Virus record (IMG/VR): IMGVR_UViG_3300032116_000714 | Location: 1 to 34,760 of that record | Length of the DNA stretch: 34,760 bases | From: a virus | Direction: 5' to 3' (one strand) | Part shown: piece by piece, positions 1 to 34,760 of the stretch | Numbering within the stretch: the stretch's first letter is position 1 | Layout: each line of letters begins with the position of its first letter | Translations under genes and position numbers: made by a program | Notes under the pieces: generated by a model | Databases searched by the model: none | The model's input: only the letters and a program-made list of their open reading frames with translations | What the model was told of the DNA's origin: nothing

Positions 1-2
1 CC

Positions 3-587
3 GATGCAATCCTCTCCCGCCTTCCGGGCGGAAGCAGTATGCTGCCGAGCCGTCGTAACATCTTTGGGGAGACCATCCCCGCCGCTAATCCGATGCTTAA
101 GATGTCTCCCATTGGGGTCTCATCTCAGAAGTCGGACGCAGCAGAGTTTGAGATCACCCGCCTTGGCTATGGTTTCACAATGCCCGCAGAGATTTGGCAA
201 GGGATCGACCTTACGGTCCTTAGGGACTCTAAAGGCGTTACCGCTTATGATCTCTGGATGAAGAACATTGGCGAAGTTAAGAGCAACGGAAAGACCCTTA
301 GGCAGACCATCAATGATACTGTTAATACTCCACAGTATCAGGCCCTTCCACTTCCTAGAGGGGACGGGGATATTGATAACCTCAGGATCAAGACTCTCAA
401 GAGTATCATCTCTAAGTATCGCAACGCGGCCTTTGAGAAGATGACTAAGGAAGTGCCGGAAGTAAGGGAAGCTCGTAGGCAGAAGATTACTGCTGCGAAT
501 CCTAAGCTCCCGCCACGGCCCCCGTCGCAGATCATTAACGCCGCTCCTACATCAACCTACGCGACCCTACAGGGCCTTACAAACTAA
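3..587 (+). CDS. Internal virion (DNA ejection) protein, C-terminal end only
   Basis: The reading frame is open from the left edge of the window, so only the last 194 codons are present. The segment has an RNIFGE motif followed by alternating hydrophobic and charged stretches and a proline-rich tail (PPRPP near the end). The RNIFGE-type ending is one I associate with the C-termini of very large podophage internal virion proteins of the T7 gp16 type, which are ejected with the DNA and help it cross the envelope. The position directly before the tail fibre gene matches T7 gene 16 followed by 17. Function is inferred mainly from synteny; the catalytic part, if any, is outside the window. Confidence 0.6.
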   Translation, partial: DAILSRLPGGSSMLPSRRNIFGETIPAANPMLKMSPIGVSSQKSDAAEFEITRLGYGFTMPAEIWQGIDLTVLRDSKGVTAYDLWMKNIGEVKSNGKTLRQTINDTVNTPQYQALPLPRGDGDIDNLRIKTLKSIISKYRNAAFEKMTKEVPEVREARRQKITAANPKLPPRPPSQIINAAPTSTYATLQGLTN

Positions 588-592
588 ACGGA

Positions 593-616
593 AGAGGACA
601 GTTAACGCTGTCCTCT
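593..616 (+). repeat. Perfect 9-bp hairpin before the tail fibre gene
   Basis: AGAGGACAG at 593-601 pairs perfectly with CTGTCCTCT at 608-616 around a 6-base loop, starting 6 bases after the upstream stop codon and ending 6 bases before the fibre ATG. There is no T-run after it, so it is not a standard intrinsic terminator. The only purine-rich GAGGA, which could act as a ribosome binding site, lies in the 5' arm and is 24 bases from the start codon. It could be an RNA processing site or a translation control element; this is inference. Confidence 0.55.
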
Positions 617-622
617 CCTATT

Positions 623-2035
623 ATGCCACTATCCACTACCACTTTTGTCGGAGACAACTCGCAAACGTCCTTCACCTTGACCGGGTTCAAGCTCCCGATC
701 AGTGGTGGGGACCTTACTGTTACTAATGCCCTTGGCGTTCCCCTTACGAACTGGACCTATACCAATGGTGTCCTTAACTTTACTGCTGCACCCGCCGCAG
801 GGACCTACACGGTTTCGCGGGATACCGGCACGGACGTTAAGGTAGACTTCGTGCCCGGCAGTGTGTCGGCCAGCGACCTTGACTTGGCGTATCTACAAAA
901 CCTCCTACTGATTGAGGAGACTAAGGATCGTATTGAAGAGGTTAACACCCGTGTAAGCACCCTTACAGCGGGTCCGGGGGGGACAACCCTTCCGGGCGGT
1001 ACGGCTATCAATACGATCCTGATGACCGGCCCCTCACCCTTCAACCCCGTATGGCAAACTGCCGGTACCCTTAAGACCGTGTTAGGCCTCGATAACGCTA
1101 CTAGCCTCCCCGCACCCGGTGCTGCTGGGGCAGTGTCTGCTACCGGCTGGAACTTTGTTATGGCCGGTGGAGGGACCTATAGGGTTGCCACGGCAGGGGC
1201 TATTACAGCCCTTCTGGGCATTCGAGAACTGGGAACGGTCATTCCCAACGCCTCGGTTACGACGGCGGTTACGAACGCTACAAACGCCGCTAACGGCCTT
1301 GTGGCCCTCGACTCTTCAGGAAGGCTCACGGCCCTTGATGGCCGCAACTTGACCAACGTAAAGACCCCTAGGGTTGGCTGTGTGGTTCGTAAACGGTCCC
1401 TTCCCAACCAGAACACGGGTTCCGGCGTAGCGGCTCCTACCGTTACTGGTACGGCCCCTCTTATTGCCACCTCAGCGTGGCAGTCGATCCCCACAGGCAG
1501 CTCAACGTGGAGCGTCTTGACGGTCAACACGGCAACAGAGTGGGGCGGGACCCTGCCTACTGTGCGGCTGGCCTCTAATAGCATCTCCCTCCCCAAGGGC
1601 CGCTATCGCGTAACAGCACGCCACAACGCCTACACAGGAGTTGCTACGTGGTCCGCAGGTGGCACCACAGTTGTTGATAACTTTGCCCTAGAGTCCCGTG
1701 CCCGCATTCAAGGGTTTGCTAATGCAGACCTTACGGGTACCAGCGACACGCAGGTAGACGTTACCTCTGGTATTGGCTCTGCGTCCCTGCTGGATCAGGT
1801 TAAGCGGTTCCCTGTTACTTGTGTTTACACCTTTGAGTTTGAATACACGGGCATCCATCCGTGGTTTGGTCTGACCTTTGAGCATCGCGTTGTTGTTACC
1901 CGTAACACCGGCTCTGTTATGAACGGTCTGGTAACAACTAATATGTATTCCACCAACCCCACAAGCACGACCAACCATAACCTCGGGTCGTCCACTTACG
2001 ATAACGATATCATTGAGATTGAAAGGATCGGTTAA
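623..2035 (+). CDS. Tail fibre protein (T7 gp17 N-terminal type)
   Basis: 470 residues. The N-terminal 110 residues follow the T7 gp17 anchor pattern that attaches the fibre to the tail: a beta-rich start (TTFVGD, then a beta-turn-rich stretch), SRDTGTD, then FVPGSVSASDLDLAYLQ and a short helix (LLLIEETKDRIEEV). The rest is rich in Thr, Ser, Gly and Ala, as expected for a trimeric beta-structured shaft and a receptor-binding tip, and is shorter than T7 gp17 (553 aa). The C-terminal third shows no domain I recognise and is probably the host-specific part. The gene is followed by a 1-base stop/start overlap (TAATG) with the next gene. Confidence 0.85.
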   Translation: MPLSTTTFVGDNSQTSFTLTGFKLPISGGDLTVTNALGVPLTNWTYTNGVLNFTAAPAAGTYTVSRDTGTDVKVDFVPGSVSASDLDLAYLQNLLLIEETKDRIEEVNTRVSTLTAGPGGTTLPGGTAINTILMTGPSPFNPVWQTAGTLKTVLGLDNATSLPAPGAAGAVSATGWNFVMAGGGTYRVATAGAITALLGIRELGTVIPNASVTTAVTNATNAANGLVALDSSGRLTALDGRNLTNVKTPRVGCVVRKRSLPNQNTGSGVAAPTVTGTAPLIATSAWQSIPTGSSTWSVLTVNTATEWGGTLPTVRLASNSISLPKGRYRVTARHNAYTGVATWSAGGTTVVDNFALESRARIQGFANADLTGTSDTQVDVTSGIGSASLLDQVKRFPVTCVYTFEFEYTGIHPWFGLTFEHRVVVTRNTGSVMNGLVTTNMYSTNPTSTTNHNLGSSTYDNDIIEIERIG

Positions 2036-2319
2036 TGCCTGACTCATTCGACAATAAGACCCTACAAGACCTTGTGGCAAAGGTTGCTAGGCTGACAGAA
2101 AGGATTGATTCATTTATTGTGTACGCACGAGAAAATGTCGCATCTACGACTAAAGAGATTACGGCGGTGTCTACCCGCGTAGAGGACCACCGTAAGGCTA
2201 ACGAGACTCGCTTTGCAAGCCTTGAGACTTCCCGCGAGAGAGTTTTAGGACTCCTTGTGGGGGCCGCTGTAGCGGGCGGAGGCGGTGCCGCTGTTATACT
2301 GGAGAGATTCTTTGGCTAA
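2035..2319 (+). CDS. Holin-like membrane protein (gene 17.5 position)
   Basis: 94 residues. Residues 1-68 are charged and predicted to form a helix or coiled coil (heptad-like LQDLVAKVARLTERI). Residues 69-90 form one hydrophobic Gly/Ala-rich segment (VLGLLVGAAVAGGGGAAVIL) followed by a short charged end. This layout, soluble coil then C-terminal membrane anchor, resembles XhlA-type and other small phage membrane proteins. The position between fibre and small terminase is exactly that of T7 holin gp17.5, which permeabilises the inner membrane for lysis. The family is not firmly recognised. A second holin candidate lies at 30637-30888, so one of the two may have another role. Confidence 0.55.
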   Translation: MPDSFDNKTLQDLVAKVARLTERIDSFIVYARENVASTTKEITAVSTRVEDHRKANETRFASLETSRERVLGLLVGAAVAGGGGAAVILERFFG

Positions 2320-2542
2320 ACCACCTGACGAACTAAGTGTCATCCATAAGCTGATGACTAAATACTTCCTTGGAGTTATGAACTCCGGGGATGTTGAACG
2401 CATCCAGAGCCATGCTAAGCTCATCCTACAGTTCCTTAAGGACAACAACATCGACGCTACAGCGACCGCTGAACCTAAGCTGTTGGAACTCCAGAGTGCT
2501 GTAGATGAGGACCTGCCTGACTTTATGAAGGACCCTCAATGA
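2312..2542 (+). CDS. Small terminase subunit (gp18-like)
   Basis: About 76 residues from a TTG start at 2312, chosen because GGAGAG at 2301-2306 is correctly spaced; a GTG at 2285 would give 85 residues. It recognises phage DNA and loads the large subunit during packaging. The sequence is helical, with IHKLMTKYFLGVMNSG and ERIQSHAKLILQFLKDNNID, and ends in LQSAVDEDLPDFMKDPQ, a pattern common in T7-like small terminases. Size (T7 gp18 is 89 aa) and position just before the large terminase support the call. It overlaps the end of the holin-like gene by 8 bases and the large terminase by 4 bases (ATGA). Confidence 0.75.
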   Translation: MAKPPDELSVIHKLMTKYFLGVMNSGDVERIQSHAKLILQFLKDNNIDATATAEPKLLELQSAVDEDLPDFMKDPQ

Positions 2543-4230
2543 ACCCTAAACAGAGGCCGCTAGAAGAGAGGGCAAAGGATGACTTTAGGGTGTTCCTGTA
2601 CCTGATCTGGAAGCACCTTGGCCTTCCCAAGCCTACCCAACGACAACTATCAATCGCTACATACCTCCAGAAGGGACCTAAGCGGCGTGTGATTCAGGCG
2701 TTCCGTGGTGTAGGGAAGTCGTGGGTTACGGCTGCCTTTGTTCTGTGGATGTTGTACAAGGACAAGAACACTAAGATTCTGGTTGTGTCGGCCTCTAAGC
2801 AGCGTGCCGACAACTTCACGACCTTCTGCTTGCAGTTGATCCGTGATTGCCCAATGCTCCAACACCTGAACCCCACAGGGGAGCAAAGGTGTTCTAAGGT
2901 TATGTTCGATGTGGCGGGGTGCAGCCCCGACCAGCAGCCCTCTGTAACGTCGCTGGGGATCACCTCGGCCCTTGCAGGGAACCGAGCAAACCTTATCGTC
3001 GCAGACGATATTGAGGTGCTTAACAACTCTGCTACACACATGATGCGGGAGAAGCTGAGTGAGGCCATTAAGGAGTTTGATGCAATCCTTAAGCCCGATG
3101 GGGATATCGTGTTCCTTGGTACTCCTCAGAACCAAGAGTCAACCTACAACAAGCTCCCAACCAGAGGGTACCATATCCGTAAATGGTACGCTAGGTACCC
3201 CTCACTGAGCCTTAGGGAGCGTCATGGAGTCCAAGCGGACCCTGAGATGCTTGAGGAGATGCAGAAGAACCCCGCGTTGCTGGGGAAGACAGCAGAGCCG
3301 ACCCGCTTTAGCGACGCTGACCTTACGGCTCGTGAGTTGTCTCTCGGCAAGGCAGGCTTCGCCCTACAGTACATGCTTGATACAGAGCTTTCAGACGTTG
3401 AGAAGTACCCCCTTCGTATGTCTGACCTTCCTGTATGGAACCTTACGGTCGATGGGGCACCTGATCGTCTGGTTAGGTCTACCCACCCTGACAACCACGT
3501 TGGGTTCGAGTATCAGAGCATGACCAGCGACCGCCTTTACTGGGCAGACAAGGACCCACAGGCCGTTGTAAGGCCCTATCAGGGTGTTGTAATGGCTATC
3601 GACCCCGGTGGTAGAGGCAAGGACGAGACAGCCTACGCTGTTGTAGCACACCTTATGGGCATTATGTACCTTCTGGACGCTGGTGCCGTCAAGGGCTACT
3701 CTGAGGCTGCCCTAACGTCCCTAGCAACCGTAGCAAAGGACTGGAAGGTTAACTGTGTCCTTGTAGAATCTAACATGGGTGATGGGATGTTCTCAGAACT
3801 CCTTAAGCCTATCCTTACGAAAGTTGTAGGGACCCCTGTAGGGGTTGAAGAGGTTAGACACTCAACACAGAAAGAGCTTCGTATCTGTGATACCCTTGAG
3901 CCAATCATGTCTCAAGGACGCTTGATAGCTAACGCTGCTCTCTTCCCTAAGGATTATGAATCAGTCCGTGAGTACCCCCAAGAGGAAGCCCTGTTATACA
4001 CCCTCTTTTATCAACTTACTCACATGACAAGGTTGAAAGGGGCTGTCCCTAAAGACGATAGAGCTGACGCTCTGCAAATGGCTGTCGCCTACTGGGTTAA
4101 GACAATGGCCCAAGACGTAGATAGACAAAGAGCCCTTAAGACTTCTAAGGACAAAGAGGCGATCTTAAAGAAAGCCATGAGTCAGTACAAGAAGAAGAGA
4201 GAGGGTAATCGCCCTAAGGTGTGGGGATAA
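2539..4230 (+). CDS. Large terminase subunit (gp19-like packaging ATPase-nuclease)
   Basis: 563 residues, close to T7 gp19 (586). It cuts concatemers and pumps DNA into the prohead. The ATPase domain shows a Walker A motif FRGVGKSW (Lys60) and a Walker B motif LIVADDIE (Asp156-Asp157). A coupling-type FLGTPQNQ segment follows. The C-terminal RNase H-like nuclease domain has AIDPGGRGKDETA (Asp355) and a late acidic site KDDRADALQMA. The C-terminus is basic (KKKREGNRPK). The start overlaps the small subunit stop (ATGA). It is the last gene before the 1.5 kb non-coding region, as in T7, where gene 19 is the last large gene before the right end. Confidence 0.95.
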   Translation: MNPKQRPLEERAKDDFRVFLYLIWKHLGLPKPTQRQLSIATYLQKGPKRRVIQAFRGVGKSWVTAAFVLWMLYKDKNTKILVVSASKQRADNFTTFCLQLIRDCPMLQHLNPTGEQRCSKVMFDVAGCSPDQQPSVTSLGITSALAGNRANLIVADDIEVLNNSATHMMREKLSEAIKEFDAILKPDGDIVFLGTPQNQESTYNKLPTRGYHIRKWYARYPSLSLRERHGVQADPEMLEEMQKNPALLGKTAEPTRFSDADLTARELSLGKAGFALQYMLDTELSDVEKYPLRMSDLPVWNLTVDGAPDRLVRSTHPDNHVGFEYQSMTSDRLYWADKDPQAVVRPYQGVVMAIDPGGRGKDETAYAVVAHLMGIMYLLDAGAVKGYSEAALTSLATVAKDWKVNCVLVESNMGDGMFSELLKPILTKVVGTPVGVEEVRHSTQKELRICDTLEPIMSQGRLIANAALFPKDYESVREYPQEEALLYTLFYQLTHMTRLKGAVPKDDRADALQMAVAYWVKTMAQDVDRQRALKTSKDKEAILKKAMSQYKKKREGNRPKVWG

Positions 4231-4293
4231 GAACGCTAAGTAGAACCCTTCTTCCTAAGACATTAGGTTGCAGGGATTGAATAGGGGAGAAAC

Positions 4294-4444
4294 CCCCTTA
4301 AAGATTCCTTAAGGAACCTTAATGATCCTTAAGGGGTCTTTAAGACCCTTAAAGGGTCTTTGTAGGGATGTAAGTAGGGGTTATCTTTAGGACTCCCTAA
4401 AGGTCCTTAACGGTCCTTAAGGTACCTTAGAGAACCCTAAGGGA
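4294..4444 (+). repeat. Array of CTTAAGG-type short repeats downstream of the terminase
   Basis: About a dozen imperfect copies of a 6-8 base word (CCTTAAGG, CCTTAAAG, TCTTTAAG, CCCTAAAG, CCTTAACG and variants) lie in 150 bases in both orientations. Many form small palindromes, for example GGGTCTT-T-AAGACCC at 4334-4348. T7 carries arrays of imperfect CCTAAAG heptamers (SRR and SRL) next to its terminal repeats. By word and position after the large terminase this looks like the SRR counterpart. A role in packaging or end formation is inference. Confidence 0.7.
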
Positions 4445-4761
4445 CATTCCTACCGTATCGTGCCTATGACCATTTCCTTCATGTTCGGTATCGAGTTAGA
4501 GGACCTAGAGGACTTGGAAGATGAGGAGTGCCCTTAAATGGGCCACCCCTAGCCCAGATGCCCTACGATGCCCTATAAGGCGTTTGAGGGCTTGGGTGGG
4601 GGTAGAGGACCCTAGAGGGCTTAGTCAGCCTCCTAGGGCCATTCACGGGCCAGCAAACGGGTGTCTGGTCTGAGTGTCTAAACCCGGAAGGGTCTGGAGG
4701 GGTACTAAGGGTCCCTGTTCGGAGCGGTGTTAGGGACGGGTAAGGTGCGTGTAGAAGGCTC

Positions 4762-4806
4762 GACAGGTAAGGTCACCTGTCAGGGTGTCTACACTATAGG
4801 TAAAAC
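4762..4806 (+). promoter_or_regulatory. Inverted repeat followed by a T7-promoter-like sequence
   Basis: GACAGGT (4762-4768) and ACCTGTC (4775-4781) form a perfect 7-bp inverted repeat. Directly after it comes GTCTACACTATAGGTAAAA, whose CACTATAGG core (4791-4799) is identical to the core and start site of the T7 late promoter. Given the T7-type polymerase gene in this window it is a reasonable candidate phage promoter, perhaps a phi-OR or phi-OL equivalent at the genome end. Only one other good candidate (16568-16590) was found by eye, so no consensus could be built. Confidence 0.4.
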
Positions 4807-4858
4807 CCCTATCACCTTCCCCGTCCTTAACGATCCCCTCTGGGTGCCATTATGACAC

Positions 4859-4916
4859 TTTCCGCAAGTTCTGTCGAAAACGCGGAAAAACGATAGAACC
4901 GCTCAAGGTTCTATCG
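4859..4916 (+). repeat. Two adjacent strong hairpins
   Basis: The first hairpin pairs TTTCCGC (4859-4865) with GCGGAAA (4882-4888). The second pairs CGATAGAACC (4891-4900) with GGTTCTATCG (4907-4916), a perfect 10-bp stem with a 6-base loop. Read on the minus strand the second hairpin is followed at once by TTTTT, so it would be a good intrinsic terminator for leftward transcription; read on the plus strand it has no T-run. Alternatives are a packaging or replication structure near the genome end. Confidence 0.6.
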
Positions 4917-4934
4917 GGTGTGGTGGGAACTTGA

Positions 4935-4990
4935 GGGGACCCTTAGGGGACCCTTAGGGGACCTTAAGGAGATTTTGGAGAAAAAATCTC
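4935..4990 (+). repeat. Tandem GGGGACCCTTA repeat followed by a hairpin
   Basis: GGGGACCCTTA occurs at 4935-4945 and 4946-4956, followed by GGGGACCTTA at 4957-4966. The unit shares the CCTTA word of the array further upstream. Immediately after it, GAGATTTT (4969-4976) pairs with AAAATCTC (4983-4990) around a 6-base loop. Function is unknown; the place in the end region suggests a packaging or processing signal. Confidence 0.6.
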
Positions 4991-5151
4991 AGAGCCTTAT
5001 ACGATGACCCCCGCACTCCACTATCCCCCCTGCCCCCTTCCGATCCCTACGGTCGCCTCACTTGACCCGGTGGGGTGGCGTGCCTATGCTTGGGGGTCTG
5101 GTCCGCCCATCGGTTCGCACGTTCCGCCAAGACCCCCCGCAGATGCGGATA

Positions 5152-5222
5152 AGGGGATGCAAGGGGATAACGTGCCGGGACGATACATGCCCGCAAGGCA
5201 CCCATAGGGGATGCTAAGGGGC
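5152..5222 (+). repeat. Direct repeat AGGGGATGC-(T)AAGGGG
   Basis: AGGGGATGC followed by AAGGGG is at 5152-5166, and AGGGGATGC followed by TAAGGGG at 5206-5221. The spacing between copies is 54 bases. A related AAGGGGATAA copy directly follows the first one. This may be a binding site pair; I have no evidence for the partner. Confidence 0.45.
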
Positions 5223-5242
5223 TGATGGGTGGCTTATATCCG

Positions 5243-5402
5243 AATACTCACCCGCGAATGGCAGACGGGTGTTCGCGTACACGCAAGTATTAGGCTTGTG
5301 TGGTCTTTGCCAATCTTCCGCACGCCAATAGCAAGGCTTGTGCAGAAGGTTATAACGATAATCCATACACCTAGGGTGTTAGCCTTACACTACTTCTAGT
5401 GT
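5243..5402 (+). repeat. Cluster of nested inverted repeats
   Basis: AATACT (5243-5248) pairs with AGTATT (5286-5291) and encloses CACCCG (5249-5254) paired with CGGGTG (5266-5271). CGCGAA (5253-5258) could instead pair with TTCGCG (5272-5277), giving an alternative or pseudoknotted fold. Two further small hairpins follow: ACACC-TAG-GGTGT (5367-5379) and ACACTA-CTTC-TAGTGT (5387-5402). AGGCTTGTG is directly repeated at 5292 and 5334. The density of dyads in a non-coding stretch suggests a structured RNA leader, a replication origin or end-processing site. Confidence 0.5.
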
Positions 5403-5561
5403 TTGTTACCACCCTTACGTATCCTTCCGGTATCTTTCAACATATCGGTACGTACGATAGTGTATACCCTATCCAATCCCTAGAGAGTCTAGATAGACCA
5501 TCAGGGTAGTAGAACGGTTGTACAAGTGTATGCTAGTGTTGTGCCGAGAGGCCTTATCGTG

Positions 5562-5609
5562 AGTCTATCCGATCGTCGGTGATTATACCCCACGACAATA
5601 GACTATAGT
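5562..5609 (+). repeat. Long imperfect hairpin overlapping an ACTATAG box
   Basis: AGTCTAT (5562-5568) pairs with ATAGACT (5598-5604), enclosing GTCGgTG and CACGAC arms. The right arm runs into GACTATAGTG, which resembles the CTATAG core of the candidate promoter at 4791-4799. It may be a promoter embedded in a hairpin, but the downstream GG start is missing, so the promoter reading is weak. Confidence 0.4.
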
Positions 5610-5709
5610 GAACCCTACCGACAAGTGTTGGGAAGGGTGTCCAAGGCTATAAATAATCATCCATGTAGGCCCCTAGATTACTCTGGGGGCTTATCTTTCA
5701 ACCTAGGCC

Positions 5710-5746
5710 AACCACACAATCTGATAGGTGTTCTATCGGGGTGGTT
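5710..5746 (+). repeat. Leader hairpin upstream of the first early gene
   Basis: AACCAC (5710-5715) pairs with GTGGTT (5741-5746) and an inner GATAG (5723-5727) pairs with CTATC (5733-5737) around GTGTT. The structure ends 12 bases before the ribosome binding site GGAG (5759-5762) of the first early gene. T7 early mRNAs are cut by RNase III at hairpins placed like this, so a processing or stability role is plausible. A weaker GCCCC/GGGGC hairpin followed by TTATCTTT lies just upstream (about 5668-5697). Confidence 0.45.
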
Positions 5747-5770
5747 GTCCCCTTACTTGGAGTGTGTATC

Positions 5771-6211
5771 ATGGATAATGGTTCTACTGCCGTGCTTGAC
5801 GTTGAAGCCCCGCAAGGTGAAGCCGTCAAGCCCCTCCCCTTTGGGGTGGAGTTTCTTGATCTGGTTGACCAGTTTGACTCTGACAAGTGGATTGTCAAGG
5901 GGAACGACTGGACCACACAGATCAAAGACTTTATCGAAGTGGTGGGCAAGACTCTTGGCGGTGCTATGCTTGCCGGTACGGCGGAGCAGATCACTAAGGC
6001 CGCCGCCAAGTCCCGCAAGGCCGCCACGCTGGCCCGTGAGTTTCGTATGTTGGCCGTTCTGCTTCGTGCATCGGCCCAGAACGCCTCTCTGTCTGTGTCT
6101 GCTGCTGGGGACACCTACCGTGCCCAGCACGCCCTTACGCTCGCTTTCGGCAAGGTTGGGGATATCCGCAAAGACTTCCGTGCGGTGTTCACCTACGCTA
6201 AGGGTGAGTAA
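5771..6211 (+). CDS. Hypothetical protein, first early gene
   Basis: 146 residues, no family recognised. ATG at 5771 is chosen because GGAG at 5759-5762 is well spaced. Roughly equal acidic and basic content, so it is not an Ocr-like acidic DNA mimic although it occupies the first-gene position that in T7 holds the anti-restriction gene 0.3. Residues 60-105 are an Ala-rich amphipathic helix run (AEQITKAAAKSRKAATLAREFRMLAV is split here into AEQITKAAAKS and AATLAREFRMLAV). The gene stands alone: structured leader before it and a strong terminator 34 bases after it, which suggests a short, abundant early transcript and a host take-over role (inference). Confidence 0.7.
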   Translation: MDNGSTAVLDVEAPQGEAVKPLPFGVEFLDLVDQFDSDKWIVKGNDWTTQIKDFIEVVGKTLGGAMLAGTAEQITKAAAKSRKAATLAREFRMLAVLLRASAQNASLSVSAAGDTYRAQHALTLAFGKVGDIRKDFRAVFTYAKGE

Positions 6212-6244
6212 TCGTCTACAACTCAACTAGGGAATATCTGATGG

Positions 6245-6281
6245 GGCCTCTATTGGTGAAAGCCAATGGGGGCCTTTTATT
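6245..6281 (+). terminator. Intrinsic terminator T1
   Basis: A 12-bp stem, 6245-6256 with 6263-6274 (two G-T or T-G pairs, no mismatch), has the loop TGAAAG and is followed by TTTTATT. Stem, loop and T-run are all textbook. The loop is identical to that of the terminator at 33364-33400. Confidence 0.9.
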
Positions 6282-6314
6282 GTGTTATCTTTCCACCCCC
6301 TTATGGAGCCTAAA

Positions 6315-6521
6315 ATGATCCCTGAGATTGGTTCTAAGCCTACCCGTGAAGAGGCGTTGGCGTACTGTGAGGCACGCTTAGCGGAAAGGCGTGCTATTTA
6401 TAATAGTGCCAGGGCTTTGCATGACAGGGCTGGCCACGTTGTTGATCTTGCATCGGAGCAGGTGCATGAAATCAAGGCCGCCAACCAGAAGTTTCTCAAA
6501 CAACTCGGATACGTAGACTGA
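6315..6521 (+). CDS. Hypothetical small helical protein
   Basis: 68 residues from ATG 6315, which has GGAG at 6305-6308 six bases upstream; an in-frame ATG at 6303 overlaps that site and is less likely. The sequence is one long predicted helix (REEALAYCEARLAERRAIYNSARALHDRAG) and ends KFLKQLGYVD. The ending recalls the LVKSLGI ending of the small proteins at 7353 and 13239, so it may be a distant member of that family. The gene is enclosed by two terminators (T1 before, T2 after), which is unusual and implies either its own promoter or read-through control. Confidence 0.65.
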   Translation: MIPEIGSKPTREEALAYCEARLAERRAIYNSARALHDRAGHVVDLASEQVHEIKAANQKFLKQLGYVD

Positions 6522-6564
6522 TTAGACGCACAGTTTATATCTATCGTCTTCAGTCTTTCATATG

Positions 6565-6599
6565 GCCCCCATTGTCTAACCACGATGGGGGCTTTTATT
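6565..6599 (+). terminator. Intrinsic terminator T2
   Basis: GCCCCCAT (6565-6572) pairs with ATGGGGGC (6585-6592), with two further possible pairs inside, followed by TTTTATTG. It lies 43 bases after the 68-residue gene. The TTTTATTGTGTT following it closely matches the sequence after T1, so the two terminator blocks may be duplicates. Confidence 0.88.
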
Positions 6600-6633
6600 G
6601 TGTTTCAATCCTTGTGCCTTTTCTGGAGCCTTT

Positions 6634-7128
6634 ATGAAGAAGATCACGTTAGAACTTGTAAGGGACGATTGGGGGGCTTGTTATCGCCCAGAACGCCTCG
6701 CAAGCCTCTATGACCGCCCCATGACGGTCTTAGAAGTCCTGACACGCAAGGACGGTCCTTGGGCTAGTGTTCCCGATGCGGACCGTCTATGGACTGTTCT
6801 TAGAGAGGGCGTTATCGACGATAGAACGCTCCGCTTGTTTGCTTGCGATTGTGCTGAGCGGGTTTTGTCGCGTGCTGCAAACCCTGATCCACGGTCTGTA
6901 GAGGCCATCAAGGTTTCCCGTAGGTTTGCTTATGGGGATGCTACGGAGGAGGAGCTTAAGAACGCCGCCGCCTACGCCGCCGCCTACGCCGCCAACGCCG
7001 CCGCCAACGCCGCCAACGCCGCCTACGCCGCCGCCTACGCCGCCGCCAACGTCGTCAACGCCGCCGCTCGGAACGCTGAGCGAGCCTTGCAGGTTGCCTA
7101 TCTCGTCAGGGTTTTCACCCTCAACTGA
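6634..7128 (+). CDS. Alanine-repeat protein with an immunity-like N-terminal motif
   Basis: 164 residues from ATG 6634 (GGAG at 6625-6628). Residues 70-105 contain LRLFACDCAERVL and a following ARRFAYGDAT-like segment (here VSRRFAYGDATEEEL), a pattern I associate with bacterial and phage proteins annotated as putative immunity (Imm-5-like) proteins. Residues 110-145 are a low-complexity run built from AAYAA and AANAA units, predicted to be a long regular helix. The matching DNA is a tandem GCCGCC-TAC/AAC repeat, so length could vary by slippage. No enzymatic motif is visible. The family link is from memory and should be taken as a lead. Confidence 0.65.
   Translation: MKKITLELVRDDWGACYRPERLASLYDRPMTVLEVLTRKDGPWASVPDADRLWTVLREGVIDDRTLRLFACDCAERVLSRAANPDPRSVEAIKVSRRFAYGDATEEELKNAAAYAAAYAANAAANAANAAYAAAYAAANVVNAAARNAERALQVAYLVRVFTLN
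6963..7066 (+). repeat. Tandem GCCGCC-NAC coding repeat
   Basis: About one hundred bases are built almost only of GCC codons interrupted by TAC or AAC every two to three codons. This encodes the alanine-rich helix of the overlapping gene. The GC content is far above that of neighbouring genes, and the repeated short unit could expand or contract during replication. Confidence 0.85.
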
Positions 7129-7173
7129 TTGTGTTTCTTTCCACTCCCTTTTATCTTTGCTTAGGAGTCCCCA

Positions 7174-7311
7174 ATGGTCCCTCAACATCTTTATGCCCGC
7201 TACCGTTTCGCTTCACAACTCGCCCGTCAAACAGGTTGCTCTGTAGCAATCATTGATGGGAAGGTTTATCTCATTACCGCCATCAGCAAGCAGCGTGTGC
7301 TTGTTCTGTAA
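7174..7311 (+). CDS. Small hypothetical protein (45 aa)
   Basis: 45 residues from ATG 7174 with AGGAG at 7163-7167, six bases of spacing. The sequence (MVPQHLYARYRFASQLARQTG, written here only in part) starts with a basic, aromatic helix and ends with a hydrophobic beta-like stretch (AIIDGKVYLITAI, then RVLVL). No family recognised. It fills an otherwise empty 220-base gap between two larger genes and its ribosome binding site belongs to the recurrent TTAGGAGTCC leader type of this phage, which supports it being real. Confidence 0.6.
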   Translation: MVPQHLYARYRFASQLARQTGCSVAIIDGKVYLITAISKQRVLVL

Positions 7312-7352
7312 GTGATGGTGCCGTTGTTTAGTCTCTTTAGAAAGGAATGTGC

Positions 7353-7574
7353 ATGCACCCCGAGTATGATTCAGAGCGGGACCCGATACATGAGACTGTT
7401 CTCCGTCTGCGAGAGATTGAGAAGGTACAAGAGGAAATCCGTGAAGAGAGAGCTGAGTTAGTCAAACGAGACAAGTACCTTGATGCTGAATGGGAAAAGT
7501 ACCAGAGAGAGCGTATCGCTCTGGTTAAGAGTCTTGGTATTACGATTCCAAAGACGCAGTACGTTCGTGGGTAA
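7353..7574 (+). CDS. Small coiled-coil protein, VKSLGI family copy 1
   Basis: 73 residues. ATG 7353 is preferred over ATG 7347 because AAAGGA (7341-7346) abuts the latter. The middle is strongly charged and heptad-like (EEIREERAELVKRDKYLDAE), predicted to be a coiled coil, and the end is RERIALVKSLGITIPK. The same ending (RERIDIVKSLGIRIPR) occurs in the protein at 13239-13535, so the two are paralogues about 6 kb apart. Function unknown; such small early proteins often bind host proteins (inference). Confidence 0.7.
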   Translation: MHPEYDSERDPIHETVLRLREIEKVQEEIREERAELVKRDKYLDAEWEKYQRERIALVKSLGITIPKTQYVRG

Positions 7575-7596
7575 ACCCTTTAGAAAGGATTAGAGA

Positions 7597-7965
7597 ATGT
7601 CAATCGTCATAGCTGGTGTGGCTGAGGTTCTTAAAGAAGCCCGAAAGTTGCTGCCGGATGAAGAGCATTGGACGAAAGGGGCTTATTTTCGACGTTTGGA
7701 CGACGATGAGAAGGCTTTTTGCCTTGTAGGTGCTGTTGAGAGAGCGGCACGCTTCTTGGGGCCTAAAGACACGTTCAGTCCCAGAGAGAGAGCAGACTTC
7801 TGTAGGAAGCACCTTCTCACTACAATACGCAAGCGTACCCGCAGGTCATCCCCGTTTGTCTCATCTTACAACGACGCTCCGGGCCGCACCTACAAGCAGA
7901 TCATTGGTGTCCTTGACGCTGCCATTGCCGCAGCAGAAAAAGAGGAAGCAAATGTTGGTAAGTAA
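7597..7965 (+). CDS. DUF6197-like protein, copy 1
   Basis: 122 residues. The pattern W-T-K-G-A (residues 26-30), then a C-L-V-G-A segment, and finally YNDAPGRTYKQIIGVLDAAI matches what I know as the DUF6197-type family, found in phages and actinobacteria without known function. Three further members lie nearby (7952, 8514 and the enlarged 10347). The start ATG 7597 follows AAAGGATTAGAGA. The gene overlaps the next family member by 14 bases, so the pair is translationally coupled. Conserved Trp, Cys and the YND-T-H/Y motif suggest a shared fold and probably binding rather than a known enzyme site. Confidence 0.75.
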   Translation: MSIVIAGVAEVLKEARKLLPDEEHWTKGAYFRRLDDDEKAFCLVGAVERAARFLGPKDTFSPRERADFCRKHLLTTIRKRTRRSSPFVSSYNDAPGRTYKQIIGVLDAAIAAAEKEEANVGK

Positions 7966-8320
7966 TCAGGATGTGTTGAAGGTTCTTAGGTCCGCTAGGC
8001 GGCGTATTGCGACCCCTGAAAGGTGGATTAAGGGGGCAATGGAACGCCACGAGGAAGGTAAGGGTGTCCGGTATTGCCTGCTCGGTGCTATCTATAGTGC
8101 CGCTTACGCAGGGAAGATTGGTAAAGAGGCTCGCTGCTGCCATGTGTTAGCCAAGGCCACAAGGAATGTAGTAAGAAAGCGGCTACCCTCTTATTATGCC
8201 GATGCAACGGAGGCGATTTCTCTTGCCATGTTTAATGACCGCCCCGCAACAACCCATAAGGACGTATACAAGGTCCTTACTCGTGCTATCAAAGAAGTGG
8301 AGGCCAAATGTCGAACTTAA
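7952..8320 (+). CDS. DUF6197-like protein, copy 2
   Basis: 122 residues from ATG 7952 with AGAGGA at 7941-7946, inside the end of copy 1. It shows VLRSARRRIATPERWIKGAM, then YCLLGAI and the C-terminal FNDRPATTHKDVYKVLTRAI, the same three blocks in the same order as copies 1 and 3. The middle (residues 50-90) is basic and differs between copies. Copy 2 is closer to copy 3 at 8514 than to copy 1. A longer reading frame starting near 7730 is open but would run through copy 1 and has no ribosome binding site of its own. Confidence 0.75.
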   Translation: MLVSNQDVLKVLRSARRRIATPERWIKGAMERHEEGKGVRYCLLGAIYSAAYAGKIGKEARCCHVLAKATRNVVRKRLPSYYADATEAISLAMFNDRPATTHKDVYKVLTRAIKEVEAKCRT

Positions 8321-8520
8321 GGAACGGCACCCCGCCTATAAAGGTGGCAGGACCATTCGGTATCTACCAGACGGCCTATGGTCGGTCAACGTCGGGTCTC
8401 TGGGGTGTCATTGAAGTTGTTACCAGCGATGGGCTGTGGATCGAATACCCGTGTGCTTTGTCCAAAGAACAGGCCATAGCGAGGTGCCATGAACTATACT
8501 CTAAGGAGCCGCCATGTTAA
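8308..8520 (+). CDS. Small hypothetical protein
   Basis: 70 residues from ATG 8308 with GGAGG at 8299-8303. No family recognised. The sequence is compact and beta-like (GPFGIYQTAYG, WGVIEVVTSDGLWIEYPC) followed by a short helix (SKEQAIARCHELYSKE). It overlaps copy 2 of the DUF6197-like family by 13 bases and the next copy by 7 bases, so it is translated within that operon. The layout, a two-layer alpha-beta mini-domain, resembles small binding domains but no active site is visible. Confidence 0.65.
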   Translation: MSNLRNGTPPIKVAGPFGIYQTAYGRSTSGLWGVIEVVTSDGLWIEYPCALSKEQAIARCHELYSKEPPC

Positions 8521-8873
8521 GCAACACCGACCTAACCCTCAGAATCCTTAAGAGTGCCCGCAAGTTGATTGAGACTCCTGATAGGTGGATTCAAGGCGTA
8601 CTGGAAAGGCCCCGTTGGGACGATACCATGTGCTACTGTCTTGAAGGTGCCGTAAATGAGGCCGCCCGAGCATTGAGGGGTAACGTGGGTAATGCGGTAG
8701 CAACGGACTCTGCGTACAATAAAGTGCGACGTGCCGTTCTGAAACGTGCAGGCCGCCCTATGGCTCCCTGTTCATATAATGATTCCCCCCTCACAACCCA
8801 TAAGGACGTTCTGGCGGTCCTTGATGGTGCCATAGAGATCGCCCAGAAGGAAGGGGATAGTGTGGAACCATGA
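8514..8873 (+). CDS. DUF6197-like protein, copy 3
   Basis: 119 residues from ATG 8514 with AAGGAG at 8503-8508. Family blocks: ILKSARKLIETPDRWIQGVL, MCYCLEGAVNEAARAL, and YNDSPLTTHKDVLAVLDGAI. It shares the THKDV block with copy 2 and the AA-rich helix after the Cys block with copy 1. The stop overlaps the next start (ATGA at 8870). Repeated duplication and divergence of one fold in a 1.3 kb stretch suggests selection for different partners, as in anti-host or anti-defence proteins (inference). Confidence 0.75.
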   Translation: MLSNTDLTLRILKSARKLIETPDRWIQGVLERPRWDDTMCYCLEGAVNEAARALRGNVGNAVATDSAYNKVRRAVLKRAGRPMAPCSYNDSPLTTHKDVLAVLDGAIEIAQKEGDSVEP

Positions 8874-9190
8874 ACGATAAACCCATCGTTACTATCGGTA
8901 AGACTTCTCAATATGGGCAGTCTCTCTTTGTTGTACGCCGCCCTCTCGACGCTGGGAACTGCCCTTATGTATCTGTGCAGCTACCTACAGAGATCGCAGA
9001 GTGGCTAAAGGGGCTGTGCGATACGTCGCTCAATGGGCCGATGCCTCCAGTACCTTTTAAGAAACCAGTCTGTGAGCATGAGTGGATCGCACTCCCTCGC
9101 CTCACAGGTCCCCCACTTTATGAGGCATGCCTTAAGTGTAATCTATTAGTAAGAAAGCGAGTAGAAGATGCACCGTTCCCACCTAAGTAG
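8870..9190 (+). CDS. Hypothetical protein with a possible zinc site
   Basis: 106 residues. The C-terminal third contains C-E-H-E-W (Cys68, His70) and, 20 residues later, C-L-K-C (near residues 91-94), a spacing that could bind one zinc ion. The N-terminal half (FVVRRPLDAGNCPYVSVQLPTEIAEWLKGL) is beta-rich followed by a helix. No family is recognised. Start overlaps the upstream stop (ATGA), so it is coupled to the DUF6197-like operon. Confidence 0.65.
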   Translation: MNDKPIVTIGKTSQYGQSLFVVRRPLDAGNCPYVSVQLPTEIAEWLKGLCDTSLNGPMPPVPFKKPVCEHEWIALPRLTGPPLYEACLKCNLLVRKRVEDAPFPPK

Positions 9191-9377
9191 TAAAAGCAAG
9201 AAGCCCCCAGTACAAATCTGGAACCGTGTCCCTACCCTCACCCGCCACGGACGCATCTCACTCATGCTGAGGAACCTTGACTACAGGACTAAGGATATGC
9301 CTGAGTTGAATGAGTTTGTGCAGGAACTTCGTGGAGAGATTGCAACGTTGTGGTCAGAGGATGGCACAACGAAGTAA
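9168..9377 (+). CDS. Small hypothetical protein
   Basis: 69 residues, basic N-terminus (MHRSHLSSKSKKP) and an acidic helical C-terminus (MPELNEFVQELRGEIATLW). Its start lies 23 bases inside the previous gene and the ribosome binding site is weak (purine-rich GAGTAGAAG). It fills the space to the next leader, and no better frame exists, so it is probably real. Function unknown. Confidence 0.5.
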   Translation: MHRSHLSSKSKKPPVQIWNRVPTLTRHGRISLMLRNLDYRTKDMPELNEFVQELRGEIATLWSEDGTTK

Positions 9378-9422
9378 GATGTATGTCTGTCCCTTAACCC
9401 CTTTTCATTAGGAGTCCTTAGC

Positions 9423-9794
9423 ATGTCCATTCTTGCACGCCCACCGAACCGCAGCCGTGTACACAAGATCAATGTGAAGTATGAGCAGACCCTTAGGATT
9501 CTTACGGGTCTTAAGCATCTGCTGCGTATTTATGGTCCTTCGGTCCCTATTTGGAATGATTCGCTTCTCCAGATCATTACTGATATTACAATCAAGGGGA
9601 GGCGGAGCAAGAAGAACCGGAACAACGCTTTCGTGTACCTTACGTTGTCTGGGATAGTCCTTCCTTGGCGGTTCAACAAGTGCATCCGTGAGGATGGTAT
9701 GCACATTGTACATCTGAATGAGGCGGCAGATGCGGCGATCGCACTGTTGAAGGCAGACTGGGCAATGGAACTCAAGGAGGCAGGTGTCCAATGA
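9423..9794 (+). CDS. Hypothetical basic protein
   Basis: 123 residues from ATG 9423, with AGGAG in the recurrent TTAGGAGTCC leader at 9409-9418. The N-terminal half is basic (RPPNRSRVHKINVKYEQTLR; later KGRRSKKNRNN) and could bind nucleic acid. The C-terminal half ends in a helix (NEAADAAIALLKADWAMELK). No family recognised. It overlaps the next gene by 4 bases (ATGA), so both are probably made together. Confidence 0.65.
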   Translation: MSILARPPNRSRVHKINVKYEQTLRILTGLKHLLRIYGPSVPIWNDSLLQIITDITIKGRRSKKNRNNAFVYLTLSGIVLPWRFNKCIREDGMHIVHLNEAADAAIALLKADWAMELKEAGVQ

Positions 9795-10324
9795 GTGTAC
9801 ATACATACTCCACAGGTGCCCATAGGACTACTAACAGGGGCTATAGCTGCCTTGAGGTTATGAAGGCGGGGGCCAAAGCGTTTGCGGCGGCAATCACTAA
9901 AGCGTTCCCTAAAGACCGCTCGCTTGTCCTTGTTGCCCCTCCAATGTCCGGTGCAGTCCTTGCGGGTGCCACAAGAATCTTCCTAAAGCACACTGACGTA
10001 AAGATCATTGATCCCACACGGCCTAATAGATACGGATACATCACAAGTGGCTGTGCTGTTATCTGGATTGATGACTGCTTCAATATGTGTACTCAGATCA
10101 TAAAGTATCTTGACAAGAAACACTGTGTCCCTGATCTGTGCTGTGTGCTGGCGGCGGATAACTCTAATCCCGATGGGCAGTATGAACTTAATAATGAGGA
10201 CGCATGGGGAGAAGAGGATTATGTTCTACGCTTTGAGCCCTTCAAGAAGATGGCCGATAAAGGTACCCTTATCTATGTAGCAAATGTACATGAGGATGGT
10301 CCTCCTGTACCGTTCTTTGTGTAA
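9791..10324 (+). CDS. Phosphoribosyltransferase-like protein
   Basis: 177 residues. A core strand LVLVAPPMSGAVLAGATRIF is followed about 40 residues later by CAVIWIDDCFNMCTQI. The second block fits the type I phosphoribosyltransferase PRPP-loop pattern (four hydrophobics, D-D, four residues, then small-x-T), and the first fits the upstream strand and PPi loop. Such enzymes join a base to PRPP in nucleotide salvage. The loop has Cys and Met where Gly or Thr are usual, so it could be a non-catalytic relative. Neighbours give no clear pathway; an RNA ligase lies 1.2 kb downstream. Family call is tentative. Confidence 0.5.
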   Translation: MSVHTYSTGAHRTTNRGYSCLEVMKAGAKAFAAAITKAFPKDRSLVLVAPPMSGAVLAGATRIFLKHTDVKIIDPTRPNRYGYITSGCAVIWIDDCFNMCTQIIKYLDKKHCVPDLCCVLAADNSNPDGQYELNNEDAWGEEDYVLRFEPFKKMADKGTLIYVANVHEDGPPVPFFV

Positions 10325-10346
10325 CCCTTTACTTAGGAACCCCTCA

Positions 10347-11045
10347 ATGTCTCAAGCATCCCTTACCCTCCCCTCACTTGACCCGAGCAGCCTTACCAGC
10401 GGACGCTCAAGCCCGCACCTTACGGCAGCAGACTCGCCCAAGATTGACGATCTTGCTAAGGCATTAGCAGCGGCGTTCAATAAGCGGCCCTTGAAAACCA
10501 CACCAACGCAGGTCCTTGCAGTCCTTACGGCATCCAAGCGGCGGATCAAGAACCCTAAGAACTGGAGGAAGCGGGCTCTTGCTACGCTTGACATCCCCGG
10601 AATCGGTTTTTCAAAGCTGCCCAATGAGATTTACGACGACTTCGGTTTGTACTTCTTCGAAGGATCAACGGACGGGTTTCTTATGGTTCCTAAGGAACTC
10701 GACAAAGACCTTTGCATGTGTGCTTATGGTGCTGTAGCCCGAACAGTGTGTGTCGATCGGCGGTCCCTTGCGGCTGGTGAAGCGGCTGTCCTTGTTGCGG
10801 GCTTATCTTCACTCTTCACAAAGCGGCAGCCTTTTAATCAAGGGGACACTGTTCTACTCGATTATCTTGAGGCCCCTTCCTTTGATCTTAAACAACTGCT
10901 CTACCGTGTTGTGTACCACATGAACGACTACGAAGGTACCTCACACAACGATGTGTTGTACATCTACAACCTTGCTATTGCCGCCGTTAAGAAGTACATC
11001 AAGAACCTTAAGGAGACCAGCAATGCCGCACCGTCCGCTCTGTGA
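10347..11045 (+). CDS. Enlarged DUF6197-like protein, copy 4
   Basis: 232 residues from ATG 10347 (TTAGGAACCCC leader). Residues 1-50 are a Ser/Pro/Leu-rich extension. Then come the family blocks: VLAVLTASKRRIKNPKNWRKRAL, CMCAYGAVARTV and, near the end, MNDYEGTSHNDVLYIYNLAI. Between the first and second blocks an insert of about 45 residues (beginning GIGFSKLPNEIYDD) is present that the short copies lack, and another lies before the YHMNDY block. So this is a lineage-specific expansion of the same fold. The end overlaps the next gene by 23 bases. Confidence 0.7.
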   Translation: MSQASLTLPSLDPSSLTSGRSSPHLTAADSPKIDDLAKALAAAFNKRPLKTTPTQVLAVLTASKRRIKNPKNWRKRALATLDIPGIGFSKLPNEIYDDFGLYFFEGSTDGFLMVPKELDKDLCMCAYGAVARTVCVDRRSLAAGEAAVLVAGLSSLFTKRQPFNQGDTVLLDYLEAPSFDLKQLLYRVVYHMNDYEGTSHNDVLYIYNLAIAAVKKYIKNLKETSNAAPSAL

Positions 11046-11271
11046 TATCGCTAGGGAAATCCAGAAAGACTGGTCGAAGGACGGAACCAAGCCTATCTAC
11101 TTCGGGGCTGTCCCTTATCTGCAAGCCATGCGTACCATGTCGCACGTTGCGGAGAACTACGGGGCTGATGAGGGTAGGTCCATTGTTATCTACTTCCTTG
11201 CGAACGCTAATACATGGAAGGGCGAGACCGCACGGAGGATCAAGAAGGAACTTAAGGAGATGGTAAAGTGA
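11023..11271 (+). CDS. Conserved small phage protein
   Basis: 82 residues from ATG 11023 with AAGGAG at 11010-11015. The sequence runs LCDIAREIQKDW, then YFGAVPYLQAM, YGADEGRSIVIYFLANANTWKG and ARRIKKELKEM. I know this pattern from small proteins widespread in actinobacteriophages and other phages, function unknown. Predicted all-helical. Overlap with the preceding and following genes shows it belongs to the same early operon. Confidence 0.7.
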   Translation: MPHRPLCDIAREIQKDWSKDGTKPIYFGAVPYLQAMRTMSHVAENYGADEGRSIVIYFLANANTWKGETARRIKKELKEMVK

Positions 11272-11537
11272 AGCCAAAGAAACTTAGGTTCCTGAAAGCA
11301 ACCGACGCTGGGTATGCTGTCCCTGCTAGGTGGGTTGCTGTAAATATGCCCGATGAGTTTAGTGCTACCATCAGGAGAAACGGCCTCTACTATGATGTAG
11401 TCATTGAACAGAAGGGCAGGAGCAAGGTTACTTGGGTAGGCGGCCGCACCCAAAAAGGTGCGAGAGATTATGCACAGAGGATGTGGGATGACTACGTTCA
11501 GAGACAGTTGAAGGTCTTACTTGGGAGAACAAAGTGA
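11268..11537 (+). CDS. Small basic hypothetical protein
   Basis: 89 residues from a GTG start that overlaps the upstream stop (GTGA), with AAGGAG eight bases upstream. A basic start (MKPKKLRFLK) is followed by beta-like stretches (GLYYDVVIEQKGRSKVTWVGG) and an amphipathic helix (ARDYAQRMWDDYVQRQLKVLL). No family recognised. The next gene, the RNA ligase, starts by another GTGA overlap, so this protein is made together with the ligase and could be its partner (inference). Confidence 0.65.
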   Translation: MKPKKLRFLKATDAGYAVPARWVAVNMPDEFSATIRRNGLYYDVVIEQKGRSKVTWVGGRTQKGARDYAQRMWDDYVQRQLKVLLGRTK

Positions 11538-12076
11538 GTAACATATTCGTACCGTGGCCCAAGACCCAGCGGTGGTTCGAGAAGAACACCTGCACCATCA
11601 CTGAAAAGCTTGATGGTACCAACGCCTGCGTTGCTATCGACGAGGCAGGTAACATCTGGGCACAGTCAAGAAACCGCATCATCACCCCCGAGGATGACAA
11701 CCACGGATTCGCAAAGTGGGTGCAGGATAACAAAGAGGACCTGCTTAGGATGGGACACGGGCATCACTTCGGAGAGTGGGTCGGACCCGGCATTCAGCGT
11801 GGGTATTCTGATAAAGTCAAGCGGTTCTTCCTGTTCAACTCTAAGCGTTGGCTTGATGAAGCGTCCCGTACCCCTACTTGTTGTAGTGTAGTGCCTGTGC
11901 TAGCGACCCTTGATGGTACCTTAGGGGAGATTGAAGAGGCCGTTCAATATGCCCTGCGTAAGCTTGAGAACGAAGGCAGCGTAGCCTTCCCCAACTTCAT
12001 GCGTCCTGAGGGTGTCTGTGTCTACCACCACAGGTTACGGCAGGTGTTCAAGGCTTATTGCAATGGAGAAGGGTGA
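11534..12076 (+). CDS. RNA ligase (nucleotidyltransferase domain only)
   Basis: 180 residues from GTG 11534. All the usual ATP-dependent ligase motifs can be placed: motif I EKLDGTN (nucleotide-binding Lys25), motif III FGEWVG, motif IIIa FFLFN, motif IV PEGVCVY and motif V VFKAY. It should seal nicked or broken RNA through an enzyme-AMP intermediate. It is much shorter than T4 Rnl2 (334 aa) and lacks a C-terminal domain, so it is a minimal ligase. Phages use such enzymes to repair tRNAs cut by host defence nucleases. No polynucleotide kinase partner is seen. T7 itself carries a DNA ligase (gene 1.3) instead, so a DNA substrate cannot be excluded. Confidence 0.75.
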   Translation: MSNIFVPWPKTQRWFEKNTCTITEKLDGTNACVAIDEAGNIWAQSRNRIITPEDDNHGFAKWVQDNKEDLLRMGHGHHFGEWVGPGIQRGYSDKVKRFFLFNSKRWLDEASRTPTCCSVVPVLATLDGTLGEIEEAVQYALRKLENEGSVAFPNFMRPEGVCVYHHRLRQVFKAYCNGEG

Positions 12077-12318
12077 TGAATAAAAAGATTGTATTGACTG
12101 TTGTGTTCTGTCTTGCATGGGTGCTTGCGGTCTTCTACTCCCCTTTGTGGTGGAACTGGGCGTTCGAGCCTATTGAGAGGTACTATGTGTCTCGTGGGGA
12201 TAAGGTACCGGAGGTTGTGTATCTCCCCACAGTGTACGCCGTTATGATTATGCTGGTCGTTTGGGGTGTTGCGTGTTTCCGTGCGGTTTATGAGGTGTTT
12301 GAAAAGAGGAGCGAGTGA
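12076..12318 (+). CDS. Small two-helix membrane protein
   Basis: 80 residues from ATG 12076, one base overlap with the ligase stop. Two hydrophobic segments: residues 4-22 (IVLTVVFCLAWVLAVFYSP) and residues 50-68 (VYAVMIMLVVWGVACF), joined by a charged loop with EPIERYYVSRGDKVPE. The N-terminus has two lysines before the first segment, so both ends probably face the cytoplasm. No family recognised. It is followed by a second, smaller membrane protein, so the pair may form a membrane unit. Confidence 0.65.
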   Translation: MNKKIVLTVVFCLAWVLAVFYSPLWWNWAFEPIERYYVSRGDKVPEVVYLPTVYAVMIMLVVWGVACFRAVYEVFEKRSE

Positions 12319-12416
12319 TGGACCTATCGAGTTTTCAAGCGGGGAGTCTGTTCGTGGTGCTTTGCTTTATCTTAGCAATGATGTACATAGATAGTAACGA
12401 CAAAGGGAGCAAGTGA
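12318..12416 (+). CDS. Very small membrane protein (32 aa)
   Basis: 32 residues from ATG 12318, overlapping the upstream stop by one base (TGATG) and sharing its last base with the next start. One hydrophobic segment (LFVVLCFILAMMYI) is followed by a charged tail (DSNDKGSK). The ribosome binding site is AAGAGGAGCGAG just upstream. The perfect fit between two genes with coupled start and stop codons is the main evidence that it is real. Confidence 0.55.
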   Translation: MDLSSFQAGSLFVVLCFILAMMYIDSNDKGSK

Positions 12417-12868
12417 TGGCAAAGGAACTCACGAACGAAGAACTGGCGTTGTGGTGTGAGGACATGGGCAAGGTGTTTGTCGAGGTTGCCGCAAGGTCAA
12501 AGAACCCCGACAGTACCCAGATGGGCGAGCCTGTACGCAACGCCTTCACAATCGTTGCCGAACGCCTCCGCAAACCCCCCGATTCCTCCCGTGTCCTAGG
12601 ATCGGCTGAGGTTACTGCCGACGGGTTTACTGTGATGCCTGGAGCGGTCTTGTTCACTCGTGCCCTGCGGGCCGACAGCCCTCCGAGAAGCATCGCTCAG
12701 ATTGTAGTGGTTTCCGTTGGGAACGGGTACGTTTGTGCGGCTGGTGAGTATCCCGCAGACCCCGACCTTCCATACTTACGGCCCAACGACCTTCCATATC
12801 TACTAAGCAACTGCTACGCCACCCGCGAAGCCGCCGTCAACGCCGCTGGCGACTTGGAGGTGAAGTAA
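12416..12868 (+). CDS. Duplicated early protein, copy A
   Basis: 150 residues from ATG 12416 (GGGAG upstream). Residues 1-55 (ELTNEELALWCEDMGKVFVE and, later, AFTIVAERLR) are nearly identical to copy B at 12868, also at the DNA level. After about residue 60 the two diverge completely: copy A continues with beta-like VTADGFTVMPGAVLFT and ends with a short helix. So a shared helical N-terminal domain carries two different C-terminal domains. No function is recognised. Confidence 0.7.
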   Translation: MAKELTNEELALWCEDMGKVFVEVAARSKNPDSTQMGEPVRNAFTIVAERLRKPPDSSRVLGSAEVTADGFTVMPGAVLFTRALRADSPPRSIAQIVVVSVGNGYVCAAGEYPADPDLPYLRPNDLPYLLSNCYATREAAVNAAGDLEVK

Positions 12869-13242
12869 TGGCAAGTGAACTAACGAACGAAGAACTGGCG
12901 TTGTGGTGTGAGGACATGGGCAAGGTGTTTGTCGAGCTTGCCGCGAAGCACCCCGGCGACAAACGCGGTGAGCTTGTACGCAGCGCCTTCACAATCGTTG
13001 CCGAACGCCTCCGCAATCTCCCCGATTCCTGCCGCGTCCGCGAGACGGCGAAGGAGTTGCCAGAAGGGGATTATGGTGTCCGCGTCCTTGTGCTTGATCG
13101 ACGCTGCCAGCAGTGGCGAGAGGCCGACGTGGGCTGCCTCCGAGACATGGAGGGCAGGCTTCCCGGCAAGGACTACTATACCCACTGGATGCCCCGGCCC
13201 CCGACCTACATCGTGGGGCCAGATTCAAGGAGACGGATATGA
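12868..13242 (+). CDS. Duplicated early protein, copy B
   Basis: 124 residues from ATG 12868 (GGAGG at 12856-12860), one base overlap with copy A. The N-terminal domain repeats copy A (ELTNEELALWCEDMGKVFVE), with a shortened linker. The C-terminal part (GDYGVRVLVLDRRCQQWREA, then MPRPPTYIV) differs from copy A and looks like a small beta domain. The near identity of the N-terminal DNA points to a recent tandem duplication. Confidence 0.7.
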   Translation: MASELTNEELALWCEDMGKVFVELAAKHPGDKRGELVRSAFTIVAERLRNLPDSCRVRETAKELPEGDYGVRVLVLDRRCQQWREADVGCLRDMEGRLPGKDYYTHWMPRPPTYIVGPDSRRRI

Positions 13243-13535
13243 AAGTTTCATCCTATTGGAAAACGCTGACTTCTGGTCTGGTCGGTACGGCGAAGCTCAA
13301 AATAACCATGCCTGCAACCGGTGAGAAAGTAAGGCTCTCAACGGAGCAGTCCATTCATCGGCTGACGCAAATACAGCAGGAGATCGCCGAACACGAAAGG
13401 GAGTATGACATGCACAGCGGCCTAGCAACCTACCACTACGGCGAGATGAACAGACTAGGGCGAGAGCGGATTGATATTGTAAAAAGCCTTGGTATTCGCA
13501 TTCCGAGGTACGACCCCAAAGATCACGGCTATTGA
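13239..13535 (+). CDS. Small coiled-coil protein, VKSLGI family copy 2
   Basis: 98 residues from ATG 13239 with AAGGAG at 13227-13232; the reading frame stays open further upstream but has no other ribosome binding site. Residues 35-85 are charged and helical (STEQSIHRLTQIQQEIAEHE) and the end is RERIDIVKSLGIRIPRY, matching copy 1 at 7353-7574. Residues 1-30 are unrelated to copy 1. Function unknown. Confidence 0.65.
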   Translation: MKVSSYWKTLTSGLVGTAKLKITMPATGEKVRLSTEQSIHRLTQIQQEIAEHEREYDMHSGLATYHYGEMNRLGRERIDIVKSLGIRIPRYDPKDHGY

Positions 13536-13582
13536 CCGCCCCCACTCCTCGGCTCACCTCAAAGCGATTACTAGAGAACTTT

Positions 13583-14485
13583 ATGAGTAAGAGAATCGAA
13601 CTACTAAGCAGCAACTTTAAGCTCGCTAAGACCCCCCTAGGTACCTCTAAGAAGTACCTAATCGCGGGCTTGGCCTTGGCCCCCGCATCCAACAGCGGCT
13701 ACAACGTATGCCCTTGGTCAACTCCTAAGTGCCGCCAAGCGTGTGTCTTGTGGTTCGCTGGCCGTACCGTGATGGCTCCGGTGCGTGAGGCGGCACTCCG
13801 CCGTACCCGTATGTTCTTTGAGGAACGCGAAGCATTCCTAACGCAGCTTAAGCATGAGATCAGGCTGCTTGTTAAGCGTGCTGCAAAGGCCGATGCCCAG
13901 CCTGTAGTGCGGTTGAATGTCGGCAGTGATATTAGTTGGGAATCTGTGTGCCCTGAGGTGTTCTCTGAGAATCCCGATGTGGTCTTTTATGATTACACAA
14001 AGGGTTATAAGCGGGCCTTGGCGAGCCTTATAAACTCTGAGTGGCCGAGTAGGTATTATCTCACCTACTCTATGTCGGAAGCAGAAGGCAGCGATACATA
14101 TGCGTGGTACATTCTCCAAGCAGGCGGGCGAGTAGCTGCCGTTGTTGCCCCTGACTTTGAGCGTAAGCGTTACCGCTACTCTCCCATGCGTGGCTGGAAA
14201 GACCCACTCCCTACTCGGCTTCTATTCTCAATAGAGAAGAACCAATACGAACATAAAGAATGGAGAGCCGTTGACGCTGACGAGCATGACCTTCGACTCC
14301 CAGAGATGGGCGAGAGCGGTGTGCTGTGCCTCCTTCGGCTCAAGGCTACCGGCAATAGCCAAGAAACGAAAGCCATTACTTCCTCTGGCTTCACTAGGCA
14401 GATTAACCCAGCAGGTACCCGCCTGCTAACCAATGCTGAGTCCCAACTCTTTACACCCCTTACTTTGAAAGGTTCCAATGTTTGA
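13583..14485 (+). CDS. GP88-like protein
   Basis: 300 residues from ATG 13583. The order of motifs matches the family named after mycobacteriophage gene product 88: LSSNFKLAKTPLG, then GLALAPASNSGYNVCPWSTP, a Cys cluster (C-P-W-S-T-P-K-C-x3-C), an arginine-rich helix, VVRLNVGSDISWE, VVFYDYTKGYKR and YYLTYSMSEAEGS. The conserved Cys cluster suggests a metal site. I know of no established biochemical role. A TTG at 13532 overlapping the upstream stop would add 17 residues but has no ribosome binding site. The last 8 bases overlap the next small gene. Confidence 0.8.
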   Translation: MSKRIELLSSNFKLAKTPLGTSKKYLIAGLALAPASNSGYNVCPWSTPKCRQACVLWFAGRTVMAPVREAALRRTRMFFEEREAFLTQLKHEIRLLVKRAAKADAQPVVRLNVGSDISWESVCPEVFSENPDVVFYDYTKGYKRALASLINSEWPSRYYLTYSMSEAEGSDTYAWYILQAGGRVAAVVAPDFERKRYRYSPMRGWKDPLPTRLLFSIEKNQYEHKEWRAVDADEHDLRLPEMGESGVLCLLRLKATGNSQETKAITSSGFTRQINPAGTRLLTNAESQLFTPLTLKGSNV

Positions 14486-14630
14486 GCAGATTAACATGAG
14501 CGATCTATCCCCGTCCGCACGCCGTGAGGTTGATGAAGCGGAGGCTGCTGATACCTTCGGTGAAGTCGATGAACGACTGGACCGCGAAGCGACCAGCAGG
14601 TATCCTAAAGATTCTGACCGTGGTTATTAA
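14478..14630 (+). CDS. Small acidic protein (50 aa)
   Basis: 50 residues from ATG 14478 with AAAGG at 14468-14472, starting inside the end of the GP88-like gene. It is strongly acidic (REVDEAEAADTFGEVDERLD) with no hydrophobic core, so it may be disordered or a short helix that binds a basic partner or mimics nucleic acid. No family recognised. The overlap, the ribosome binding site and the clean stop before the next leader support it. Confidence 0.6.
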   Translation: MFEQINMSDLSPSARREVDEAEAADTFGEVDERLDREATSRYPKDSDRGY

Positions 14631-14668
14631 GTTGTCTCTTTTCTCTTTCCTCTTTTAGAAAGGTTCTT

Positions 14669-15334
14669 ATGTCGAAGTCTTATACGTCAACAGTTGTATA
14701 CCCCGATGGTCATACTATTACTCAGACCTACCCGGATATTGGTAAGATCGGGGCTTGGAGGAATGAACTTCTTGGAAGTTATTCTATTACTTTCCGGGTT
14801 GAGGATTTTGAAAGTTTTGAATATGATGGGGCAGATGCGACAGTATCTTTTAAGGAGGCGACCTTTGTGTATCGAACACCTAAGCAAATGCCTTATGGGT
14901 CTGCCCTCCAAAAAATCTATGTTTCACAGAACGGCGGAGGTAAATGGGATGCCAACGCTGTTAAAGAAGGGGGGAGCATTGTTGGTATATCCGCAAGTAC
15001 AGGCCGATTGAAGCCGTCAAGCCCCTCAGGTAAGCAGTTCTCCGATCCCGCTGCTGCTTTCTACGCCATTCAAACCGCCATCAAGGACACCATTGAGTAC
15101 GGCAACGCAGCCCTTGCGAAGTCTGCGGCGGCCCGTGCGGACGCTAAGTTGCGTGAGGGTATTGCTGAGCAGCGTGAGGCGGCAGCACAAGAGCGGGACT
15201 GGTACCAACTTAAGGCACCTGAAGTAAAGCCATACATTGTTCCCCGTGGGCGGGACATTCAAGTACAGAACGTAGTCATTACGTGGTCTGCTCTTGAGAA
15301 CTGGGCTAACTTTATTGCTAGGAACTCTAAGTAA
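14669..15334 (+). CDS. Hypothetical protein
   Basis: 221 residues from ATG 14669 with AGAAAGG upstream in a CTTTTAGAAAGG leader. The first 115 residues are beta-rich (STVVYPDGHTITQTYPDIG; ATVSFKEATFVYRTP). Residues 125-180 form an Ala/Glu/Arg-rich helix likely to be a coiled coil (AALAKSAAARADAKLREG). The last 40 residues are mixed. No domain is recognised. A long pyrimidine-rich stretch lies just upstream (14631-14655). Confidence 0.65.
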   Translation: MSKSYTSTVVYPDGHTITQTYPDIGKIGAWRNELLGSYSITFRVEDFESFEYDGADATVSFKEATFVYRTPKQMPYGSALQKIYVSQNGGGKWDANAVKEGGSIVGISASTGRLKPSSPSGKQFSDPAAAFYAIQTAIKDTIEYGNAALAKSAAARADAKLREGIAEQREAAAQERDWYQLKAPEVKPYIVPRGRDIQVQNVVITWSALENWANFIARNSK

Positions 15335-15338
15335 AACC

Positions 15339-15518
15339 ATGTCTGAACAAGAACCCGAATCGACCACTATCCGCTACACAGTCAACGTCAAGCGGGGCCT
15401 TAAGGTCCTTACCGAAAAACTTGAGGGCTTTGAATGGGAGGCTATGTCTTCTAAAGATATGGCAAATCTGTCTAAAGCCCTCGATTGGATTGCCCAAGAA
15501 ACCAAAGGAGTCTCTTAA
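15339..15518 (+). CDS. Small hypothetical protein
   Basis: 59 residues from ATG 15339, acidic start (MSEQEPESTT), a beta hairpin-like stretch (IRYTVNVKRGLKVLTEKLEG) and a C-terminal helix (DMANLSKALDWIAQ). The ribosome binding site is weak (AGGA about 14 bases upstream). The stop shares one base with the next start (TAATG). Function unknown. Confidence 0.55.
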   Translation: MSEQEPESTTIRYTVNVKRGLKVLTEKLEGFEWEAMSSKDMANLSKALDWIAQETKGVS

Positions 15519-16528
15519 TGACAACAGCAGCGGGAATCTTCCCCGGTCCCGGTACCCAACAGACCCGCTTCTTTGATGGGATGGTCTTCAGTGGGTACAC
15601 AAAGCCTTTGTTCGAGTCTAACTGTGGCCTAGGTATCAGCGACAGTACATCCTTCCGTGGCGGTTCGTCGCTAGTAGAGAAGTCCACGATCCCCGGCGAT
15701 GGGTGTGTCAACACAGACCCCGCCTTGGGTCCCGATGGGTTTACTGACACGGCCTGCCACGGCAAGTGGAACTACTTTAATGCTAAGGCATGGGCCTCGG
15801 CTGACGTAGTAACAGGTAAGAAGGCAGACCTTATCGCCCCTGATGTATCCTTTGTGATCGCTGAGGGTAAGAAGTATGCCGTTGATATCAAGTACGATAG
15901 CAGCCAAGACATTATTAACTACTGTGCCGGGCTGAATACCTTGTTGTCATGGCTACGAGAGGGGAACCCAGCGGCTATCATGGCCCCTTACGGTACCTTC
16001 ATCCCCGATTGGAACGTCTACAACCAGTCCAGTGCAAGGGCCTTGCTCGCAGTGCAGGCTGACAATCAGCGTCGCAACGCAGCCTACCGCCAGTGGTTGA
16101 AGGAGTACACTCCTAACCTCGACGCTGTTACCTTTGACTTGTATATGCACGACGATGCTAGCCGGGTAGATGATCTCTACTTCCGTAGGCATCTTGCAAC
16201 AACTGTTAAGTACAACATTGATGAGGCCCGTAAGCTCGGCCTGCCTCTGTGTGTATTCATATCAGTGCAATACTTTGAAGAGGGGGACGTTGTAGATGGC
16301 ACTCAGTTTCAACGCCCCGAGGACCTCATGGCTCAGATTGATCTGCTCCGGGTTATGGGTGTAGAATATATCTATCTCCGTGGGGGCCTTACTAAGAACT
16401 CGGGCAGCCCTTCCGCTATCCCGATCACAACTTGGACAGGCTCCTCTAACTTCAAGGCCCTCGTACCGGATAGCCCCGAGATTACCCGAACGATCCTTGG
16501 TGGTATCCGCACTGGTGCCCTGCCCTGA
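15518..16528 (+). CDS. Hypothetical protein, possibly TIM-barrel hydrolase-like
   Basis: 336 residues from ATG 15518 with AAAGGAG at 15504-15510. The order of segments is barrel-like: KYAVDIKYD, AAIMAPYGTFIPDWNVY, LDAVTFDLYMHDDASRVD, a helix (TTVKYNIDEARKLG), LPLCVFISVQYFEEGD and VEYIYLRGG, that is alternating strands and helices with acidic residues at strand ends. This is reminiscent of glycoside hydrolases, but I cannot assign a family or catalytic pair. No signal peptide is visible. It is the last gene before the RNA polymerase and one of the largest in the early region. It could be a host-polysaccharide or cell-wall enzyme; this is speculation. Confidence 0.6.
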   Translation: MTTAAGIFPGPGTQQTRFFDGMVFSGYTKPLFESNCGLGISDSTSFRGGSSLVEKSTIPGDGCVNTDPALGPDGFTDTACHGKWNYFNAKAWASADVVTGKKADLIAPDVSFVIAEGKKYAVDIKYDSSQDIINYCAGLNTLLSWLREGNPAAIMAPYGTFIPDWNVYNQSSARALLAVQADNQRRNAAYRQWLKEYTPNLDAVTFDLYMHDDASRVDDLYFRRHLATTVKYNIDEARKLGLPLCVFISVQYFEEGDVVDGTQFQRPEDLMAQIDLLRVMGVEYIYLRGGLTKNSGSPSAIPITTWTGSSNFKALVPDSPEITRTILGGIRTGALP

Positions 16529-16550
16529 GTAGGGTAATCTACCTAGTACC

Positions 16551-16590
16551 TTAGGTTGCATGAGTAGAATACGGACCATATAGGGATATA
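16551..16590 (+). promoter_or_regulatory. TTAGGTTGCA box and T7-promoter-like sequence upstream of RNA polymerase
   Basis: TTAGGTTGCA (16551-16560) is an exact copy of the box at 4263-4272. It is followed by AATACGGACCATATAGGGA at 16568-16586, which aligns to the T7 promoter (AATACG, then AC, then TATAGGGA) with a single one-base gap. The TATAGGG ending predicts transcription start at the first G. If correct, the phage polymerase drives its own gene from here. The match to T7 is strong by eye but the cognate consensus of this phage is not known. Confidence 0.5.
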
Positions 16591-16591
16591 G

Positions 16592-16690
16592 AAGGGACCC
16601 TTAGGGAACTCTAAGGGTCCTTAAAGGAATCCTAAAGTAATCTTTAGGGAGTCTTTAAGGACTCTTAAGGAACCTTAAAGATAACCCTTC
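16592..16690 (+). repeat. Second CTTAAGG-type repeat array, upstream of RNA polymerase
   Basis: The same kind of short words as in the array at 4294-4444 (CCTTAAAG, TCCTAAAG, TCTTTAGG, CTTTAAGG, TCTTAAGG, CCTTAAAG) fill about 95 bases. A perfect 10-bp hairpin GGACCCTTAG / CTAAGGGTCC lies at 16595-16604 and 16611-16620. In T7 the left array (SRL) lies beside the left terminal repeat, not in front of gene 1. The last part before the polymerase start (16690-16727) is A/T-rich and holds the AAAGGA ribosome binding site. Confidence 0.7.
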
Positions 16691-16727
16691 TACTAACCTT
16701 ATTAAATACCTACTAAAGGATATATGT

Positions 16728-19196
16728 ATGAATGATATAGAAGTCCTTAAGGAACCTAAGGGGTACGCCGAGCAGTTGCTAATCGAGGAGCAGAGCAAAG
16801 CGACAGGTATTAAGAACTACCTTAAGGACGTAGAGTATCAGATTAAATCTAAGGGCTTGTCTAAAACTGATGGGGGTCGTCTGGTTGTCAAGCAGGTTAT
16901 CCTTCCGGTAACTAAGGCACTTGAGGAATGGGTGTCTAACGCGGAGCGTGCAGCAGGGCGTAGAGCCACTGCCCTACCGCTCCTTAAGAACCTTGACCTC
17001 AGGGTGGTGGCATGGTTCGGGGTGTCTATTGCCCTTGACTACGTTATCAGTAACCGCAGCATCCAATCGTGTGCCATTGCGATTGGCCGTAGGATGAACG
17101 ATGAGATCAGGTTCATTGCCTATGAGCAGCAGAAGCCTGAGAGCTTCGGCCTAGCCAATAAGATTCTCGATAGGAGTTCTAACAAGGGCGACACCCGCAC
17201 CCGTTCGATGCTCCTGCTCAGGTCCCTTAAAGTCAACAACGTGATTACTCCCAAGTGGTCTATGGCAGAGAGGCTGCACGTTGGCCTTGTTGTCTTGGGT
17301 GTCCTCATTGACAACACCGGGCTGTTCGAGACCATCAAGAGCAAGGGTGGTAAGCGTAACCCTATCACGCTAAAGGCTACCGACAGACTTCTTAAGTACC
17401 TTGACCAGATCAAGGACCGCAATGCCCTGCTGTCCCCTGTCCATCTCCCGATGGTATGCCGCCCGAAGCCGTGGACCACACCGTATGACGGCGGGTACTA
17501 TACGCAGCCGATGCGTCTGGTTAAAAGCTACAACCCCTATTACTTCCAAGAGTTGCAGAGCCGCGAGATGCCTACGGTCTACGCCTCCGCTAACGCTCAT
17601 CAAGACACTGCCTTCAAGATTGATACGTGGGTCCTTGAGCATCTTGAGAAGGCCGTAGAGATCGGGCTGCCCATCAAGGACCTCCCGCCCAAGCACGACC
17701 TGCCCCGCCCACAGGCACCTATCGAAACCGAAGGGCCGAAGTACCGTTCCTACAAGATGGCGTGTGGCCGTGTGTACCACACCAATAAACGCAATCAGTC
17801 CAAGCGTGCCTTGATACGGCGGCTTCTGAGTATTGCGAGAGACTACAAAGACCGAGATGAGATATACTTCCCCGTGCAGTTTGACTTCCGGGGCAGGGTG
17901 TACTACAAACCCGCAACGCTCAACCCACAGAGTACCGACGCAGCCAAAGGGCTGCTAACGTTTGCTGTAGGGAAACCTTTGGGAGAGTCGGGGGTCCGTT
18001 GGCTTGCCATCCACATCGCCAACACCTTTGGCAACGACAAGGTATCCCTCAATGACCGGGCACAGTGGACCTATGTAAACGAAAAGGATATCCTGCTGTA
18101 CGGTTCCGATCCTTTGACCCACACGGGATGGACCAAAGCCAGCAAGCCCGTGCAGTTCCTTGCCGCCTGTCGGCATTGGGTTATGTACCGCAAGCGTGGT
18201 AGCGGCTACGAGTGTAGCCTCCCCATCCGGGTAGATGGTACCTGCTCTGGCATCCAGCACTACGCCGCAATGTCCCTTGATGCCGTTGCAGGATCACAGG
18301 TCAACCTTACGTGCAACGATCTGCCTTCGGATATCTACCGTGAGGTTGCCAACCTTGTACTCAAGATGCTTGAGAAGGACCTGTCTTCAACCGAAGCAGT
18401 CATTAAGAAAACAAAGTTTGGCAACGTAACCTACGCCATCGCAACGATTGCCCGTGCTTGGATTAACTTCGGTATCACACGCACCGAGACTAAGCGGCAG
18501 GTCATGGTACTTCCTTATGGCGGTACCTTAACATCCTGCATCGAGTACACTCAGGCCGCTGTGATGGAGAGGGCTGCCGCCACGGGCGTAGAGATACCCG
18601 GTGGTGTCCACGCACTAGTGTTCTCTTCCTACCTAGCCACTACGATATGGGAAGCGATGAAGCGGGTGGTCAAGGGGCCAACCGAAACTATGCGGTGGAT
18701 TCGTACCATCGCCAGCCTTCAAGCCAAGCAGGGCATCCCTATGTCATGGGAGACACCCAGTGGGTTCCCCGTGGTGCAGCAGTATCCTAATGTATCCCGC
18801 CGTCGTCTTAAGTCTAAGTTGGGCGAGTCCGTTATCTTCCTCACAGTCAGGGAGGACAAGGATGGTATCGACCTGCGGCGGTCTGCTACCGCCTCTCCGC
18901 CTAACATCGTACACAGTTGCGATGGAGCCGCTCTTGCCCTCACCGTTGAGGCCCTAGTCAAGATGGGCGTTACCTCTGTGGTATCCAACCACGACGACTA
19001 CGGTACCCACGCTTGCGACATGGACACCATGAGTGCCACACTCAGGAGCGTGTTCGTCCGTATGTACAAGGACCACGACATGCTCGACCAGTTGTACCAC
19101 CGGGCGTTGGCTATCGACCCAACGACACCCCCTCCACCCCTTAAGGGTTCTCTCTGTCTCGACGACGTTCTCCACTCAGAATACTTCTTCGCCTGA
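16728..19196 (+). CDS. T7-type single-subunit RNA polymerase
   Basis: 822 residues (T7 gp1 is 883). It transcribes the replication and late genes from phage-specific promoters. Motifs in order: FDFRGRVYYKPATLNPQ with AAKGLLTFA; catalytic RVDGTCSGIQHYA with Asp503 (T7 Asp537); TKRQVMVLPYGG, which holds the conserved Lys and Tyr (T7 Lys631 and Tyr639); PPNIVHSCDGAAL; and SNHDDYGTHA with Asp756 (T7 Asp812). The C-terminus ends SEYFFA, close to the T7 FAFA-type aromatic end that forms part of the active site. It is preceded by an array and a candidate promoter, and follows about 11 kb of early genes, which suggests early transcription by host polymerase. Confidence 0.97.
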   Translation: MNDIEVLKEPKGYAEQLLIEEQSKATGIKNYLKDVEYQIKSKGLSKTDGGRLVVKQVILPVTKALEEWVSNAERAAGRRATALPLLKNLDLRVVAWFGVSIALDYVISNRSIQSCAIAIGRRMNDEIRFIAYEQQKPESFGLANKILDRSSNKGDTRTRSMLLLRSLKVNNVITPKWSMAERLHVGLVVLGVLIDNTGLFETIKSKGGKRNPITLKATDRLLKYLDQIKDRNALLSPVHLPMVCRPKPWTTPYDGGYYTQPMRLVKSYNPYYFQELQSREMPTVYASANAHQDTAFKIDTWVLEHLEKAVEIGLPIKDLPPKHDLPRPQAPIETEGPKYRSYKMACGRVYHTNKRNQSKRALIRRLLSIARDYKDRDEIYFPVQFDFRGRVYYKPATLNPQSTDAAKGLLTFAVGKPLGESGVRWLAIHIANTFGNDKVSLNDRAQWTYVNEKDILLYGSDPLTHTGWTKASKPVQFLAACRHWVMYRKRGSGYECSLPIRVDGTCSGIQHYAAMSLDAVAGSQVNLTCNDLPSDIYREVANLVLKMLEKDLSSTEAVIKKTKFGNVTYAIATIARAWINFGITRTETKRQVMVLPYGGTLTSCIEYTQAAVMERAAATGVEIPGGVHALVFSSYLATTIWEAMKRVVKGPTETMRWIRTIASLQAKQGIPMSWETPSGFPVVQQYPNVSRRRLKSKLGESVIFLTVREDKDGIDLRRSATASPPNIVHSCDGAALALTVEALVKMGVTSVVSNHDDYGTHACDMDTMSATLRSVFVRMYKDHDMLDQLYHRALAIDPTTPPPPLKGSLCLDDVLHSEYFFA

Positions 19197-19221
19197 TTGG
19201 TTGCAGGAAGAGAAAGACACC

Positions 19222-19497
19222 ATGCCCAACTTCACCGTAACGAACCCTCTCGCTTCCCCTGTCTACGTGCATGGCATCCTTGAAGGGTTTGCCGGTAGGT
19301 CCTCGGTCCTCAAGGATCAAGAGACCATCACCTTCACAGACAACACGCAGGTTGAAGGCTACGTCATCAAGGACTATGGCGACAGGTTTACGGCCATGAT
19401 CCGGGGGGTACGACGATCATGGCGGATCGTATTGATTTATGCAAAGAATGTTAAGTCCCGCAAAGAACTATACAAGGAGATAAATGGCAACAGTTGA
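19222..19497 (+). CDS. Small hypothetical protein
   Basis: 91 residues from ATG 19222 (AGGAAGAGAAAG upstream). Mostly beta-like (FTVTNPLASPVYVHGILEG; ETITFTDNTQVEGYVIKDYG) with a basic helical end (AKNVKSRKELYKEI). An upstream in-frame extension would run through the polymerase gene and is rejected. No family recognised. It overlaps the next gene by 14 bases. It lies between polymerase and SSB genes, where T7 has its class II genes 1.1-1.8. Confidence 0.6.
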   Translation: MPNFTVTNPLASPVYVHGILEGFAGRSSVLKDQETITFTDNTQVEGYVIKDYGDRFTAMIRGVRRSWRIVLIYAKNVKSRKELYKEINGNS

Positions 19498-19900
19498 AGA
19501 CCTAGAGTTTCGTATCGTGCATCTTGAACAAAGGCTTGAAGCAGTATTGAGTGAGACCCGTGCCGGTGTATCCGAACGCAACAATGAGACCAGCTCCCTT
19601 GCGGCCTCTGTGTCATCCATTGGTTCTGTTCTGGATACCGTGCAGAGTCGCTTAGGGAACATTGAGTCCACTATGGGAAGCGGCGGCGGCTTAGCCGGTG
19701 CCCTTGTGCAGGTCGCAACCGACCCTCCCACAACTGTCCCCACTGTAGACGGTGTTCCAATCTATACAACCGGACAGATTATCCTAGGGCCGCCTAAGAG
19801 CGGAGGTACCGTGCGTACCTTATGGGTATTTGATGGAGACTCTACGGCTCCGCAATGGTGGGGATGGGATTTCTCCAACTCCACAGGTGCAATCAGTTAA
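19484..19900 (+). CDS. Hypothetical coiled-coil protein
   Basis: 138 residues from ATG 19484, with AAGGAG upstream. Residues 3-65 have heptad spacing (LEFRIVHLEQRLEAVLSE; SIGSVLDTVQSRLGNIES), so a dimeric or trimeric coiled coil is likely. Residues 65-138 are Gly/Thr/Pro-rich and end with aromatics (WVFDGDSTAPQWWGWDFS). The layout, a coil then a small aromatic beta domain, resembles structural tip proteins more than a replication protein, but the gene lies in the replication region. Function unknown. Confidence 0.6.
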   Translation: MATVEDLEFRIVHLEQRLEAVLSETRAGVSERNNETSSLAASVSSIGSVLDTVQSRLGNIESTMGSGGGLAGALVQVATDPPTTVPTVDGVPIYTTGQIILGPPKSGGTVRTLWVFDGDSTAPQWWGWDFSNSTGAIS

Positions 19901-19920
19901 CAACAGATAAGGAAAGAACA

Positions 19921-20274
19921 ATGACAAGAGTGATGAATCGACCGAACAGTGTTAACCGTGTTACAGAGTGGACTGATGCAGATAAGAGGACCGCTCGGCT
20001 AGTTGAGTTTGTGATGAATGACCATGTGCCACGAACAGATGCCGAGATTCACCAAGTAGTGAAGGAGTACTGGAGCCTCCCGCTATGGCGAGAGCAGAGT
20101 GGCTTCTTTGGTTCGAGGATTCCTTCCGCCGACCGTCTTCGCCACGGTCGTAAGTATCTTATGGATCACGGCAAGCTTTCTGTTGGTGGGCTACGGCCAA
20201 CAGGGAACGGTGGCAAGGGCCGGGTCTATCGGAGGGTAGAGGAAGCCTACCAGATTGAGACCCGCAATGCCTGA
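19921..20274 (+). CDS. Possible winged-helix DNA-binding protein
   Basis: 117 residues from ATG 19921 with AAGGAAAG upstream. The middle contains a helix (DAEIHQVVKEYW), a turn and a second helix rich in basic residues (SADRLRHGRKYLMDHG), followed by KLSVGGLRPTGNGGKGRVYRRV, a basic beta hairpin that looks like the wing. This order fits a winged helix-turn-helix. It may be a regulator or a DNA-replication accessory factor; no target is visible. It overlaps the next gene by 8 bases. Confidence 0.5.
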   Translation: MTRVMNRPNSVNRVTEWTDADKRTARLVEFVMNDHVPRTDAEIHQVVKEYWSLPLWREQSGFFGSRIPSADRLRHGRKYLMDHGKLSVGGLRPTGNGGKGRVYRRVEEAYQIETRNA

Positions 20275-20542
20275 ACGCGACCTGACCCACGATATGTCCA
20301 TCGGCGATGTCCGCTTGCTTGGCAAGGCAGCGGCCACGATGACAGAGGCCCTTGATAGAGTGCCAAAGGAACTGAGGGCACCCGCTATTGTCTTCCTGTT
20401 CCTTTCACTTACCCGCACGTACAAGTTTTCTATCCCAGAAATACTCACGGTAGCCAACAACTACCTTGAGAGAAACCTACAAGGTATGGAGGCATCCTCT
20501 CAGTTAGAGGGTGCTACTCGATACCTGATGAATGAGATTTAA
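20267..20542 (+). CDS. Small helical hypothetical protein
   Basis: 91 residues from ATG 20267. Three helices are likely: VRLLGKAAATMTEALDRV, APAIVFLFLSLTRTYK, and PEILTVANNYLERNLQGM. No family recognised. It lies directly before the SSB gene with 2 bases between, so it is in the same transcription unit. The place is that of T7 gene 2 (host RNA polymerase inhibitor, 64 aa), but there is no sequence reason to equate them. Confidence 0.55.
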   Translation: MPERDLTHDMSIGDVRLLGKAAATMTEALDRVPKELRAPAIVFLFLSLTRTYKFSIPEILTVANNYLERNLQGMEASSQLEGATRYLMNEI

Positions 20543-20544
20543 CT

Positions 20545-21246
20545 ATGGCTAAGTTCCCGATTGTTACGACTCCCGTTTCCGCCCTTGTGTTCGGCTCGCT
20601 CACCGTCCCCTCTACGAAGTTTAAGAAGGCCGGGCAGGACGGGCAGTACGAGGCCACCGTGGTCCTTGATACTACCGAGCAGTCCACGCAGGACTTCATT
20701 GCGGCTGTTGAGAAGGCCGCTATTGCGGGCCGTGAGGCCGAGGCCGCTAAGGGTAAGAACCCCGCAGAGCGTGCCAAGATTCTTGCGTACAGCCTCAGCC
20801 CCTCCTTCCAGCCGATGAATGACCGCGATACCGGGGAGCCGATCCCTAATACCGTTCGAGTCAACGCGAAGCGTGGCTCCAGTGGGATCAGCGTTAAGAC
20901 GGGCAAGAGGTGGACCGCCGACATCTCGCTGTATGATGCGGCTATGAAGCCCATCCCCAAGTCTATTGATATTGGCTGGGGTTCCAAGGTCCGTCTTGCT
21001 ATCGAGCTTGCACCCTTCTCCATGCCCGCTACAAAGCTGGCCGGTGTGAGCATGAAGCTGATCGGTGTGCAGGTTCTTGAGCTTGTGAACCGTGGTGGTA
21101 AGAGTGCCGAGTCGCTGGGCTTTGAGGCTACCGAGGGCTATGTGGCTGCTGCTGAGGCAATCGCTGCTAAGGTCCCCTCGACTGAGGGTGATGACTTCCT
21201 TGAGAGCGGTACTGGTGGCGAGGACACTGGTGAAGACTTCAACTAA
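20545..21246 (+). CDS. Single-stranded DNA-binding protein (gp2.5-like)
   Basis: 233 residues, same size as T7 gp2.5 (232). It coats single-stranded DNA and organises the replisome. The OB-fold region shows YEATVVLDT, a central SLYDAAMKPIPKSIDIGWGSKVRLAIELAP, and MKLIGVQVLELVNRGG, the same order as in T7 (GGGSKLKVKYSLVPY...MLVEL). The C-terminus is acidic with a penultimate Phe (DTGEDFN), as needed for contacts with polymerase and helicase. Synteny (polymerase, SSB, endonuclease, gene 3.5, primase-helicase) is exactly T7-like. The next gene starts inside its acidic tail. Confidence 0.9.
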   Translation: MAKFPIVTTPVSALVFGSLTVPSTKFKKAGQDGQYEATVVLDTTEQSTQDFIAAVEKAAIAGREAEAAKGKNPAERAKILAYSLSPSFQPMNDRDTGEPIPNTVRVNAKRGSSGISVKTGKRWTADISLYDAAMKPIPKSIDIGWGSKVRLAIELAPFSMPATKLAGVSMKLIGVQVLELVNRGGKSAESLGFEATEGYVAAAEAIAAKVPSTEGDDFLESGTGGEDTGEDFN

Positions 21247-21691
21247 GCCCGACCTTGTTCTTCGTATCCCCATTGAACCCTGCTCCGCTAGCCGAGCACG
21301 GGTAGCACGGGGAGGATGGGCTTACTACCCCGCTAAGTATAAGAACTTCCTTAAGGCTGCCCGTGAAGCCTTTAAGAAAGTTGCCGTAGAACCCCTCGTA
21401 GGTGGTCTCCGCGTTATTATACTCGTATCGTCGTTACGTCCTCGCACGACCAAACTTGATTTTCCAAAGCCTGACATTGACAACTTTGTAAAGGCTGTAT
21501 TGGATTCCGGCAATGAGATTGTATGGGCTGACGACAGCCAGATACACACCCTCACTGCGTTGAAGGTATGGGACCCTAGTGATCCCTCCGTTCGCGTTGC
21601 CGTGTACAAAGAAAGGTACCCAGATGCAGCAAGCCTGCCTGATGGTCCTTGGGTCGATGACAAAACCGGACGTTCGAGTAACGGCGGCTGA
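21230..21691 (+). CDS. RusA-type Holliday junction resolvase
   Basis: 153 residues from GTG 21230, with GAGGA at 21220-21224; the frame is open further upstream in the SSB gene but lacks a site. The RusA pattern is clear: an N-terminal PCSASRARV and YYPAKYKNF, then KPDIDNFVKAVLD with Asp82 and Asp84, and WADDSQI with Asp101-Asp102, the acidic metal site. It should cleave four-way junctions during concatemer processing. The gene sits where T7 has gene 3 (endonuclease I), an unrelated fold, so this is a non-homologous replacement. It overlaps the next gene by 68 bases. Confidence 0.88.
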   Translation: MKTSTKPDLVLRIPIEPCSASRARVARGGWAYYPAKYKNFLKAAREAFKKVAVEPLVGGLRVIILVSSLRPRTTKLDFPKPDIDNFVKAVLDSGNEIVWADDSQIHTLTALKVWDPSDPSVRVAVYKERYPDAASLPDGPWVDDKTGRSSNGG

Positions 21692-21971
21692 TATCCTCAA
21701 GGGCGCACTAAAGCATGGATTCCTTCACGCTCCTTACCACTTCTTCATGGACCGCAGCGGGCTTATTGTCTCTCTTCGGCCTCGCTCTATTCCTTGTCCT
21801 ACTAAGGTGGCCCCGTACCCCCAAGGGTCCGTCGTCCTCCTCATTGAAGGGGGCCTCGACTCTGAAGGCCAACCGAGTAAAGAGACCTTCAGCAAAGACT
21901 CGCACACTGCCCTGCTTAAACTAGCAGAGACAGAGGGCCTACCTATTGAGTGGCATGATATCTTAAAGTGA
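21624..21971 (+). CDS. Gene 3.5-like (T7 lysozyme-like) protein, probably not an active amidase
   Basis: 115 residues from ATG 21624 with GAAAGG at 21611-21616. It aligns to T7 lysozyme: VLGSMTKP to VHCSATKP, HGFLHAPYHFF to QGWLDVGYHFI (Tyr38 matches Tyr46), SGLIVSLR to DGTVEAGR, and SVVLLIEGGLDSEGQ to SIGVCLVGGIDDKGK. The position between gene 3 slot and primase-helicase is that of T7 gene 3.5. However Leu9 stands where zinc ligand His17 should be, and the protein ends right after WHDILK, before the positions of Lys128 and Cys130. His111 may match His122. T7 gp3.5 also binds and inhibits T7 RNA polymerase; this copy may keep only that role (inference). Confidence 0.7.
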   Translation: MQQACLMVLGSMTKPDVRVTAADILKGALKHGFLHAPYHFFMDRSGLIVSLRPRSIPCPTKVAPYPQGSVVLLIEGGLDSEGQPSKETFSKDSHTALLKLAETEGLPIEWHDILK

Positions 21972-23650
21972 TACCCGATAGATGGTATCTGTCGGACTTC
22001 TTTAGCCGGGGCGAAAGCTTCGGCAAAGACTTTATGAAACAAACAGAGAGTCAGTTGTTGAGGCACACTAGGTGTCCCAAGTGTAACTCATCGGACGGCA
22101 ACGCACTGTACGATGATGGACACACCTACTGCTTCGTTTGTACAGCATACGTATCTGGGGACGGTGTTGAAAAGAAAGGAGTGTTAGTGCAGCAGAAAGA
22201 TTTAGTTGAGACGGAGATTCGGGATATCGTTGGCCGACGCTTGACAAAGGAAACGTGCAAGCACTTCAACTACGGCTTTGCCACGGTTGATGGGCAAGAG
22301 GTCCACGTTGCCAACTACACAAACTCCGAGGGCGTGGTGGTGGGGCAGAAACTCCGTTATCGCAACAAGGACTTTGTGTGGCGTGGCAGCCCCAAAGAGG
22401 CCCGACTGTTTGGCGAGCATTGCTGGCGAGACAAGGGCAAGATGGTGGTTGTTACTGAGGGTGAGATTGATGCCATGTCTCTGTCGCAGGTGCAGGGTAA
22501 CAAGTGGCCCGTTGTGTCCGTGCGTAACGGTGCTGCCGGGGCCTGCAAGGATATCAAGCAATCCCTTGACTTCCTTGAAGGGTTTGAGTCAGTTATCTTT
22601 ATGTTTGATAACGACGCTGTAGGACAGAAGGCGGCTACCGAGTGTGCCAGCCTGCTTACGCCCGGTAAGGCAAAGATTGCTAAGCTCCCCCTTAAGGACG
22701 CTAGCGACATGCTAAAGGCCGGAAGGACAGAGGAGCTTATTAATGCAATATGGTCTGCAAAGGTTTCCCGGCCTGATGGTGTTATCAACGGCAATGAGCT
22801 TTGGGAACCGATCATGGCAGAGGACAAAGAGGACTCTATCCCTTATCCTTGGGAAGGTCTTAATAGCGTTCTCCGTGGCATTCGGAAGTCGGAGGTTGTC
22901 GTACTCTGTGCAGGATCGGGCATCGGCAAGTCAGCCGTGGTCCGAGAGATTGCATACGATGCCCACCGACGCGGCGAGACCATTGGGTACATTGCACTGG
23001 AAGAGGCTGTAAAGCGGACGGGCCTCATGTTCATGGGGCTTGATCTCAACAAGCGTGTTTATCTTGATCGGTCCCTAGCGACCGTAGAGGAGCTTAAGGG
23101 TGCATACGATCGAACTGTTGGTTCCGGTCGTTTCTACTTGTACGACCACTTTGGATCACTTGACATTGATAATCTCTTGGCCCGCATCCGTTACCTTGCA
23201 CGAGGATGTGGTTGCACAACGATTGTGCTGGATCACATCAGCATCGTCGTATCGGGTACTGAGGACGGGGATGAGCGACGCTTACTAGATAACCTTATGA
23301 CCGGCCTGCGTACCCTTGTGCAAGAGCTTAACATCCGTGTGCTGGCTATCAGCCACCTTAAGCGGCCACAGGGCAAGGGCCACGAAGAGGGTGCCCGCAC
23401 GGAGCTATCACAACTGCGAGGCTCCGCCGCTATTGCCCAGTTGTCCGACGCTGCTATTGGGTTGGAGAGGGACCAGCAAGGGGAGCATAAGGACTATACG
23501 TGCTTGCGTGTCCTTAAGAACCGCTACACCGGCGAGACTGGTGAGGCGTGCTGGCTGAAGTATGATAAGGACACGGGAAGGCTGCTAGAGGTACCCGCCC
23601 CGGTTGATGAGGATGAAGCGGCTTCATCACCACAGGAGACCCTATGCTAG
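21968..23650 (+). CDS. Primase-helicase (gp4-like)
   Basis: 560 residues from GTG 21968 (GTGA overlap); ATG 22034, giving 538 residues that begin about like T7 gp4, is an alternative, and neither has a strong ribosome binding site. The zinc-binding primase domain has CPKC (Cys36, Cys39) and CFVC (Cys55, Cys58) around SSDGNALYDDGHTYC. TOPRIM: VVTEGEIDAMSL (Glu164) and IFMFDNDAVGQKA. Helicase: Walker A GSGIGKSAVV (Lys321), TIVLDHISIVVSG, then AISHLKRPQGKG and LRGSAAIAQLSD. The protein unwinds DNA as a ring and makes primers. The C-terminal tail is acidic (PVDEDEAA) but lacks the terminal Phe of T7 gp4. Confidence 0.95.
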   Translation: MIPDRWYLSDFFSRGESFGKDFMKQTESQLLRHTRCPKCNSSDGNALYDDGHTYCFVCTAYVSGDGVEKKGVLVQQKDLVETEIRDIVGRRLTKETCKHFNYGFATVDGQEVHVANYTNSEGVVVGQKLRYRNKDFVWRGSPKEARLFGEHCWRDKGKMVVVTEGEIDAMSLSQVQGNKWPVVSVRNGAAGACKDIKQSLDFLEGFESVIFMFDNDAVGQKAATECASLLTPGKAKIAKLPLKDASDMLKAGRTEELINAIWSAKVSRPDGVINGNELWEPIMAEDKEDSIPYPWEGLNSVLRGIRKSEVVVLCAGSGIGKSAVVREIAYDAHRRGETIGYIALEEAVKRTGLMFMGLDLNKRVYLDRSLATVEELKGAYDRTVGSGRFYLYDHFGSLDIDNLLARIRYLARGCGCTTIVLDHISIVVSGTEDGDERRLLDNLMTGLRTLVQELNIRVLAISHLKRPQGKGHEEGARTELSQLRGSAAIAQLSDAAIGLERDQQGEHKDYTCLRVLKNRYTGETGEACWLKYDKDTGRLLEVPAPVDEDEAASSPQETLC

Positions 23651-23736
23651 AGACAATAAAGTGGGACCTCAGTGCTGCTTGGTCTGTCATGGTTAATGGG
23701 ACAATCTATTATACAGTAAAGATTGAGAGGCTATGA
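23644..23736 (+). CDS. Micro-protein (30 aa) between primase-helicase and polymerase
   Basis: 30 residues from ATG 23644 with AGGAG at 23634-23638 at ideal spacing. The start overlaps the primase-helicase stop (ATGCTAG) and the stop overlaps the polymerase start (ATGA at 23733). The sequence, MLETIKWDLSAAW then SVMVNGTIYYTVKI, has a short helix and a strand pair. The tight fit on both sides suggests it is translated, either as a real micro-protein or as a coupling peptide that carries ribosomes from one gene to the next. Confidence 0.55.
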   Translation: MLETIKWDLSAAWSVMVNGTIYYTVKIERL

Positions 23737-25631
23737 GATACCGAATCGACACTGAAACCAACGCACTAGAACTTTGTGATATTACCAAGGTGCATGTAAT
23801 GTGCGTGAAGGCCGAGGACGGTACTAAGGAACGCCTTATCGGGCACTGCAACATCCTTGCGTGGCTCAATAAACTACAACCTACCGACGTTCTTGTGGCC
23901 CACAACAATATCAACTTCGACTATCAGGTGCTACGCAAACTCTTCGGCATCTCGCTGCACTGGCAGCAGGTCCGTGATACGCTGGTGTTGGCCCGCATCG
24001 CGTGGTCAGCCGACGTTATTAAAGAGATCGACTGTGCAAAGGTCCGTAAGAACCCCGACAGTTTCCCCGCCGAGCTTATTGGTTCGTACTCCCTAAAAGC
24101 CTTTGGGTACCGTTTAGGGATTCCTAAAGCGTCCTACACGGGCACTTGGGATTCCTATTCGGACGAGATGGGGGACTATTGTGAGCAAGACGTAGAGGTG
24201 CTAGAGGCCCTTGATAACCTGCTCGACAAGAAACAACTCGACCCACGGTGTATCGAACTGGAGACCCGCTTTGCCCTGCTGATCCGTCAGCAAGAGATCA
24301 ACGGCTTTCGGTTCAACGAGCAGAAAGCCCACGCACTACAAGCTAAGCTCGCATCGCGTCGTCAGGTCCTTAGTGAGGAGTTGGGTTCCCTAGTTCCTCC
24401 TAGAGTTGAACAGATGAAGGCCCCCGCTTATTGGGAATCCCCTAGCGGTCTACGCTTTACTACAAAGAAAGAGGCATATGCCGCAGGACAGAGAACCCTT
24501 ACCCGTGGACCCAACCGCACTCGAAGCGTACCTTTCAACCCTGCCTCCCGGCAACAGGTGGCTACTTTCCTACTTTCTACAGGATGGAAGCCTTCCAAGT
24601 TTACAGACACCGGCGATGCTGCTGTTGATGAATCAGTGCTTACCTCCATCGCCCACCCTGCCGGTCCAAAGCTCGCCAAGTTCTTTGCCTACAACAAACT
24701 CTTAGGGTATCTTGCCGAGGGTAAGAATGCGTGGTTGAAGCTGGTAACAAAGGGCCGCATCCACGGTCGCATGAATACTTGCGGGGCCGTAACAGGCCGC
24801 TGCACACACAGCCAGCCTAACATGGGGCAGATTCCATCCGTTGCCAAGAGCAAGGACGGGCTGCTCTATGGGGACGAGGGCGGGTGGACAACAGAATGCC
24901 GAGAGCTGTTTGAGGCCGACGAAGGCTGGGTGCTTGTCGGTGCTGATGCCAGCGGCCTTGAGCTGCGTTGCTTGGGGCACTATCTGGCCCGGTGGGACGG
25001 TGGAGCTTACGCTACCACGGTCTGCACCGGCGACATCCACACCACCAATCAGATCGCCTTTGGCCTCCCCGAAGGGAAGGTCTACCGAGACCCCGCAAAG
25101 AACGGCATCTACTGTGTCGTCTACGGCGGGGGCGATTGGAAGTTCGGTATCACACTCTTCCCTCCTCACCTCTTTGGAAAGAAGTCCGATGATGAATACG
25201 TTAGACTCGGTAGGAAAGCTAAAGCAAAGTTTAAGAAAGCTATTCCAGCCTACGGTAAACTTGTTGACGCTGTGCAAGCAACGCTTGGAAAGAACGGATA
25301 CCTCCCCGGTGTGGATGGCCGCAAGTTGCATTGCCGTAAGTCTTATGCTGCTCTCAATACCCTATTGCAGAGTGCAGGAGCCCTCATCGTTAAATGGGCA
25401 ACCGTCCGAATGGTGGAAGTATTGGAACGCGAAGGCAAGGTCCACGGAAGAGATTTCAAACTAGTGGCCCATATCCACGACGAGGTACAGGTAACTGCAC
25501 CTAAAGAGATCGCAGAACATATCGGTCAGACCTTTATCAAGGCCTTGGCAGAAGCCGAGGTTTACTTTGGATTTAGGTGCCCACTGACCGGCACTTGTGT
25601 TGTTGGCAATAACTGGGCGGAGACACATTGA
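23733..25631 (+). CDS. Family A DNA polymerase (gp5-like) with 3'-5' exonuclease
   Basis: 632 residues (T7 gp5 is 704). The exonuclease domain starts with RIDTETNAL (Asp6, Glu8) and has VLVAHNNINFDYQVL and a YCEQDVEV block. Polymerase motif A is GADASGLELRCL (Asp405), the O-helix is RDPAKNGIYCVVYGGGD with Lys456 and Tyr460 (T7 Lys522 and Tyr526), and motif C is HIHDEV (Asp583, Glu584). In the thumb, the stretch where T7 carries its 76-residue thioredoxin-binding insert is only about 43 residues here, so processivity may depend on a different factor or a smaller loop. All catalytic residues are present. Confidence 0.95.
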   Translation: MRYRIDTETNALELCDITKVHVMCVKAEDGTKERLIGHCNILAWLNKLQPTDVLVAHNNINFDYQVLRKLFGISLHWQQVRDTLVLARIAWSADVIKEIDCAKVRKNPDSFPAELIGSYSLKAFGYRLGIPKASYTGTWDSYSDEMGDYCEQDVEVLEALDNLLDKKQLDPRCIELETRFALLIRQQEINGFRFNEQKAHALQAKLASRRQVLSEELGSLVPPRVEQMKAPAYWESPSGLRFTTKKEAYAAGQRTLTRGPNRTRSVPFNPASRQQVATFLLSTGWKPSKFTDTGDAAVDESVLTSIAHPAGPKLAKFFAYNKLLGYLAEGKNAWLKLVTKGRIHGRMNTCGAVTGRCTHSQPNMGQIPSVAKSKDGLLYGDEGGWTTECRELFEADEGWVLVGADASGLELRCLGHYLARWDGGAYATTVCTGDIHTTNQIAFGLPEGKVYRDPAKNGIYCVVYGGGDWKFGITLFPPHLFGKKSDDEYVRLGRKAKAKFKKAIPAYGKLVDAVQATLGKNGYLPGVDGRKLHCRKSYAALNTLLQSAGALIVKWATVRMVEVLEREGKVHGRDFKLVAHIHDEVQVTAPKEIAEHIGQTFIKALAEAEVYFGFRCPLTGTCVVGNNWAETH

Positions 25632-25963
25632 TGCCAGAAGAAACAAGCTCCCAGAAGGGAGCCGCTGCTGAGCTTCGAGCCGCTGCTAGGTTGGTGAGTC
25701 TCGGGTGTCAGGTGTTCCTACCAACGGAACACAGCCACACCACAGACTTCGTATACAAACTTGACGGGGCTTATATGTCCGTTCAAGTCAAGAGCGGGCC
25801 TGAAAGCCCTGTGCCTGAACCAAACTTTAGGATGCGTGTAAGGTACGCTAGGGATGCCTTTGACGTTCTTATAGTATCCTCAAAGGACCGCGTGTGGTCT
25901 ATACCGTGGGCAGAGGTACACGGCAAACCTCAGTTCCGACTTAAGAAAGAGTGGTTACTGTGA
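25631..25963 (+). CDS. PD-(D/E)XK-type nuclease
   Basis: 110 residues from ATG 25631 (a TTG at 25628 is also in frame). Motifs: QKGAAAELRAAARLVSLG with the first Glu, TTDFVYKLDG with the Asp, and MSVQVKSG with the Q-x-K, the arrangement of the PD-(D/E)XK fold as seen in group I intron-associated and Holliday-type endonucleases. The second half (YARDAFDVLIVSS, VWSIPW) fits the remaining strands. It probably cuts DNA, perhaps branched or host DNA. T7 has an HNH gene (5.3) nearby but not this fold. Confidence 0.65.
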   Translation: MPEETSSQKGAAAELRAAARLVSLGCQVFLPTEHSHTTDFVYKLDGAYMSVQVKSGPESPVPEPNFRMRVRYARDAFDVLIVSSKDRVWSIPWAEVHGKPQFRLKKEWLL

Positions 25964-26202
25964 ATAGAGATAAACCTGAAAGCGTAGACGGCTGGATTCA
26001 ACCAAACGAGTATTCTTTCTGCGGTCGCTGTGGGCACCCTGATTCGTGCGTATATGGGGATCAGACGATTTACTGCCAAGGATTTGGAGAATGCCAAAGT
26101 TCCGAAGGACATACTAGATTCTTGCATCGGCAAAAGGTGGGTATGTATCGAAAGTCGATTGGAATGCCTCGACTCTTTTGGATGAAAGGTATAAATGAAT
26201 AA
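25960..26202 (+). CDS. Small Cys-rich (zinc ribbon-like) protein
   Basis: 80 residues from GTG 25960 (GTGA overlap, purine-rich AAGAAAGAG upstream). The block FCGRCGHPDSCVYGDQTIYC (Cys-x2-Cys-x5-Cys, then Cys and a further Cys in GFGEC) could bind zinc. The rest is basic (FLHRQKVGMYRKSIG) with an aromatic end. No family recognised. Possibly a small DNA or RNA binding factor working with the flanking nucleases. Confidence 0.6.
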   Translation: MNRDKPESVDGWIQPNEYSFCGRCGHPDSCVYGDQTIYCQGFGECQSSEGHTRFLHRQKVGMYRKSIGMPRLFWMKGINE

Positions 26203-26965
26203 ACGCATTGCTTTGATTGACGGTGATGTTTACACATACCGTGCAGCAGCGGCGTGTCAGACAGTAATCGAATGGGAGCCGGGTCAGTTTACTGGATCGG
26301 CAGATATTGCAAAAGCCAAGGACCACTTTAAGACTGCCATTAAACGCACTGTGGAGCATCTTAAAGCTGACCCATCTGCTACCATCATCGCCATGTCCCC
26401 CAAGGAAGGGCGATACTGGCGGCACGATATCTACCCGGCCTATAAGTCCAACCGACTGCAAGCCTCTCCCGTCGTCCTTACGGCCCTTCGGGATTGGGTG
26501 CGGGGCCTTAAGTACAGCCTAACGATTGACACACTAGAGGGGGATGATGTTCTCGGGATTGAGGCCAGCAGGCCGAACCCCGAGGGACACACCCGGATCG
26601 TGTGTAGCCCCGATAAAGACATGGCACAGTTGCCGTGCGACCTCTACAACCCCGTTACACAGACGTACCTCCCACACCTTGAAGGATGCCGTGGGTGGCT
26701 CTTCCACATGATCCAGACCCTTACGGGGGACCGGGTTGATGGCTACCCCGGATGCCCCGGTATGGGTCCCCAGCGTGCCGCTAAGTTGCTGCTGGATGCT
26801 AAGACTCCCGCAGAGGCGTGGGAGCGTGTCCTCAAGGCGTATGAGAAGGCCGGGCAGACCGCCGAGGTCGCCCTTGTGCAGGCCCGCATTGCTAAGATTC
26901 TTCTTCACAACGATTGGGACGGTAAGACTGTCCGACTTTGGAGCATTGATAATGAGTCAGTTTGA
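26195..26965 (+). CDS. 5'-3' exonuclease (gp6-like)
   Basis: 256 residues (T7 gp6 about 300). It removes RNA primers and degrades host DNA 5' ends. The metal-binding acidic motifs are visible: IALIDGDVYTYRAA at the N-terminus, YKSNR, LEGDDVLGI, VCSPDKDMAQL, and LTGDRVDGYPGCPGMGPQRAAKLL, the helix-hairpin-helix/helical arch order of the FEN1-like family. Position after polymerase and before structural genes matches T7 gene 6. Confidence 0.9.
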   Translation: MNKRIALIDGDVYTYRAAAACQTVIEWEPGQFTGSADIAKAKDHFKTAIKRTVEHLKADPSATIIAMSPKEGRYWRHDIYPAYKSNRLQASPVVLTALRDWVRGLKYSLTIDTLEGDDVLGIEASRPNPEGHTRIVCSPDKDMAQLPCDLYNPVTQTYLPHLEGCRGWLFHMIQTLTGDRVDGYPGCPGMGPQRAAKLLLDAKTPAEAWERVLKAYEKAGQTAEVALVQARIAKILLHNDWDGKTVRLWSIDNESV

Positions 26966-27506
26966 TAGCGTAAAAGATTCCGGTGCCCGTGAAGAGTTTG
27001 CCACAGGGTCCCGAAGGGACACAAGGGATGGAAAAGGTCGTTATGAGCTTGTCTCTCCTATTGTGATGCAGCGGGATGCTGTGCACCTTGAGAACGGTGC
27101 CAACAAGTACGGGGACCGGAACTGGGAAAAAGGCCAGCCCCTCTCTCGGTACATTGACTCGGCCCTTCGGCATACCTACAAGCTTCTTCAAGGATTTGTA
27201 GACGAAGACCACGCTTCGGCTGCCCGTTGGAACCTTGCCGCATTTATCCACACGCAAGAGATGATCCGCCGTGGAAAGCTCCCAAAGGAGCTGGATGATA
27301 TGCCTAACTTTGGTGAGGGGCCGCAAGAGCCTGAGCCAACGGTTAAGGTTGGAGGTGTTCTTACAAAACTGGTCCAACGTCCCGGTCCTGATTTTCTCCT
27401 TGTCCCCAAGGACAGCACACAGTTAAAGAGAGGAGCCAATCTTCCCCCTCCTGTGTATAATGAATACAATGCCGCCCGTGTTTCCGCCCCAAGGACCCTC
27501 CCATGA
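26952..27506 (+). CDS. dATP/dGTP diphosphohydrolase-like (DUF5664/MazG-like) protein
   Basis: 184 residues from ATG 26952 with GGAG at 26940-26943. The segment GRYELVSPIVMQRDAVHLENGANKYGDRNWEKG, followed by SALRHTYKLLQGFVDEDHASAARWNLAAFIH (given here in shortened form: KYGDRNWEKG, SALRH, EDHASAARWN), is the conserved core of the family. Members of it hydrolyse purine dNTPs; in some phages (MazZ) this serves the 2-aminoadenine genome pathway, but no PurZ is seen in this window. The last 55 residues (from about GPQEPEPTVKV) are a Pro-rich extension of unknown role. It is coupled to the next gene (ATGA). Confidence 0.75.
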   Translation: MSQFDSVKDSGAREEFATGSRRDTRDGKGRYELVSPIVMQRDAVHLENGANKYGDRNWEKGQPLSRYIDSALRHTYKLLQGFVDEDHASAARWNLAAFIHTQEMIRRGKLPKELDDMPNFGEGPQEPEPTVKVGGVLTKLVQRPGPDFLLVPKDSTQLKRGANLPPPVYNEYNAARVSAPRTLP

Positions 27507-27898
27507 ATAGACCAAACATGAAACCCGGTAAAGCATATATCCTTGGCCCAATGACGGGGTACCCTGACGACAACAGAGCGGCCTTTAGGAAAGCCCGTAA
27601 AGAACTGCAAGAACTCGGTTGGACCGTTGTGTGTCCTGAGGAGCTTGACACCACCCAGCCCCTCACCAATCCAACGTGGTCCGATTATATGCGGCGTGAT
27701 ATTCCGCTGCTCATGGGCGTTCAGGTTGGCTTCGCCCTTCCGGGCTGGAAGAAGTCTCGGGGAGCTACCCTTGAGGCTACGATCCTTAATGCCCTTGGGG
27801 TTCCTGTGGCAGACTTTGCAACCGGCCTGATGTATGAACCCGGAACCCTTCCGGCTCCTAAGCATCCCACAGAGGTTCCTGTTGCAATCCATCAATAA
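27503..27898 (+). CDS. DUF4406-like (nucleoside deoxyribosyltransferase-like) protein
   Basis: 131 residues. It begins AYILGPMTGYPDDNRAAF, followed by GWTVVCPEELD, YMRRDIPLLMGVQVGFALPGW and SRGATLEATILNALGVPV. This order is the DUF4406 pattern, related to nucleoside 2-deoxyribosyltransferases (GPMTG, then an acidic site, then GW-SRGA-E). The conserved Glu in EATILN is the likely nucleophile. Next to the dNTP hydrolase it suggests a small nucleotide-metabolism module. Confidence 0.72.
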   Translation: MNRPNMKPGKAYILGPMTGYPDDNRAAFRKARKELQELGWTVVCPEELDTTQPLTNPTWSDYMRRDIPLLMGVQVGFALPGWKKSRGATLEATILNALGVPVADFATGLMYEPGTLPAPKHPTEVPVAIHQ

Positions 27899-27935
27899 CG
27901 TGCAACCCTAACAAGAAAGGTAGTCTGTATAGTAT

Positions 27936-28130
27936 ATGCTCCCAGAGTACCCTCATCTAACCACTCAGTTTCTCGAAGCCTTGCGTGCAAGGTACCCTCG
28001 AAAACCAGTCTCTCCGACCGACACGCTTGAATCTATTATGTTTGAGGCGGGCAAGCAATCCTTGCTCGACCACCTTACAGCGGCTAAAGCGGCCCAAGAT
28101 CGGAGCCAGAGTGTCCAAAAGGAACAATAA
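27936..28130 (+). CDS. Small conserved podophage protein
   Basis: 64 residues from ATG 27936. The start (MLPEYPHLTTQFLEALRARYP) and TDTLESIMFEAGKQSLLDHL look like a small conserved protein seen upstream of portal genes in related podophages (from memory). Predicted helical, with a Gln/Ser-rich end. The nearest ribosome binding site is weak (AAAGG far upstream). Function unknown. Confidence 0.6.
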   Translation: MLPEYPHLTTQFLEALRARYPRKPVSPTDTLESIMFEAGKQSLLDHLTAAKAAQDRSQSVQKEQ

Positions 28131-28343
28131 ATGTGTATGCCGAGTGCTAGACTTCCACCCACTCCTCCCGCCCCTCCACCTCCCCCAACGCCTCTTGAGT
28201 TGAACGATCAGATCGCTCCGCTCACTGGAGGGAAGCGTAAAGATGCCCCAAAGGGCACCGCCCCCATCATCCCTAAAGGGACCAACAGTGGCCTTAATCT
28301 TCAAGACTTAATGCCGCAACGTATTGGAGGGCTGACACTTTGA
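28131..28343 (+). CDS. Small Pro-rich protein upstream of portal
   Basis: 70 residues from ATG 28131, immediately after the previous stop. A proline tract (PPTPPAPPPPPTP) is followed by GKRKDAPKGTAPIIPKGTNSG and GLNLQDL. Proteins with a Pro tract and such an ending occur just before the portal gene in many T7-like phages. It is probably a minor virion or assembly protein, but no role is established. It overlaps the portal start (TTGA). Confidence 0.6.
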   Translation: MCMPSARLPPTPPAPPPPPTPLELNDQIAPLTGGKRKDAPKGTAPIIPKGTNSGLNLQDLMPQRIGGLTL

Positions 28344-29935
28344 GCATGGATAACGAATCCGGGGACCCGACCGCAGAATATGTCTCGATTGTGTCCCGCT
28401 ACGATACCCTTTCCGCTGACCGTGAGATGATCCTAGATCGTGCTAGGACAGCCGCAAGGTACACCCTTCCGTATATGTTTCCCCCTACGGGGATCAACCA
28501 GACAAGCCGCCTTCCTGTGCCGTGGCAGTCGGTGTGTGCTAAAGCAGTAACACACCTGACAGCCCGTATCGTCCTTGTCCTTACGTCCCCCGGCACGCCC
28601 TACTTTAAACTTGCACTCACCCCGTCGTATCTTAAGGATATCGACAAGGATACTCAGAAAGAGTTTGAGACTGCCCTCTCTAACGCTGCTACGCTAATCA
28701 TGCAGCAGCAGGAAAGCCGTGCAGAGCGTGTAACAATCCATGAATGCGTCAAGCATCTGATTGTTGCGGGCAACGGGCTTCTCTATGAAGGTCCCAAGTC
28801 CCTTAAGTTCTTCCCTCTGTCGCAATACTGCGTTGTTAGGGACGGTGAAGGGAACCTTGTTGAAGTCGTCATCAAAGAGTCCTTGACTTGGCAGACGCTT
28901 CCTCCTGATATGGGGGATGATGTCAAACAGAAGATCAAGTCTGACTACGAGAGCGAGCATGAGGGTAAGGACGTTGATGCAGAGCCACTTGAACTCTACA
29001 CAAGGGCCGTAAAGACTGGCCCAAACAAGTGGGAAGAGAAACAAGAAATCTGCGGCTGTGATATTACAGGGGAACCTGTAACGTACACTGACGAGACCTT
29101 CCCGTACCTTGCCTTGCGGTGGAACCGTATCGACGGGGAACACTACGGTAGGTCGCTCTGCGAAGAGCATCTTGGGGATATCCGAGCAATCGAAGCTCTT
29201 AGCATGTCCCTTATCCGGTACGCTAAGAAAGCCTCAAAGCTCCTTATGCTGGTCTCTCCGAACGGACAGACAGCCATTGAGGACCTGCAAGGTGCTGCTG
29301 ATGGTGCTTATGTCCCCGGCCTTGCCGACGACGTAGTGCCGCTGATCCTTAACAAAACAGCGGACCTGAACGTGGCGGCTCAGATGCTTGATAAGCTTGT
29401 CAACCGCCTTGAGACCGCCTTCCTAGTTGCTTCGTCTATCCAAAGGGATGCCGAGAGGCAGACCGCGACGGAGTGGAAGCTTCTTGCGTCAGAGCTTGAG
29501 AACGCCTTTAGCGGCGTTTACTCGACCCTTGCGTTAGAGCTTCAGCGTCCTAAGGTATCCTTAACGATCCAAAGGATGATCGCTAAGAAGGAGCTTCCCC
29601 CGCTCCCTACGAAGCTCGTCAACCTCTCTATCGTAACTGGCATCGACGCTCTCGGGCGTAACGAAGAAGCATCTAAGATGGATGCCTTTGTTAGTATGAT
29701 GATTAACCAGTTTGGTACTAACGCCATTGCATCTATGAAGGTTGAAGACTACATGAGAGGCCGTGCGGCCCTCGGTGGTATCAACTTTGATATCTACCTT
29801 AAGACCCCAGAAGAACGCCAAGCCGAACAGCAGCAGGCCCAGCAGCAGTCCCTTCTTGAGAAGGCTGCCGGTCCCGGCGTAACCGCCATTGGGCGATTGC
29901 AGCAAGCTTCGATGGCTAATCAGGAACCACAATGA
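28340..29935 (+). CDS. Portal (head-tail connector, gp8-like)
   Basis: 531 residues (T7 gp8 is 536). The TTG start at 28340 overlaps the upstream stop and has GGAGG at 28326-28330; ATG 28346 is the alternative. Typical portal features: RYTLPYMFPPTG near the start, WQSVCAKAVTHLTARIVLVLTSPGTPYF, VAGNGLLYEG, FPYLALRWNRIDGEHYGRS, EAL plus SLIRYAKKASKLL, then QRDAERQTATEWKLLASELE and the Gln-rich C-terminus. It forms the ring through which DNA enters and leaves the head. Confidence 0.95.
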   Translation: MSMDNESGDPTAEYVSIVSRYDTLSADREMILDRARTAARYTLPYMFPPTGINQTSRLPVPWQSVCAKAVTHLTARIVLVLTSPGTPYFKLALTPSYLKDIDKDTQKEFETALSNAATLIMQQQESRAERVTIHECVKHLIVAGNGLLYEGPKSLKFFPLSQYCVVRDGEGNLVEVVIKESLTWQTLPPDMGDDVKQKIKSDYESEHEGKDVDAEPLELYTRAVKTGPNKWEEKQEICGCDITGEPVTYTDETFPYLALRWNRIDGEHYGRSLCEEHLGDIRAIEALSMSLIRYAKKASKLLMLVSPNGQTAIEDLQGAADGAYVPGLADDVVPLILNKTADLNVAAQMLDKLVNRLETAFLVASSIQRDAERQTATEWKLLASELENAFSGVYSTLALELQRPKVSLTIQRMIAKKELPPLPTKLVNLSIVTGIDALGRNEEASKMDAFVSMMINQFGTNAIASMKVEDYMRGRAALGGINFDIYLKTPEERQAEQQQAQQQSLLEKAAGPGVTAIGRLQQASMANQEPQ

Positions 29936-30633
29936 CTCCAGAAGAAAAAGACCCCAAAGAAATGAGCCTAGAGGAAGTTAGTGCAGCCCTTGCTGCTAAG
30001 TTTCCCGATAGTGTCTCTAAGTCCCCCGCCGCTTCCCCAAAGAACGAAGAGGTTACCGACGATACCGTAGCGACCCCTGAGGTTCCCGCAGAGGAGCCGA
30101 AGACCGAAGGCAAGGTTGACTTCTCCAAAGTGCGAAGCACCATTGCCGAAGGTAAGGAACTGGACGCATCTACCCTAGCATCCCTTGAGGCCATCGGCAT
30201 CGACAAGGACACCCTTAACGACGTTGTGGCCTCCTACAAGAACCGTGCGGCTACTATTGATGCCGCTGTTATGAAAGCAGCAGGGACTAAAGAAGAGTAC
30301 GACAAGGCCGCTGCGTGGGCCAAGGATGAACTCTCCGATAAGGCCCGTGAAAAGTACAACAAGGATATCATGGGTGCCGATCCCGCTGCCCGTGATGCCG
30401 CCGTTAAGAATCTTATGACACTGTATCGTACCGCGTCCGGTACGGCTGCCCCTGTCGTCCCTAAGGTCCCTACAAGGATCGTAGGCGGTGCTACTACGGG
30501 CGGGGGCGTTAAGCCTATCACCCGTTCCGAGTTCATCGCGGCTCGCAATAGCCCCGAATGGAAAAACGAAGCTTTCCAACAGAAGATTCTTGCCCGTCTT
30601 GCCGCTACTAACCCCGATGATTTAGGATTCTAA
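29932..30633 (+). CDS. Scaffold protein (gp9-like)
   Basis: 233 residues (T7 gp9 about 307). It guides prohead assembly and then leaves. The first 65 residues are acidic and Pro/Glu-rich (PEVPAEEPKTEG). The middle is helical (STLASLEAIGIDKDTLN; EEYDKAAAWAKDELSDKAREKYN), and the end has ITRSEFIAARNSPEWKNEAFQQKI, as in T7-like scaffolds. Start overlaps the portal stop (ATGA). It is followed, unusually, by a lysis cassette rather than by the capsid gene. Confidence 0.85.
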   Translation: MTPEEKDPKEMSLEEVSAALAAKFPDSVSKSPAASPKNEEVTDDTVATPEVPAEEPKTEGKVDFSKVRSTIAEGKELDASTLASLEAIGIDKDTLNDVVASYKNRAATIDAAVMKAAGTKEEYDKAAAWAKDELSDKAREKYNKDIMGADPAARDAAVKNLMTLYRTASGTAAPVVPKVPTRIVGGATTGGGVKPITRSEFIAARNSPEWKNEAFQQKILARLAATNPDDLGF

Positions 30634-30636
30634 ACT

Positions 30637-30888
30637 ATGAACATTGCTTTTTCTCTCGCCCAAGTTGCCACTGATGTCCCCGTTGAAGTCCCTACCGAAG
30701 TTGTTAGCTCGGCCCCTACGTGGGCTGCTATCACTCTTGCGGTCCTTGCGATCCTTGGGGGACTCCCCGTTGTTCTGAAGGCTCTCGCTGCGGTCATCCC
30801 CGGCGATAAGGATGATGCTGTGATCGGTAAGATCATCAGCGGTATCGAGTGGTTGCGTAACGTTCTTAACCCCAAACCCAAAGCCTAA
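30637..30888 (+). CDS. Putative holin
   Basis: 83 residues from ATG 30637, 3 bases after the scaffold stop (AGGA upstream). One membrane segment at residues 29-53 (WAAITLAVLAILGGLPVVLKALAAV) is followed by a charged loop (IPGDKDDAV) and an amphipathic end (GIEWLRNVLNPKPKA). Such small proteins are often annotated as holins or lysis-cassette membrane proteins. The next two genes are the spanin pair, which favours a holin role, but the 2035 gene is an alternative holin. Confidence 0.55.
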   Translation: MNIAFSLAQVATDVPVEVPTEVVSSAPTWAAITLAVLAILGGLPVVLKALAAVIPGDKDDAVIGKIISGIEWLRNVLNPKPKA

Positions 30889-30891
30889 GAC

Positions 30892-31125
30892 ATGATAACC
30901 GCTGTAATGACATGGCTGACCGCCTTCTTTACGGCGGTTTCGTCGTTTCTGAAAAACCTAACCGAGACCCGGCTGATCGAGCTAGGTGAACTCCGTACTA
31001 AACAGGAGCAAGCTAATGCTGCTGCCGAAGACCGTAGGGTGGCTAAAAAGATTGACGCTGCCCCTACTCCTGACCGGAGTGTTATTCTTAACAGCCTGCG
31101 GGACCCAAAGAGCGGCAAACTGTGA
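30892..31125 (+). CDS. i-spanin-like protein (Rz-like)
   Basis: 77 residues from ATG 30892. An N-terminal membrane anchor (MITAVMTWLTAFFTAVSSFL) is followed by a long charged helix (TRLIELGELRTKQEQANAAAEDRR) and a Pro-containing end. Inner-membrane anchor plus periplasmic coiled coil is the i-spanin layout. With an o-spanin it would fuse inner and outer membranes at lysis in a Gram-negative host. It is short compared with lambda Rz (153 aa). Confidence 0.65.
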   Translation: MITAVMTWLTAFFTAVSSFLKNLTETRLIELGELRTKQEQANAAAEDRRVAKKIDAAPTPDRSVILNSLRDPKSGKL

Positions 31126-31258
31126 TTGGGTTAAACCCATCTACTTTTCCGACGAAACCCTACAGTGGCTTGACAAACAAGAATGGCCTCCTACACTTGC
31201 TTACGATCTTGATAAGATCAACAAGCACAACCAGAAAGTAAATGAAATACTCAAATGA
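31016..31258 (+). CDS. o-spanin-like lipoprotein, nested in another frame
   Basis: 80 residues from ATG 31016 with AGGAG at 31004-31008. A basic start (MLLPKTVGWLKR), a hydrophobic signal (LTLPLLLTGVLFLTAC) and a lipobox LTAC-G predict lipid attachment at the Cys near residue 28. The mature part has CDWVKPIYFSDETLQWL and DLDKINKHNQKVNEI, like small phage lipoproteins with a C-x-W-x-P-I and HN motif. It overlaps the i-spanin gene by 110 bases in a different frame, as Rz1 does with Rz. It ends by overlapping the next gene (ATGA). Confidence 0.68.
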   Translation: MLLPKTVGWLKRLTLPLLLTGVLFLTACGTQRAANCDWVKPIYFSDETLQWLDKQEWPPTLAYDLDKINKHNQKVNEILK

Positions 31259-31635
31259 TTCCCACTAGAACCAGTGAAACTGTTGTTGTTGCCGCCCCAG
31301 GAACAGCCTTTGGACAGGTTTATCGAAATACGGGAAACACGGATAACGTACCAGTAGCATTCGTTGCTCCAGTCGGGGCTATTCCGGGTACCTTCAGTGT
31401 TCTCGCCCTCTTGGAGGGGAGTATGGACGGACTACAATGGCTGAACGTCGCGGTCTCCCCTGTGATTACATCCGCCGCAAACACTACTGGTTCCCAGTCG
31501 CTACAGCCCGTTAATATTAGCCACATTTTCAACGGCCACCCCGGTACAGGTGCGTATAGCTTTCCATTTCTTCGCGTCAGATATGATGCCTCTGGCACTG
31601 GAACCGCCACCTTTATCACCCATCTCAGCTACTAA
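31255..31635 (+). CDS. Small beta-rich protein, possibly virion decoration
   Basis: 126 residues, starting with an ATGA overlap. Gly/Thr/Val-rich beta pattern (ETVVVAAPGTAFGQVYRNTG; GTFSVLALLEGSMDGLQW; FPFLRVRYDASGTGTATFI), consistent with an immunoglobulin-like or jelly-roll domain such as capsid decoration or fibre proteins. It is encoded between the o-spanin and the capsid gene, so it is expected to be expressed with late structural genes. Family not recognised. Confidence 0.6.
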   Translation: MIPTRTSETVVVAAPGTAFGQVYRNTGNTDNVPVAFVAPVGAIPGTFSVLALLEGSMDGLQWLNVAVSPVITSAANTTGSQSLQPVNISHIFNGHPGTGAYSFPFLRVRYDASGTGTATFITHLSY

Positions 31636-31656
31636 CCCCCTTTAAGGATTTTATAA

Positions 31657-32739
31657 ATGTCAACAGTTTTCCCGACTCGTCCCGGCCAGAAGAACCTTAC
31701 GTCCAATGAGAAGGCTCTGTTCCTTCGCATGTTCGAGGGCGAGACTATGGCCCAGTTCGAACAGAACAACGTTCTGATGAACAGCCACCGCGTCCTCAGT
31801 ATTAAGAACGGTAAGAGTCAGACCTTCCCGGTCCTTGGGCAGCTCACTGCTCAGTACCATGCAATCGGCACGTTCCAAGACGGTGCTGGGCAGGCGTTGC
31901 AGCAGAGTGAACGCACGATCAGCGTTGACAACCTGCTTGTGAGCCATGTCTACATTGCAAAGATTGAAGAGGCGTTGCAGCGTGCCGACCTTCGCGGGAT
32001 GTATTCCGAAGAGATGGGCAACGCCCTGCGGCGTGCCTTCGAGAACCGCGTGTTCCGCACCGCCGTCAACGCCGCACGCCAGCCTTCCGCCCTCTCGGGC
32101 CTTAACCCGGCTACGGGTAAGAAGTACGTGGGTGGTGGGCAGATTTCGCTGGGTGTCGCTACGGGCACTGCACCGACTGCGGCCAACCTCCGCTCGGCCT
32201 TCCTTGCGGCCTGCGAAGCGTTCGATAACAAGTTTGTTCCTCAGGATAGCCGCGTCTGCTACCTGCCTGTCAACGCTTACTACCAGTGGTTCAACGGGGC
32301 CTCGGCGGGTGAGCTGTCCCAGATCAATAGGGACGTTGGCGGTGCTGGCGATCTTAACAAGGCGTACATCCCGAGCTTTGCTGGTATTGAGATTCGTAAG
32401 ACCACGAACCTCCCGACCCTTGCGATCACTGCGGCTGACGTTATTGAAGGCCGCACAGGTGCAAGCGGTACCGAGAACGTTCGCGTTCCCACCGCGTCGG
32501 AGTCGGATGTTCCGAGCGTCTACACGGGCGACTTCACGGCTACCCGTGGCCTGTTCATGCATAAGGATGCAGTGGCTACCGTGAAGCTCATGGATATTCA
32601 TGCTGAGGAGGAGTACTCGGCTCCCCGTAAGTCCACGTATCTGTCGGCTCAGTATGCGATGGGCCACGGTGTCCTTCGCCCCGAGGCGGCTCTTGAGATT
32701 ATTTCTGGTGGCACTGCCGGTGCGATCACCAACTTCTAA
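31657..32739 (+). CDS. Major capsid protein (gp10-like)
   Basis: 360 residues (T7 gp10A 345) from ATG 31657 with AAGGA in CTTTAAGGATTTT upstream. HK97-fold type segments: LFLRMFEGETMAQFEQNNVLM, then KSQTFPVLGQLTAQYH, RTISVDNLLVSHVYIAKIEEAL, EEMGNALRRAFENRVF, then PVNAYYQWFNGASAG and the C-terminal TATRGLFMHKDAVATVKLMD. The A-domain/P-domain order and the position after scaffold support it. Codons are strongly biased toward C/G-ending forms compared with early genes, as usual for a highly expressed gene. Confidence 0.95.
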   Translation: MSTVFPTRPGQKNLTSNEKALFLRMFEGETMAQFEQNNVLMNSHRVLSIKNGKSQTFPVLGQLTAQYHAIGTFQDGAGQALQQSERTISVDNLLVSHVYIAKIEEALQRADLRGMYSEEMGNALRRAFENRVFRTAVNAARQPSALSGLNPATGKKYVGGGQISLGVATGTAPTAANLRSAFLAACEAFDNKFVPQDSRVCYLPVNAYYQWFNGASAGELSQINRDVGGAGDLNKAYIPSFAGIEIRKTTNLPTLAITAADVIEGRTGASGTENVRVPTASESDVPSVYTGDFTATRGLFMHKDAVATVKLMDIHAEEEYSAPRKSTYLSAQYAMGHGVLRPEAALEIISGGTAGAITNF

Positions 32740-32792
32740 GTCTATCACGTACTTCTTGATTCCCTTCCGCCTCCTAACGAAAGAATAAATAC

Positions 32793-33359
32793 ATGGAACT
32801 CCATCCCCTGCGTACTCTTGGCATTGGTGCTACGCCTACCACGAACGGCTTTGTTGCCAGTGCCCTTCCGGTGCCCGATCTTTCTGTCAGCCCACCTACG
32901 TTTCCCGCAACGGCCCCCAATGCCAACAACGGCCTCGTCGGGCAGGACATCGACGTAGCACAACAGATTCTTCAGCTTGTTATCGTGAAGACAGCGGCCA
33001 ATACCAATACGTCGATTACGATTACACCCACTGTTTCGTATCCGAACGCTCCGACAACCTTTGTGTCCCTCCAGAACGCAACTGGTGGTACGCAGACGTA
33101 TGTTATTGATACCACGGCCCAGATTGCCAACTGTTCGAGCGGTGCAGCCTTCAGTGCGGCGGCTGCTGGTAACGCAATCACCCTGAACATTCCCATCAAT
33201 ACTACGTCGAATATTCAGGCCAACCTCAACGACGGTTCGAGCCTTGCTGCGTCTGCCCAGCGTCGTATCTATGCCCTTCGAGCCGCTGTTACTGCGGCAT
33301 CGGGCGGTTCTGGTACCGCTGCTGACTTTACGATCCTTGGACGTATCTTGCACAACTAA
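32793..33359 (+). CDS. Hypothetical virion protein, possible head decoration
   Basis: 188 residues from ATG 32793, 53 bases after the capsid gene. It is rich in Thr, Asn and Ala (TPTTNGFVASALP; NTNTSITITPTVSYPN), with a central region LVIVKTAAN and a C-terminal Ala-rich stretch, and looks like a beta-structured surface protein. No ribosome binding site is obvious (GAAAG). It lies between capsid and the T-phi-like terminator, so it is likely co-transcribed with the capsid gene at high level. Function unknown. Confidence 0.6.
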   Translation: MELHPLRTLGIGATPTTNGFVASALPVPDLSVSPPTFPATAPNANNGLVGQDIDVAQQILQLVIVKTAANTNTSITITPTVSYPNAPTTFVSLQNATGGTQTYVIDTTAQIANCSSGAAFSAAAAGNAITLNIPINTTSNIQANLNDGSSLAASAQRRIYALRAAVTAASGGSGTAADFTILGRILHN

Positions 33360-33363
33360 AAAT

Positions 33364-33400
33364 AAGCCCCTATTGGTGAAAGCTAATAGGGGCTTTTATT
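33364..33400 (+). terminator. Intrinsic terminator after the capsid unit (T-phi-like)
   Basis: A 13-bp stem (33364-33376 with 33383-33395, one G-T pair) with loop TGAAAG is followed by TTTTATT. It is the strongest terminator in the window. In T7, T-phi lies in the same place, between the capsid gene (10) and gene 11, where it lowers expression of the tail genes relative to capsid. Confidence 0.92.
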
Positions 33401-33416
33401 CCCTTAAGGAGTCCTA

Positions 33417-34001
33417 ATGACTACACTAGAAGCTTTGTCCTCGATCCTTGCCACGATTGGCCGGGACCCGCCTTCATCCATCACAAGCCCGCTGTTCCCT
33501 GAGGCGGCTAAAGCTCTCCGGCTGTTGAATGAGAGCCGCCGCTCTGTTATCCGTAACGGGCTGTGGTTCAACATTGAGACTGACTACACCCTCGCAAGGG
33601 GCACGGATAATACCGTGAACCTTCCCGTGGGGTGTATGGCAATCCGTATAAAGCCCCTAGCGTGGGATAAGAAGCCCCCCGTGGCCCGTGCGGGCAAACT
33701 CTACGACGTTGAGAGCAAGACCTACCTGTTCTCTGAAAATCCCGTGGCTCTCCGAATGTCCCTTGATGTTCCCTTCGATGATCTGCCAGAGTCCGTGCAG
33801 CAGTACATTATGATCCGCACGGCCCGCATCTTCGCGGCTGGTACCCTTGTATCCAATCCGCCCCTTGCGTACACGCGAGAGGACGAAGGAAGAGCAAGAG
33901 GAGAAATGATGGCTGAGCATATCCGCAACTTCAACGGCAACGTTACTGCCGAAGATGGTAGTTGGCTGCTAGAGGAGGACCGTGATTATGAGAATATCTA
34001 A
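33417..34001 (+). CDS. Tail tube protein A (gp11-like)
   Basis: 194 residues (T7 gp11 196) from ATG 33417 with AAGGAG at 33405-33410. It forms the adaptor ring between portal and nozzle. Typical segments are LEALSSILATIGRDPPSS, ALRLLNESRRSVIRNGLWFNIE, LPVGCMAIRIKP, and QQYIMIRTARIFAAGTL. It overlaps the next gene by 14 bases. Confidence 0.92.
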   Translation: MTTLEALSSILATIGRDPPSSITSPLFPEAAKALRLLNESRRSVIRNGLWFNIETDYTLARGTDNTVNLPVGCMAIRIKPLAWDKKPPVARAGKLYDVESKTYLFSENPVALRMSLDVPFDDLPESVQQYIMIRTARIFAAGTLVSNPPLAYTREDEGRARGEMMAEHIRNFNGNVTAEDGSWLLEEDRDYENI

Positions 34002-34760
34002 TAGCGTCCCCTCACAACTTGGGGGCATCTCTCAGCAGGACCCCCGTGTACGCCTGCCTTCGCAGGTTGAAGACAGCCTCAATGCTATCCCACACCCCGT
34101 ACACGGCTGCATTAAGCGTCCGGGGACCCGGTGGCTAGGGATGGTGGATACCAACCTCAAAGCCCGATGGCTCTTCCGGGGCCTTAACGGGAGCGATAGG
34201 TGGATCATTGGGTTTACCTCCGTTCCAACTCCGCAGTTTAAAGTCTACCGCCTTGAGTTGGGTAATCTTTCCGGCTTTGGTCCCGGTCTGGTTGAAGAGA
34301 CTATTGAGACCACGCCAAACGCTGTGGCGTACATGAGCGGGCTTACGGGCCCAAGGATTGAAGGAAAAGTTCGCGGCCTCTTTCTTGGCAACGAGATGGT
34401 TGTTATCAATCGGACAAAGACGGTTGCTCTGCTCCCACGGACATATGCCGACGGCGGTATCTCTGGTTCAAGTGTGGCTCCCGGCACAGGCCCATCCACA
34501 AGCACACCCTACACTCTCATCTGGATTCGGACAGCCGCCTACCAGACTAAGTATTCAGTTACCGTTGATGGGACGCTAGGAGAGTATCAGACTCCCGTGG
34601 CAGATGCAACACAGGTTAACGTTGTTAACATTGCCCAGCGTCTCAAGGAATCCCTTGTGCAAGCCTTAGGGGCCTTGGCACCCGCTTACGATATCTTTAC
34701 GGACGAGAACGTACTCTTTATCGCCCGCAAACGGGAAGGTCCTCAGCCTAGCATCAAAGC
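33988..34760 (+). CDS. Tail tube protein B (gp12-like), N-terminal part
   Basis: Starts at ATG 33988 with AGGAGGA at 33972-33978, and stays open to the window edge (257 codons seen; T7 gp12 is 794 aa). The N-terminus SQLGGISQQDPRVRLPSQVEDSLNAI, followed by HGCIKRPGTRW (given as short pieces: GGISQQDPRVR, CIKRPGTRW), is the hallmark of this nozzle protein. VVINRTKTVALL is also typical. It makes the tail nozzle with gp11 and the fibres attach at their interface. Confidence 0.92.
   Translation, partial: MRISNSVPSQLGGISQQDPRVRLPSQVEDSLNAIPHPVHGCIKRPGTRWLGMVDTNLKARWLFRGLNGSDRWIIGFTSVPTPQFKVYRLELGNLSGFGPGLVEETIETTPNAVAYMSGLTGPRIEGKVRGLFLGNEMVVINRTKTVALLPRTYADGGISGSSVAPGTGPSTSTPYTLIWIRTAAYQTKYSVTVDGTLGEYQTPVADATQVNVVNIAQRLKESLVQALGALAPAYDIFTDENVLFIARKREGPQPSIK

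Follow-up and report, generated by a model that had tools for sequence, protein, structure and literature searches.

Genome organization

The window analysed here, of 34,760 bp, is an entire IMG/VR virus record, and judged from its gene content and order the source is a T7-like phage. The contig opens with tail genes, which are followed by the gene for the large terminase subunit (2539..4230, + strand; PHROG terminase large subunit, E 9e-105), 1.5 kb of noncoding DNA, the early genes, and a T7-type RNA polymerase gene (16728..19196, + strand; PHROG RNA polymerase, E 3e-224). Downstream of the polymerase gene are, in this order, genes for a Gp2.5-type single-strand binding protein, primase-helicase, DNA polymerase, portal, capsid, and tail proteins. 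The succession of tail genes, terminase, noncoding DNA and early genes indicates that the contig spans the site where T7-like genomes end, and the record has the form of a collapsed linear contig without end repeats. The early gene region (5771..16528, + strand, from the ORF list) lies between two copies of a short sequence box; in T7 the early region likewise lies between the genome end and the polymerase gene.

The terminase is 48-54% identical to those of relatives (~50% against sequenced phages), and the RNA polymerase shares ~35% identity at most with those of sequenced phages. Several other IMG/VR contigs encode identical proteins. Two of these sister contigs carry the polymerase gene and are 99.9% identical to the window over the shared DNA, so they add no divergence. 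A query with the terminase found no close relative, and the junction at 4.2-5.2 kb is thus known from one contig only. A search against Rfam gave no match, and five weak matches to sigma-70 host promoters occur at 4230-5780.

Two boxes followed by phased repeat arrays

The sequence TTAGGTTGCA occurs in exactly two copies in the contig, at 4263 and 16551, both on the + strand and both intergenic. Box 1 (4263..4286) starts 33 bp past the terminase stop, and box 2 (16551..16574) lies upstream of the polymerase gene. A scan of the contig for TTAGGTTGCA found no copy with one mismatch, and the 28 matches with two mismatches are at chance level. The likeness exceeds the exact 10-mer, as 19/24 positions counted from the box start are identical (TTAGGTTGCAnGnnTnGAATAnGG). 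When the contig was scanned with this 19-position pattern, only the two known sites stood above chance; the best other site matches at 14/19, and first-order random sequence yields ~0.7 such site per genome. A weak third box, ATTGGTTGCAGG (19196..19219, + strand), sits directly after the polymerase gene, at its stop, where relatives have a promoter, but it reaches 12/19 in the extended pattern and is by score alone not above chance. The window therefore has two clear copies and one weak one, with none found before the late genes, and a search of the contig for repeated 20-mers revealed no promoter family, the copies being too few.

Could the repeated 10-mer be a coincidence beside two unrelated low-complexity arrays? 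By itself the 10-mer is weak evidence, as a contig of 34.8 kb must hold many exact 10-mer repeats, and the two-mismatch matches occur no more often than by chance. Against this, the likeness extends over the 24 positions, pairs of random 66-bp stretches drawn from the window have any 10-mer in common in 0.45% of draws, and GGTTGCA is conserved at both places in the phages CRP-125, BB8 and L103. We consider coincidence very unlikely.

Each box is followed within 25-40 bp by an array of CTTAAGG-type words that are spaced at 10-11 bp. Array A (4297..4443) follows box 1 and is the second most periodic place in the contig (lag-10 z 8.9), and array C (16594..16690) follows box 2 and is the most periodic. 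Four further words at 10-11 bp spacing form array B (4930..4970; lag-11 z 8.3), the third most periodic place, which lies immediately before the predicted genome end. Scored in 120-bp windows, the 10/11-bp periodicity is 11.0 in array C, 8.3 in array A and 7.3 in array B, and the next place in the contig reaches 3.7. The first-pass annotation had reported the exact box pair and an array after each copy and had compared these with the short repeats of T7, and all three observations hold: the boxes recur nowhere else within one mismatch, both listed arrays are far more periodic than the best place outside the three arrays, and in T7 arrays of CCTAAAG flank the 160-bp repeat on both sides. Array B was missing from its list.

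CTTAAGG-like words are over-represented genome-wide, so that single words mean little and phased clusters are what matters; outside the arrays CTTAAG occurs 32 times, against 17 expected under an order 2 model and 30 under the maximal order. A search for arrays by CTTAAGG words alone missed relatives with other array words, and a word-free search was therefore used. Phased arrays built of other words were found past the terminase gene in CRP-125 and L168 (period 10), and a less regular one in L103. As a separate observation, arrays A and C have a higher density of primase-type GGGTC/GACCC words (20 vs 2 per kb), which we kept out of the argument because it represents five words in 248 bp.

A probable promoter core conserved among relatives

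For genomes with both genes, we compared the sequence that follows the terminase gene with that preceding the polymerase gene. The closest terminase relative is that of Roseobacter phage CRP-125, in which TAGGTTGCACCATAG is common to both regions. Exact copies of the element GGTTGCACCATAG are present at five sites in this genome, always in intergenic DNA and on the + strand: on either side of the polymerase gene, after the lysozyme gene, before the late genes, and after the terminase gene. These positions are typical of T7-family promoters, and the element is not described as a promoter in the paper on this phage (PMC11092137). It resembles the window boxes in its core TTAGGTTGCA, its strand, its places (after the terminase gene and on both sides of the polymerase gene), and the phased array that follows the terminase copy. 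It differs in that the core continues with CCATAG, in its five copies, and in having no array before the polymerase gene.

The same core recurs more widely. L103, L168 and BB8 carry GGTTGCA(C) or a close variant after the terminase gene and both before and after the polymerase gene, and GGTTGC(A) is found in ~30 loci at one or more of these three places. For box 1, GGTTGCA occurs at the same place in CRP-125, BB8, L103 and L154; for box 2, GGTTGC precedes the polymerase gene in many relatives, and promoter phi1 of phage LUZ100 maps to the same place. The start regions that follow the core in relatives (CCATAG, CATAAGGATA, CATAG, AAGGATA) were not found in the window, which has GGGATTGAATAGGG and TGAGTAGAATACGG instead; here the two copies in the window match one another. 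In addition, the base after GGTTGCA is not C in the window, unlike in relatives.

LUZ100 links these places to transcription. Its promoters phi1 and phi8, which precede the polymerase gene and follow the terminase gene, respectively, were identified by ONT-cappable-seq (PMC10134795) and lie at the same two places and on the same strand as the window boxes. We found a 15-mer common to both places in LUZ100, and this is its mapped promoter motif CAATTACCACACAGT. LUZ100 differs from the window phage in the motif itself, in having Asp at polymerase residue 748, in lacking CTTAAGG arrays, and in possessing eight promoters, compared with two or three in the window.

In T7 RNA polymerase, residues 746, 748, 756 and 758 are in contact with the promoter. 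The polymerase specificity loop is in line with a promoter role of the box: box-bearing polymerases are enriched for Lys at T7 position 748 (27/53 vs 3/34, p 6e-5). The box accompanies 20/21 polymerases with both Lys748 and Tyr758 and 10/66 of the rest, with a p of 2e-11 that overstates the case because the Tyr758 split was chosen post hoc and the loci are related. The window polymerase has Arg746 and Lys748, as do other box-bearing polymerases, and Phe rather than Tyr at 758.

Boxes, arrays and conserved positions are direct observations, and from them we infer promoter activity: since GGTTGCA recurs at the same gene positions in relatives, and since promoters have been mapped there in LUZ100, both boxes are best read as candidate promoters of the phage RNA polymerase. 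Box 2 would then drive the polymerase gene, in a positive feedback, together with the genes downstream. Box 1 would be comparable to phiOR in T7 and drive a transcript through array A, a putative analogue of the T7 right short repeats (SRR), towards the concatemer junction. If so, the conservation of this promoter core across a large clade would offer new polymerase-promoter pairs.

Alternatively, box and array together might be a single platform to which a protein binds, such as the terminase small subunit, a single-strand binding protein or a nucleoid-type protein; it would mark two places for packaging or replication, and the box would not be a promoter. In favour of this, the CCTTAAGG words are palindromic, with a phase of 10-11 bp in each of the three arrays, and similar words occur in T7 both at the ends and at the primary origin. 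Box and array are nevertheless separable, as CRP-125 and L103 have the box before the polymerase gene without an array, and the array words vary between phages whereas the box is conserved. Transcription from the equivalent sites in LUZ100 also speaks for promoters, and we consider the platform unlikely. In the open-access literature we found no description of a GGTTGCA promoter, or of the repeat-start signature reported below; this is weak evidence of novelty, the search having covered open-access papers and not the subscription papers on T3 and T7 packaging sites.

Genome ends and the predicted terminal repeat

The relatives with known or predicted ends have short terminal repeats, of 127 bp in BB8, 160 bp in T7, 244 bp in LUZ100, 246 bp in Lo5R7ANS, and 271 bp in both Pasto (by PhageTerm) and ProddE. 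All six lie between the terminase and the early genes, and in this respect LUZ100 matches what we predict for the window phage. A longer repeat, of 985 bp, has been reported for the T7-like phage phiIBB-PF7A (PMC3080317).

Aligned repeat starts have a common layout, in which AAAAT is followed by the cut and then by a run of C that lies ~41-44 bases past AAAAT. We anchored a repeat-start signature, AAAATCTGAG...CCCCC, on T7 and T3, whose ends are known. Of the regions after the terminase gene, 48/78 contain the pattern A4T-N30..42-C5, compared with 22/1130 control segments, and outside the positions that this pattern fixes the consensus is AAAATCTGAGAGGGTATAT. The first C of the run is exactly at repeat position +26 in each of T7, T3 and phiKMV. 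The run is absent from SP6, so the signature is not universal.

In the window this signature is directly observed at 4981..5030 (+ strand), as AAAAAATCTCAGAGCCTTA|TACGATG...CCCCCC, the only match to the regular expression in the contig. A profile trained without the window ranked 4983 highest among all window positions. By the T7 rule, the left genome end is predicted at ~5000. A short direct terminal repeat is accordingly placed at 5000..5250 by the repeat lengths of relatives (127-271 bp), and its right edge, which is uncertain, would fall at ~5130-5290. One sister contig starts at 5243; we weighed this as a physical end, and it may be chance or an accident of assembly. The right edge CCCT|ATCTGTT is common to T7, T3 and Pasto and not to the others, and it was not seen in the window. 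With such a repeat starting near 5000, the contig would run across the collapsed junction of right and left ends.

The right end of T7 is arranged in a similar way, with a promoter after the terminase gene, an array of CCTAAAG-type words, and then AAAATCTGAG...CCCCC at the repeat start. The array begins 11 bp from the promoter in the window and ~400 bp from it in T7 (phiOR to SRR), and its words are spaced at 10-11 bp rather than the 12-13 bp of T7. Unlike T7, the window also shows no clear left array (SRL) beyond the predicted repeat. Anatomically, the window follows the known plan of T7 with variations. Overall, we consider it probable that the boxes are promoters for the phage's own polymerase, that the genome ends in a short direct repeat near 5000, and that the early genes extend from the junction to the polymerase gene. 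Metagenome assemblies lose the physical ends of T7-family phages, and if this is correct, one sequence signature could locate them in many cases.

The 12-kb segment between the boxes

Two readings of the box pair had been proposed in the first-pass annotation. The modest one, a duplicated cis element with one copy near the RNA polymerase gene, agrees with our results, as both copies are promoter-like by comparison with relatives. The bolder one took the segment, which measures 12.4 kb, as a long direct terminal repeat in the style of SPO1 or T5 that carries host take-over genes; the boxes would then mark its borders. If such a genome were assembled with its repeats collapsed, the result would be identical to the present contig, and box and array do recur at both borders. 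Relatives with the same box before the polymerase gene, however, have short repeats, and their ends lie elsewhere, between the terminase and the early genes. The right border of the segment is the box of the candidate polymerase promoter, which is also present in these short-repeat relatives and so is not specific to a border, and the predicted repeat start at ~5000 falls inside the segment. Size also argues against a long repeat: the gene spacing in CRP-125 suggests a unique genome of ~45 kb, and a repeat of 12.4 kb would therefore need an estimated ~57 kb of packaged DNA, compared with 37-46 kb in the records of relatives. The bold reading is thus unsupported, and we regard it as extremely improbable. 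Most likely the 12-kb block is an ordinary early region.

A candidate replication origin

Array C lies within the 150 bp of lowest GC in the contig (GC 0.33). The stretch preceding the polymerase gene ranks in the lowest 1% of GC in 16 of 21 box-bearing loci, and in ten of those 16 it is the absolute minimum of the locus, with the caveat that intergenic DNA is often AT-rich anyway. In T7, the GC dip is located after the polymerase gene, where phi1.1B runs into CCTTAAGG words, and the primary origin has been described with an A/T-rich cluster (PMC12839067). Box 2 resembles this origin (phi1.1A, phi1.1B) in that a promoter near the polymerase gene leads straight into an AT-rich tract with CTTAAGG words. 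It differs in lying upstream rather than just downstream of the polymerase gene, in its single promoter, and in its stronger phasing; the region after the polymerase gene in the window is not AT-rich. By analogy with T7, we infer origin activity at box 2 and array C with even confidence for and against a primary origin. There, a transcript made by the phage polymerase would prime replication, as at phi1.1A/B, but upstream of the gene.

More tentatively, and with less than even confidence, we hypothesize that a single type of element serves T7-family phages twice. It would consist of a phage promoter that runs into a repeat array in helical phase, and would act as an origin by the polymerase gene and in concatemer processing by the terminal repeat. 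In this clade the origin would have moved upstream of the polymerase gene, so that priming of replication and feedback on the polymerase would fall to the same promoter, and the conserved repeat-start signature AAAATCTGAGAGGGTATAT...CCCCC, present in most, would predict ends without reads. The clade-wide promoter core, the upstream origin candidate and the repeat-start signature are leads that deserve a proper test. The role of the T7 short repeats would also become testable, as the window phage has arrays both at the end and by the polymerase promoter. The array before the polymerase gene is strong only in the window phage and L168, and is looser in most others.

Depleted 4-bp words and the predicted genome end

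Across the window (1-34760) and sister contigs L010-L016, which carry proteins identical to those of the window, the word AATT is absent (0 occurrences vs 52 expected) and GCGC is nearly so (2 vs 100 expected). Avoidance of AATT was not found in T7-like relatives such as the Roseobacter phage CRP-125, BB8 and L168. The depletion suggests that the phage escapes two host restriction systems recognizing these 4-bp sites, and it could aid host identification.

The signature predicted to mark the start of the terminal repeat, AAAATCTGAGAGGGTATAT...CCCCC, occurs in the regions following the terminase gene in 48 of 78 loci (e.g. L118, L154 and L139). It is conserved among distant T7-like phages, and in T7 itself corresponds to the known end.

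Early region

Two terminator-like hairpins lie in the early region (6244-6281 and 6560-6600) and a third (33364-33405) follows the gene next downstream of the capsid gene; a near-identical stem-loop, CTATTGGTGAAAGC, is common to all three. An early protein encoded at 6600-7128 has an Ala-rich tail built from GCC-GCC-(A/T)AC codon repeats, and gives a weak Imm5-like match slightly under the Pfam cut-off. One tandem early-gene pair (12411-12596 and 12863-13039) is duplicated, with 86% DNA identity across 187 bp. Further tandemly duplicated early genes (7597-7965, 7964-8320 and 8514-8873) encode several small proteins alike in appearance, and the one tested matches DUF6197.

Immediately upstream of the candidate polymerase promoter, 15539-16525 encodes a 329-aa protein for which searches of phages and PHROGs returned no match, as did a Pfam search with a 347-aa version. 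CRP-125 and several other relatives have an integrase at this position.
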